Under the pieces are notes generated by a model that was not told where the DNA came from, made no database searches, and saw only the letters and a program-made list of their open reading frames with translations. 64,000 nt of DNA. Source: Pomacea canaliculata. Taxonomy: Eukaryota; Mollusca; Gastropoda; Architaenioglossa; Ampullariidae. Positions within the stretch are counted from its first letter, which is position 1, and each line of letters begins with the position of its first letter. Positions 1 through 64,000 of the stretch are shown one piece after another. The translations under genes and the position numbers were made by a program. The stretch is taken from contig NC_037596.1 of assembly GCF_003073045.1 (NCBI RefSeq), positions 29,610,392-29,674,391 of the forward strand. Direction: 5' to 3'.

Positions 1-844
1 ACAAAGTGTTCAGAAAAGCAAGACTACACCTTTCTATTCTGTCATCTCGTCCATGAAAACTCTCTAAAAGTGATAACTCTAGCACGCTCCATTGAAGAAC
101 CTGTACTAAGCAATACGTATCAATAAAATAAAACAAATAATAATTATATTTATATAGCGCTTTTTCCCATCGTTCAAGGTGGGCTCAAAGCTTTTTATTA
201 AAAAACAAACAAAAATACACAAACATAAAAGGAACGGGTGTCGATACGCAGATCTCACATATAAGTAATGACAACATGGCGCAGATGTGACAGTAGAAAT
301 AAAACGACAGAGGAAAAGATGACAAGTGGCGCAGACACATTCATCCGTTTAGGAAAGTAGCAAATATTTTAACAGATGTACTGATAAACATTGTCAGAAA
401 ACTTCACGCAGATCAACTGACAAATACGAAAGTAAGGGAGAGTAGTCAGCCTCATGTAAGTGAGGTGATGGGAGATCAATCTTATCCAACTAAGCTTTAA
501 GACAGTCTGTGCCCACCTACATGGAATACCAAAGATATGAGCACTAGGTATTGTCATAGTTCAAAAACAGTGGTGTAAAACAACAGACAATATTAACAAC
601 AGAGTGGTCGACAAAACTAGTTTTTCGCTGGCCTCATTCACAGCAGTGATTTAATACAGCTGACGCCCTCTATCTTTGACTACAGAAAGACAGGGACAAA
701 ATAAACAAGGATGAATAATGCTTACTACTATTTAATTATTGTTAATGAAATTAATATTATAGAGACAAAGGCATATCTATGGTATTATATATAATATAAT
801 GAAGAAAGACACTGGGTAGCGATATTTGTAAGAATTAAAACTGA
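1..844. other. Left-edge intergenic DNA
   Basis: AT-rich, no gene seen. About 137-200 contains TTTATATAGCGCTTTTTCCC and GGTGGGCTCAAAGC, resembling a common invertebrate dispersed repeat. A short TA-rich palindromic stretch lies near 785-800. Confidence 0.4.
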
Positions 845-944
845 ATGAATACAAGAGGGAGTGTGTGTGTGTATGTGTGTGTGTGTAATAATAATAATAA
901 ATTATGTATGTGTGTCTATGCGTTCGCGTGTGTGTGTTTCGTGT

Positions 945-1230
945 ATGTGTGTGTAAATGTTAATCGGTTAATGCCAGTGTACGTGCCTGCATGCATAAAA
1001 GGAATATTCCTGTCCTCTGTGTGTGTGTCCAAAGAGCAAAGGTCAGTGTTATCGACGTGTTCGATCGTGTTTCTTCCTGTTAATGAAGCCTCGCTTTCCG
1101 CAACGGCCGAGAAAAAAAAAGATGGAAGTGACGATACAAAGTTTATTCCGGAAATTTCGACTTTGGCAGTTGCTTATTTTTCACTATCAACATCGAATCG
1201 CATAAAGTAAAAAAAAAAAAAAAAAAAAAA
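945..1230. repeat. Unit-flanking repeat B, copy 1
   Basis: Begins GTGTAAATGTTAATCGGTTA and runs through a GCAACGGCCGAGAAAAAAAA stretch to a poly-A run. Matches 63490-63900 closely, except that about 120 bases of the right copy are missing here. Related blocks: 44380 and 52255. Confidence 0.75.
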
Positions 1231-1629
1231 CAACCTCAGAACATTAAAGCAAGGATAAACAGTAGTTTAACTAAAAGCTTACAATAAAATAAAAAAAAAT
1301 TAATACGTAGTGGTATGTCTTGATGAAAGTTTTGACTAATGGTTGTTATGTCGGCGTGTTCTACAACTTTTTTAAATTGTTTTTATTTCATTTATACAAC
1401 TTTTTCTTTCTTGAAATAGCTTAGAGCAAATGGGTTGAAATATTATTGAACCTGATACATCTCTTATCGTAGTATACCAAAGTCTATGTTGATGTCATTT
1501 CCCTCACCTGCCTCCTGTTGTTTTTGTTTTCTAACCGTGTAGGTATTTAGATATCACTTAGTGATCTGGGAAAGGTTCGCCTCACTAAACAAATATCAAA
1601 CCTACAAGTGTGACTACCATTGAACTCAG

Positions 1630-2150
1630 ACCTCACTCATCTTCGTGGCTCAACCATGTGTGAAGAGTGAGCGCCCCATCATCGAGGTACTTGAGCATGA
1701 GATGGCAGTATCCGGCTCTTGTTGAGCCCAGTTCTACGACACAAAGACTAAAGATGGATTTTGTGACAAAAATATGTCCGGAAAATACTGAAGTCTCTTC
1801 TTTCTCGGAAGTTAGAAATCAGATTAAAATACTCAAGAAATTCACACTTCAAGATGAAGAGTAGTTCTTCACGGTTTAGAAGTGTGGGAACCTGTTAGTC
1901 GTTGCACATCTGTTTATCTGCTGGTACTCTCATTTGAGCCTCAAGGGTTTGTGGAAGTGGACACTTGTGTTCTTCATCAGTGTGTCTGGGCGTGTTTAAG
2001 ATCGCAGTATCCGGACCTTTTAGGTCCAGTGTCACTAGTTCTCTGACAATAAGATGAGAAGATGAGGTTGGGCGCAGGATCCAACACAGAGAAACAATTA
2101 AAGGCTCAGGGCAAAAGGAAGTTCATCCCATGTTAAGGAAGTACTCAAGA
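1630..2150. repeat. Diverged repeat shared with 53300-53690
   Basis: Common motifs in the same order: GCTCAACCATGTGTGA, TGACAAAAATAT, GAGCCTCAAGGGTTTG and GTATCCGG. Strongly diverged; upstream of gene 1 as the other copy is upstream of gene 5. Confidence 0.55.
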
Positions 2151-2535
2151 TGGTATTTAGTCTGTACTAATTAAATACTTATTGTTTAAAAAGAATAGCA
2201 GTAAAAAAGAACATTTAAAAAAACAAAAACAATGACAGATTTGAATTCATTTGCGTGTCGTTTATAAAGATTTTAAAATGACATTACATCGATTATTATA
2301 GAAACTCCTCCTCTCAAAAAGATAAAATTTACTATATTTCCATAATAAAGATAATAAAGAAAGTATATTTGGTTGTGGTGATTTCCAAGTAGCACAAACA
2401 GTTAGCAAGTCTTCCGAATGTATTCGTAATGTGAAAAGAAATGGAGCACTGCTATTAAATCATGAAAGTTTGGTTGTCATGACACCGCGAAGTGTCTCCC
2501 TCGCTCACTTCCTTTCAAACAAACTCACAGGGCCA

Positions 2536-3420
2536 GGCAAGACAAGACAAAACAAGACAAGTTTATTATTAATCCACAGCGGAAATACATTTGTCAACAT
2601 CAGGGGCATAAAATACTACACATACTTCAACATTCCCATACTACCACACTCAGTCCCACACATCTATAAAAAAAACTACTACTACTACAGTCATATAACC
2701 TGCAGAACCGTTCTCAAAGCATAAAATCAGAAGCTAGCCGATAGGTCATACTGTTGTTAAAAAGTCTGACAGCAGCCGGAATGAATGAACGACGAAACCG
2801 CTCTGTTCTTCCAGCGTACATACTGAGGTCTATCCGATAAATAGTCTGATACCCAATTCACTGTGCATGGATGCAACGACATACTATGCAGTTTCTGAGC
2901 AAGGAGATGTGGTTGAATGGTCTGGAACGCAGAAGAAAAATCAAAAACCATTACTCGTCCACAAGCAGAGCTCTTCTCAAGATGAGAGTACACAGAGTGT
3001 AACATGTACAATAAAGCATCATCTACCCCAACCTTGTCTCTGTATGCAAACTGCAAGGGATCTTGAAAAGCAGCAACTTGGGTCTTAAGTACTGGTAGCA
3101 CCAATCTCTCAAAAACTTTCATAATGTGCGAGGTAAGAGCTACAGGTCTATAATCGTTTAAGCAAGAAACATGAGCTTTCTTAGGTACAGGAACAATGCA
3201 TGATGTCTTCCAACCAGACGGAATCTTGCCCAGAGACAATGACCTACAGAACAATGTATGAAAAATCTTACACAGCTGCTCAGCACAGATGTACAGTACC
3301 TTAGGCTTGATGCCATCAGGACCTGCTGACTTATTAACATTGATCCTGTTATTAACATCTGCCTGTTCTTTCACAAAACTAAGAATGTTGTGCCGGAACC
3401 TTTTTACTACACCTCTTGCC
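2536..3420 (-). mobile_element. CR1/Rex1-like LINE, truncated and internally deleted
   Basis: The minus strand encodes reverse transcriptase blocks NKSAGPDGIKPKVL, WKTSCIVPVPKK, CLNDYRPVALTSHIMK, FAYRDKVGVDDAL and VMVFDFSSAFQTIQP, stopping at RPQYVR. That is joined directly to the C-terminal RTERFRRSFIPAAVRLF segment, so the catalytic centre and thumb are missing. The 3' end (left) carries a short AAGAC-type pentamer tail, and the 5' end is truncated near 3400. A plain non-LTR element, long inactive. Confidence 0.85.
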
Positions 3421-4122
3421 TAATAAAGCACTTGACTAAGTGATGATGTGATCCCAGCGACTTGTGGAATATATATATATGATAAATTTGAGATACAAAA
3501 AAAGCGATTTCTTTTCTTAGCTTTAAATGCTGCGGCAAAAACAGTGATGCGGCTTGTTTGGAGATTTATTCTGATTTCTTAAATTTTGATTAATATTGGG
3601 ATGAGTTCCATGTTGAAGTTTTATCCGTTTTGCAGTGCTAACTGTTCACATCTCAAAATCAAAGCCACAGACAACTGAAGCAAGGTCAGGTGCTGAAGCA
3701 CACACTGTCATCATGACCAAACTACACGAAATGTCTACGATGCAGCTTTCAAGTTAAGGTGATCGACCTGGCCAGTGACAAAGTTGTATACATTCGCGGC
3801 TTATAAACCTGTGTGGATTGATTGTTAATAAACTAGAGAGTTTACAAAATTATTGGTTGTGTATTACATACAGATGGTTGACTGTGAGCTAGAAAATTGA
3901 TGTATAGCGGATGTACATAGACGTACTATCCACACAGATTTATGAGTTTTCAGTCGATCACATACACATTGGGAGACAATCATAATGAGAAGCTTTTCTC
4001 CGTTATTAACTTCCTTGTCGTCTGACTTAAAGCATCCACACTGCGGTCTGTGCTCAGTGTCAGCTTTCCAGCCAGACTCTCCTCACATCCTCGTCTTCCT
4101 GCAAGACATCGCAGCTAACATC
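3421..4122. promoter_or_regulatory. Gene 1 upstream region and 5' UTR
   Basis: From about 3890 it resembles the promoters of genes 3-5 (ACTATCCACA, TCGATCACATA, CTCCGTTATTAACTTCCTTG), and from about 4029 it is the near-identical 5' UTR. Before 3890 nothing recognisable. Confidence 0.5.
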
Positions 4123-4180
4123 ATGATGCGCTCAGTCCTCAGTGTCTGTGTGATGTTTACTCTTCTAATACAAGGTGTAG
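4123..4180 (+). CDS. Gene 1 exon 1: signal peptide
   Basis: Begins [18 protein letters not shown], a short basic start followed by a hydrophobic core. Of the two consecutive ATGs I chose the first. Exon length is 58 bases, giving phase 1, followed by donor GTAAGT. The 5' UTR and exon match genes 3, 4 and 5 almost base for base. Confidence 0.88.
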
Positions 4181-6601
4181 GTAAGTATTAATTAGTTGGA
4201 GACATTTTTAATACTTTGTATTAGGCCGCGATAAAACATTTGTTGGAAGGTCAAAAGTATAATAAAGAGAATTAACGTACTACTGCACAAGTGCATGTGT
4301 GTGTAGGTGGCTGCTCGTGCTATGCTCACATTATATTCACTTCATTATGCTATGATGCTGCAAGAAGACCATGCCACCCCCTGTAGTACTCGTGTGATGA
4401 CCGACCTTTACAGCATCAGTAAAGTCAGCGGCTAGACTGTAGTGTCACGTGACCCTGACTAGGCTCCTAACGGGCTAACCTGCAACATCATGGGATGCTT
4501 CCTTCAGGCCAAAAGTGGCTCATCTGTTCTAACTTTTTCATCAAGTGTGGCTGATCATCGCTCAAACGAATCTAGTTATACTTGTTCTATGTATTTCCAA
4601 TACCTGAATGTTTTGGAGTAAATGAAAGAAAATGTCAGAAAGTAGCATCTGTTCACAATTTTGTTAAAAATGGTGCATAAAAGGGACACAAATGCCAATG
4701 GCACTAAAGTTATGTAAATAGTATATCGTGTTTCATATCGTCTCAAGCATAGATTTCACAAGATGTGCTAATTGGAAGTAAAATGTACCTGTTGATATGA
4801 CGGTTTTAAGGACGAGTAAGGTGACATTTCAACTTCAGAATCAATCATGCCAATGTTTTTGCAGATTCAGACTCTGAGTGCACTACCATCATCAGCGGTA
4901 AGTACCTGTTTAGTCCGAGTAAAAGATCTCCTTTCATTTGCATTTTGATAAATTTTAATTTTTCATTAAAAATTTTTCCAACAGCTTCATGTTTTTCAAC
5001 TATGATGTTCTCAACTAAAGGTACTTTTTCCAAGATTACAAATAAACAACCATCAATAAATTGTCTTGCTTTCAAAATTAAATTTTGAAAAAAGAGAACG
5101 TACTGTTACAAGATTGTGTCGAATGTAGTAGATGAAAGGGCACATAACTGGGCGGGTACTTGAGAAAAAAGGTACACATTTTTCTTTCTGGTTATTTAAA
5201 AAAAAATAGCTAAATAAATATAACTTTCTGATTTATATAGCCCAAGTGATTTCAATAAGAGAAACAAAAAACTCTTGCATTGAATTGGAAGGACCATAAG
5301 TAACAACAAAATTATTTTTAATGTAGTTTCAGACAAAGCAGGTGATGGGAGATTGCATCTTAGTGGAGGGCGGAAACCTCTTCGTCTTCAACTTTGATTT
5401 TCCACGTTTCTGTCGATTCTTTTTCAGTTTTATCATCTTAATCCTTTTCTCAAACACTTCTCATCTGTATATAAAACACATCTAATGTCACTTACTGTGC
5501 TGACGATCTTATCTACCACGAAAAGCATATAGTCAACTCGATACTATCATTCTCTCGATCATCCGTCCATCCCCCATCTCGCGGCACACACAGTCGTGAC
5601 ACTGTGACAAGGCAGAGTGTTATATAGACAGGGTTAAGAAGAACTGTATTTATTCTGTAAATTAAAAAAAAAAATTCAATCATAAGTTAAATAATGCAGA
5701 TATTTGGACACACGTCTTGTTTCCATTCTCGAAGAACTGCTTTTGTTTTTAATTTACGGAAAGATAAATTATATCTTAAGCTCCACATGAAAAAAAAACC
5801 TAAGGCATCTAACAATGAACCGTCTAAACCAGAATATTTTACACATTGGTTATCAGAAAAATTTTTGAGCAGACGGAACAGGACAGATGATGTTTGTTCT
5901 CCTCATTTCTGATCTGTATGCAACATCGTTTTGCCGAAATTTAAACAGGAGAATGTCTAGCTCGACTTATACCAACATAATTTTTCACTCATCATTGTCA
6001 TCTTATCTAGGTCTGTTGAAGACACTTTAAATATTATACTTGACTTACTATAATGCTCGGTATCGAGCAAACTTACTGATGAGACGGATCAGAATGACAA
6101 AGATGGTGATGGTGTCACAGTTTTTACTTATGATAGTTTCAAGTTTTCTTGCTCAAAAACAAAATGTGATGAACATAATTTTCATCATCTTGCTGCTAAA
6201 AGACAACTTATACAGCACGCTGACGTCATTCATCAAGGATGGATGGAAGGGGTTTGATCACAGGTTGCCGAGCAAGGAGGTCGATACTCCACAGACAGAA
6301 AACTAAATAATTTAAAATAATGTTGACATAAAACAAATAAAAAGAATCCAGTTAATTAGAGCACCAAAGGTCAATAAAAGGTCCTAAATTCACAACTAAT
6401 ACAGTATTTAACAAAAATTACAGAAAACTTTACAAGAGTTAAGAAACACTGGTGTCACTTCCATGAACACAGATCATCCTTTTTAGGGGGGAAAGTATGA
6501 AAGAGGACGGTAGAGCAAATAAGGTGGAGGTTTTATCTCTCCCTTCACTACTAACGGCGAACGTCCTCTCTTGCAAATAAATGATACAAATTGATGATGT
6601 T

Positions 6602-6673
<72 letters not shown>

Positions 6674-9600
6674 GACAAAAGATACAATACAATTAGTTTT
6701 GATCTGTCTAAAATGAAATAAACATGAAAAAAAAGGATCTGAAAATGATTTGTTTTGTTAACAGATTGCTACAGCGCAGTGGTAGACATAGTATTCATTC
6801 TTGACAGTTCAGCAAGCGTGTTCTCTACGGATTTCACTCGCATGCTGCATTTTACCCGTGATTTGGTCTTTAATCTAAACATCGATGGTGGCGATGCTCG
6901 AGTGGGAATCATCACTTACAGTCACACAACCAATGTAGAGTTCTACCTCAGCCAGTATCAAATCGAAACAGAATTACTTACTGCTATCGACGATATCACA
7001 CACTCTCATGGTTTGATGACCAATACAGGAGAAGCTCTAAAAACGATGAGAGAAGAGATGTTCACGGCTGTTCACGGTGACCGACCGGAAGTCCCAAACG
7101 TCGCACTTCTAATCACCGACGGCAATTCCCAGCAAGGAGAGATCACAAAAATTCAGGCAAAGATAAGCAAGGAGGCGGGCATTCACATCTTTGCCATTGG
7201 CATTGGAAAAGTTCACCTCTCAGAACTAATTAACATCGCCAGCGGACACCTGAGGAGAATGTGTTTTCTTTCAGTGAATTTGAGGAGCTGCAGAACTCGA
7301 AAGATAGAATCTGCTCAACCCTTTCTAAGCGCACGTTATTAAAAAGTGAGTTTTAAGAGTTTTGTGTTTATTAAGTGTATATTATTTATATATATTTGAC
7401 TTGAGACATTATGTATATGCAATCATCCTTAACTATATTGTTGAACAGATTATAGAACGACCATTAAGAACTTGTGGAAATGTGTTTTCAAAAAAAAAAA
7501 AATTAAGTTACATTTACATTGAAGGTGCAACTCCAGTTAATGTCGGTGATCTCTTTGGAAAATTATTTATGGTAATTCTAATTGCAGACTTCAGATTGAC
7601 TACACCTATTTCTTTGCCATCACCCGGGACTGGTAAGACAATTTCATAACAGAAAAAGTATGGAAGTTTTATGTTGTTTATTTTTGATATTTCTTTGAAA
7701 CCTCTTCACTTTTTGGTGACAGGGCTGTGCTTAAAAAGTGTTCGTTCTGTGTGTCTATTCTTTTAAGACGTGTTTACCTTGTTGAACATTCTAAGCAAAA
7801 ATGTGTTTAGGTCTGTTGTGAAAGATGTTTGTGTTTCTTCAAAGTAGTAATTGTAATGATGATCGATAAATTAATCACATGATGAATATTTTAAGTAGTA
7901 TTGTACGGGAAACATGTCTAAAGGAAAGCCACAGGTTTTGCAAAAAAATACCAAGCAGAAAAAAACACAGATACCAACCACAATGAATCAATCATACGCA
8001 CTTATGGTGCATAATTTTTCTCTCTCGCTTATACATACATGCATATACAGACACTCACATACACTTCCGTTTTAAGATACAAGTTATATAGAGATACATT
8101 CTGTGGTACTAGAGAGCGATTAACAGGACATCTTTAGATAGCATAAAAAAAATCTAGTATTACTGATATTGTGCTATAAATATTACCGTAAATTTTGAAT
8201 TATAAGCCTCGACTTTTTCCCTGATTTTTAACATTTTGATTGCTTTTTGATAAACTCTATGTTTAAGTGCTAATTGTTGATCTTGTTAAAATATTAACTA
8301 TTCTCACTTTTAAATCAAAGCCGCATACAATCAAATCAAGTAGATCAGTTGCTTTAGCATACACCCTCAAAACGACGATGACGACGACGACAATGATGCA
8401 ACTGTAATAGAAAAAACAATAATTTATACTTCTGTTCTAGTTGCACGTATGGTTCAAGGAAAAAAGACAGACCAGAAGTTGTCATCAGGACGATTAGAAA
8501 TTGTTTACGATGGAATTTGGAAGACAGTGTGCAGAGAAAAATTTGGAAACAATGAAGCTCAGGTCGCCTGCAGGATGCTTGGATTTAACAGGTGAGTTAT
8601 GTTGCCATTCGGTTTGATTGCAACCAGCCTTTGGAAGTTGTAGGCACCACATCTATGTCTGCTTAGTTAAGACATTTCTATCAATCATAATGGGATTTGG
8701 GCATCTTTATTTACATCGCGTACACTCTAATTAACAAAACATAGCTTTTAACAGATTATTTTGTGTACTACTAATTGAAACACGTTTATACATGATTTAT
8801 ATCTAGAAAAAAATTTATGAGGAAAGTAAATTGAACTTAATTAAATTAGATTAAATTGAATTTTATTCTAACCCATTTAAATGATGTTTGCTGGACATTA
8901 TAGAAATACAAAAATATAACTATAAGATATTTGAATGTTACTTATCCTACTTAGTAAAACAGCTATTAAATTACATTTTTAAATGAGTGTAAATGTCGCG
9001 TGTTATTTGCTGGGGCGGCATATCCGGTCGTTTGATGTGACGGGGGAAGGGGCGGAGGCCCTGGTGGCATGGGAAGGGCGGAAGGTTCCCTCTCCCTTTG
9101 AGTTAGACCGGCACGTTTGTTTTGGAAGTCCGGGATCGGACCGGCAGTGAGATAGTAGAGCTTTGGTACGGGAAGGCGTTGCAGGGAGGCTGTGTGCTTT
9201 TTCCTGGGATGAGAAGTGTCCTCGCAGAGGTTTCTTTTCTCCGGCGTTTTCTGCGGGTGGCAGAGCTGGTATATCACGAGCCGAGTGAGTGAGTACAGAA
9301 AACTTCCTGTCGCCGTTGTCCAAGCTAGTGGCTGGCCGGCCGGTGTGCAAGTCTGCGAGGTCTTTGTATAGATGTGTATGGGGTGGGGACGGGCTTATGT
9401 GTTGAGTCTGTTTTATGGGGGATTTTTATTTGTGTTATAATGATGTGTGTTAAGCGTTCAAGATTGTATTAGGGGGCTTTTCTATGTAGATAGGGTTTTG
9501 TTTTTGTCGTAGCATACGACGTTATTTAGATAATGTTACCAGAGAGGCATAAGAGAGCGGCTTTGTGATTGTATATGTGTATGGCCAAAGACTGTGTCTT

Positions 9601-12600
9601 TCACGGGGATGGCTTTGTACAGGCTCCGAAGAACGTGCTGAAAAGTTTTGTGTCCACTGAGAAGTGATTGGCTTTGTTGCTCGCTTCGGGCGTGTGGAAG
9701 TCTGTGTGTGCGGCTGTGAGTGTGTGTGAGTGTGCGAGTCTTGCAGCGCCCGACGGTGGTACGCGACAGTAAATATATAGAGAGAATTGTCATATTAAGA
9801 TTCTTATATCTAATTCTTCGAAAATGCAATCTGTTAACTCATTTATGCTTCAGCATAGCCCTTTAATGCTCCATTCCTTAAAGATAGTTGTGTTGATACT
9901 AGTTTTTGAGATTCACTATATTTAATGTTTTCGTTCCATCTTATTTAAATTTAAATAAAGTATTATAAAAACATGCTCATATCTTCATGTTTGTTGCTAT
10001 GTCTAACAGCTCTAAAGCCATAGCTGTGAGTTCAATGTTCGAAGCGGGTTCAGATGCAATTTTGCCTTTTCACCTGAAGTGTAAAGGCAATGAAGCTAGC
10101 CTGATGCAGTGCCTTAAAATTAAATGTTCGGAATTTGACTGCACACATCTGGAGGATGTTGAAATCATCTGTAACGCTGGTAATATTAATCTCTGACATA
10201 ACTTTTTTTCTGTCGTTGCATGGTTAGTCAACATTTAATCTCATTTGATAATGCATCTATAAAGTGTTGCTTACATCGGATAAGTACTGCTTAGTAATTA
10301 CATATGTGACAGGTAAGCTGTATAATTTGTATGAGTACTTGTTGTTTAGATGGGAAAATGGTTTAATTGTGTAGTATTTGTGGTGATGAGTGAGTGCAAG
10401 ACTACCACCTACTAAGTCTACCACAAAATGTTAAGATAACCAGCTAAAATCTTTCGCATAAGATAATTTTTCCCATTTCCCAATTATTCTCATGGCCATT
10501 GTCATAGAAATGGGTTTAGCTGACAGCAATATATGATTGTAGGACAGTCAGTTGGAAGTATTAAATGTGTTTAGATGATCGAAACACTAGGAACTGCACT
10601 TTTTGATTAGTAAAATCTGATTTATGAAAAATAATTACATACTTTGGTGAATACAAGTCTTTAAATATTAAGATAGTCGCTTGCTTCGAGATAGGTACAT
10701 ACTTTGCTTTCTGTGACACATTTATAGAAAGAATAGTGTCATGGCAAAATCCTAGTAATTTAGTCGTTTAATGCTTTTGTTGATATTTTTTTGTCTAATA
10801 CTTTATACAAATGTATTCTTTACTAATCTTTCTTTTATAAATTTTCTGCAGGAATTCATTACAAGTAGGAAGTTTCTCTTTTTTTAAACTATGTGCTTAT
10901 TTAATTAAATGCAAAATATTAAAGACTATAATTATTTTTATGTTTGCTAAGCTAGTTCTTTTCTAATTCAGCTGAGAAGATAAAATTTCGTTTAATGAAC
11001 AAGAAGAAGAGTGTGGGCGGCTACAAATATATTTTAATGGGCATTGGAACACTGTCTGCGGAACGAGATTTGGGAAAACAGGCGCGAAGGTGGTCTGTGG
11101 ATGTTAGGATTCAACAGGTAATTTGTGAAATATTTCTGTTTTTGATAATGTTTCATATAGCCATATTATTCATTTGGTTTTTTCAATTACAATAAGATGC
11201 ATGTAAATGTAAATATTATTGGCCCTTAAAGTATGAGCAGCATGTAATACATCTTTAGGAAGATAGAGGACACAAAGAACTAATAATGTTGATTCCAGTG
11301 TGATGCATTATGAGATGGTTCACAACTAGGTACGGTTTATGATTGCCAGCTTAAATGAAATATAACAGAGCATATTGTTTAATGTGGCCAGAATAAAACT
11401 TTAACTTCTTCAAACACGTTCTTCAGAAGCAAAGTAATCTTAAGCCGTTTTCTATTAGTTATTTATTGAAAGTATTTTGTCATTTTCCTTTGTGTGTTGG
11501 ATTCGTTCCTTTACTCTACATGATAAGAATAATTTGAGCTACAAAATGAATTTTATAACCTAAAGGCAATTGATGTCAGTCAGAGGAATCTTCCTTTTGT
11601 GATCAGAAAGTTGTCCGAAAGGTGTCCAGTTATTTATCAAGACAGAACAGATACTCCAAGAGAATTTGTTTTAAAATGCTCAGGCAAACGATATGGTATG
11701 ACCATAATCAGGAGTAACAATCGCAGTCACCGAATAAACAACTTTTTGTTTCCTATGCATAACCACAGAAAATTTTCAGTAAAGTTTTGTTCATAGGTGT
11801 GGTGATGTAAGAATTCTATATATTGACATTCCCTACATTCACAGTATGTGCTTTCATAAAACTGTATGCGTGACTAAATATTTGTCGTGTAGCTCATTAT
11901 TTTGTCTGAGTACATTTTTTTACTCATTTTTATAGCACGGAAGCAGCAGCAAAAATATATCGCAGGAGTTTAGGCAACAGTGTGAACATGTCTCTAAGCT
12001 GCCATGGAGAGGAAAGCAGTCTTGATGAGTGCATCGAGACAATTTACTACAACTACAGCTGTAAAGAAGAACTTGGTGTCATGTGCAGTTTGAGTAAGAT
12101 TCTTTTTTTTATAGACTTTTTAAAACTTTTGTTTATATCTTTGACCGTTATACCACTGTAAAGGCATTGTCAAGATTCTTAACAAGGTTCTATATATACA
12201 TATACTTTCAAGTGTTCGACTTCAACAAATTATGGTAGGAACTTGATTACCCTCAAAAACTACATTTTCTTAAATAAGGCTATGATATTTAATACCCCTG
12301 TTTATCGAAATCCGTAGATTTAAAGGCAATAAATGTTCTTCTGTGTGTAAGAGTGCACATATTTTACAATGCAATTAATGCTAGCCCTAAATAAGAAAAA
12401 ACATATAGATTAATGTTCATAAACTATATTTACCGCAAAGAACTGTCATCATATTATTTCAAAGCATTTCTAATTTGTTTAAAAGATTTTTTCTCTCTTT
12501 TTCTCTTTTATCAGACGTTGAGCTAAAGCTCGATTGGCTGTCGTACATCAGAAGGCGGGCGATTAGAAATATTTTTCGAGGAGGACTGGAAAACCGTGTG

Positions 12601-15600
12601 TGGAGATGATTTTGGAACGAATGAAGCGCAGGTAGTCTGCAGGATCTCGGATCAGCAGGTAGGAATGGTCTCTACTTTTCATCCATACATTTTACTATTC
12701 ATCATTTCGCATATATACGAGGCTTCATTTTGATAGATATTTGTGAAGATTCATTATGAGCTAGTGCAATGTTGTTGGCATCGACATTTGATAAAAACAG
12801 AATACTACTTTCATCCTAGCTGGTTTTTTATTAATCATTTCTCTTAATAAGGAATCCATAAGATGGTATTTGTTAAAAATAAATTTCGTTTAAAAGAGAG
12901 CCTGCAGGTGGTGAAGTGGAGAAGAAACACTTTTTTTCTAATCATGAGTCCCGCCGGTCAGATGTGACAAGCCTTCGGATTTTTACGGGTCAGTGTGAAC
13001 ATGAACATGCATTTTACATGACCATCTTTATTACATTTTGTTTGACAATAGCGATGATGCAGCAGTTGTACCTTCAGCTGTATACGGAAAAGGTACAGGT
13101 GGCACTCTGCCTATTTACTTCAAGTGTCAGGGAACAGAAAAGAACCTGAAAGAGTGCATCGATACGATGTATTTCAACCACAGATGCAGTCATTCAGAGG
13201 ATCATGGCATCACATGCAACAACAGTAATAAACAAAATATTCTTCTTTTTAAATAGACATTTCATTTATCCATTGTTTTATTACATGCCGTGAAAGTGAA
13301 TACAAATACCAGTGATGAGTACACATATGCTGAAGCATAACTTTCAATGTTGACGAAATCATTACATGACAAAATGTTTTAGAATTCTGACTACTTACAT
13401 ATAAAAAAATCACCTCAAGAATTTTACTCTTCTTAACTTTCTCCAAAAGCTAAATGCATAAAATATTTTTTTTGTCTCTCTTCCATAATTCACTCAGTAA
13501 CATACATATATTTTTCTATAAAACATTAAAATAAATGTACACGCATGTATATATGATAGGTGTTTCGTTTCAAATATATGCTTCAAGCTCGTATTTATAA
13601 CAGCTATAACCTCTGATATTAAATTGTGAGTTATTCCTTTTTGTTTTTTTTTACCGGATCGTTCTTTGTGTTTCGATTGTAGCAAAACGTATTTTTATAC
13701 ATTCTATCCCCTCTCCTGATCCATTAAAAATTATCATAATATTCTACCATTTGCAGACTTACACACTAAAGCTAACTTTGATTTGTCGTTTTTTCCCATG
13801 CACTCAATCAGAGATACAGCTTAAAGCACGTTTGATGAGTGGAACGGCACCATGGAATGCCGATTAGAAATCCTGTTCCATGGAATCTGGAGCACAGTTT
13901 TGCGACACTGGTTTGGAAATGAAGAGGCGATTGTGGCCTGTAAAATGCTTGGGTTTAACAGGTGGGACACTCAAAGTTTTAAATTAGCATTTCTTTTACA
14001 TTTTGAATTGTAATCTAGATATTAAATTGCTATTGTATTCTTATTTTCATTGCGCCCCAAGTAGATCATAGTAGATAATAGGGCTGCAACCACACCTCGC
14101 CACAGGACCAGGTTCTGGGCATCCCTTTGCAGTATGGACCATGTCATGCCAGCAGTCTCTGCCTCTCTGTGGACTGATCGTCTCCACGTCTGTCTGGGTC
14201 TCCCAACCTTGCGCCTCCAACTGTGGGTTCCAGCCCAGAGCTTGTCTTGTTATATTGTCGGCTGGCTTTCGTAGAGTGTGGCCAATCCAGCCCCACTTCC
14301 ACTTCTTGTCTAATGAAACTGTTTGATGAAACAAACGTAGATCTTTGTCACTTGTCATTTTATTAATAGATTGAATTCCTACCTTTCACATGTTATTATA
14401 AATCTTATAAATACCACCATTTACGAACGCTTAACTTTTAGAATGTTTCAAGACTCTTTTGTTCAGTAAAATATATAATAAAAAAGTACGCACATATTAT
14501 ATGCAAACATTCATTTCTTATTTATTCAGCTCTCAAGTGGTTGTAGTGAAGTCAAATTTTTATGAGAAAGGCTCGGGTAGCATTCTGCTTGACAACGTAG
14601 ACTGCCAGGGGAATGAGTCCAGACTAGAGCAATGTGAACATTCCACATATTACAACACCAGATGCCAGCATGATAACGACGTTGGTATCATATGCTTAAT
14701 AAGTAAGAACATATTTCTACAGTACATTCTTGTTACATAATTTTTATTTTGTCTAGTTACTATGTACTAGATAACGTGTGAAAACATATTTCTTTAAGCA
14801 GACCAAAACACTGTTCACCTTACAAAACACTTGTTAACAACACACACACACTGACCTCTTTTATTCTCTCCGTAACTGAAGTTCCCGATTTTCGGAAATA
14901 ATTTTTGTCGTCAACAAAAGCAACAAAGTGACAAAAAGAACTAAAGGCTTTACAGGAGGAATTGCACAGTCGCCTCATGTGAAAACCAAAGTAGGGGAGG
15001 CAAGCACGATTTTCATGCCTCTTGTCAGCAGCTTTCAGGCGAGTATATTACATTTTTATTCTATGTATATAGATTATTAGCAGTAGGAATTTTGTAAAAT
15101 CCGCGAAATTAATTGTGGATACAATAGACATGAAGTAGAAAATAAAAGTGATAGGTACTGTCACGTGTTTATGTACAAAGATAGTGCGCCGGAGATATTT
15201 CCAAAAACGTTATTTTAAATGTGTGTTGATATCTAGCAAAAATGTATTTAAAAGGAAAAGTAGCAAACAGCCTTTGTTTAAAAATTGCATTTTACTAATT
15301 TATAAATATCTATATATTATATTAGTATGTATTTAAGTTGTAATGGATTGCAGATAAATCGAGTGATCAGGCAAATGAGTCTAACTCAGCTTTCCATTTA
15401 ATAAATTGTTATTTCAGGCTTTCATAGTAAAATTCCCACTTTACATTTTTTCAGAAACGATGGCTCTGGAGGCTGGAGTAGAAAAAAAAAAAAAATAGAG
15501 CTGAACCTGTAAAAACATCAAGCCCAGAACGTTTATATTCTGACATTACCTTCTTCACACGGTTGTTTAAAGCAAAGTAACCTAGGCGCATTCCTGCTTC

Positions 15601-16761
15601 AAGATGCATCTGTATCCTTTTTGGAGATGTCGTCATGTTATCAACTATTCTGCTTTTTTTTTCAGGAAAAATATACATTAAACACTGCTGATTTAAACAA
15701 ATCTGTCCCTTTGTTCTTTCTTAATGAAAGTAAAATCAGGAAAAGTAAACTCATCTGATTTTAACAGCTTACTCATCTCTTTACATTGTCTATTTTATTT
15801 CTAGTTGGATTAATTACAAGCAGCATTCCGAGAGTCTTGTTAAAAGTGTGTAGTTAAATTAAATAAATGTCACTTTACTAGTTACCTTTTAAGTAGGTAT
15901 AAAACTTCACATTGATTGTTGTAAAACATAAAATTAAAAAATTAAAAGATAATTTTTTTTTCTAAAGGTCTATTACGGAATGGTTACCAAATACATCTCA
16001 CCAAAGAGCAAATAAATGTTGTAACCAATTAACGAAGCTACTCTGCCAACGCCTGTCAGATTTTGGCAGGTCAGCGGTCTGTGACGCCGACTCGATAATT
16101 ATAATGAATGTCCTGTCCTGATCTTTTTTTTTCTTAATTGCCTACTTTCACTTCAGCGACACTGTGGTGTCCTAGGCCCGCACCCGCGCACAGTCCACTT
16201 CCACGCTGCGGGCCTACAGGACCGTCGTGATTTTATTTATTTATTTATTTTTATTTATTTATTTATTTATTTTTTTTTTGCGTTTATAGCGCATTTTTTT
16301 AGTAAAGAAATCGCTTAGTTACGATAGTTTGGGCATTTCTGAACACAGTTACTTCCCTTGTAAAGGGAGGGTACTCTGTCTTGACTGAACTATCGTCAAT
16401 TTTCCAGAGTAACCTTTCTTTTTTCTTGAAAAAATTTTCAGAATTCTGGCATCAGTTCTAGTACCACAGCAATTAGATCGAGAAGACGTCTACACGAACA
16501 CACTGGGGCTTTCGACAACGAAGACACCGTAGTGAGGCACACAAAGACAACCCAAAACACGATGAGAAAGACACTCATGATGGAGCAGTAATTGTTATTT
16601 GCCATAATTGTTTTCCCTTTAGAGTTCTTTTGAATGTAGCTTTGTATTTAACCCTGTTCATCTGTGTGGTTGTAGAGTTAGAAAACGCCTTCAGATATAC
16701 CACGAAACAATGTCCTTTCTTGCCTTTTGACTATAATCCTTGTAACAAGGAAAATTTGTAG
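4123..16761 (+). CDS. Gene 1: secreted VWA-SRCR(x4) protein, frame-damaged
   Basis: Predicted 13-exon gene: 4123-4180, 4865-4897, 6765-7345, 7588-7632, 8441-8591, 10010-10179, 10972-11117, 11936-12093, 12515-12658, 13052-13224, 13812-13961, 14530-14702, 16676-16761. Order: signal peptide, 11-residue spacer, von Willebrand A domain with MIDAS motif DSSAS, 15-residue Thr/Pro linker, four SRCR domains each split in two exons, and a short tail ending at TAG 16759. VWA and SRCR domains are extracellular ligand-binding modules, so a secreted recognition or adhesion protein is likely. The spliced length would give roughly 690 residues if open. It is not open as read: the VWA exon and three of the four first-half SRCR exons contain frameshifts, while all four second-half exons are intact. 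This is either a decaying gene or an assembly with indel errors. No Ig exon was found between 14702 and 16676. Its leader is nearly identical to those of genes 3-5 downstream. Confidence 0.7.
4865..4897 (+). CDS. Gene 1 exon 2: short spacer
   Basis: A 33-base exon between a TTTTTGCAG acceptor and a GTAAGT donor, phase 1 at both ends. It encodes [11 protein letters not shown] with one cysteine, and reads in frame from the signal exon into the VWA exon. Confidence 0.65.
6597..6673. repeat. (GAT)n microsatellite
   Basis: About 24 uninterrupted ATG/GAT units in the intron before the VWA exon. Confidence 0.95.
6765..7345 (+). CDS. Gene 1 exon 3: von Willebrand factor A domain
   Basis: Starts [19 protein letters not shown]: the first beta strand and the metal-binding DxSxS motif (DSSAS). 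Later parts include a conserved threonine region (TNTGEAL), [11 protein letters not shown] (fourth strand with the acidic residue), and HIFAIGIGK. Near IASG (about 7240-7250) the frame slips: the expected continuation [14 protein letters not shown] lies in the next frame, and the original frame ends at TAA 7340. The exon is 581 bases, one short of a symmetric phase 1-1 exon, so one missing base explains both facts. Donor GTGAGT follows. Confidence 0.85.
7588..7632 (+). CDS. Gene 1 exon 4: Thr/Pro linker
   Basis: A 45-base, phase 1-1 exon between ATTGCAG and GTAAGA. It encodes about 15 residues rich in Thr, Pro and Ser ([11 protein letters not shown]), typical of a hinge between the VWA and SRCR parts. 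Confidence 0.55.
8441..8591 (+). CDS. Gene 1 exon 5: SRCR 1, first half
   Basis: Encodes [15 protein letters not shown] followed by [16 protein letters not shown], the classic N-terminal half of an SRCR domain with two cysteines. Phase 1 in, phase 2 out, 151 bases, intact. Confidence 0.88.
9001..9745. other. GC-rich island in an AT-rich intron
   Basis: Sharply richer in G and C than the flanking intron between the halves of SRCR 1. Minus-strand frames of 103 and 115 codons reflect composition and overlap each other. Likely a mobile-element remnant of unknown family. Confidence 0.4.
10010..10179 (+). CDS. Gene 1 exon 6: SRCR 1, second half
   Basis: Acceptor TCTAACAG. Encodes [15 protein letters not shown] and ends VEIICNA, with an extra Cys pair (KIKC, FDC). 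Phase 2 in, phase 1 out, 170 bases, intact. Confidence 0.85.
10972..11117 (+). pseudogene. Gene 1 exon 7: SRCR 2, first half, frameshifted
   Basis: Opens [19 protein letters not shown] in one frame, continues [14 protein letters not shown] in a second, and ends MLGFNR in a third. At least two indels break it, although acceptor (ATTCAG) and donor (GTAATT) are present. Confidence 0.75.
11936..12093 (+). CDS. Gene 1 exon 8: SRCR 2, second half
   Basis: Acceptor TTTTATAG, donor GTAAGA. Encodes [19 protein letters not shown] and ends ELGVMCSL with the four expected cysteines. Phase 2 to 1, intact, 158 bases. Confidence 0.83.
12515..12658 (+). pseudogene. Gene 1 exon 9: SRCR 3, first half, frameshifted
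   Basis: The recognisable core [20 protein letters not shown] and NEAQVVCRI lies one base out of frame with the exon start. The usual RMLGF end is garbled by further small indels. About seven bases shorter than its siblings. Confidence 0.72.
13052..13224 (+). CDS. Gene 1 exon 10: SRCR 3, second half
   Basis: Acceptor GACAATAG, donor GTAATA. Encodes [20 protein letters not shown] and ends HGITCNN. Phase 2 to 1, 173 bases, intact. Confidence 0.85.
13812..13961 (+). pseudogene. Gene 1 exon 11: SRCR 4, first half, frameshifted
   Basis: Begins LMSGTAPWN, then one missing base leads to an in-frame TAG. The next frame resumes [19 protein letters not shown] and ends KMLGFNR. The normal TVC cysteine is Leu here. 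150 bases; 151 would be symmetric with exon 5. Confidence 0.75.
14047..14358 (-). mobile_element. RTE-like LINE 3' fragment
   Basis: The minus strand encodes [20 protein letters not shown] and ALGWNPQ, the conserved C-terminal segment after the reverse transcriptase in RTE-like non-LTR elements. It sits in the intron between the two halves of SRCR 4. Only the 3' part is present. Confidence 0.7.
14530..14702 (+). CDS. Gene 1 exon 12: SRCR 4, second half
   Basis: Acceptor TATTCAG, donor GTAAGA. Encodes [20 protein letters not shown] and ends VGIICLI. Phase 2 to 1, 173 bases, intact. Confidence 0.84.
15451..15678 (-). other. Unrecognised open segment in gene 1 intron
   Basis: The minus strand reads [20 protein letters not shown] and [20 protein letters not shown], which looks protein-like, and ends in an A-rich run. 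It could be a fragment of an exon from elsewhere. I do not recognise it. Confidence 0.25.
16169..16222. other. Strong hairpin
   Basis: GTCCTAGGCCCGCA pairs with TGCGGGCCTACAGGAC across a 24-base loop. GC-rich, in the intron before the gene 1 tail. Probably part of a small unidentified repeat. Confidence 0.6.
16221..16275. repeat. (TTTA)n tract
   Basis: Tetranucleotide tract ending in a T run, followed by GCGTTTATAGCGCA, a motif similar to one at about 147-160. Confidence 0.85.
16676..16761 (+). CDS. Gene 1 exon 13: C-terminal tail
   Basis: After acceptor GTTGTAG, phase 1, it reads [12 protein letters not shown] and ends at TAG 16759. It aligns with the gene 4 tail (SENAFRYSAKHG) at both DNA and protein level, which is the only reason it is called. 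Expression is unproven. Confidence 0.45.
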
Positions 16762-19352
16762 ACTTTCATATAATCATACAAAGGCAACTTAACGGTAGAA
16801 CGTTAACTACACCATGTTAGCATTAGCTTGATATTATAATGATATATGACATAGAAATACAGGGGTCAAAGGTTGACAAATGTACTCCAAACTTTCAACC
16901 TACAATACAACAACAGTCATACTATGGATATGATTGGATCCCTAGTGGCCACCAAAATGTTCTTCTGGCAGCAATACAACAGTGAACGATTGATTTGACA
17001 ATGTGATGCGTCTGAACACTTTAAGGCCGTCTTTTAGTGTACTCTGGAGGTTGATATTGCAATTGATACAGAAATAAAATGTTGTTTGTATCAAGAAGTT
17101 TCATCAGTATTTATTTTGATAGAATGTGTTCATTACTTTTTGTTTCAAGCCTTTTAAATTTTCTTAATATCTAAACATGTAATGCAAGATGTAGCGACGA
17201 CTTATGTCAATGTCTTTTGCCTAAGATAGACTGAAGAATATTAGGCAATGAGATCAGAGAGAGAGAGAGAGAAAGGAGAGTGAGAATAAGGCAATGGTTT
17301 AGGTAAATTGAAAATGTCCGGAAGGACAGTCATTAACGCATCAGAACTTATTGTTTAAAATGCCTGGTTTTCTAGAGTCGGCAACAGTGACAGAAAAAAA
17401 AACCACAAAACAGTATTTCGGAAATTTTGTAATATCCGCTAGACGACGGTCACTGAAGGTATAGTACAATGTGAAGTCGGAAATACACGACATTCAAATA
17501 ATCAAAATCAAGTATTGGTTAAAGAAAGTCACAAGTCACAAATGTCCTTTTTCCTCTCTAACTACCGGACTTTCCCACAGAAGGTTTTACTCTGTCCCAG
17601 GCTTTCCTACAGCAGGTAAAATTAAATACCTTTCCAGCTGCTTTCTATAGGATTTTGTTTCACACTTCTAGTTTGCTGTTACTTTTGAATAATTTCATCG
17701 ATTTTAAGACTGTCTTCTGTTCATTCATTTAGACAAAATCTTTTACTCCCCTTTCTTTGCTTAATATAATATAAAATAGTGTCAAAGATTTGTAATAAAA
17801 AAATATATGTCTTAGATCTTCGTTAGGTTTCACTCAAAACATACAAGGAGGGACGCCATTGGTCATTCACACATCAACCAATCAAATTTGTGAAAATAAT
17901 TTAAGTTTCTACACGAGCCATAGTCAGAACTGAAGTCTGCATCAACATCTGCCAATATTTGAGCAACCGTTCAGTCATCTCTCTACAACAAGCCGGTGGG
18001 CAACTGTCGGTAAAACCTGTTTGCAATCACAGCGGAATTATTCCTTCATGTGACCTGTGCTTGCGCCTTGCTTGTGGCAAATGCTTGGCCATAACCTGTG
18101 TTGCCAGGATATGGCTAAGTAATAAAGAACGTTAATAAGTGCTAGAGGTACTGTGTTACGTCTTTGTATATGTGATGCTATTCTTTCTGCGTCAATGGAC
18201 GCTTCTCGCCTTGTGGTGCTGAACGTTTAGTCAGCTCAGTTCATTGTTACAACATGCTGCCTATAGGGCTGAGAGGTCCGTCAGAGCATCCCCTTGAACT
18301 TTGCACTGTAGTCATGGCTGCTCTCATGTAAAGAAACTCCACGATCATCATCATCATCGCTATTAAATGAAGAGCACATTTCCTTTCTAGCATCATAAAA
18401 TGAGCTTTGACAAAAGCAACCGGCCTAATATTATGTCCGTCACACACACACACACACGCACGCAGACACACACACATTGAAACAGCGGAACAGTGTCCTG
18501 ATAGAAAATTATGGACAGACGAGACCTTGTGCAGAGAAGTGTGATGTGAACAGAAAAAGCTAGTGCATCAGCACTACATGGTGAGTGTATTGAAGCTTTT
18601 CCCTTGCCATTATGACTAAAATAAGAACACAATTAAAGTCAAAGTACGTGTTTGCCTTACTGTAACAATGGTTACTCTATGTCCTTACAAAGCATCCTTA
18701 AGTTCTAGTGATAACGATACGTTGTCCCTACGTAAATTTTAATATCGCAACTACTAGGTACTCCATTATACCGAAAAATCTTTACGTTTAACAAATTATT
18801 TTGTTAGTCTTGTGAACGTTTGCTGTAAATACATCGGTGTGGATGAAAATTAGTAGCAATGACTGTAAAAGCACAGCGGTTGTCATATAGATAACTGTGT
18901 ACTGAATAATAGTTGTAAACGCATCTGAATAATCGTTTTGATTGATTATTTGAAGTATACATTGACATTAGCTCCAGTGAACATTTCACATCCTCTTATC
19001 TTCCGAGCAGCAAGAAATGTTCACGCGTGTTTCGTTACTGTCCCCGCGTGCTTATGATTAGTGCGATGGACTTTCCAAATTATTTAAAAATAACTCACTC
19101 TGCAGCATAAAAATTAATTGCTTAATTGCTGCTACAATACTTAATTTTGAGGCTAGCCATGGTCTATTCATTCGCTAACTTCAGCCGACAAATTGAGATG
19201 TAGATTTTTCAATATCTTGTAGCTGAGAATAGTAGAATACTAACTGGAAGAAAAAACCGGGACAGTGTCAGGCGGCGTGTATGGGACTAATATATAATGA
19301 CTAAAAGCAGAATGTCAGATGTGTTACACCGTTTGAACTCTGGTCAGTGCAG
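16762..19352. other. Interval between genes 1 and 2
   Basis: No coding exon found. A GA run at 17255-17275, CCAAT-like sites at 17870-17890 and the CA repeat at 18441 are the only notable items. Confidence 0.5.
18441..18477. repeat. (CA)n microsatellite
   Basis: Imperfect CA run with CG interruptions. Confidence 0.9.
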
Positions 19353-19478
19353 CATAAAAATTCCTTGCGACTTACCTTGCATTGACGGAGACCAGGACCA
19401 CAGCCACTGCAGACTTTGTGTTTGATGTCCTGCCAGCCTGTCTGACGTTCCTGTCAGTCTATCGCATCAGATATCATC
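19353..19478 (+). promoter_or_regulatory. Gene 2 putative TATA-like box and 5' UTR
   Basis: A CATAAAAA sequence lies about 120 bases before the gene 2 start. The following 5' UTR shows diverged similarity to the 5' UTR of genes 1, 3, 4 and 5 (CCACTGC, CTTTGTGTTTGATGTC, CAGCCTGTCTGACGTTCC). The TATA assignment is weak. Confidence 0.3.
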
Positions 19479-19536
19479 ATGTACAGTACTCATCACGCAT
19501 CTTGTCTCATATGTTGTCTCTTGGTTCAACGATCGG
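19479..19536 (+). CDS. Gene 2 exon 1: diverged signal peptide
   Basis: Encodes MYSTHHASCLICCLLVQRS, then donor GTAAGT. Exactly 58 bases and phase 1, like the other leaders, with a recognisably related 5' UTR. The next exon reads on in frame. Confidence 0.65.
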
Positions 19537-22500
19537 GTAAGTAAAAAATACAATTTGCTACATGATGTACCTCTTCGTGTGTCTGCAATTTATCAATTAA
19601 ATTTTGTATTATGTACAGTTTTCTTTTACTAATCTGGGTTTTAAAATATTGATAGGAGTGTTACAAAAAAGTGTAATAAGTATCAGGCAGCTGAAACCAA
19701 CCAAATCGTTTACATACATTGCTGTTCTATAAACCTATTGAGTTTTTTAAAAAAATTCTTAAAAGGAATATTGAAGGAATATATATGACACGTCATTTGA
19801 TTCTGGGAAGGCTGGAGACAAGGGGACATTACTGCATTAATTTCAAACGTAAAAAATGTTTGCATAAAACTAAGTTTGGTGCAATTGCAATTTTATTAGC
19901 AAAAACAAAAATAAAAAGGTCTCCATAATGGTAATAGTCTGTTGAAGTCAACACGAGAACTATAACTATGCTGAAAATTGTTATTACTAAATTATATGTT
20001 AAAACGAGTTCTTGGGTACTAGAAAGTCAAAAAGTACACATAGTCAAATAAGTTTGTCAGTTTTGCTCCCTGACTCTTTGCCTACTTTCCTGATACATAT
20101 TTTTTATACTGAAAGAATAAGAAATAAGTACATTTAATCATACACAAAGTGTATATATATATATACAATGCACATACACACTCAAGGTAAATGCTGCACG
20201 AAATCGTTTTGCTGGAACTATAATCTTGCAAAACATTAAACCATTTCTTTCACTCATCACAGATATTGTTCGCGAGACAATTGAATGTGCTGTTGTTATT
20301 TCAAATCCTTGCCTTTACCAAGTCAAGTGTATTTTCCGGATAAAAACTAAAACCTGAAAGTGGCGAGAGGAGTGTCTAGTGTTTATCGCTGTTTCCACAC
20401 ACACTCACACTTTCTCATACACTCATTTACTCAGACACATGATCAGTCCAAATACATCCAAATGATGTCCTGTGAAATGGCAATGGCCAGCTTATAACTG
20501 TATGATGAGCAAAAAGTCAATTACTGAACAAGAAAGTGCTTTTAATCTATAATAATGTTGTTTATAATCATTTTCTAAGCTTAACAATTTTGTTCCAAGC
20601 TAAGGCTAAAGTCTCTAGTTCTGCTTAATTATCAACCAAAATAATTTTACTGTGAATAGACGTAAATTGACATGTGGATGAATGTTATAATTAAGAAATA
20701 CATAAAAGACGATGTTTCCTTACAAAGTTAAATCTTTATTTTTCCAGCGAGCCAGCAGACCGTGCGGTTGGCTAACGGGACCTGGTGGGCGGGACGCCTT
20801 GAGATATTCCATCAAGGGCAATGGAGTAGAGTGTGTGATCGTATGTTTGGTAAACAGAACGCTCAGGTGGCCTGTAGGATGCTGGGATTTGACAGGTTTG
20901 TAATAGTTGTTCAAACTCCTGTGTATTACTTCCATAACGAAATTGTCAGTAATTTGGATTTTTCAAAGATAATTCATGTTGTCTTTATCTTGGAAAAAAC
21001 TTATGAAACCCTAGATTAATTCGTTTATTAGAACATTGTGTAACCCAAGTTGGGAAAACAAGTAACATTTGAAGAACGATCTTAGCCGGTAACCTGCTTT
21101 CTGTTTGATTCTTTTGCTTGTTTGTTAATTTTCTTGGTTTTTTTTTTCTTAATTTGATTTTATTATTGTTAATAAACTTTTGCGAAGCATTCAAACTTTT
21201 GAATGATAATTATTTAAGTACGAAAATGGAGCAGTTCGTAATTTGCACATTTTATTTTCTTATCATTTGCAACCTTAATCTTCCAACTTTTGCAGTTTTG
21301 ATTTATTTGTTTCCTGTTAAGTTTCCATGTGTGTTTTATATCTCAACCCGTGGCATCAATTTGCGCATTGTGGTGGAATATATTTCAGTCCTGAAGCTCT
21401 AGTTGTCAGTTCTGCGATGTACGGGGAAGGTTCAAGCAAGATTGCACCATTCAACTACACGTGTCGGGGTACTGAAGCCAGTCTGACAGGTTGTAAATAC
21501 ACGTGGCACAATGACGACTTCTGCATCGAAAGAAAATTTGTCGGTGTTGCCTGCGTTGTCTGTGAGGACTGTTTTAGTTGTATTTATAACACTTTATGCA
21601 GAATTTACAGTTTTCTATCTAGTTTCCCTCCTATTAAAATATTAAATGTGCATCCCATGACAATTGTGCACATTGTTGGACAATACGATCAAGCACAGCT
21701 TTATAACAACAAATTTAACTAAAAAACAAACACTAAGTGATCAAGAGGTAAGTGAGAGATATCGAAGTCCAATTTGTGCTTCATAGCGAAAATAACAGTC
21801 TACTTGACCAGTAACCATTACATAATCTAAGATAAGCTTCCAGTGTGTCTCACATTCATATTGTGTATTGTATTGCTTACAGTAAAGCTCATTTACTATA
21901 ATTTACCAATTGTAGGTTTAAACGCTATATTTTTTCTCAGCATGAAAACATAAATAATATGGAACGGTAAGATAAGAATTATCTAAAAAATAGACAGAGG
22001 CACATAAAAGGGTTATGAACTAACCACGTTTATTGTGATTCTAGTCAGTACAAGAAAACTGTAATTTTGCATATTTCTTTTTTTTTTTTTTACAGTATCT
22101 ACTCAGCTTCGTCTAGCGGGTACTCGGCGCACAAGACAGGATATGGGTCGTGTGGAAATATTATTTGGGGCTGCATGGACTACTCCTTGTGTCAGTAGCT
22201 TCAGCAGTAGCCTTGCTAAGGTCATCTGCAGACAGATGAATTATCCCTCGTAAGCTGGTTTCTAGCAGTGAGTAAATGAGCAAATAAGCAAATAAACAGC
22301 CAACTACTTTTTGCATGTCTTGGTGTCGTCCGTCATTGACATAGCTCCAGAAGACTGTCTTTAGTAAAGTGTCATGTCCAGTCTTCTCCGTTTGACAATA
22401 GCTTGGTACGACAAAGACCTCTGTCTTTACATCTCATGTGATGCAGATATTTCAAAATCAGAAGTAAGCTGTCTTGAACATGACATTATTTCTGTAATGT

Positions 22501-25500
22501 TTATATTCACAGAAATCTAGTTCTTTTAGTGACCTTCGTCCTTTCTGTTATCTTAGACAAGCAGCAACTGCTGTGGAGCCATCATCCTTTGGACCGAGGA
22601 CAGGACGTTTCCTTGTCGCTGGTATTGTGTGCACGGGCATGGAGTCCAATATACTAAACTGTATCCGGACATTTACTGGCTTCAGTGAAACCTGCTCTTC
22701 ATCTGAGCTTGGCGTAATCTGCAGTGATTGTAAATTTATTTTAAATACATTTGCTGTTGTGTATCGTATAACGCTAAAGAAAGTAATATTGAAGTGAGAA
22801 ATTGTATTGTTTTCTTTTTGTGGGAATGTTGTCTTTCAATGAATCTATGTATGTATCTAATGTATGATTGTGCAACAGTATATCATACAACCCTTTTGCT
22901 TCTTAATCTTGTTAATCGATGTCATGTCTCTAAGTATTGTTATGCATATTGCACACTTATTCGATGAAATTGTTAACCAGTAAAGCATGTCTTCATGCAA
23001 AGCTAAACACTTACCACATGGGTAGCACAGCACACTAGGTTTTGTGTCTTTTATGTCAGCAAGCCCCTCTCCTTTCATCGTTGTGGAGACAAGCTCTACC
23101 AGCACTGCCTACCCAATGATGGAGGGAACCAATGTTACACTGAAATGCGTCTCCTCACAGCGAGGTCTGTCACATCTGAACTTCTCTTGGCCAGAGACTG
23201 CAGGTGGCCGTCCTTCTGGTTAATACCTCATCTTTGACAAGCTGACAAGATCACACAATGGAGGCAGAGTGAGGTGTATGGCCAGCTATGGACAGCCTCC
23301 TAGAACTCAAATTGCTACGAGTGACACATTGGCAATGGATGTTTATTGTAAGATTGCAAAGACGCAAACTAATTCGTTTATATTTACTTTTAAAGTAAGA
23401 ACTTTTGATAAATAATTGTCATTGTAGATTTAAACAGAGATAGAACAAAGAACAGGCACTAAAACTGACAGATGTACAATGGTAATAATGACCTATTAAT
23501 GAAAAATTTACAATGAAGCAGGATTAGAGCAAATGGAATACGAATACGGAGAGAGTATCAACTGTACATTCTCTTTTTGCGCACAGAATTGTTTTCTGTT
23601 TGTCTCATTATTGGACAATGCATAAAATATAATAAATGCAGTACATTGGAATACAATACGATTGTAATGAATATGCCCTCCCTTTCGATTGCTTTCACAT
23701 ATCTGCGATTTCAGATCGGCCTGTGATTAGAATAAAATGGGAAGGAAACACGTGTGAACCTCTGGACTCCAGTCCAAGTCGCTGTGTTTTCAGTCAAGAC
23801 CAGCAAGTCATTCTTTACTGTGAGGCTGACAGCAACCCTCCTCCTGCTTCTGTAAGATGGTCTGGACAGGTTGAGAGTGCAACTGGACAGCTGTACATAC
23901 CTTCTGCACAGAGGAGCTGGCACAATGGTCGATACTTCTGTACTGTGTCCTCTAAACCAGTGTCCAGTGATGGCCGTCAGACACTAAGCTCAACACACAG
24001 CTTCAGTGTTATTGTTAAATGTAATTGTTATTTTTTAAAATATTATAAGTATAACAATGATTCGACTTTAAATTTGAAGATATTTAAACTGCTTACATGA
24101 ATTAAAACTTTTAGTTAAAAAAATTCTTATCCCTGTGTAAGAAAACTTAATTTACCTACCTTCTTTATATATAAATATACAATTACTTTGAATATAACAT
24201 AAAGCTAAAAAACCCATTATCTCAGTATGTTTACCCTACACATAAATCTGTAGTATAACAGCAAATTATTAAACGATTTCTTCTACTGGCAGACCGTAAT
24301 TATTTTGTACCAAATACAGTATTCTCCTCAGAAAAAAAATGTATCAAACAACATATACTTTGATTTATATACGAGTTATTTGTATTTCTGTGAGTCTAGA
24401 CCCATCTCGAGTACTGAATTTTCAAGTGAATGCTGGGATGAGAAGGGTTGTGACTGTTCCTGAACACTTCCCAGTGTACATGCGGTGTGAAGCTGAGGGG
24501 AGACCATCACCTCACATGACGATTGTCCGTGACACTGTGGACAAGCGAGAGGTCGCCAGCAGGCCTCGAGGTGCAGTTGAGTTTTCTGACCAAAGAAATG
24601 TGTTAACATATGACTTGACTGCCGCACCTTGCGAGGCTTCAGGTGACTACAGGTGTGAGGTGGACAACGGAGTTGGAAAAGATATTCAGAACATCAGGAT
24701 TTATGTTATGTGTAAGTATATCTGCAGGCATGAGCTACCTGCTAAAACAGTTCTTTTATGGCACTATTACGTGTAAACAATTATGGATCAATTTTTATGA
24801 AGAAAATATTGTTATGGTAGTACAGATCACGGGTGTATACTTTGCCCTTTTCTTAAACACACTAAAAGGATTGTAATTCATTTATGCTGCAAACTCTATA
24901 AGTTACTTAGATATGATTGTAAATACCAAGTTGTTCCATGGAGAATACAAAAAGAGATGTCCTGCTGTAAGACGTGTATACTGAAATTATTTGTTTTATA
25001 ATATGTCAGATTTCAAGCTTAATTTGTTGTTAAATATCTCATTCGATTTTACTTGCGTTATAAGAGTATAAAGTGTGCGAGGTGGGTGAGAAGGTTTATA
25101 CTTTGTTTTGTTGTTTACACTGGAGATTTTTTTTAATTATCGTCCTTTCGTATAGGTGCTCCCAGGAGAAGCAGCACCGAAGAACAATCTTCAATCCTTA
25201 ATATTGCCATAAACGAAGGCCTTTTCAGTGTTCAGCTGACAGCATACCCAACACCGACAGTCAAAAACACTCTCTACCTTGGGCAGTACAATGACAACAG
25301 CACCGAAGGGACACCAGTGTGGAATAAGTTTTATGTCGCGTGTGAGGCGAACAGTTCTCTTCCCGCCTCAGTCATCTGCAACATCACGACCATCAACATG
25401 ACAAACGCTGACGAAGGGTTCTTTAAAGTAATTTTCAGCAATCAGCTTGGGGAGCTGCCTCTTATACTTCTAGTCCGGCGAGATGGTAAGCTTAACAAAT

Positions 25501-26461
25501 AAAACATTTTGTAGATGGTATTGGTTGACAACTGTTGGCTTGATTGCTGCTAACTCTGTTTATTTCTGATTAAAGGTTTGACTAAAACCTGGATAGCAGG
25601 TGCAGTATCAATATACATTGAATATATTTTCAAGTAACTACTGTCAAATACAATCTGTGGATGAAAGATCTTGCCAACCTTTGTCTCTTAACTAACATAG
25701 TGGCATGTTCGTTCCAAGTATTAATGTTAAAAAATGATATTTCTTATACAATATTTCACAGAAGAAAACTGACCAATTATTTGCTAAAGAAAACTGACTT
25801 TCGTTAATTAATCACACGATATTGAGTTGCAGAAGAGCTGCAAGGGCAGAATCACCAAGATAAATTGTTTTTCACAGATATCACGTTAAATAACTTTAGT
25901 AAACAATTATAGTATTATTATTTTTTTTTATTTATTTAGCAGAAGTTATGATCATGTGCAGAAATAACGTTTAAAATTATATAAAAAATTACAATCAGAA
26001 ATTATAGGTGCTACTTGTATCAAGATTTCAACTACAAATAAAGACATTTTTTCATGTTTGTTTGTTAGAGGACCGTGGCGTCAACTTAAATGACATCCTT
26101 GGTTCAGCCTTGGGAAGCGCTTGTGTACTTATTGTGGCCATTATTCTGGCAGTCTTCATAGCCAAGCATTGCAAAGGCATGGTTTTAATTTATCGTATGC
26201 ATTCTAATTGTAGATTCATTCTCATTTGTGAAAAAAATTGCCAAGACTTATTTACAGATGCTACATGATAATACATCGTTCTGGCTATATGTGGCATAAA
26301 ACCATGCGAGAAGAAAAAAAGAATAACCAGCTCTGTATGACAGAAATGACATTTCACTGACAGAAGCATTTACGATCTGCAATTCAGGTTCAATTTATCG
26401 CTGCTCCTACATTCAAAGAAATGAATACAAGTTTGACACCAAGGGTGACGATGCGTTCTAA
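19479..26461 (+). CDS. Gene 2: SRCR(x2)-Ig receptor with transmembrane helix
   Basis: Predicted exons: 19479-19536, 20748-20895, 21389-21561, 22096-22249, 22557-22729, 23060-23347, 23715-24020, 24400-24711, 25156-25485, 26069-26194, 26388-26461; about 713 codons. Order: signal peptide, two six-cysteine SRCR domains, three Ig domains, a fourth Ig-like extracellular exon, a transmembrane helix, a short cytoplasmic end. This is the only copy with a clear membrane helix, so it looks like a cell-surface receptor while its neighbours look secreted. It is the most diverged member, with its own leader. One in-frame TAA (23221) sits in the first Ig exon; that exon is phase 1-1 and 288 bases, so skipping it would keep the frame. 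The cytoplasmic end is uncertain: the open frame at 26388-26487 does not join the helix exon by good splice sites. Confidence 0.75.
20748..20895 (+). CDS. Gene 2 exon 2: SRCR 1, first half
   Basis: Acceptor TTTTCCAG. Encodes TVRLANGTWWAGRLEIFHQG, VCDRMFGKQN and [11 protein letters not shown]. Phase 1 to 2, intact, followed by donor GTTTGT. Confidence 0.88.
21389..21561 (+). CDS. Gene 2 exon 3: SRCR 1, second half
   Basis: Acceptor TATTTCAG, donor GTGAGG. Encodes FNYTCRGTEASLTGCKYTW and ends VGVACVV. Phase 2 to 1, 173 bases. Confidence 0.87.
22096..22249 (+). CDS. Gene 2 exon 4: SRCR 2, first half
   Basis: Acceptor after a long T tract (TTTACAG), donor GTAAGC. Encodes TQLRLAGTRR, GRVEILFGAAWTTPC and LAKVICRQMNYPS. 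Phase 1 to 2. Confidence 0.85.
22557..22729 (+). CDS. Gene 2 exon 5: SRCR 2, second half
   Basis: Acceptor ATCTTAG, donor GTAAAT. Encodes GIVCTGMESNILNCIRTF and ends LGVICSD. Phase 2 to 1, 173 bases. Confidence 0.85.
23060..23347 (+). CDS. Gene 2 exon 6: Ig 1, contains in-frame TAA
   Basis: Acceptor ATGTCAG, donor GTAAGA, phase 1-1. Ig features: NVTLKC, FSWPETAGG and GGRVRCMASYGQP, matching Ig type 1 of genes 3-5. A TAA at 23221-23223 interrupts the segment that reads GGFPDGSSLII in the paralogs. Everything after it stays in frame. Confidence 0.8.
23715..24020 (+). CDS. Gene 2 exon 7: Ig 2
   Basis: Acceptor ATTTCAG, donor GTAATT. DRPVIRIKWEG, then VILYCEADSNPPPASVRWSG and WHNGRYFCTV give the two Ig cysteines and core tryptophan. 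Clear ortholog of Ig type 2 in genes 3-5. 306 bases, phase 1-1. Confidence 0.9.
24400..24711 (+). CDS. Gene 2 exon 8: Ig 3
   Basis: Encodes VYMRCEAEGRPSPHMTIV and EASGDYRCEVDNGVGKD, an I-set style Ig domain with the DYRC motif. 312 bases, phase 1-1, donor GTAAGT. No equivalent in genes 3-5. Confidence 0.87.
25156..25485 (+). CDS. Gene 2 exon 9: membrane-proximal Ig-like domain
   Basis: 330 bases, phase 1-1. Encodes FSVQLTAYPTPTVKNTLYLG, YVACEANSSLPASVIC and ADEGFFKVIFSNQLGE. The spacing and the EGFFKVIFSN strand resemble an Ig fold lacking the usual second cysteine position. Several N-glycosylation sequons are present (NST, NSS, NIT, NMT). Confidence 0.75.
26069..26194 (+). CDS. Gene 2 exon 10: transmembrane helix
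   Basis: Acceptor TTTGTTAG. Encodes a hydrophobic helix ACVLIVAIILAVFIAKHCK with a basic stop-transfer end. Two donors are possible: GC at 26177 or GTATGC at 26195. Both leave phase 1. Confidence 0.75.
26388..26461 (+). CDS. Gene 2 candidate last exon
   Basis: After acceptor AATTCAG, phase 1, it reads SIYRCSYIQRNEYKFDTKG and stops at TAA 26459. An overlapping frame from 26388 stays open to a GTAAGA donor at 26488 and beyond to 26660, but needs a phase-0 join that I cannot find. The cytoplasmic end is therefore unresolved. Confidence 0.35.
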
Positions 26462-27761
26462 TCAAAGTATTCTTTATCTGATTCAAGGTAAGAAGTGTCT
26501 GACCAGACATGGAGACCCAAATACAAGGCAGAATCTGGAAAGAGAAGTTTCTCTGGAGGACATACAATTTAGAGGCGCAACAAATGATTATCATCGAGAG
26601 ACATGTAGAAGTGATGCAATGAGCATGTCTCAAACAGAAGACATCATGACAGGCAAGTAGACAAAATTAACAGAATGAAAGACGAGTAGACAGAATATTC
26701 AGTCTCTGAAAACTTCCATATATATATATACAATAATAATTCCTGAAATCCATAGAAACAGATGTATGTTTATACCGATCTGTAATATATTGGTATTTTT
26801 AGCTGCTATTGCTATAAAGTGTTATTTAAGGATGAATATATTGTACAATAGAATAAAGAAGGTTTTCGCAAAATCTTAAGCTTAAACAATAATTTATTAA
26901 AAGTACTTTACACACAGGGAGGACGTCCGTTGTCCATATGTGACTGTGTAGGAGGGGGGATAGAATGTGGGAGTCTGAGGAGGAGAGAAAGTTTCGGGTA
27001 GGAGTGTGGACAGACACGATTTCTGTAAGGTAGTTGGGGGGCGAGCCTTCATTTAATCCAAGTAGTGTTAAAACTTAGAGAAAGACACAAAAGCATTAAC
27101 TATATTTATTGTATTGTTACAACATATAAAGGTGGGTAATTTCCAAAACTTTGATTAATGATTGCTGTTTACCGATACACAATGTTCTGTATATAATATG
27201 TATAATTTAATTCAATATTACATACGGTCACAATACTACGACACATGTTCAGTTATGTAGTCTAAAACATTTTGCACCAAATTTATTTTATAAATGTGAT
27301 TAAAATGTCTTTCATTACACTCATGTGTGTTTAATGCATACCACTACTTTTTCAGAGAAAAAAATACAAAGATTTACTTTCTTAATCGTTATGCTTCGTA
27401 CTGGTTTGTTTTCTTCTATGCTTATTTCGAGTTATAGGAATTAGCCTGCAAGTATGAGCACTGACTGTAGCCGTTAACGTTCAATAACGGTAATAAACGG
27501 TAATATTCTATATAAAGACATTCCTAAGGGAGAGGAACATGACGAGAGGAGTCAAAGTTCGTGTTATTCTCCATTCCTTACCCTGCAAAGGAAGCTGCGG
27601 AGGCGTAGTCATCTAGCTAATCATCAAGTTAACAATACAGTTAAGCATCCACCGATTTGTCCAGCTGTCTCCTCAGAGGTTTATTCAGCGATCTTCTTAG
27701 CGATCTCTAATCATCTTTAACAATCCGCTATCGTTTGCGAGCATCCAAATAATATGCACAC
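26462..27761. other. Gene 2 3' flank
   Basis: Possible 3' UTR with AATAAAG at about 26852; an open frame to 26660 may be an alternative tail. Otherwise AT-rich with nothing recognised. Confidence 0.4.
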
Positions 27762-28828
27762 AGATCAGGTGAGGGACTCACTCAGAGAGAAGATGAGCGC
27801 CTCTACATGTATAAGACCAGAGAAATGACTGGCAGACAAGTAACTTAATACCTGAAAAGACAGAGTAACAGGGACCACGCTCCTGATTATCACATTCAAG
27901 TGACTGAGAAGGAATAAAGGAATAACACTATTAGAGCTGTCTGTAGGAGGTTACCATGCACAACTGTTAGTTTTCTTAAAACTCAACATGCAGCTCATCA
28001 ATCGTTCAAAGGTTATGGTAGAACAGGAAAAACATTCTTAACTTTTTAATTATAATAACATCCGAATTGATATTTTACAATAATCTAAGACTGAAGTATT
28101 TGCTGTCGTAGATTTATCGAAGATAAATAAAAGCCACTCGCAATCTTCTTCAATATTTTGTAGTGTGTACTGTGATACGTCCCTTGGTATACGACGATGT
28201 AATTTCTTGCTGAAATGATGAAAAGGTGTTGAACAGGTACTCAGGTCAATGCTACTTGTTGTCTTTGCACGATAGGGCTGGGGTCATTAGTCCTGAGACA
28301 ATAATATTAGAAGATTGATTTGATCACAGGAACACTTGTAGGATAAACACTACAGAATTTAAATTAACGTTGTGGGTCATTGCTTAATCTATTATAGATA
28401 CCCCACAACCCCACCAAGATAATTTGAAAATAAAGATCATTAAAATTCTAACGTGTTTTCTGGCTGTGATGATTTCCAATCAATATAGGTTTTCTGAGTT
28501 ATTCGTACTGTGAATGGAAACATCATCGTTTTCGTTAAAAGGGCCTCTGTAATTACACCATGAGAGATTGGGGTTGTCCTACGAATTTTATGTGAGCCCC
28601 ATAAACACCAGCCGGAACATTGTCGTTATAAGGGTGCTATGTGTTCGTTAATATGTAATTTATTTCCTTTCTATTTAATAGAAAACAGTCATGACTGTTC
28701 ATGGTCCTATGTGAAAACAATATATGACTTGTATTAATCCTCATCACATACATGTCATTGATGTCAACACCACAGTTTTTGAAAGTTTCCTACAAAAAGT
28801 TCTTTAAAAGTAAACAAAAATGAAAGTG
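27762..28828. repeat. Upstream repeat A, copy 1
   Basis: About 1.07 kb, starting AGAGAAATGACTGGCAGACA-like sequence and ending GTAAACAAAAATGAAAGTG. Highly similar to 30705-31690. No gene follows it, so it may mark a lost unit. Confidence 0.8.
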
Positions 28829-28980
28829 TCAACACACAACTCAACAATCACCAGAAACTCAGTAAAAAGGACGTCAGCCCCTGTCATCTCACTGAAAATA
28901 TCGACACGAAAAATGAAAGAAACAACTCTATCAGCCAAGTGAATAATGAAACCTATGACGACATTAGAATTCTCAGCTGA
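28829..28980 (+). pseudogene. Possible relic cytoplasmic-tail exon
   Basis: An open stretch of about 50 codons ending ISQVNNETYDDIRILS then TGA at about 28976. Polar, with one tyrosine in an ETYDDI context. Its left edge coincides with the end of an intergenic repeat and a decayed copy lies at 54935-55040. No clear splice acceptor. Confidence 0.3.
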
Positions 28981-29084
28981 ATTCTCAGAAATGTTGGTGA
29001 AGTTTTATTCAAACTAGATATCCGGGAATTAGTTAAATACATATAGTAGTTTGATGTGCTATGCATAACTGACAGTATATTGAT

Positions 29085-29440
29085 ACCGTTCAATCTGTTT
29101 AATGTTTTAGATTACTTCTGTGCATCCAACGACCTGTATAAGGAAGAGATATTGCTGTCTTTGAAAGTCGAAAATAGTGTAGTCAGACCATCTGCCAGTC
29201 ACACTGACAGTGAGCACGACACGAACAGACCGCGAGAAACCACGTGGAAATGGAAAATAGACGGAAAAGTAGTGTGGCACGCAGACAATCTTTTTTTAAG
29301 CAGCACTGAACACGGGAAAAGCCAGAGATAAACTTGCAAATGCGTCCTCAGAAATAGAACAAAATGTGAATAAAGCGGTTGGTCTGTTCGTGAACTGCCT
29401 ACAGTAAGCGGCGACGTGTAGGAGGGAGGGGGGGGGGATT
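29085..29440 (+). mobile_element. Non-LTR LINE fragment (endonuclease end)
   Basis: Reads NVLDYFCASNDL, then in the next frame SDHLPVTLTV, the C-terminal signature of an APE-type LINE endonuclease, followed by DKLANASSEIEQNVNKAVGL typical of the linker. The matching copy is at 55227. 5'-truncated. Confidence 0.7.
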
Positions 29441-29500
29441 GGTGTTTTACGCTGTGTCAGCAGCTAAGGCTATATTACGGCAGGCAGCCAGCCCTGTAAA
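29438..29500. repeat. Molluscan-type interspersed repeat fragment
   Basis: Contains TTGGTGTTTTACGCTGTGTC and GCTATATTACGGCAGGCAG, close to a repeat I recall from many molluscan genomes. Assignment rests on memory only. Confidence 0.4.
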
Positions 29501-30186
29501 CAGATGTCACGTGCAGAGAAAGATCAGCGTGCCCGAGACGAGAAATGAACGAGAAATAAACATTAAGTTTTATGGTATATATTTATTATGACACCAGGGA
29601 ATGTATTAAATATACCACTGGAATGTCTGTCCCAAATCTTAGTATCCATAATGTTATTATGTGTATTCTTTTTTGTGTCCAGCAAAAACTTTATTGTCAG
29701 AACAGCTTTTCTTAAAGATAGTCAATAACTGCTCCTGATGATTGGCTTTCTTGACTTGCAGCAACTTAATACGTTTTTCAATTTTCCACACACATAGAAA
29801 CACACAAACAGAAAGAGAGAGAGAGAGGTTAGTGTCAACTCAAGCACATACACAGACTGTGAATTGTTTCCTTGAGTCCGATCATAACGATCATTGTACA
29901 GCGTATGCGTCCCAGCTACTAGCTTTCGCTTCCACTCAGGGGTCTCATCTTCTCAGGAAGAATAAAGCACTTTGATGTGACAGTCTCAACACACACACTA
30001 TGAGATAGATGCGCATATATTTTCAATCGGAAACAGAAACTTTGATGATTTCTATGACATAGTGATTAGTAGAACATAAAGTTTGAAGCCTTGATGGCTC
30101 TGCCTATACCGTATAATACGATTTGTCTATTAATGATAACCGGAGAATCCCATTTTATCACGATTAGTTTGTAACACAGTTTCGTT

Positions 30187-30286
30187 TCAGATTTCACTGG
30201 AAATATTATTGTACAACAGAACATGGAGCACAGTCTGGTTTGGGGAGAGAAGCCATTGTGGCCATTAGGATGCTTGGCTTGACAGG
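30187..30286 (+). pseudogene. Relic SRCR first-half exon
   Basis: Reads LEILLYNRTWSTVWFG and, after a one-base slip, AIVAIRMLGLT, with a GTGTTT after it. Its 5' part is missing and both cysteines are lost. The following 200 bases resemble 62770-62930. Confidence 0.65.
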
Positions 30287-30704
30287 TGTTTAAACACTTT
30301 GTCGATATTACTAGAATTTGTTAACTTAATGAATATAGACCTGTAGACATTTGGATAATGGAATTTTTTTTTTATTTTAGAAAATAATTAAAATATTATA
30401 TTTCTATCATCACGTTTATCTTAAAACTTTTGTAGCTGTGGAGAGTGTAGCTAATTGAAAGAGTATTAGCCGTATACAGAACTTGTGTTATATTACTTCA
30501 AACTTGAACCTAGTTTGAGAAGGCGTTTCAGTAGGTTAATTCATGGACCCCAAACCCAGCTTATCTTTGAGTTGTGTATGAGAAACAACTTTATTCACCA
30601 CTGGAGAGAACGAGTAGACACTAGAGTGTGAGAGCCTGCAGTCTACTCAGTCATATGTCCCCTACTGGTGGTAAGAGGATTCCAGACAAACTTAATGTTT
30701 GACA

Positions 30705-31690
30705 AGGTGACAAGAGAAATGACTGGCAGACAAGAAACTTGATGCCCGAAAAGACGGATTAACAGGGACCACGCTCCCGATTATCACATTCCAGTGAATC
30801 ACAACTTGAAGGAATGATACTATTAGAGCTGTTTGTAGGAGGTTACCATGGCGCGACTGTTAGTTTTCTTAGTAGTGAACATGCACTCGTCAATAGTTCA
30901 AAGGTTATGGTAGAACAGGAAAAACATTCTTAACTTTTTAATTATAACAACATCCGAATCGATACTTTTCAATAATCTAAGACTGAAGTATTTGCTGTCG
31001 TAGATTTATCGGAGATAAATAAAAGCCACTCGCAGTCTTCTTCAATATTCTGTAGTGTGTACTGTGATATGTCCCTTGGTATACGACAATGGAATTTCTT
31101 ACAGAAATGATGGACTTTTATTAAAATGGTGTTGAGCAGGTACTCAGGTCAATGTTCCTTGTTGTCTTTGCACGATAGGGCTGGGGTCATTAGTCCTGAG
31201 ACAATATTAGGAGATTGGCTTGATCACAGGAACACTTGTAGAATAAACACTACATAAATTAAATTAACGTTGTGGGTCGTTGTGAAATACCATTGCTTAA
31301 TCTATTATAGATACCCCATACCCACAAAAATATTTAAAAAAAAAATAAAGATCATTAACATTCTAATGTGTATTATGGCTATGATGATTTCCAATCAATA
31401 TAGGTTTTCTGAGTTATTCGTACTGTGAATGGAAACATCGTTTTCGTTAAAAGATCCTCTGTAATTACACCATGAAAGATTGGTGTTGTCCTATGTGTTC
31501 GTTAAGATGCCATTTATTTACTTTCTATTTACTAGAAAACAGTTATGATTGTTCATGGTCCTATGCGAAAACAACATATGACTTGTATTAATCCTCATCA
31601 CATACATGTCATTGATGTCAATACCAAAGTTTATGAAAATTTCCTACAAAGAAATCTTTAAAAGTAAACAAAAGTGAAAGTGAAAAACTC
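30705..31690. repeat. Upstream repeat A, copy 2
   Basis: Same block in its apparent original place, running straight into the gene 3 promoter region. Confidence 0.8.
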
Positions 31691-32144
31691 CATACATATG
31701 TCCGGGTGATATTAGGGCTATGTGAAAGTACATTTACACCTATATCCGTGACAGGATGTGAAACAAGCGATTAGACTAAAAAATAACGACCAATCAGAGA
31801 GCTGGGTTTATTAGGCGTGTCTTTAAACTGTTTAATTAAGAACAAATGACCAAATTTGACTATAGAGATTTACTGTATTTGTGTTGTGTTGAGGAAATGA
31901 GTTAGTGTCTGTATGTCAGCTAACACATGGATGCATAGGTAATGTCGACAAAGCCACTATACACACACCGAATTATGCGTTTTTCTCTCGATCACATAAA
32001 CAGTTGGACACAGTTCTTAAGAAAATTCGCTTCCTGTTACTTACTTACTTGTAGCTCACACACTGCGGTCTGTGCTCAGTGTCAGCTTTCCAGCCAGACT
32101 CTCCTCACATCCTCGTCTTCCTGCAAGACATCGCAGCTAACATC
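31691..32144 (+). promoter_or_regulatory. Gene 3 conserved upstream region and 5' UTR
   Basis: About 450 bases that match the DNA before gene 5 (54246-54712) and, more loosely, before gene 4 (46310-46619) and gene 1 (3890-4122). The last 90 bases, from CACACTGCGGTCTGTGCTC to the ATG, are essentially identical in all four and are taken as 5' UTR. No convincing TATA box was seen. Confidence 0.55.
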
Positions 32145-32202
32145 ATGATGCGCTCAGTCCTCAGTGTCTGTGTGATGTTTACTCTTCTACTACAAGGTTT
32201 GA
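32145..32202 (+). CDS. Gene 3 exon 1: signal peptide
   Basis: [19 protein letters not shown], then donor GTAAGT. 58 bases, phase 1, identical to the leaders of genes 4 and 5. Confidence 0.9.
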
Positions 32203-35200
32203 GTAAGTACTGTTACACTTTGTCTTAATATCGTGATGCTATGATGCTGCAAGAAGACCATGCCACCCACTGTAGTACTCGTGTGATGACCGACCTTTAC
32301 AGCATCAGTAAAGTCAGCGGCATGACTGTAGTGTCACGTGACCCTGACTGGGCTCCTAAAAAGGCCTGCAACATCCTGAACGTCCTGAACGACATGGTTC
32401 ATCTGTTCTAATACCTGCGTATATAGTGACACTTGTTCTATGTACTCGGGACAAGATGTTATCGGTGTCCTTTATCAGTTATATCTTAGACATAGTTACA
32501 ATGCTATGTGGAGAGGCTTATATCAAGAAAAAGAGGCGTTTCCTCTGATGTAAGAACTGTCTGTTACATTTACTTAGTTTTTACTGTTAGGTACAGTTTT
32601 TTTTCATAAATTTGACATCTTACGTCTTATGTAAATCAACAGAGAAACAGATTTTTTTTCTTTTCCAGTCTTTATGTAATAAGATTTGCTGTAGCTCGTT
32701 ACGAATTCACTTTCATGGTTGATTAGATGCACAGCGTGAAGTCCGGCTTGTGAATGGAACTGCATCGTGGAATGGTGTCCTTGAGATGTTGTACAACGGA
32801 ACATGGCGCACATTGTGTAGCTTTATGTTTAGGAAACAAGAGACACAGGTGGTCTGCAGGATGCTGGGCTTCAACACGTGTGTAATGTTTTGTGATCTCA
32901 TATGTAGTGCAATTATATTTGTTTTTTCATGTTATATTCACGATAAACAGATAATATACTACAGTTTCTTAAGCGGACATTTTAACTTTCGTCTTATTAG
33001 AATAAGACCTAACTAACCTTTGAGTTCCATACCGATTCCAGATAATCTTTTTATATAAGATAAAATAAGAGAAAAAAAATTGATCCCAAAACACTCTGTG
33101 TGTGTGTGTGTGATTTGTTTACAAAGAGAAAATGGGACAATTAAGTAATATAAAAATCAAGTAGACATAAAATAATGAAACAAGTTCATAATTATGTCGT
33201 TTGTACTGATTAAAAAATTTTGACTAACTTAGTTTATAATTAAAAACAGATAACAAAAGCAATGCGCCTGCATGTATATGCAAATTGCTTTCTGAAAAAG
33301 TGTGTTGATTTTGACTGCATTTAGATAGTAACTATAGATAAAAACAGACAAACGCACAAACATACCTTTTGTAAAACAGGTCGCAAGTTTATACCAGGTC
33401 CCTATCTGGAGACAGAATGAGCTACACCTATATCATGTTTAACGTCCTGAGGTGTACAGGTGAGGAGACCAGCTTAGAGAAGTGTAGTCATACAATGATT
33501 AGCAGTGACACCTGGTGCCCCCTTGCCATTGCTATCACCTGCAACTCACGTAAGAATCTGTTGTTTCTATTCTGTTGTTTGCTGTGTCACATTATGTATC
33601 CTCAACTGCAGAAAAAGAAACATTGGCACATTTACCGCTTTTTATGCAAGAATTCCTTACAAAAGAGATATCAAGCATGCAAGAATATTTAAAGATTAGG
33701 TAAAACACATGATGTATTTTCACAACAATTTAAATGTTAGAACTTAACAATATTGCAACGTATCTTAATTATTATATGATTTTTGTCTTTGCTGTTGTTG
33801 TTGTTGTTGTTGTTGATTTAGAAACTCGTTTGTCTGACAGATACTGAAGTGGCAATGCACATATCGGCAAACTTATAAAGATTTAGTAAATATCTGACGG
33901 CTTGTTACAGAAAAGATACAGGTGAGATTGAACGTCACCTCACCTAACAGACGTCAGGTACAGATAAACATCGGAGTTAATAATTGGACGACAGTGTGTG
34001 TGGAGTCTAACATCACTGCCAGGGTCGTCTGTAGACAGCTCGGCTTACCATGGTAAGTTCTTTTCTCCTGTTAGTGTACGAGTATGTAAAAGAATAATGA
34101 ATGCTGATTCACCTGAAATTACACATTTTAAGTGAATGAACTATCAACCTTGCTAATCATTAAATGCTGATTTTGAAACTACATTTTTCACATACAGCTA
34201 AACACATGTCTAAAAATGTTCACCTGTTATTCCATCCATTCATTTTTTACTTACAATCTATCCCTATCGCTTTAAAACGAAAATACTTGACATGAGTTAC
34301 TTCAGATGTAACAAAACATATCCTATATATTTATATAGGGGAATAAATAAACGCCTGTAATATAGTTGTTATGTTCTCATTAAGAGTATATCTATCTACA
34401 TAAATACTGATCTATGAATGCTGACTGTTGTCGTCTGAATTATACCATGATCTATTTATTTATCTAACCTATACGCATAGCACAAAAGTTCTTCTGAAAT
34501 AATAACAGCTGAAGCATTTTAATTAAGTATTACTAATTATCAGAACAAGTGTTTTAAGCAAAAGTCATTCTGCAATGTTTAGGCTTGGTGCCTGGGCGTT
34601 TGTATATAAAGACAGTTGGATCTCTGGTGATTTGTTATCTTGCCTTGGGAATGAGACTAGCATCACTGAGTGTAATCAATGGCAGCCTACTGCCTGCCGG
34701 GATTACACCATCACTTGCAGTAACTGTAAGAACTTCTTTTTTTTTTTTATAAAAGTAAAACTCATCAACGTGTGTACGATTTCTATGTTAGGTTTACCGA
34801 ATGAAACTACACGTTTTGCATATGTAACACAGTCTCATATTCAACTAAATGTGTAAATGTCTTGTGCAAATGCAGCCAACTAAAGGGATGCAACTTTCTA
34901 TATAAAAAAGCCTTGCTTCTGCTGCCTCTTTAACAGAATATGTTTTATTTTATTTATTCTGTTTTAATTTGAAATTCTTTATAACAACTAAATATTTTGA
35001 AAAATCCACTCGGTGATAAGTCTTATGTATATCCTCTCCTTCTACCTTGTTTCAGTTTGAGTCACACCTTATATCATTTTAGGAACATAACGAAAAGGAA
35101 TAATTAATATCGTTTATGTTAAATAAAGAAAATATGAAAACTGATAAGACAAAAATAAAAGCTTTAATTTTTTGATGCCGTGAGGAAAAAACGAGGGTAT

Positions 35201-38200
35201 CGATGAAATATTAATTTTTGCTGAAGAGGCGTTTGTTCATTATAAAATTTATAGTTACCATATATATATATTCACATGTTTTGCTTAAGAACATGTTGTA
35301 AGGAGCGGTAAGACATGCAAAGTTAGCTACATATTTGTGAGGAAGCAAATTAATTTTTAGTTGAATGTCGCTAACAGTTTCAAGTCTTTTAAACAGTTTC
35401 TGTCAACATCCATACAAACAGTAGCAGATATCCTTTCATGGAGGAAACAAAAGCTACTTTAAAGTGTGCGAGCAATAATCAGTCTGGTGTAATAAAGTAC
35501 ACGTGGCCAGAAAATGCAGGCTGGTTCCCTGATGGCAGTAGCCTGATCATCACTAGAGTGACCAGGAAACATCATGGAAGGCGAGTGAGGTGTGAGGCGA
35601 TGTCTAGTGATGGTGAAGTTGTCTCCAGTGACAGACTTCAATTACAGGTTTACTGTGAGTATTGGGGTCCACCGGCAATGAATGCTGTGAAGATGTGTAG
35701 TTTTATTAAGCGTTTCAACTTAAATATGTTGCTAAATACGGACTAAAATAAGTGACTAGGCTACTGATGAAAGTGCTTTATGTACAAGCTGCCATTAGTT
35801 TTTTCCATGTATGCGTGTGTTTGTATGTGTCTATGTAAAGCTGTGAACAGGTGTCAACAAAAATGGTTACTTTTGGTTAAAGGGAGATGTCAAAAATAAA
35901 TAAGGTCCACTGTAAGACACCTTAGTCTGATTGAATGGATGATATGTGCGACGAATCACATTCTATCGGCTTGTTTACAGATCGCCCGGTTATCAGGATA
36001 ACACGGAGTGACAATCAGGGTCAGCCACTGTCCACCTACTCTGAGGTCATCAAGGGTCACAATGTGACGTTTGTGTGTGACGCTGACAGCAACCCGCCTC
36101 CTGCTTCCATCACGTGGTCAGGGAAAGTGAGGAGCACTACTGGGGAGTTACACATCATAGCAGCACAGCAGACGACACACAACGGTATCTACACCTGTAC
36201 CGTGGTCACTGAGACAGATGATGACGATGATCGTCTACCACTGATAGCATCTTACCAGCTTGCTTTTATGGTTAAAGGTATCCTGATCTCTTTATATTTT
36301 TCTTTTTTTACCTCTCTCTGTGTCACAAGAGAGTAGTGATAGAGCTATAGTGTGGGGTTAGCACTTCTCCTCTGTTCCCGTGACAGACTCGCTGGCAAAC
36401 TCACCGACGTAAAGAGGGCGTTGTGGCAGGTTGAGTAAGAGCAGTCATCGCATTAAGCGTACGTTTGCTACTTAAAAGACCGCTTACCACGTGACAGTCG
36501 CACAACATAGGACTGCAGTGCGCTAGTGACGTAACAGACGTACCTCCAGGGACAATCCGGACTTTGATTACGATTTAGAGAAGGACGATATTGTCACAAC
36601 GGGAGCTAGGAAAGGAAACCAGACAAGTAGGCATCGGGATTATTTAACATACGTAGAGGCTGATGGCTGATGACTCTTCTAATACACTAGCTGTGATGTG
36701 TGATTGGTTGTTATTGTAGATCATGTGGTATGACTGGACAATCGAATGCATTTAAGATCACAGGACGGCGTTTTAATATTGGGGTTTGACCACAAAACGA
36801 CGCTTTTCGCTACGGATCATTAGAGAGTAAGTATCGAAGTACTTCGCAACTGAAGTATTCGCTACATTGTGTGTCAGCTATCACCAGTGACACAGAAGAC
36901 GTGGGGTTAGGGTCACGGACCAAGAAAGTCAAAGCCCACTCATTAAACTGAGTGTAAAAGAAGAGTGACTTTTGTCCATGCGAACTCCCGACCAGCTCTT
37001 GGTATCGTAGAACCATTGTGCGAAATCGCAAGTGACAGTTGTGTGTGTTCATCAGAGACTAACATTCCACACAGCAAAGGCACTCGGGTCAAGATGACTG
37101 GCATGTGTATGAGAATTGTACGGAGTGAGTGAGCGTGTAGTGGTACGAGTGTAGTAGGTAATAATAGATTCACTCACTAGATTTTTGGATTAGTATGATG
37201 GAGAATAATTAGTATTATGAGACGCCATAGATAACTATCCAACATAGGGAACTACTTCATTTGCATATGTGCATTTTTTTATACCTTCATCATTTTGCAA
37301 TTTGTAAAAATACTCTTGATGATTAAAAACTTTCTTTAATACACTAAACGGCCCTGAATTATTTATTAGAATTATGCGTGCTCGGGGGCTCGAGCTAATT
37401 ATAAATATAATAATCAATTTAGTGTAAGTGCACGTGGTAAATGTCGCGTGAGTTGGTAGAGGTATCGAGAGTGTGATAGGCCGAGATTACCTCTGACCAT
37501 GTCCACGTGCTCATTCCCCTCAGTCAGTGACACTCTGCTGTTTGCGTTAATAACACATTCTATAAAATTAATTTTTACTTCTTCATACATTTGACTTATC
37601 TTAAAGAACTTAAGTTTAGGTGTCAAATGTATGTAACAAGTATAGGTAGTATACCTTTGTTTGCAAAGATCGTTTTAAATAGAGCAGTCAGACATAACTT
37701 GTTGGCTTTTAGTTGTTACTCAGGCGAATTTGATTTAATGTTGCTAACAATTTCACATATTTTAAACAGTTTCTGTCAACATCCACACAAACAGTAGCAG
37801 ATATCCTTTAATGGAGGAAACAAAAGCTACTTTCAAGTGTGCGAGCAATGAGCTGTCTGATGTAATAAAGTACACGTGGCCAGAAAATGCAGGCGGGTTC
37901 CCTGATGGCAGTAGCCTGATCATCAGTACAGTAACCAGGGAACACAATGGAAGGCGAGTCAGGTGTGAGGCGATGTCTAGTGATGGTGAAGTTGTCTCCA
38001 GTGACACACTGCAATTACAGGTTTACTGTGAGTATATTTATCCGACAACAATGAATGTCATGAATAAAGATACTTAGTCATCGATAGCATTTAGTCTTCT
38101 GAAGTAAATGAGTTTCACGTTCAATAGCGCTTTTACTTAAGTGAAGACTAAGTACGTGACTATACTACGGTAGAAAGGGGTTTAAGTACAAACTGTCATT

Positions 38201-38855
38201 AGTGGGTTTTATTTTGCTTTTTCTGTGCGTGAGTGTGTGTGTGTAATTTATCTGTCAACAAAAATAAAAACTCCTGGACCAGACACCTTTCTGATTCAAT
38301 AGATGATATGTTTGACGAATCACGTTCTATCGGCTTGTGTACAGATCGCCCGGTTATCAGGATAACACGGAGTGATAATCAGGGTCAGCCACTGTCCACC
38401 TTCACTGAGGTCATCAAGGGTCACAGTGTGACGTTTGTGTGTGACGCTGACAGCAACCCGCCTCCTGCTTCCATCACGTGGTCAGGGAAAGTAAACAGCA
38501 CTACTGGGGAGCTACACATCATAGCAGCACAGCAGACGATACATGAAGGTATCTACACCTGTACCGTGATCACTGAAACAGTTGATGATCATGATCGTCT
38601 GTCGACAACTCATCAACTTGGTTTTATCATTAAAGGTATTCTAAGGCATTTACACCCTCTCTCTCTCTCTCACACACACACACACAGATTAACATTTTGT
38701 ATTTTCTGCCAGGTTTGGAAACACCTTCAGATATTTCGCGAAACACGGTCATTTTCTCACTTTTTATTCTAAGCCTTATAACCAGGAACATTTTGCGTCT
38801 TTCGGCGACACTTATTCATGTACATCATGGGTTTAACAACATGACACAATGCTGA
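32145..38855 (+). CDS. Gene 3: SRCR(x2)-Ig(x4) protein
   Basis: Exons: 32145-32202, 32727-32877, 33380-33549, 33911-34052, 34583-34725, 35397-35654, 35981-36277, 37770-38027, 38345-38635, 38713-38855. The sum is 1911 bases, an open frame of 636 residues plus stop. Order: signal peptide, two SRCR domains, Ig type 1, Ig type 2, again Ig type 1 and type 2, then a 47-residue tail. The Ig 1-2 pair has been duplicated in tandem: the intron sequence before each type 1 exon is also similar. The tail contains a weakly hydrophobic stretch NTVIFSLFILSLITRN followed by basic residues; it may be a membrane or lipid anchor signal, or part of a secreted protein. Alternative last exons lie at 39365-39445 and 40188-40219. 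A role in recognising foreign ligands is plausible from the domains but unproven. Confidence 0.85.
32727..32877 (+). CDS. Gene 3 exon 2: SRCR 1, first half
   Basis: Acceptor GATTAG. Encodes VRLVNGTASWNGVLEMLYNG, TLCSFMFRKQETQVVC and RMLGFNT. Phase 1 to 2, 151 bases, donor GTGTGT. Confidence 0.88.
33380..33549 (+). CDS. Gene 3 exon 3: SRCR 1, second half
   Basis: Acceptor AAAACAG, donor GTAAGA. Encodes FNVLRCTGEETSLEKCSHTM and ends AIAITCNS. Phase 2 to 1, 170 bases. Confidence 0.88.
33797..33815. repeat. (GTT)n microsatellite
   Basis: Six GTT units in the gene 3 intron before SRCR 2; shortened in gene 5. Confidence 0.85.
33911..34052 (+). CDS. Gene 3 exon 4: SRCR 2, first half
   Basis: Encodes IQVRLNVTSPNRRQVQINIG, NWTTVCVESNITARVVC and RQLGLPW. 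Phase 1 to 2, donor GTAAGT. Confidence 0.86.
34583..34725 (+). CDS. Gene 3 exon 5: SRCR 2, second half
   Basis: Encodes DLLSCLGNETSITECNQW and ends DYTITCSN. Four cysteines as expected. Phase 2 to 1, donor GTAAGA. Confidence 0.86.
35397..35654 (+). CDS. Gene 3 exon 6: Ig type 1, copy a
   Basis: 258 bases, phase 1-1. Encodes ATLKCASNNQSGVIKYTWPE and GRRVRCEAMSSDGEVVSSD: two cysteines and a core tryptophan. This short 86-residue Ig type recurs at 37770, 47205, 59603 and 60747. Confidence 0.9.
35981..36277 (+). CDS. Gene 3 exon 7: Ig type 2, copy a
   Basis: 297 bases, phase 1-1. DRPVIRITRSDNQGQPLST, VTFVCDADSNPPPASITWSG and THNGIYTCTV. Near the end an Asp run DDDDDR varies in length among copies. 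Recurs at 38345, 47658, 60185 and 61354. Confidence 0.92.
37770..38027 (+). CDS. Gene 3 exon 8: Ig type 1, copy b
   Basis: Nearly the same sequence and length as copy a (258 bases); differs for example in NELSDVIKY for NNQSGVIKY. Acceptor TTTAAACAG. Confidence 0.9.
38345..38635 (+). CDS. Gene 3 exon 9: Ig type 2, copy b
   Basis: 291 bases, phase 1-1, close copy of 35981-36277. Its C-terminal end differs (VDDHDRLSTTHQLGFIIK), two codons shorter. Confidence 0.9.
38658..38688. repeat. (CT)n(CA)n in a gene 3 intron
   Basis: A pyrimidine tract then CA repeats within the 77-base intron before the tail exon; it may serve as its polypyrimidine tract. Confidence 0.85.
38713..38855 (+). CDS. Gene 3 exon 10: C-terminal tail
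   Basis: Acceptor TTCTGCCAG after a 77-base intron. Reads LETPSDISRNTVIFSLFILS and ends NNMTQC then TGA at 38853. One base after the stop comes a perfect donor GTAAGT, so a 3' UTR intron is likely. The same arrangement exists in gene 4. Confidence 0.7.
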
Positions 38856-39364
38856 GGTAAGTGAAACAGCAATTAATCAAAGCAGAGATTATTAATTACC
38901 CTTAGGTCACGTTAGATATATTTTTCTTTTATCGAACTTTTAAACTAATAGTTACTTATGTTTGCTAAATCTTTGTCTTTGCTGACCTTTCAAATAAATT
39001 ACAGGAAGTGTAGTAAATACATTTTTAGATCATTAACTTTTATAACCAGCATACATAAACTATTTTTTCTGTAAGAACAATATATTGTATCTTCTCTGAC
39101 ATAAAGATTTATAGGAACCTATAGTATTTATTGAAATATTTCCTCGTGACCTGTAAAATATCTCTTTGCAAGCTATATCGGTTATTTATTTAATTATTTT
39201 GTTTGTTCTTCAGGTAAAAAGAACGAGACATAAAGTGATTTCATCAGCGCAGCATTTTGTGCACGTGAAGTTTACATTGCCGGATGGTTAAAGAATTTGA
39301 GTGCATGAATAGACGAGAGGGTCAGTGAGTTGACCTTACGTCTAAGTTTGTTTTTTTTTTCAAG

Positions 39365-39445
39365 TGAACACCAGCATTATCTCTTCAGACTTTGATGACA
39401 AAGTCAACTGTGTGAACGATCACTTGTGTGACGTGCACGTGACAT
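39365..39445 (+). CDS. Gene 3 possible alternative exon
   Basis: An 81-base, phase 1-1 open segment between a T-tract acceptor ending TTCAAG and donor GTAAGT. Encodes VNTSIISSDFDDKVNCVNDH and LCDVHVT. It lies after the tail exon, so it would be used only if 38713-38855 is skipped. Confidence 0.4.
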
Positions 39446-40187
39446 GTAAGTATCCAGACACTGGTTCTTCGCCTCTAAGTAGGTAAATGAGTTGTGGTTG
39501 ACTGGGGAGGGTCTTTACCCTGTCTGTTTAAGGTTTAAGGTCTACTTCAACCTGTTCAGTGAATTCCACTTCCTCCTGCCCCATCACGTCCATCCTGCAC
39601 AAATTCCTTACCACAAAAAGTAAATGTAGCAGAAACTAAAGGTTAGGTTCTATCTCGCACTTGCTTTGTTAAGATGTGATAACACACATTTATAAAACTT
39701 ATTCTTAATGTTCGAAACCATACAGCCACACGCACGGAAATATGACCGAGAGAGAGAAAAGAGTAGTGCAGACCCAGGCGACTCTTCTTCTGTTTGAGAA
39801 CAAAAAAATTCAGATGTGACAAATACTGAAAACAAGAAATCTTTTGTAAAGGGAAAATGATTTGTTCAGATTTTAAGATAACATTAGAACAGTTCAAATA
39901 TGATTTTGTTGAAAGTCCAGATGTTAAAACAAAGCCATTTCCTTTAAAGAAAATTTCATGAACATTTATTTTTTTATCATCACATTGGCCATACCATAGA
40001 TTGAACCTTGTTTTTATTTTGATGCCTACAAACACAACACAAATAATATTCTAGAAACTGACTGTTTAATCAACATCCACAACAAACAAAGACAAAAACC
40101 AAAACAACATACAAAATCAGCTATATATTTGTATACAATCATCAACTAAAATAATACACATGAATGTTTCAGTTCTTGTTACTCCAG

Positions 40188-40219
40188 GCCTTATAACCAG
40201 AAACCTTTGGAGTTTTTAA
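40188..40219 (+). CDS. Gene 3 possible alternative last exon
   Basis: After acceptor ACTCCAG, phase 1, it reads CLITRNLWSF then TAA. The DNA, with its following CTGAG then GTAAGT (about 40274), is a diverged copy of the 38713 tail exon (SLITRNILR). It would give a shorter, non-hydrophobic end. Confidence 0.35.
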
Positions 40220-40828
40220 GCCGTCCTTGCCTTAAGTGAAGCCTGGGTTGTGAGGACAGGAATACATCTGAGGTAAGTTAATTAGCAGTTAGTAATCACA
40301 GTACAGACTACTGTAGGCATGAATCCTCGTTTGCTTAGAATTGTCCCTAAGGTCACGTGTGATATACAAATTTAATTTATTTCTTCTGTGTAGTTGTAAA
40401 CTGATTTATAGAACACTTTCAAAGTAGTGTCAACTTAAACGCTGATTTATTTAGTGTACTAATATAAATCCAAAACAGTGTAAATTTTGGTGTGTAATTT
40501 ATACTTCTATCATGATAACGCTTCTTTTTGTTAACGTTTTTTTAATATATTTTGATAGTAGTATTCGGCCGTATGCTTATCTCCGGAAAATAGAAATCCT
40601 GAAATAGTAACAGGTACATATTTGTTCTGATTAGCAGAGTCAAAAAATAAGACAAGGCACGAATAGAATAGTGCCTAATCACATGTACCCTCACCTCAGA
40701 GTTATCATATCAATGTTTTGGGGTAGTGGTGTAAATTGTTTATGAAAGATTATGTTTTTTTGTATGGCTGAACAGCATTGTGTTTTTCTTTGCAGCTTAC
40801 TGAGCTCACATCCACACGTCTAGTTCGA

Positions 40829-40862
40829 AACTACTACTACTACTGCTACTACTACTATTATT

Positions 40863-40893
<31 letters not shown>

Positions 40894-40894
40894 C
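40829..40894. repeat. (CTA)n(TTG)n compound microsatellite
   Basis: ACT/CTA triplets grading through ATT into nine or so GTT units. Confidence 0.95.
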
Positions 40895-41664
40895 ACTATA
40901 TTCAAGTACACTGAAGAGATAGGAGTCAGTAATAAACGAACATAGTTCCCCATTCTTATCCACTAATTGATACACTGAGTAAAGTAACATTAAATGTAAC
41001 ATGCAGTGTACATTCACAACCTTATACCTTGATTTAATAAGAGATGTGTTATGGGTAAAACTGCTGCAGTCAACGGTCTTAAAATGTAAATAAAGGTTCT
41101 TATACAACCTCTTATTATTGAAACGACAGTGACATCTACTCTTATTATTATAAATGCTTTAGCTTAGCTACTGCAACTGTTTTTGAACAGTTGACATGAA
41201 ATATAGATGACTTACTATGTTTTAATGTCTAACAAATCTGTGAGAAACAAACGAAAGTATATTTAGAAAAAATAAATTTATCATTACTGACTTACAGTTT
41301 TGACTTCATCTTCTATTTAACAAATCTAACATAAATGCAGGGGAGGTAATACACAAGTAAGCGGAACTCTTCCCTACGTATTTGTGATTATAATAACTAG
41401 CAGTTATCTCCGCTAATCCATTATTAAGATGTACCATACATACACTCTGAATGTGAAAGGTCTGCAGGGCTCTACACAAAATAACACAAACAAACACATA
41501 AACAACAATAACTGGGATTTCCACACACAGCCTGTATTATTATTATTAGTAGGACAGGTAAAACAAGTCTTTCAACCACAACGAATTTGCCGACTTTTAG
41601 CGGCCTCATGACAGTTCCCACGATGAAAGTACTGACCAAGACCCAGTGTTAAAGGTCAAACCCT

Positions 41665-42180
41665 GACCGAGCAGGTGAGGGACTCAGTGAGACGATGAGC
41701 GCCTGTACATGTATAAGACCAGAGAAATGACTGGCAGACCATAAACGTGATGCCCAATAAGAAGGATTAACAGGGACCACGCTCCTGATTATCAAATTCC
41801 AGTGAATAAAAACTTGAAAGAATGACACTCGTAGAGCTGTCTGTAGGAGGTTACCATGGTACAACTGTTAGTTTTATTAGAACTCAACATGCAGCTCATC
41901 AATCGTTCAAAGGTTATGGTAGAACAAGAAATACTTTTCAATAATAGCAACACCCGAACTGATATTTTACAATAATCTAAGACTGGAGTATTTGCTGTCG
42001 TAGATTTATCGGAGATAAATAAAAGCCACTCGCAATCTTCACAATATTTTGTATTGTGGACTCTCATTCCTCCCTTGGTATACGGCGATGTAATTTCTTA
42101 CTCAAATAATGATCGTTCCACCCCGTGGTGGTGTCGAACAGGTACTCAGGTCAATGTTACTAGTTAACTTTGTACGATAG
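41665..42180. repeat. Upstream repeat A, copy 3 (partial)
   Basis: First half of the block only (GATGAGCGCCTGTACATGTA, then GAGGTTACCATGGTACAACT), in the gene 3 to gene 4 interval. Confidence 0.75.
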
Positions 42181-43189
42181 AGATGGTAGGTCCATGTGAG
42201 CATTTTAGCTTGAAACGTTTCTTCATAATTCATTCTACAGAACATTTTGCTTCCGGCTTAATGCGCATTGACATTAGCAATGAGCTTAACATTATCTTTA
42301 AACACACACATGCACACATCTTACATGTGTATCCAGTATGGTGCCTACACAAAAAGCAAGTTGCCTGTAAATGCTTAAAGACATTGTGATCATTGCACAA
42401 AATAAATGTTATTACACATCAGTTAAGTTTTCATTACATGCTGTACATTTCTAGTTTGAAAACCACGTGAGGATTAGTGTTGGATAAAATGGAACTTAAA
42501 GCTAAAATCTGAAGGGATTAGTTGCAAGGATTCTCGCGCACTGGCAGTTTCGAAATTTTATAGCCGGAACTGTTGGTGTTCCTAAAATTTTTTAAGCAGA
42601 TATTTCATACAGTTATCGCTGGGACAATCATTTTTTACACACGACTTATGTCGTTTACTAGACAAAAGCGATTAACTCGGGGATGGACGTTTCCGCAGTT
42701 TGGGGACGACGTACTATGACGACCGTAAGTTTAAAAAAAAAACAAAACAACTATTCAGATCGTATTAACACTTTTGCAGGAACATGTTGACACTTTGTGT
42801 GTGAACATTGCACAACTTTGTGAAGTGAAAAGTCTCAGTGCACCCCGAGTGTTTAAATCTTCGTAATGGAAAAAGAATTCATGTCAAACGTGACTCACCC
42901 TCCACTGGACATTGTTTTTCTTCGGTGATGACGCAGTTCCCACCTTGAAACACACAAATCATGTAAACAAAAGCACAAAAAGCCAATATTAATACATGTA
43001 TCAGTTATTATCATTCATTAATACAATTTCAGGTTTAACCAAGAAAAAATGAAGATGTTGTAAGCAATCCAACTCCGAGTGTATGCCAGAGGCGAACTTT
43101 TGTCACAAGCTCATATACATCAAGAGGAATAAAGGTACTATAAAATTTAATTAGATCTTTATACATGAACACATAAAGCGGTTATACCA
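42181..43189. other. Interval between genes 3 and 4, left part
   Basis: Shares scattered blocks with 51117-51860 downstream of gene 4 (CTACACAAAAAGCA, GGATTAGTGTTGGATA), so it belongs to the duplicated unit. No gene. Confidence 0.5.
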
Positions 43190-43910
43190 AATAAGAGAAA
43201 CTCTGTCAGGCAGGAACATCAACCCAAACAAGCAAGTGAAAGATAAAGACGGCAAGACCATAACAAACGAAGCAGGACAAAGAGACCGCTGGATGAAACA
43301 CTTCGAAGAGATCCTGAACAGACCTCGTCCACTGTCTTTACCTGACATGCCAGCGCCACTGAGGGACCCCAAGTCAATACCAGCCCTAGCACTAAGACAG
43401 AAGTCATCAAAGCTATGAAAACATGAAAGGTGGCAAAGCAGTAGGCCCGGATGGTGTAGCACAACAAGCATTAAAGGCAGATCCAGAAACAACGGCAAAA
43501 CGTTTATAGCGCCTCCTACACGAGGTCTGGGAACAAGAATTAGTACTAACAGACTTTATGCTGGTTAAGTTACCAAAGAAAGGAGACTTCTCCCACTGCA
43601 ACAACTGACAGGGGATCATGCTGCTGCCCATCATTAGCAAAGTTTTGACATGGGTAGAACTAGAGAGAGGGATGAAGGAACTGGACAAGAGACTGAGACC
43701 AGAAGAAGCAGGGTTTCACCAGGAAAGGTCATGCACTGACCTCATTGCCACTATCTGTATCGTCATTGAGCAGTCTATTGAGTGGCAGTCCTCACTTTAT
43801 GTAACTTTAGTGGACTTTAAAAAGGCATTTGACCGTGTAGACAGACAAATCACCTGGATGCTGATAATCCACTCTGGAATTCAACCCCATGCTTCTCTAT
43901 GAGTAACAAG
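43190..43910 (+). mobile_element. RTE-like LINE reverse transcriptase fragment
   Basis: Encodes in shifting frames QRDRWMKHFEEILNRP, AVGPDGVAQQALKAD, LVKLPKKGDFSHCNN, EEAGFHQERSCTDLIAT and SLYVTLVDFKKAFDRVDR, the first half of an RTE-clade reverse transcriptase. Several stops and frameshifts; both ends are missing. Probably the same family as 14047-14358. Confidence 0.85.
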
Positions 43911-44379
43911 GAATAAACATAAAAATCGGGATGATCTTTTAAAGAAAAGCGTAACTAATGTTTGAAAGTATAGTGATTTTACAAGAGGAAGACAACCAGG
44001 AAAGTAGCAATAATCGGAAAGGGAGGGAAAGGTATAAAAACGGACAAGCATTGTGGGAAATGGTCTATGAGTTCCGTTATTTCGATGACTTTAACTAAAA
44101 CTCATGTGTCCATATGCTGCTTTGATCAAACGATGGTTGTCAAAGAGCAAAATTTCTAGCTGTCACTGAAGAGAAGTTCAAAGAAATAGCCATGAATTAA
44201 AACACAGCACAGACAGTTTACACTTGATGCAAGAGCTATTGGGTAGCCATTACAGACAATGAAAGTAAGAAGTAACACCGATCTGTTTCCTAGTTCTAAA
44301 CACCTGAATTATAACAGGCAGAAACATTTGACAGTTTCTAAAATCTTTTGTCACCACAAATATTATGTGTAGCTGCATG

Positions 44380-44700
44380 CAGGACAAACAGATTGAGGCC
44401 GTTAATGGTTTATTCGGTTGTGTGATTTCTGAGTGTGAAGTCTATGTCATCAGGAAGGAAGAGGCGTGAGCATCGCTTGTGTCCACACTGACAACAACGA
44501 CAGTATTATCGACACGTCAGTGCTTCTTCCTGCTAACGAAGCTTGACTTTACGGCTGAAAGTTGCGATAAATACAAAAGCTTTTTCCGAAAATTCCGCCA
44601 TAAGCTCCTGAGATTATTAGCTATCAGAATCGTTTACAGTAAAGTCAACAACACAGAGCAAATAATCTAGTTGGGACAAATGTTGGTGCAACGAAAAGTC
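44380..44700. repeat. Repeat B, copy 2
   Basis: Shares GCCGTTAATGGTTTATTCGG, TCCACACTGACAACAACGAC and TTATCGACACGTCAGTGCTT with 52255-52605, and a weaker match to 945 and 63680. Lies about 2 kb before gene 4. Confidence 0.7.
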
Positions 44701-46309
44701 TACAATAGACAAAAGGCATTTTAATTTACATCCTCATGATCCCCTTGTAAGCCAGACTTGTAGTTTTATTGTATTATTTTTTGTGTGTCTTGAACGGACC
44801 CCTTTGATCCTCAATTCGTACTATCTAGATTCTGCTTAAAAACAAACATAATTAAAGAAAAGGAAAACTTCCATACCAAAATAACAAACACTGAAAGGAA
44901 ACTCCTTAAACACACAGAAGTAAAACATAAAAGTGAGGTAGGAAAAGATAAATAATACAGAAAAGCATATACATTGACTCTCTACACATTTCACAAACAC
45001 TTGCAAGAGATAAATATCAGGCAGTTCAACATAAATTCGACCACGATGACCTCACAAATTGTAATAACAACTGAAGTCTTGCTGTAATATTAAGAATACA
45101 GTCGGTCTCAGCAACACACTGAGAAATAGAGATTAACTGTCCGCATTCCTAGCAAATGAAGCTCTTGACATAACATAAGCTAACACACATAAAGAGCGAA
45201 GAGAGATTACAGTGGTCACTAAACGAATTAACAACATGTCCATCAACAGTTTTACTGTCTCTCGTGTTAAAGATATTTCCTAGAGTTCATTGTCTATGTT
45301 TCACTATGTAAATGATTCCACTCGGACTGTAACAACATCCTAAAGAAGCTTAGAATGACGTAACATGACATCACATGGCATAATAGCGTCATGCACACGT
45401 CATCCAGAGTTCATTGCGTCAGTGTCTGATATTCCTGCGAGCATGTACTGCAGTAGCAGTCTTAGTAGCATGAACTTCGTGTGCTACAAACGCAAGTAGA
45501 TAAAATTCTCCATTTTATTTCTTAAAAATATTATATATGCCTGTATAATATAATTGCTAGTCTGCACAAAATTTTTTCTTATATTTTGGTAAATTAAGAG
45601 AACTGAACCCCACTCAACGTTTCTTCCTTCTAAATAAATAAACTATTCGTATTCCTTAGACAACTTGTGTGTAGGACTGTCGTCAGATGTGTCAGATATG
45701 TGTATGAGACAATACAGTTTCTTTTTTCTTGCTGACAATCAGAGTACGAGGATGACTTACATGCCACAAAATCACCAACGAATAGTATATTATATAGATG
45801 GATCGAAATCCACAGACCTTTTGTACTCAATTATGGTTGCTTCTAATTTCTTATCTATGCTTAACAAATATTCGTTACAATAGCTGTACGAAGTTTTCTT
45901 CTGTCGGCTACTTTTAGCAGCAACCCACCAGAATTTGCAAGTTTTCGTGCATGATATGACTACATGTACAAGTACACACGAGCCGCTAAACGAATCTGTG
46001 CAAATATTTCTGTAAAACCCTATCTCCTTTTATTTCGGACAAACTAATCATTAATCAACATTGCAAGTAAACTTAAGATTTGTAAACATTTACACCTGTC
46101 ATGATTAATGCCGAGCAGTTTTAAAAGCTCCTAATTTTTTTTCTCGGGAAGTTTACAACCAGGTCGCTGGGGATTTCAAGTACACTAAAGTACACTGATA
46201 CATATTTTTTTTAAAAATGTGTGCTGCTACAAAGGCCTTAGAATATATATGATAGACGCAATGCACATGTAGTGGCTTCATACGTCCATTAAACGGATCT
46301 TTAAAAAGC
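44701..46309. other. Interval before gene 4 promoter
   Basis: AT-rich. At 45385-45420 the CGTCATGCACACGTCATCCA block recurs at 52630 before gene 5. No gene found. Confidence 0.5.
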
Positions 46310-46619
46310 TTAATTGACAGCGAATGACCAAATTTTACGATAAAGATTTAGTACATTTATGTTGTGTTGAAATGTTTTAGTGTCTGCATGTGAGCCAACA
46401 CATGAATGCATAGGTAATGTTGACAAATTAACTATTAACACGCCAAATTATGATCACAAAAATATAGGGGTATAATTATTCAAAAATATCTTTTTCCCAT
46501 TAATTACTTCCTTGTTAATTGACTTTAAGCATCCACACTGCGGTCTGTGCTCAGTGTCAGCTTTCCAGCCAGACTCTCCTCACATCCTCGTCTTCCTGCA
46601 AGACATCGCAGCTAACATC
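46310..46619 (+). promoter_or_regulatory. Gene 4 conserved upstream region and 5' UTR
   Basis: Matches the upstream regions of genes 3 and 5 (shared GAATGACCAAATTTTACGAT-like and ATGCATAGGTAAT segments), with the near-identical 90-base 5' UTR next to the ATG. Confidence 0.5.
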
Positions 46620-46677
46620 ATGATGCGCTCAGTCCTCAGTGTCTGTGTGATGTTTACTCTTCTACTACAAGGTTTGA
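46620..46677 (+). CDS. Gene 4 exon 1: signal peptide
   Basis: Identical to the gene 3 leader; 58 bases, phase 1, donor GTAAGT. Confidence 0.9.
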
Positions 46678-48189
46678 GTAAGTACTCAATTACACTTTGT
46701 CTTAATATCGTTATGCTATGATGCTGTAAGAAGTCCATGCCAGCCCCTGTAGTACTCGTGTGATGACCGACCTTTACAGCATCAGTAAAGTCAGCGGCAT
46801 GACTGTAGTATCACTTACTGGGTTTTTTGTCGTCACTTCATACAAGAATGTTAAGGTTAAGTTAAAGTCACACCTGATATGATTTTAGGAACCTAGCATA
46901 AATGAATGGTAAAGATTGTTTATCTTTAATAAAGAAAATATATCACTGTTTACAAATAAACTAATAGCTTTCACTTTTAATGCAGTGAAATGCAGAAAGG
47001 ATGGACCATTGCAAAATTTAGCTCTACTGAAGAGGCCTTTGTTCATTTAAAAATATTTAGTTACGAGATAGAGATTTAATTCAGGTTTTGCTTACGAACA
47101 TGTTGTAGGGACCATACAGACATGAAGTAGTTGGCAAGACATTTCTGCTGAGGTAGATTAATTTTAACTTTAATGTCGCTAACAATTTCAAGTCTTTTTT
47201 ACAGCGCCTGTCCACATTCGTACAAAAAGTAGAAGATATCCGTTAAAGGAGGACTCAAATGCTACTTTAAAGTGTGAGAGCAATGAGCGGTCTGGTGTAA
47301 TAAAGTACACGTGGCCAGAAAATGCAGGTGGGTTCCCTGATGGCAGTAGCCTGATCATCACTAGAGTGACCAGGGAACATCATGGAAGCCGAGTGAGGTG
47401 TGAGGCGATGTACAGTGATGGTGAAGTTGTCTCTAGTGACACACTGCAATTACAGGTTTACTGTGAGTATTGGGATCAAACGACAATGAATGCGCGCGTG
47501 TGTGTATAGACGTGTACTGGCATGAAGTGTCAATACAAATAGTTACTTCTGGTTAAATGTAAATGTAAATAAATATATAAAGTCGAGCCTAAGACACCTT
47601 AGTCTTATTGTAAGGATGATATGTGCGACGAATGACGTGCTATCGGCTTGTTTACAGATCGCCCGGTTATCAGGATAACACGGAGTGACAATCAGGGTCA
47701 GCCACTGTCCACCTACTCTGAGGTCATCAAGGGTCACAATGTGACGTTTGTGTGTGACGCTGACAGCAACCCGCCTCCTGCTTCCATCACGTGGTCAAGG
47801 AAAGTGAGCAGCACTACTGGGGAGTTACACATCTTAGCAGCACAGCAGACGACACACGAAGATATTTACACCTGTACCGTGGTCACTGAGACAGATGATA
47901 ACGATGATCGTCTACCACTAAGGGCATCTTACCAGCTTGCTTTTGTCATTAAAGGTATTTTGAGGGATACCGCTCTATCTATCCCCACTCACCAACCCAC
48001 CCACCCCATTCACCCACACACATTAAAATTGTGCATTTTTTGCCAGGTTCTGAAAACGCATTCAGGTATAGTGCAAAACACGGTCATTTTCTCGCTTTTA
48101 TTCTAAGCCTTATATCCAGGAACATTTTGCGTCTTTCAGCAAGACTTCTTCATGTACATCTTAGGTTTAACAACATGACACAATGCTGA
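46620..48189 (+). CDS. Gene 4: compact Ig(x2) protein lacking SRCR domains
   Basis: Exons: 46620-46677, 47205-47462, 47658-47954, 48047-48189; 756 bases, 251 residues plus stop, fully open. Order: signal peptide, Ig type 1, Ig type 2, tail. The single 527-base first intron starts like intron 1 of genes 3 and 5 and, from about 46815, continues like their intron between SRCR 2 and Ig 1. One deletion of about 4.3 kb therefore removed all four SRCR exons, and the frame survives because both introns are phase 1. The product would be a small soluble or weakly anchored Ig protein, possibly a modulator or partner of the longer forms (inference). Confidence 0.85.
47205..47462 (+). CDS. Gene 4 exon 2: Ig type 1
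   Basis: 258 bases. Starts TPVHIRTKSRRYPLKEDSN, the most diverged N-terminus of the type; the rest (ATLKCESNERSGVIKYTWPE, VRCEAMYSDGE) is canonical. Confidence 0.9.
47658..47954 (+). CDS. Gene 4 exon 3: Ig type 2
   Basis: 297 bases, almost identical to 35981-36277, with DDNDDR in the acidic run and SRKVSS for SGKVRS. Confidence 0.9.
48047..48189 (+). CDS. Gene 4 exon 4: C-terminal tail
   Basis: After a 92-base intron. Reads SENAFRYSAKHGHFLAFILS and ends NNMTQC then TGA at 48187, with donor GTAAGT one base later. Less hydrophobic than the gene 3 tail, so secretion is more likely here. Confidence 0.7.
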
Positions 48190-48519
48190 GGTAAGTGAAA
48201 CAGCAGTATCAATCAAAGCAGAGATTATTAATTACCCTAAGGTCACGTTAATATTGATAGAGATATTCCGTCTTGACCTGTAAAAAATCTTTTTGTGTAT
48301 TTTTGTTTGGTTCTTCTTTATCCTGCCCCGTCACGTTCATCCTACACTACTACGTCTCAAGCATGTTGAAGAACATATAAGTACCAGAAGTTCAAGGTTA
48401 GGTTCCATCTTGCACTTGCTTTGTCAAGATGTGATAACACATATTTATAAAACTTATTCTTAATGTTTGAAACCATACAGGCTCACACATGGAAATATGA
48501 CCGAGAGAGAGAAAATCAC

Positions 48520-49945
48520 AGTGCAGAGATTACAACGTGCGTTTAATGTGGACACTCCCTGTGTTTTTGCAAGCACAAGTACAGACTACAACTGATTTGA
48601 GTGAGGTGACTGAGGAGGAAATAAAGATTGTAGAGTACAAGGAGTCTGTGTGCTATGTAATGTTAAGAAATGAGCAATTAAATTATCTCATAATGAGAAA
48701 GATAATATTTTGTCATGTTTAAAAGATCTCACACATTAATCTGACACCAGCTCAGAAGATTCCGAGCCTTCTCTGAAATCAATGACACATTCTGGATAGA
48801 GAAATGCAGAAATAAAAGCCATATGGTTCAAATTTTAAAGTTCTATACTACATATAGACAATGTTTTGATAGACAGATGCAGACTTTGTCCTCTGATCTG
48901 TATTTTACAAATTGTTGCCAGAAAGAAGTATTTAGTACTTGCTTATATGAACAAATAAATGCCGTCCAAGCATCGAGTGAACTAAAAGAGAATATTTTAT
49001 TACTGATTGTCAAATTGTATTTTATGGTTCGTGCACACCACAAATGCAAGAAGTATATGGAAAAGTTTAAACTGTCAGCTCATACCTCAACAACTAGACA
49101 TAAGGGAAAGAGTCTCAAAGCTTTAATCTCAAATGTGTTGTTGCAAATTTAATTTTGAAAATCCACTTCTATCCAGAATATGAGTCAATGATCCGCACTC
49201 CTGAGCATACAGTGCTGTGATCTGGCACATACTCTACTTCCATCACCTAATCCGTTGTTATATTCTGTTGATTGAATAGTTTTTTGAAACAGAACAACTG
49301 ATTCCTGGTTCCTTTTTTTGTCTGCCTCATGTTTTTTGTATGAGCTAATGTCTTTTCATACTGTCTGCTTTTAAAAGAAAATGCCAAGAACAAAAATATT
49401 TGGAAAAATGGAATTTAAAGGTATAATGATTGTAATTTTGTCATCTCTACTTCCCTAAACCTATGAGAATATTTATTGGTGTCACACATTTAATACACAC
49501 TTAGTTAACATAATATACATGTCTTTGTATTTCGATTGATTGATTTTTTGATATATATTATTTATTTATATTTATTATCCTTTATTTATATTAGCGCAAG
49601 ATTAATATTGATTATAATGTTATAGTGCTAAATCCACCCTCCCTACTTTACATTGAGGCTATTTTCTGCTTAAAGAGAGACATTATACTTATTGTGTCAG
49701 TGTCTTGGTTGAAAAAAGTAAAAACCTTCGAAGTTTAAGTTTATGTAGAAAATGGTTATCATTTATAAAATACTTTTTTGTATAATGGCTAACTGGATTG
49801 TTTTAGCAAGCCTATGCACACAAAAAGCATTGGAATCTTCAGTATTATATATGTAAAGGAGTTTTACTTGATGTATATATATATATACAAAAAATTACAA
49901 ATTTAAAATTGATCTGAAAGTTGATTCCGTGGTTTTTGTTTAGTT
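48520..49945. other. Unmatched segment in the gene 4 downstream region
   Basis: Flanks on both sides match the DNA downstream of gene 3 (39640-39760 and 40893 onward) but this stretch does not. It holds a 109-codon open frame at 48823-49152 with KGKSLKALISN at its end, perhaps transposase-derived; I do not recognise the family. Confidence 0.35.
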
Positions 49946-50111
49946 AAGCACTATATTCATGTAAACTGAAGAGATAGCAGTCAGTAATAAAGAAACATAG
50001 TACCCCATTCTTATCCTCTAATTGATACCCTGAGTGAAGTAACAATAAATGTAACATGCAGTGTTAAATGTTAACAGTCAGAAACTTATACCTCGTGTTA
50101 ATAAAAGATGT

Positions 50112-50275
50112 TATTTTATTATTTATGCCCTTCACCCCTCCTGGGGCATAGGCCATAACAGTCTTAACTGTTTTCGATGTTTTGGTAGCAAGGATTTGTT
50201 TTACGGGGTGGGGGTGTGGCCCCACGCCCACCCCTCCTCCTTTTTCAGCCGGGCTTGGGACCGTCCTTGGCGGAG
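50112..50275. mobile_element. Short retroposed insertion with 12-bp TSD
   Basis: 164 bp flanked by AATAAAAGATGT on both sides (50100-50111 and 50276-50287). It is absent from the duplicated locus at 41040-41060. Interior includes CCCCTCCTGGGGCATAGGCC and GTGGCCCCACGCCCACCCCT, GC-rich against its surroundings. A SINE or a LINE 3' end. Confidence 0.75.
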
Positions 50276-50479
50276 AATAAAAGATGTGTTAAGGGTAAAA
50301 CTGCTGCTGTCAACGGTCTTAAAATGTAAACAAAGGTTATTATGCAACCTCTAATTATTGAAACAACAGTTACATTTTCTTTTATTATTATAAATGCTTT
50401 AGCGTAGCTACTGCTACTGTTGTTAACCAGTTGACATGAAATATAGTTGTCTTACTATGATTTGATGTCTAATAAATCT

Positions 50480-52254
50480 GTTCTTTCTGTCCGTTAAACG
50501 GCACACTGAATTTTGTGTTCGGGGTGGGTGCGTCACGTGGTAAAGTGTGTGATGGACGTGTGAGTATTTTACCTTTGGTTTCCTGCAACTAACGTCGACG
50601 TGGGTAATAAGGGTTAAGGTTAACTCTCACCCACGCGCTCGGATTGCCGCGGCCTGTTTTTATTTTTCAGTTAAAAACCATCAATCCTGCAATACACGTG
50701 ATGACAGGCGATGCAGTATGGTCATAAAACGCTGCCAGTGAATTAAGTGAGGTCTTTAACATGTTAAGTCCTGGGACAACCATTGTATGTATTGTATTAA
50801 ACATCAATGGTCTGTATATAAAAAGGAAAAATAAAGGAATAGGATTAACGAGCGTTTGAAAATGAAAATATGTGTTCAGGTCAATTGTGAGTAATAATTT
50901 CCTGTCAGAATAATATGTGCTTTTCAACTTACTGAGGAAAAAAATTCAGGTTCAGCAACCCACTATCAATCCAGCGTTTAGAAATCATGATATAGTTTAT
51001 ATAGGCGGTGTTTTAACAAAACAGTTTCATATAAACTACACAGGACATCTATGGTGTTGTGACTATAGGTAAACCTGTCAGATTTCCAGCCGTCCTGTTA
51101 AACAAACACACACACACACACACATCTTACTTGTATATCCAACGGTGTGCCTACACAAAAAAGCAGACACGTGTTCACACGAGTGTGAGAGAAAAAAAGG
51201 CAACAATCTACTAAAAACTATTCAAGAAAAAGTAGGTCCTAAAGTCAGACATACAATCATCCCATGTGGTACTTGTATTCCAGACCCTGAGGCAAGAGAA
51301 GTAACACGAGCGGTATTCGGTGTCAAATGGGCTTATTAAACAGAAAACACGAGAAACTATAAACAGATAATTTGTTATAAGACAAGGTTGACACGAGGGA
51401 TGGAGAGACTCACTGAGCTAAAATTATTTCAATAAATCAAGCAGGTGTGAAATGGTGTGGAGCCTCTAAATTGTCTTGCACATAACGGAATTCTTATCTG
51501 TAAGATCCCAATGGTTATATCCCTCGTACAGTCTTACCATATTGGATTCTTTATTCTGTCTTTTTATTTTGTAGTCACAAACACTGACAGCGTGATGCTT
51601 AACATTTATATATAACATTTCTATAGCTGCCAAGTTCTGGTTTTTGAGTGAATTTAATATTTATATAAGACACAATGCCTGTACATGTTTACAGTTTAAT
51701 CATTCCACAAAATAAACTGTTATTACACACCATTTAAGTTAGCATTACACAGTACATTTCTAGTGTGGAGTCCACGTCAGGATTAGTGTTTGATAGGATA
51801 CAACTCACAGCTAAAATCGAAAGGGATTAGTTTTGCATAAGGAAGGTGCCTTCTCAGTGCACGTTTAATGGATTCAATAGTGGATAGGTGGCGGATATGG
51901 AAAGGGAGAGAGTTCGATTGTTTCGCTGCACAATAACTAAAAATCCGGTGTCCACATGTTGTTCCGATGACAGAAGACGGTTTACAAAGAAAAAATATTG
52001 TCTAGCTGGGACCTAAGAGAAGAGAAGTTCAGACAAATAGTAAGGGAAGGTGCCAGCCAACGAAGGAAAAGACAGCATGGACAGTTTGTACTAGATACAA
52101 GAGCGATTGGGTAGCCATTGCAGACAGAAAAAGAAAGGAGTCACACGGACATGTTTCCTAGTTCCAAACACTGGACGTATAACACGCAGAAACTTTTGAA
52201 ACTTTTTAAAATTTTGAAACTTCTGAAACTTTTGAAACTTCTGAAATATTTAGT
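50480..52254. other. Gene 4 to gene 5 interval, left part
   Basis: A GC-richer patch around 50515-50660, a CA repeat at 51107-51124, and blocks shared with 42300-44340. No gene. Confidence 0.5.
52187..52247. repeat. Short minisatellite
   Basis: Repeats of GAAACTTTTGAAACTTCT-type units; unique to this copy of the duplicated region (44330 has a single unit). Confidence 0.85.
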
Positions 52255-52605
52255 TCCCACGAATATTATGTGTAGCCGCATGCAGGACAAGCAGATTAAG
52301 GCCGTTAATCGTTTATCCGATTGTGTGATTTCTGAAGTCGATGAGATCAGGAACGAGGCGGCGTGAGCGTCGCTTGTCTCCACACTGACATCAACGAGAG
52401 CATTATCGACACGTCAGTGCTCCTTCCTGCTAACGATGCTCGGCTTTCACGCTGAAAGTGGCGATAAATACGAAAGCTTATTATGTGGAAACTCTAGCAT
52501 AGACTCCTGAGATGATTAGCTATTAGGATCGTTGACAGTAAAGTGGACAAGATAGAACAAATAATGTAGTTGGGACAAATGTTGGTGCAACGAAAAGTCT
52601 ACGAT
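52255..52605. repeat. Repeat B, copy 3
   Basis: Close copy of 44380-44700, about 2.1 kb before gene 5. Confidence 0.7.
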
Positions 52606-53299
52606 ACATTACATCGCATTTCATATTATCGTCATGCACACGTCATCCAGAGTTTATTTCGTCAGTTACTGAAGTAAGCTGACGTCAGCAGTGTGCTATA
52701 TATAGCCCAGTCAGACATGTTGAGCATTTAAAATCTTTCAGACTTCGTGGGATACAGTTTAAGCTACTGTGACATAAAACTGTTATTAGTTTATCATTTA
52801 GTTACAATACACAACACTGATGCCTCGACAGTGCGTTAATACCGACGACAATGTTTGCAGTCCCCATGATGTCGAGGAAGCCAATCGACCACACAAATTA
52901 CCAGCTAAGGAATAAAAATGTGACCCCTTAAAGAACCGGGAAAAGTAAGAAAAAGATAGGTATACTCCTCACAAAGTAAGTTGTGCAGGTAATACAAAAG
53001 TTCATTGACAAGCAATGTGTTGTGATATATTAAGCATTAGACAACATATATGTGTGTATAGTGTCTCAGGATGAAGACAGCAAACATTTAAACGTGGCAG
53101 CATGTCTTCATGACAATGTTAACAGTTAATTTTATGTCAGTATGATAAGCATTTTTCTACTGAGTGTGGAACTTTGTCATTGGAAGATGACAGTATAAAA
53201 TGTATATTGTGATCATTGTATATTGTGCTGCATCCAACCCTTTTAAATGTTTACATTCAGCTGAGGAAACTGGGGAAAGTTGTCTGCACTAAACCGACT

Positions 53300-53690
53300 G
53301 ATGAACTCTGATGCCACTTATGTTTGGGGCTCAGCCATGTGTGACGAGTAGAATTCCTTTTTCTGAAAATATTGAGAGCTCTGAAGTTCACAATGTCCGG
53401 ATTTATTTGTGGTTTATGACAAAAATATTACAAGGTGGATTTGGTGACAAAGATATTTTCCTAAATGATTTCTTGCCTTTACTCCAAAAACTTATCAACT
53501 TAATGAAACGAAGATGAAACGAACTTCATTAGGGTTTAAAAGTCTAAGGAACTTCCTTGTGTTTGCACATTTTGCTTCTATCAGTGCTTTCGATGGAGTC
53601 TCAAGGATTTGAGGTAAGTGATCGCCTGCAAACATCATCAGCAAGTCTGGGCATGATTACGATTATACTATCCGGCTTTTTTTTTAAGGA
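53300..53690. repeat. Diverged repeat shared with 1630-2150
   Basis: See the copy at 1630. It includes a 68-codon open frame (53311-53517) that I do not recognise and that is not open in the other copy. Confidence 0.5.
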
Positions 53691-54245
53691 TTGAGGACAT
53701 TAGTACTGAGACAATAAGATTAAAAGATAAGCTTGGTCACAGGAAAGCTTGCAGAATAAACCTACAGAATTTAAATTAACGTTGTGGGTCTTTGTGAAAC
53801 GCCATTGCTATAGATACCCACCAACCCCCGATAGATAGAATTTAATTTTTCTTTTAAACAAAGACATCAAAATTCTAATGTGTATTGTAGCTGTGGTAAT
53901 TTCCAGTCAGCACAGATTTTCTGAGTTTTGTCGTACTGTCAATGGAAACATCATCCTTTCCGTTAAAGAGGCCACTGCTATTACATCATTAAAGATGAGC
54001 GTTGTCCTACGAATTTAATGAGAGCCCCCATAAACTTCAGCTGGGACATTGTCATTACAATTGTGCTATGTGTTCGTTAAGATGTAATCGACTTCCTTTC
54101 TATTCAATATAAATAAACCATGGCTGTTGATGGTCCTATGTGAAAACAATACATGACTTGCATTGATCCGAATCATACACCTGTCAACACCACATTTTAA
54201 GGTAGTTTCCTACAAAAAAGTCTACGAAAGAAGCGAAAGTGAATA
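53690..54245. repeat. Upstream repeat A, copy 4 (second half)
   Basis: Matches the second half of the block (ACATTAGTACTGAGACAATA onward) and runs into the gene 5 promoter region. Confidence 0.75.
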
Positions 54246-54712
54246 ACCTCATACATATGTTCAGGACATAATAGGGCTATGTTAAATACACCTGCACCTA
54301 TAGGGGTGACAAAATGTCAAACAAGCGTTTAGACTATAATTATAAATAAGAACCAATCAGACAGCTGGGTTTTGTGAGGCGTATCTTTAAACTGCTTAAT
54401 TGACAACAAATGACCAAACTTTGTCGATTGAGATTCAGTGCATTCGTGTTGTCTTGAGGAAATGCATCTGTGTGAGCCAACACCTCGATGCTTAGGTAAT
54501 ATCCACAAATCCACTATCCACATGTTAAATTATGCGTTTTCCCTCTATCACATAAACAGTGGGACACAAGTCTTTGGAAAATCCTTTTCCCGTTATTAAC
54601 ATCCTTGTTGTCTGACTTTAAGCATCCACACTGCGGTCTGTGCTCAGTGTCAGCTTTCCAGCCAGACTCTCCTCACATCCTCGTCTTCCTGCAAGACATC
54701 GCAGCTAACATC
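54246..54712 (+). promoter_or_regulatory. Gene 5 conserved upstream region and 5' UTR
   Basis: Parallel to 31691-32144 before gene 3, including CATACATATGT at the left, the CCCGTTATTAAC stretch shared with gene 1, and the near-identical 5' UTR. Confidence 0.55.
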
Positions 54713-54770
54713 ATGATGCGCTCAGTCCTCAGTGTCTGTGTGATGTTTACTCTTCTACTACAAGGTTTGA
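54713..54770 (+). CDS. Gene 5 exon 1: signal peptide
   Basis: Identical to leaders of genes 3 and 4; 58 bases, phase 1. Confidence 0.9.
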
Positions 54771-57700
54771 GTAAGTACTCAATTACACTTTGTCTTAATA
54801 TCGTTATCCTATGATGCTGCAACAAGACCATGCCATCCCCTGTAGTACTCGTGTGATGACCGACCTTTACAGCATCAGTAAAGTCAGCGGCTAGACTGTA
54901 GTATCACGTGACCCCGATTAGGCTCCTAACAAGGTCACTGTCATCTCACTGAAGGTATCAACACCATCTGTGACAGAAGCAACTCATCAGCAAGGGGAAT
55001 AATGTAACCTAGGACGACATTTGAATTCTCAGCTGGAATGTTGGTGGAGTTTTACCCTTACTAGGTATCACGGACTTTGTTGAATACCTATAGTAGTTTG
55101 ATGTGCTATGTGTAACTGACAGTATATTGAGACCAGCCTCCAGTTACACAACTTTATTGACTCTTGTTTGTATTTTGCTCCGACTAAGAAACTGAGATGT
55201 TATTTTGATGTAATCACGACAAGGATGCCGTTCAATCTGTTTAATGTTTTAGATTACTTCTGTGCATCCAACGAACTGTGTAAGGAAGAGACCCTGTATT
55301 ATTTAAAAGTCGAAAATAGTGTAGTCAGACCATCTGCCAGTCTCACACGAACAGACCGCGAGAACCCACGTGGAAATGGAAAATAGACAGAAAAAGTAGT
55401 GTGGCACGGTGACAGGGTAAAGCTTTTTTAAAGCAGCACTGAACACGGGAAAAACCAGACACGAACTTGAAAATGCGTCTTCCAAAATAGAACAAAATGT
55501 CAATAAAGCAGTTAGTCTACTCGTGAACTGCCTACAGCAAGCGGCGACGTGTAGCAGGTAAAGGGTTTTTACAGGTAACCGCAGAAAGCAACCAGACTGG
55601 TTTGACCAAGAATGTACACAGGCATAAAATCGGCTAAATCTTGTTTACGTAAATACAGATGTCAAAGTACGGACCAGTCTTTATCAATCTGTAGAGGCAA
55701 GGCAACAGTACTGGAGGCTAGTAAAGGAGAAAAAGAGAAGATATAAAAAGGTAAAAGCAGAGAATTTAACAAAGCCAATCAGTTACCCCAAACTGTTTTG
55801 GAAAGTAATAAAATCATGTTTGGGTAACACAGGGTTAAAGTATTACAAAACATGAATGGATGAATCACTTTAAAGACGTTTACCAAGATTAGAACCCTCA
55901 TATACCTGAAGTAGACTGCACAAATTTTGATAATCAGCCTGGAATAGAGGAACACGATGAGACCATGAGAGAGAGCGAGGTACATACCGCAATACGAAAC
56001 CTCAAGTCGCAAAGCGTGTGGCACAGAGAAAGTGTTAGTATTAGCCGATGAACAGGTATTTGGCTTTTTAACTAAACACTTTTAGTCAATTTTTGCTAGC
56101 TGGAAATGTATATGTATATAACAGGAAGCTATAATTGTAACCATCTATAAGAAAGGCGATCACGAGAGCTACACGAGTAACTACAGAGTTATCTCCCTTC
56201 TAATGGTCTCATGCGTCGGTGTCTTTTATTACTTTTATGTTCGACATAGTTACAATGTAATATAGAGAGGTTTATATAAAGCAAGGAAGGTGCTTTCTCT
56301 GAAATGTCTAATACATTTACTTATTTATCCTAGAATAGAAAAAACATTTTTTATTGTTAGTTACAGGACATGATAGTGTTGTACGTTAATCAACAGAGGA
56401 ACAGACAAGTTTTGATTTTCAAGTCTGTAGGTAATAAGATTTGCTGTAACTCGTTACTAATTCCCTTTTATGGTTGATTAGATGCACAGGGTAAAGTCCG
56501 GCTTGTGAATGGAACTGCCCCGTGGAATGGTGTCCTTGAGATGTTGTACAGAGGAACGTGGGGCCAAGTGTGTATCTATGGGATTAGGAAACAAGAGGCG
56601 CAGGTGGTCTGCAGGATGCTGGGCTTCAACACGTGTGTAATGTTTTGTGATCTTGCGCTTATATGCTGTGCAGTTATATTTGTTTATTCATGTTATACTC
56701 TCGATAAACAGATGATATACTACAGTTTCTTAAGCGGTCATTTCACTTTCGTCTTATTCTAACCACTGAGCTCCATACCGATTCGAGATAATCTTTTTAT
56801 ATAAGATACAATAAGAAAAAAATGTTGATGCAGAGGCATTTGTGTGTCTGTGTGTAAGTGTGCCATTTGTTTACAAACATTAAAAGGGACAATTAAGTAA
56901 TATCAAAAGCAAGTAGAGATACAAAAATGCAGGGTTGTCCATGGGACATATTTTTCTATCCCATCCCAGCCCATCCCATGGGACGTTTCCCATGGTAATA
57001 ACATTCCTATGGACAACACTGCGCATTGCACACATGTTAACAAAGTCATGGCATAATGAAACTGGAATAAAAAAGTATTTTTCCTGTGCTTAAAAAGTCT
57101 GACAATGCAAATTTCAGCGTAAATTTATTTTACAATATCAAGTATCGACTACCATGGGAAATAAAAATGTGTGCTGTCCCATCCCATCCCATGGGACTTT
57201 TCCCATGGGATTCCCATTCCTATGGACAACACTGCAAAAATGAAACAAGTTCTTAAATATGTCGTTTGTACTGATTAAAAAAAAATATTGACTAACTTTG
57301 TCTATAAGTAAAATCAGATAATAAAAGCAATGCGCCTGCATGTATATGCAAATTGTTTTCTTAAAAATGTGTTGATTTTGACTGCATCTAGTCTGTATCT
57401 ATTAAAATAAGTCGGTACATTCTATAGATAAAACCAGACAAATGCACAAACATACCTTTCGTCAAACAGGTCGCACGTTTTCACCACATCGCTATTAATA
57501 GACAGTGTGAGCTACAACTATATCATATTTGACAACCTGAGGTGTACAGGCGAGGAGACCAGCTTAGAGAAGTGTAGTGATACAGAGATTATCAGTGACC
57601 CCTGGTGCCCCTATGTCGTTGGTATCACCTGCAACTCACGTAAGAATGTGCTGTTTCTATTCTGTTGTTTGCTGTGTCGCATTATGTATCCTAAAATAGA

Positions 57701-60700
57701 GAAAAAGAAACATTGACACATTTACCATTTTTATGCAAGAATTCTTTACAAAAGAGATGTAAACAATGCAAGAATATCTAGATATTAGACACAACACATG
57801 ATGTATTTTCACAACAATTAAAGTGTTAAGACTTTACAATATTGCAACGCATCTTAATTATGTAAGTGATTTTTGTCTTTTTGTTGATATAGAAACTGTT
57901 TTGTCTGCACAGATACTGAAGTGGCAATACACATGTCGGCAAACTTAAAAAGATAGTGAATATCTGACGGCTTGTTACAGAAAACATACAGGTGCGATTG
58001 AACTTCATCAGTGGTCAGGTAGAGATAGACATCGGAGGTGGTCATTGGGGGACAATGTGTGTGTCGACTGACAACATTGCCAGGGTCGTCTGTAGACAGC
58101 TCGGCTTACCATGGTAAGTTCTTTTCTCCTGTTAGTGAACGAGTCTGTAAAAGGATGATGTATAGTTTCTACTGAAATAACACAGTTTAAGGGAATGAAC
58201 TATCAACCTTGCTAATTATTAATGTTGATTTTGAAACTTTACATTTTACACACACAGCTAAACACATGTCTAAAAATGTTCACCTGTTACTCCATCCATC
58301 CATTTATTCTTTACTTTCAATCTATCCCTATCCCTTTAAAACGAAAATGTTTTACATGAGTTACTTCAGGTTTAACAAAATAGATCTTATATATTTATAT
58401 AGTGGAATAAATAAACGCCTGTAATAAAGTTGTTATGGTCTCATTAAGAGTATATCTATCTACATAAATACTGATCTATGAATGCTGACTGTCGTCTGAA
58501 TTATACCATGATCTTTTTATTTATCTAACATTGCACGATACGCATGCAGAGCATAAATGTACTTCTGAATAAAGAACACTTGAAGCATTTTAATTAGGCA
58601 TTAATAATTATCAGAACAATTGTTTTAAGCAAAAGGTATTCTGCAATGTTTAGGCTTGGTGCGAGGACTTTTGTAAATGAATACGTTGACATCGATGGTG
58701 ATTTGTCATCTTGCCTTGGGAATGAGACTAGCATCGCTGAGTGTCAAGATGAGATGTCTAGTGTCGGACCCTGCCTGGATTACACCATCATTTGCAGTAA
58801 CTGTAAGAACTTCTATTTTATAAAAGTAAAACTCATCAACGTCTGTACAATCTGTATGCTAGGTTTAACAAATAAAACTACATGTTTTGCATATGAAATA
58901 CAGAAATAAAATATTGTAACTGTTTCCAGTCTCATGTTCGACTAATGTCCTAAATCTGTTCCGCAAAATAAAGCCAACTAAAGGGATGCAACTTTTTATG
59001 AAAAAAAAAAGACCGCTACTACTGCCTATTTAACAGTATATGTTTTACTTTATTATTCTATTTTCATTTGAAATTGTTTTATAATCTAATTTTTTTTTTT
59101 GAAAATGTACTCGGTGATATGTCTTATCTATATACTCCTACCTTTTCATACATGTTATTATAAACCTTTCTTAACCTTGCTGTTTTTTTGTTTTTATTTT
59201 TGCCGCCACTTCATTCAATAATGTTAAGTTTCAGTCTCAGTCACACCTGATATAATTTTAGGACCTAACGAAAGGGTATGATAAAGATCGTTTATGTTAA
59301 ATAAAGAAATTGACTGTTCACAAAACAAACTAATAACTTTCATTATTTTAATGCCGTGAGGAAAAAAAGGGGGGCATAGTTGCAACATTTAGCTTTGCTA
59401 AAGAGACGTTTGTTCATTATAAAATATTTAGTCACCAAAGAGAGATGGAGAGAGAGAGAGAGAGAAATATAGATTTCATTATACATTTTGCTTAAGAACG
59501 TGTAATAAGGAGCGGAAAGATGAGGTAGTTGGCGACATCTTTCTGCGGAGGCGAATTAATTTTTAGTTTAATTTCGCTAAAAGTTTGAATTGTTTTTTAC
59601 AGATCTTGTCAACATCCATACAAACAGTAGCAGATATCCTTTAATGGAGGAAACAAATGCTACTTTGAAGTGTGCGAGCAATAATCAGTCTGGTGTAGTA
59701 AAGTACACGTGGCCAGAAAATGCAGGCGGGTTCCCTGATGGCAGTAGCCTGATCATCACTAGAGTGACCAGGGAACATCATGGAAGCCGAGTGAAGTGTG
59801 AGGCGATGTACAGTGATGGTGAAGTTGTCTCCAGTGACACACTGCAATTACAGGTTTACTGTGAGTATTGGGATCCAACGACAATGAATGTCATGAATAA
59901 GGCTACTTAGTCATCGACAGCATATAGTGTCTTTACGCAAATGAGTTTCAAGTTTATCATCTAACAGAAAAAAGTGCTTCATGTACAAGCTGCATACCTT
60001 GATCTTCTTTCTCTTTTTTTTATAACCTACGTGTAAAGTTAAGAGTGCTTGTATGTTTATATGTGTAGCCGACAGAAACTGCTACTTTTGGTTGCAGATA
60101 GATGTTAGTAAGTAAAAACGAAGACACTTGCCTGATGTATAGATGATACTTGAGACGAATCACGTTCTATCGGCTTGTTTACAGATCGCCCGGTTATCAG
60201 GATAACACGGAGTGATAATCAGGGTCAGCCACTGTCCACCTACTCTGAGGTCATCAAGGGTCAGAATGTGACGTTTGTGTGTGACGCTGACAGCAACCCG
60301 CCTCCTGCTTCCATCACGTGGTCAGGGAAAGTAAACAGCACTACTGGGGAGCTACACATCATAGCAGCACAGCAGACGACACACGACGGTAACTACACCT
60401 GTACCGTGGTCACTCAGACAGATGATGATGATCGTCTACCACTGATGACATCTTACCAATCTGCATTCATCGTGAAAGGTATTCTTAACTTTACCTTCTG
60501 TTTTTCTTTATCTTATGATTGCGTTATTTACACCTTAAACATATTTCTTTGTGTATTTGTCCATAAAGTTTAATTAACTTGGAAAACAAACTAATTGTAT
60601 GTACGAAATATCTAGAAAAAATGTAACTTTTACGCTTAGTACATTTTGTATGGAGCAAAAAGACATAAGGTAAGCAGAACTTTTTCCTGCACAGGCTATC

Positions 60701-61838
60701 TTACTTTTATTAAATTGTTAGTAAGAATTGCTTGCATTTTTCACAGTTTCTGTCAGCATCCATACAAACAGTAGCAGGTATCCGTTAATGGAGGAAACAA
60801 ATGCTACTTTAAAGTGTGCGAGCAATGAGCGGTCTGATGTAATAAAGTACACGTGGCCAGAAAATGCAGGCGGGTTCCCTGATGGCAGTAGCCTGATCAT
60901 CACTAGAGTGACAAGGAAACATCATGGAAGCCGAGTGAGGTGTGAAGCGATGTCCAGTGATGGTGAAGTTGTCTCCAGTGACACACTGCAATTACAGGTT
61001 TACTGTGAGTATTGCGATCCAACGGCAATCAATGCAATGAATAAGGCCCCTTTGGCTTCGACAGCATTTAGTCTTCTTAAGCAAATGAGTTTCAAGTTGA
61101 AGTTCCCAAAGAAAAAAATCTCTTTTTTATGTACTAGCTGTAATGCTTGATCTTCTCTCCTTTTTAGCCTACATGCAAGTTTGAGTGTGTTTGTACGCGT
61201 ATTTCTTTTTTTTTTTTTTTTTTTTTTACATGTTTCGACAGAAACTGCTACTTTTAGTTTGAGGGAGAAGTTAGTAAATTAGTAAAACCAAGACACTTGT
61301 CTGATGTAAAGATGATACGTTCGACGAATCAAGTGCTATTGGTTTGTTTACAGATCGCCCGGTTATCAGGATAACACGGAGTGACAATCAGGGTCAGCCA
61401 CTGTCCACCTACTCTGAGGTCATAAAGGGTCACAATGTGACGTTTGTGTGTGACGCTGACAGCAACCCGCCTCCTGCTTCCATCACGTGGTCAGGGAAAG
61501 TGAGCAGCACTACTGGGGAGCTACACATCATAGCAGCACAGCAGACGACACATGAAGGAATTTACACCTGTACCGTGGTCACCGAGACAGTTGATGATGA
61601 TGACCGTCTACCACTGAGGGCATCTTCTCTAATTACATTTATCGTTAAAGGTATCATCACACACACACACACGCTCGCTCGCACACACAGAACAAGACAC
61701 ATTGTTCGTCATGAACCAGCTTCGCGCGAACAACGGTCTTCAAGCCTTAAAACCAAAAACAGTTTGAGTCTTACCGCCGTTTTTGCCCGTTTTCTATCGA
61801 AGGCTGAGTTTCACTTGACTAAGAGGGAGCTGAGGTAA
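54713..61838 (+). CDS. Gene 5: SRCR(x2)-Ig(x4) protein
   Basis: Exons: 54713-54770, 56482-56632, 57470-57639, 57981-58113, 58654-58802, 59603-59860, 60185-60478, 60747-61004, 61354-61650, then an uncertain tail at 61720-61834. Same plan as gene 3: signal peptide, two SRCR, Ig types 1-2-1-2. All nine certain exons are open and join in frame (589 codons). The last intron (61651-61719, 69 bases) has no stop and is a multiple of three, so both the spliced and the unspliced message stay open into the tail; unspliced, the frame ends at TAA 61836. Intron 1 holds a copied segment of the gene 2 downstream region with a LINE fragment, and the SRCR 1 intron holds a hAT MITE, neither of which gene 3 has there. 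Confidence 0.83.
55227..56220 (+). mobile_element. Non-LTR LINE fragment in gene 5 intron 1
   Basis: Same family as 29085-29440 but longer: endonuclease end (DYFCASNELCKEETLYYLKV), linker (QPDWFDQECTQA, YWRLVKEKKRRYKK, MNHFKDVYQ) and the start of the reverse transcriptase (IIVTIYKKGDHESY-like and SNYRVISLL). Multiple frame breaks; no catalytic core. Confidence 0.7.
56482..56632 (+). CDS. Gene 5 exon 2: SRCR 1, first half
   Basis: Encodes VRLVNGTAPWNGVLEMLYRG, WGQVCIYGIRKQEAQVVC and RMLGFNT. Phase 1 to 2, donor GTGTGT as in gene 3. Confidence 0.88.
56930..57234. mobile_element. hAT-type MITE
   Basis: 305 bp between an 8-bp duplication CAAAAATG (56922-56929 and 57235-57242). Imperfect terminal inverted repeats: CAGGGTTGTCCATGGGA at the left against the complement of TCCTATGGACAACACTG at the right. 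Interior has CCCATCCCATGGGA repeats and no coding capacity. The corresponding gene 3 intron has the unoccupied site. Confidence 0.85.
57470..57639 (+). CDS. Gene 5 exon 3: SRCR 1, second half
   Basis: Encodes FDNLRCTGEETSLEKCSDTE and ends VVGITCNS. 170 bases, phase 2 to 1. Confidence 0.88.
57981..58113 (+). CDS. Gene 5 exon 4: SRCR 2, first half
   Basis: Encodes IQVRLNFISGQVEIDIGGG, WGTMCVSTDNIARVVC and RQLGLPW. Three codons shorter than the gene 3 copy in the loop before QVEI. Phase 1 to 2. Confidence 0.86.
58654..58802 (+). CDS. Gene 5 exon 5: SRCR 2, second half
   Basis: Encodes DLSSCLGNETSIAECQDEM, then PCLDYTIICSN. Two codons longer than the gene 3 copy in the loop after AEC, a likely surface loop. 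Phase 2 to 1. Confidence 0.86.
59448..59466. repeat. (GA)n microsatellite
   Basis: GA run in the gene 5 intron before Ig 1a. Confidence 0.85.
59603..59860 (+). CDS. Gene 5 exon 6: Ig type 1, copy a
   Basis: 258 bases; ATLKCASNNQSGVVKYTWPE and VKCEAMYSDGE. Phase 1-1. Confidence 0.9.
60185..60478 (+). CDS. Gene 5 exon 7: Ig type 2, copy a
   Basis: 294 bases, one Asp codon shorter in the acidic run (DDDDR). THDGNYTCTV at the second cysteine. Phase 1-1. Confidence 0.9.
60747..61004 (+). CDS. Gene 5 exon 8: Ig type 1, copy b
   Basis: 258 bases; NERSDVIKYTWPE and SRVRCEAMSSDGE. The intron before it is only 268 bases, against 1492 in gene 3. Confidence 0.9.
61354..61650 (+). CDS. Gene 5 exon 9: Ig type 2, copy b
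   Basis: 297 bases; VDDDDR acidic run and THEGIYTCTV. Phase 1-1, donor GTATCA. Confidence 0.9.
61720..61834 (+). CDS. Gene 5 candidate tail exon
   Basis: DNA is homologous to the gene 3 and 4 tails (AAGCCTTA, then TTTGAGTCTT) and ends CTGAG then GTAAGT like them. In the matching frame it reads SSSLKTKNSLSLTAVFARFL without a stop and leaves phase 2, so a further exon, or read-through to TAA 61836, would end the protein. The acceptor (GAACCAG) is weak. Confidence 0.4.
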
Positions 61839-62667
61839 GTAAAGTTGTATGCAATCACATTGAACACTATTGTCGGCCTGTCAGCGGCCTTTTAAAAGTC
61901 GTCTTACAGTCACGTGGGATGTTGAGTTGGGTTATTGATTCTGTATACACGTAGACTGATTTTTATTGCATTGTACAATACAATACCAAACACAATACCA
62001 AATATAATAACAAGTATAATAAAAATACAATATAAATACAATCCTACTTTACTCATGGTACAACATCAGTGTAAACATATACGAAATATATAAGAGATGA
62101 AAGTAAATATGTTGAAGGTAATTGTTCATGTAATTTGCTGGATACACTTACGTACTATTTGTGTGCTTTTTATGAAAAATACTACAATTTCTGTGTTTCT
62201 TTGTAAGTGTTTTAGAATCCATGTTGATTTCTGTCACAATGTATATTGATTTGTGTTGTTTTTAAATTCTTAAATGGTAATGGGGATGTTAATAAATGGA
62301 TTTACGATTATTAGCTTTCATAACCAGCATTTCCTAATTAAATCACTTTTTTTGTTATAAAAGCAAAATGTTTTATCTTCACTGCTGTTTGTATTCAAGG
62401 GTTAGGTCCATGTTAACCTACAGCAGTGGAGAAAGTAAAACATTTTTCTTCTGCCATGAGAAGAAATCTTTGCAGGTTACCGCCCTTCATGGTTGTTCCA
62501 GAAACAGAACAAGACCTGGAATGATTTTATTATTATACTTTTGATATTTCAACATTTTGAAACTTTTTGTTTCAGATTTCACATACTTGTGTGGTGAATC
62601 CCAGGAACAGTTTTATATCAAGTTATTAAGATTTATTCTTTTGAAGTTAAACAAATAATGGACCAGG
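61839..62667. other. Gene 5 3' flank
   Basis: AT-rich with short AATAC-type repeats at 61970-62040. No further exon recognised before the SRCR relic. Confidence 0.45.
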
Positions 62668-62750
62668 TGCACAGCTCCAAGCACGTTTGGTTAACGGAAC
62701 TGCCCCGTGGAATGGTTGGTTGGAAATATTGTACAACACTTTATTGGTGA
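62668..62750 (+). pseudogene. Relic SRCR first-half exon, truncated
   Basis: Reads AQLQARLVNGTAPWNGWLEI and LYNT, then ends abruptly in unrelated sequence. Related to the 13812 and 56482 exons. Confidence 0.65.
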
Positions 62751-63489
62751 TAACAGAATTTGTATGCTTAAGATAGACGATAGACTTGCAGACAGTTGGA
62801 CAATGGAATGTTTGTGCTTCAGAAAATACTTTTTATAGAAGAAAATACTTCAAATATTATATTTTCATTATCAGGTTAATCTTACTGAGCATAGTTAATT
62901 GAGTGCTAGCGGATACTGAAAACTAATTTTTTCAAGGACACAGGGAGATAACTTTGGATAAATCACAAAAAATCAAACCATTTACACATACAGTACTAAC
63001 GCCCCTTATACATTAAATACTACAACTTCTTTATACTTTACACAACATTAATAGCAAGATCTTATTATACAGTAAATATTTATTAAAAGTGTTATTCGAT
63101 GTACTCCTGCTTCTATTGCTTAAAATAAAATCTAATAAAATGGATACATGTAGAAATGACAGAAATACTCAACATTTCTTGTAATCATCCATGTAATCTG
63201 ACCATACTATTAAGCTTTTTATAAGTCGATTGCACTGGAGAAAGAGTAGCTTTCTTTTTGACCGTCTGTTGTTCATCTCTTGGCGGAGTGATTACTGTGA
63301 TCGCTTCATCGGTCTTCTTGGTCTGGGCTTGCAATGGTCAGTTTTCTTAGCTGTGGTAACAATCTTTCTTGTTTGAATGCTACACAGTACATAAACGTTA
63401 GGTGAAACGAGACAAATAAAAAAATAATCAAAATTCAAACATGTTTTTTTTTTAAAAGACAGTTTAGCTGTTTATCAAATGAATGGAGT
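62751..63489. other. Right-edge intergenic DNA
   Basis: First 180 bases resemble 30330-30420 after the other SRCR relic; the rest shows nothing recognisable. Confidence 0.45.
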
Positions 63490-63900
63490 GTGTGTGTAAA
63501 TGTTAATTGGTTAATGCCAGTGTACGTACCTGCATGCATAAAAGGAGTATTCCTGTCCTGTGTGTGTGTGTGTCCAAATGGTCGAGTCGTTTTTCCTATT
63601 GCTAGACTAACTTTCAGTAATAGTCAAGCAGACTCAAATAATGATCGAAAGATCGTGAAGACAAAGAAGGAACAAAGTCGCTTTGTCTCCACACTGAGAG
63701 CAAAGGTCAGTGTTATCGACTTGTTCGTGATTCTTCCTGTTAAAGAAGCCTTGCTTTCCGCAACGGCCGAGAAAAAAAGATGGAAGTGACGATACAAAGT
63801 TTATTCCGGAAATTTCACCTTCCGCTCTTGAACACTTTCACTATCAACATCGCATCGAGTAAAGTTAAAAAAAACAGAACATTAAAACTGGAAAAGATAA
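63490..63900. repeat. Repeat B, copy 4
   Basis: Near-complete copy of 945-1230 plus an extra 120 bases. Its place at the right edge suggests another gene unit beyond the window. Confidence 0.75.
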
Positions 63901-64000
63901 ACATTAGTTTAACGAAAAGCTTACAATTAACCAAAAATATTTAATTTAACTTTATAGTTCTCACCTTAAGTGCTACACTTGTATTTTATTTGTTGTTCTC

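Follow-up and report, generated by a model that had tools for sequence, protein, structure and literature searches.

The array described here raises the question of whether a snail genome can hold a compact family of recognition proteins assembled from SRCR and Ig domains, and which of its copies are still intact. Diversified recognition in animals without antibodies is an open question, much of the work in snails has concerned fibrinogen-type FREPs, and this locus is small enough for tests of copy number, allele sequence and binding. We analysed a window of 64,000 nt of Pomacea canaliculata (NC_037596.1, positions 29,610,392–29,674,391, forward strand), meaning the whole stretch of DNA under study, and all positions below are window coordinates. 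Five related loci, A to E, were identified on the plus strand between 4123 and 61767, with the architectures leader-VWA-four SRCR-tail (A), SRCR2-Ig4-transmembrane-cytoplasmic (B), leader-SRCR2-Ig4-tail (C and E) and leader-Ig2-tail (D). Our preferred reading, in which we place slightly more confidence than doubt, is that the array evolves by birth and death, as a tandem family of SRCR-Ig recognition proteins most of which are soluble. As far as its sequence can tell, the family is one of phase-1 modular exons and block duplications, in which some copies are intact and some are decaying; for its function, we infer a role in immunity.

The VWA, SRCR and Ig modules of the original prediction were confirmed by Pfam matches above curated cut-offs among the eight pieces scanned: VWA in the single VWA piece (136 bits), SRCR in five of the eight (66.9–129.8 bits) and Ig_3 in four (53–92 bits). 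Reading frames were uninterrupted across C, D and E, whose 4560 nt modelled as coding contain no frame break, and the spliced open frames of C (1935 nt) and E (1869 nt) had intron phases that were consistent at every junction. Chance open reading frames were ruled out because of these consistent splice phases together with the Pfam matches. A domain search of both strands gave minus-strand matches of E 0.38 or worse only, no tRNAs were found in the window, and a search for relatives gave 42 pattern matches among viral contigs and 28 among GTDB contigs, none of which was confirmed.

The two intact SRCR-Ig genes are C and E, in both of which the core cysteines, the splice sites and the frame are retained. 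Locus C has a leader exon (32145–32202), two SRCR domains within 32727–34725 (SRCR1, 32727–32877 and 33380–33549; SRCR2, 33911–34052 and 34559–34725), four Ig domains within 35397–38635 (35397–35654, 35981–36277, 37770–38027 and 38345–38635) and a tail exon (38713–38855). Locus E repeats that arrangement with a leader exon (54713–54770), SRCR domains within 56482–58802 (SRCR1, 56482–56632 and 57470–57639; SRCR2, 57981–58113 and 58630–58802), Ig domains within 59603–61650 (59603–59860, 60185–60478, 60747–61004 and 61354–61650) and a short tail exon that is not hydrophobic (61691–61767). In all three gene models on this side of the array, including D, the domains have Pfam support. Locus D (46620–48189) comprises a leader (46620–46677), two Ig exons (47205–47462 and 47658–47954) and a tail (48047–48189). 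Since D has no SRCR, the label SRCR-Ig fits three of the five loci, and the predicted order of SRCR before Ig holds for B, C and E. A simple haplotype duplication is an unlikely explanation for C and E because their starts are ~22 kb apart in one window, their introns differ by ~10% or more and they carry different insertions.

Locus B is the one member with a clear transmembrane helix, as had been predicted: the Kyte-Doolittle 19-residue mean reaches 2.9 in its helix, compared to 1.65 and 1.24 in the tails of C and D and values below zero in those of E and A. Its gene model consists of SRCR1 (20748–21561; exons 20748–20895 and 21389–21561), SRCR2 (22096–22729; exons 22096–22249 and 22557–22729), Ig1 (23060–23347), Ig2 (23715–24020), Ig3 (24400–24711; an I-set match of 27.1 bits, above cut-off), an Ig4-like exon (25156–25485), a transmembrane exon (26069–26181) and a cytoplasmic exon (26388–26660) which contains a donor-like site at 26487; more 3' exons are possible. 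Pfam matches accompany both SRCR domains and Ig2. One in-frame TAA interrupts the model, at 23221 in Ig1. The Ig4-like exon had no match in Pfam and was predicted, at low confidence, to be all-beta. Its single-sequence structure model had a pLDDT of 67 (52 or below in the other four models) and, when compared with PDB folds, had no matches at E ≤ 0.001; the best reached E 0.01, and the folds matched were in part Ig-like and in part other beta folds. We therefore label it Ig-like with low confidence, by its position and predicted beta content.

Locus A, in contrast to the unbroken C, D and E, is a pseudogene in this assembly. It begins with a leader exon (4123–4180; phase-1 donor) and a VWA exon (6765–7345; PF00092, 2.1e-39) whose frame breaks near 7247. 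The residues DSSAS, T and D are visible in the VWA translation, and we take them to be the metal-site motif of adhesion-type VWA domains; the profile match and this motif together place the domain with that type. Four SRCR domains of two exons each follow: SRCR1 (8441–10179; exons 8441–8591, with an acceptor approximate by a few bases, and 10010–10179), which is open, SRCR2 (10972–12093; 10972–11117 and 11936–12093), SRCR3 (12515–13224; 12515–12658 and 13052–13224) and SRCR4 (13812–14702; 13812–13961 and 14530–14702), in which one core cysteine is not readable. The first exons of SRCR2, SRCR3 and SRCR4 are frame-broken, making four broken exons with that of VWA, and four clear breaks in about 1.9 kb, or ~6 if the chosen acceptors are right. 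The tail exon (16676–16761) resembles those of C and D (E 0.012). The prediction of five same-strand genes thus survives as five plus-strand loci, one of which is a pseudogene and another, B, carries a stop.

The loci A, C, D and E share a 5' cassette. A block of 131 bp covering 5' UTR and leader is identical in all four (A, 4037–4167; C, 32059–32189; D, 46534–46664; E, 54627–54757), whereas the 100 bp upstream of it differ by 23–37% among them, and a second block of 52 bp in intron 1 (4381–4432 in A) is likewise identical in the four. A search for known RNAs in these blocks was negative: at gathering score Rfam gave no match across the window, and at E ≤ 1 none in 3880–4540. The expectation of related leaders was borne out by the near-identical leader exon of A, C, D and E; the candidate leader of B (19479–19536) differs from it in sequence and equals it in exon length (58 nt) and phase (phase 1). 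Three plus-strand relics had previously been overlooked: a copy of the 5' flank between B and C (27760–28828), a relic unit that has no gene, and two SRCR first exons, one weak (30161–30235; E 0.014) and one downstream of E (62669–62737; E 4e-8). The identity of the cassette persists even in the broken copy A. Such a cassette offers a handle on regulation and gene conversion.

Group A SRCR domains have six cysteines and two exons per domain (PMC3100851). By profile, cysteines and exon structure, the SRCR copies of the array belong to that group: PF00530 exceeded its cut-off in the pieces from B, C and E and in those from SRCR1 and SRCR3 of A (the two SRCR domains of A that the Pfam scan covered), two exons encode the domain in all ten models, with a phase-2 intron between them in B, in C, in E and in the first SRCR of A, and SRCR1 of both C and E has the six conserved cysteines, while A SRCR4 is short of one as read. 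SRCR2 of C and E has the six and an extra one (LGLPC), if the acceptor chosen for that exon is right. The residue roles at the cation site of DMBT1, and the presence of such a site in MARCO, have been described (PMC7043408), but the canonical Asp-Asp pair after the first core cysteine was found in none of the ten copies, which sets the array apart from cation-dependent scavenger SRCR domains of the DMBT1/MARCO type. This count combines an alignment of seven copies (SRCR1 and SRCR3 of A, SRCR1 of B and both domains of C and E) with a single CD163 domain, an alignment of nine copies excluding the frame-broken A SRCR2, and residues of A SRCR2 read from the domain-search output; a provisional register to DMBT1 D1019/D1020 was set through CD163 and the DMBT1 sequence.

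Comparison of C and E points to a contrast in selection between the two module types. SRCR exons had a pairwise dN of 0.215 and dS of 0.095, and Ig exons a dN of 0.061 and dS of 0.127. Differences at codon positions 1, 2 and 3 were 45/207, 32/205 and 20/203 in SRCR and 21/367, 18/363 and 38/363 in Ig. Maximum likelihood omega for the SRCR exons together was 2.66 (p 0.002), with SRCR2 at 4.84 (p 0.0015) and SRCR1 at 1.63, which is not significant alone (p 0.25); for the Ig exons together it was 0.56 (p 0.02), single exons ranging from 0.25 to 0.97. When codons near indels were removed (183 of 203 kept), the SRCR value was 2.28 (p 0.013), and none of 150 simulations under omega = 1 was as extreme. 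These tests of SRCR selection concern the one pair C/E, as the remaining pairs have either diverged too far or are broken. Three introns within the SRCR block had JC distances of 0.096–0.112, and four others 0.176–0.241, about equal to the SRCR nonsynonymous divergence, so that an SRCR rate of twice neutral holds only relative to the local baseline of same-exon dS and the introns between; for the Ig2-Ig3 intron, whose two copies could not be aligned, there is no distance. The comparison thus indicates an excess of amino-acid change in the SRCR exons and, for the Ig exons as a set, constraint; labour seems to be split between the two modules, SRCR changing and Ig being held. Three loops that surround the known SRCR ligand face are enriched in C/E changes (30 of 52 residues, versus 38 of 142 outside the loops; p 1.5e-4). 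The enrichment is not specific to C/E and is weakened as evidence for a binding face by 26 other pairs used as controls: three pairs from the window, and one that includes CD163, show the same tendency (p < 0.02). The claim of a compact, variable and putatively lineage-specific recognition family is strengthened by the SRCR excess, Ig constraint, tandem block duplication and relics of dead copies, with the correction that the set is partly decayed and its VWA-SRCR relative broken.

An equal SRCR excess would be expected of reproductive proteins: sexual conflict, or specificity between egg and sperm, could drive rapid SRCR change if the products were SRCR-Ig proteins secreted into the oviduct, the egg capsule or the seminal fluid. 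We regard that explanation as unlikely, if deserving of serious weight: nothing in the window indicates gonad or oviduct, the Littorina protein is built differently, and the Ig/SRCR pairing resembles a snail lectin reported in a review, as far as its description goes (PMC9178244). It is improbable that the SRCR exons have instead been freed from constraint while the whole array turns into pseudogenes, as the four broken exons of A, the stop in B, the loss of SRCR from D and the relics might suggest, since relaxation predicts an omega near 1 as opposed to the 2.3–2.7 observed, the Ig exons together are constrained, and C and E have kept core cysteines, splice sites and frame.

Two further explanations concern the damaged loci. 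Because all modules are phase 1, A could splice into B, which follows it in order on the same strand, giving a single gene of leader-VWA-SRCR4-(alternative tail)-SRCR2-Ig4-TM in which the exon at 16676 is an alternative secreted ending. Such a gene, which would be compatible with the other readings, has little probability in our estimation given the tail exon like those of C and D after the A SRCR exons, the plausible separate leader of B and the heavy decay in A versus the light decay in B. Assembly errors could produce both the frame breaks of A and the stop of B, leaving all five genes functional, but C, D and E have no breaks in more than twice the coding length that contains the four clear breaks of A, and one of the core cysteines in SRCR4 of A cannot be read, which makes this very improbable.

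Under the preferred reading of a birth-and-death recognition family, a membrane-anchored form (B, SRCR-SRCR-Ig x4-TM) would be accompanied by C and E, both soluble or weakly anchored, and by the Ig-only D. The two SRCR domains would form a ligand-binding head selected for new specificity and the Ig domains a stalk, and the soluble copies would be secreted, opsonin-like recognition factors that may dimerise via the extra cysteine of SRCR2. Binding would probably use the usual SRCR face without the canonical cation bridge, which is not expected because the Asp-Asp pair is missing, and the target would most likely be non-self, such as a microbe or parasite surface. A more specific proposal, that the constant 5' cassette of UTR, leader and intron-1 element on phase-1 modules with a changing, cation-independent SRCR head marks a germline-diversified receptor family, is possible but doubtful, and we offer it tentatively.

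Parallels exist in several systems. Sea urchin and sponge SRCR expansions (PMC10855680) share tandem arrays, change in domain number and exon loss by stop codon with the present array. They differ in that, in the arrays described, each SRCR is encoded by one exon in the urchin and by three in the sponge rather than by two. In the described 185/333 (SpTransformer) genes of sea urchins, a leader exon of 51 or 54 nt and small conserved regions of intron 1 precede a diversified remainder (PMC1988830). The short leader exon, conserved intron-1 regions and diversified remainder are alike here, whereas 185/333 diversity, by that description, comes from element mosaics in one long second exon. To our knowledge, 185/333 proteins have no SRCR or Ig domain. 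Receptors of the MARCO/CD163 type resemble the array in the six cysteines and two exons of group A SRCR, and positive selection in MARCO has been reported next to its WGTVCDD motif (PMC4491621); MARCO differs in having the cation site, and CD163, the best PDB match by sequence (E 4.6e-51 for the whole chain with its repeats summed, 42.5 bits for the strongest single stretch), is a group B protein.

Close in composition is an Ig2+SRCR lectin of a caenogastropod, described as possibly exclusive to Caenogastropoda (Gorbushin 2019, cited in PMC9178244). The exact phrase SRCR-Ig and its like were not found in the literature searched, which means little because that review describes the architecture in words, and its report shows that the combination is not unprecedented. 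In C and E, Ig and SRCR are predicted within one leader-bearing protein, as in the lectin described, except that C and E carry four Ig domains in two pairs rather than two, and D Ig only. VIgL proteins (FREP, CREP and GREP, also QREP and HREP) are described in PMC7588048, PMC8878817 and PMC12074976 as secreted, with a leader and one or two Ig domains joined to fibrinogen, C-type lectin, galectin, C1q or H-type lectin, and thus share with the array a leader and the union of Ig with a recognition domain. In the eight Pfam-scanned pieces there was no fibrinogen match at E ≤ 1, which separates the array from FREPs, and no lectin family above cut-off. As anticipated by the original prediction, the SRCR-first order is the reverse of that given for FREPs, with N-terminal Ig and C-terminal fibrinogen (PMC7588048, as there described). 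If the proposal of a germline-diversified family is true, the array would give snail-like animals a second means, besides FREPs, of joining Ig to a rapidly evolving recognition module, the variable portion lying here at the opposite end.

The window is animal-type genomic DNA of ~37% GC; it contains introns as well as pieces of reverse transcriptase, at 2757-3419 on the minus strand (Pfam RVT_1, 1.1e-13) and at 43609-43899 on the plus strand (RVT_1, 0.0012, under its cut-off). Exon models anchored on splice sites and then read through for frame gave five plus-strand loci, A to E, in which phase-1 introns flank the leader, VWA, SRCR and Ig modules and a single phase-2 intron lies within every intact SRCR. 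Loci C (32145-38855, 644 aa) and E (54713-61767, 622 aa) share the layout leader-SRCR-SRCR-Ig-Ig-Ig-Ig-tail, and D (46620-48189, 251 aa) reads leader-Ig-Ig-tail, the SRCR block of E being absent from it in the self-comparison of the window. All three have frames open end to end with consistent phases. Locus B (20748-26660) comprises two SRCRs, three Igs, an Ig-like fourth exon, and transmembrane and cytoplasmic exons, and carries one in-frame TAA at position 23221. Its leader is probably 19479-19536, a candidate of 58 nt, equal in length to the remaining leaders. When the entire window was scanned on both strands for hydrophobic starts with a phase-1 donor behind them, five candidates came up, and this was the sole plus-strand one in the gap preceding B, although the scan is incomplete in that it missed the C, D and E leaders. 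Locus A (4123-16761), the VWA-SRCR relative, reads leader-VWA-four SRCRs-tail and is frame-broken in the VWA exon and in the opening exon of each of SRCR2, SRCR3 and SRCR4, with four clear breaks, or about six provided the chosen acceptors are correct. Within its SRCR1 intron, 9003-9780 is G-rich and GT-biased and differs from its surroundings.

Pfam matches accord with these models: VWA in A (2.1e-39), two SRCR stretches each in C (7.3e-25), E (1.2e-27) and B (5.2e-38), and Ig_3 stretches in C (four), E (four), D (two) and B (three), with no Pfam match for the fourth Ig exon of B. By six cysteines and two exons per domain the SRCRs belong to group A (PMC3100851), one cysteine of A SRCR4 being unreadable. 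Among solved structures, the closest by sequence were CD163 for the SRCR tandem of C, collagen VI, proximal thread matrix protein and von Willebrand factor for the VWA, and, weakly, CEA, MAG and CD22 for the Ig pair.

The selection contrast is that of a single pair, C and E being the sole open SRCR-bearing genes. Their SRCR exons have 89.5 nonsynonymous differences over 479.5 sites (dN 0.215) and 11.5 synonymous differences over 129.5 sites (dS 0.095), and for the three introns of the SRCR block BLAST alignment gives 131 differences over 1331 sites and global alignment 139 over 1324. Change at synonymous sites matches that in the local introns, and SRCR amino-acid change is ~2-fold that level (Fisher tests on rounded counts, p 9e-7 against introns and 0.011 against synonymous sites). 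Four further C/E introns have JC distances of 0.176-0.241; divergence is therefore uneven along the locus, perhaps due to conversion, and the SRCR nonsynonymous change is no greater than that of these introns, so the baseline is a local one. A codon model gave an omega of 2.66 for the SRCRs (p 0.002 against 1), with 1.63 for SRCR1 (p 0.25) and 4.84 for SRCR2 (p 0.0015), versus 0.56 for the Igs (p 0.02), whose individual exons gave 0.97, 0.41, 0.25 and 0.63 by a counting method. Removal of codons five or fewer from an indel kept 183 of 203 SRCR codons and an omega of 2.28 (p 0.013), and none of 150 simulations at omega = 1 was as extreme as the observed SRCR value. Differences at codon positions 1, 2 and 3 number 45, 32 and 20 in the SRCRs, versus 21, 18 and 38 in the Igs.

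The history of the locus is one of birth-and-death via tandem duplication, deletion and decay. Block homology in the self-comparison connects units of the cluster: whole or partial copies of an upstream segment, U, lie at 27760-28828, 30709-31682, 41666-42186 and 53692-54243, C 32462-36305 matches E 56216-60509 at ~79-82% identity, and the 3' portions of C and D are homologous. A U copy and a repeated segment, without a gene, lie between B and C. The domain search found SRCR first-exon relics at 62669-62737 and, more weakly, at 30161-30235. Part of E intron 1 (54938-55558) recurs at 28881-29425, adjoining the gene-less U copy, which suggests that this unit descended from an E-like copy; the recurring segment is LINE-like by eye, and the piece 55628-55852 has no Pfam match. 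In E, the intron that separates the two SRCR1 exons holds a MITE-like insert of ~306 bp with inverted repeats (56930-57235), missing in the corresponding C intron. A direct repeat, 79-93% identical, lies close to the two ends of the window (946-1295 and 63489-63937). In a tree of the five Ig-pair segments both E pairs cluster (support 90; next node 64), and the inter-pair spacers of C and E do not align to each other, a pattern that would fit either independent doublings or conversion.

Conversion must also be weighed for the 5' cassette. Loci A, C, D and E share, without a single mismatch, 131 bp that start in the 5' flank and end inside the leader exon, the final 45 bases being coding, and also a 52-bp element of intron 1 (4381-4432, 32270-32321, 46747-46798 and 54840-54891, respectively), whereas 23-37% of aligned sites differ across the six pairs in the 100 bp upstream of the 131-bp stretch. 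The cassette matched no RNA family in Rfam, the 52-bp element being checked in its A copy. Such identity points either to regulation and a leader under strong constraint or to gene conversion acting locally; since the cassette persists in the broken locus A, recent decay or conversion is favoured there.

Given their leaders and the absence of a clear transmembrane segment, the C and E products would be secreted, the C tail being borderline hydrophobic (1.65), and B would be a membrane form, provided that a stop-free allele exists. Recognition may proceed via the SRCR head, with the Ig domains as a stalk, dimers possibly forming through an extra SRCR2 cysteine, and non-self as the putative target; the function may be immune or reproductive. 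In DMBT1 SRCR8, D1019, D1020, E1086, D1058, D1059 and N1081 are described as forming cation sites 2 and 3, and mutation of D1019 or D1020 as abolishing binding (PMC7043408). The Asp-Asp pair is absent from all 10 SRCR copies of the window. Differences between C and E are enriched in loops near the cation-site positions (30 of 52 residues versus 38 of 142 elsewhere; by alignment columns, 15/26 versus 16/75 in SRCR1, p 0.001, and 12/20 versus 25/73 in SRCR2, p 0.04), a bias not to be over-read given that, among 26 control pairs, four were likewise face-biased (p < 0.02), three of them from inside the window and the fourth with CD163. CD6 is reported to bind via the same SRCR surface without calcium dependency (PMC7043408), and by analogy we favour calcium-independent, CD6-like binding as the model for the SRCR proteins of the window.

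The pairing of SRCR with Ig is already known. A P. canaliculata lectin joining two Ig domains with SRCR, possibly exclusive to Caenogastropoda, is noted in a review (PMC9178244) that cites Gorbushin 2019 for it, and the combination of SRCR and Ig has been mentioned in sponges too (PMC6208332). An Elysia scavenger-receptor survey has Ig among its figure-legend abbreviations, the protein being unspecified (PMC7663992). SRCR families are reported as expanded in littorinid genomes (PMC11423352), and gastropod Ig as paired also with C1q (QREPs) and H-type lectin (HREPs) (PMC8878817). The window adds the anatomy of the locus, a VWA-SRCR member, a domain polarity opposite to that of FREPs and an excess of amino-acid change specific to the SRCRs, for none of which was a description found in the open-access literature searched. 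Relative to the FREP layout (PMC7588048), with N-terminal Ig and C-terminal fibrinogen, the cluster falls outside the family, having no fibrinogen by Pfam and the reverse domain order; the original observation that SRCR precedes Ig, opposite to FREPs, is borne out by the gene models of B, C and E.
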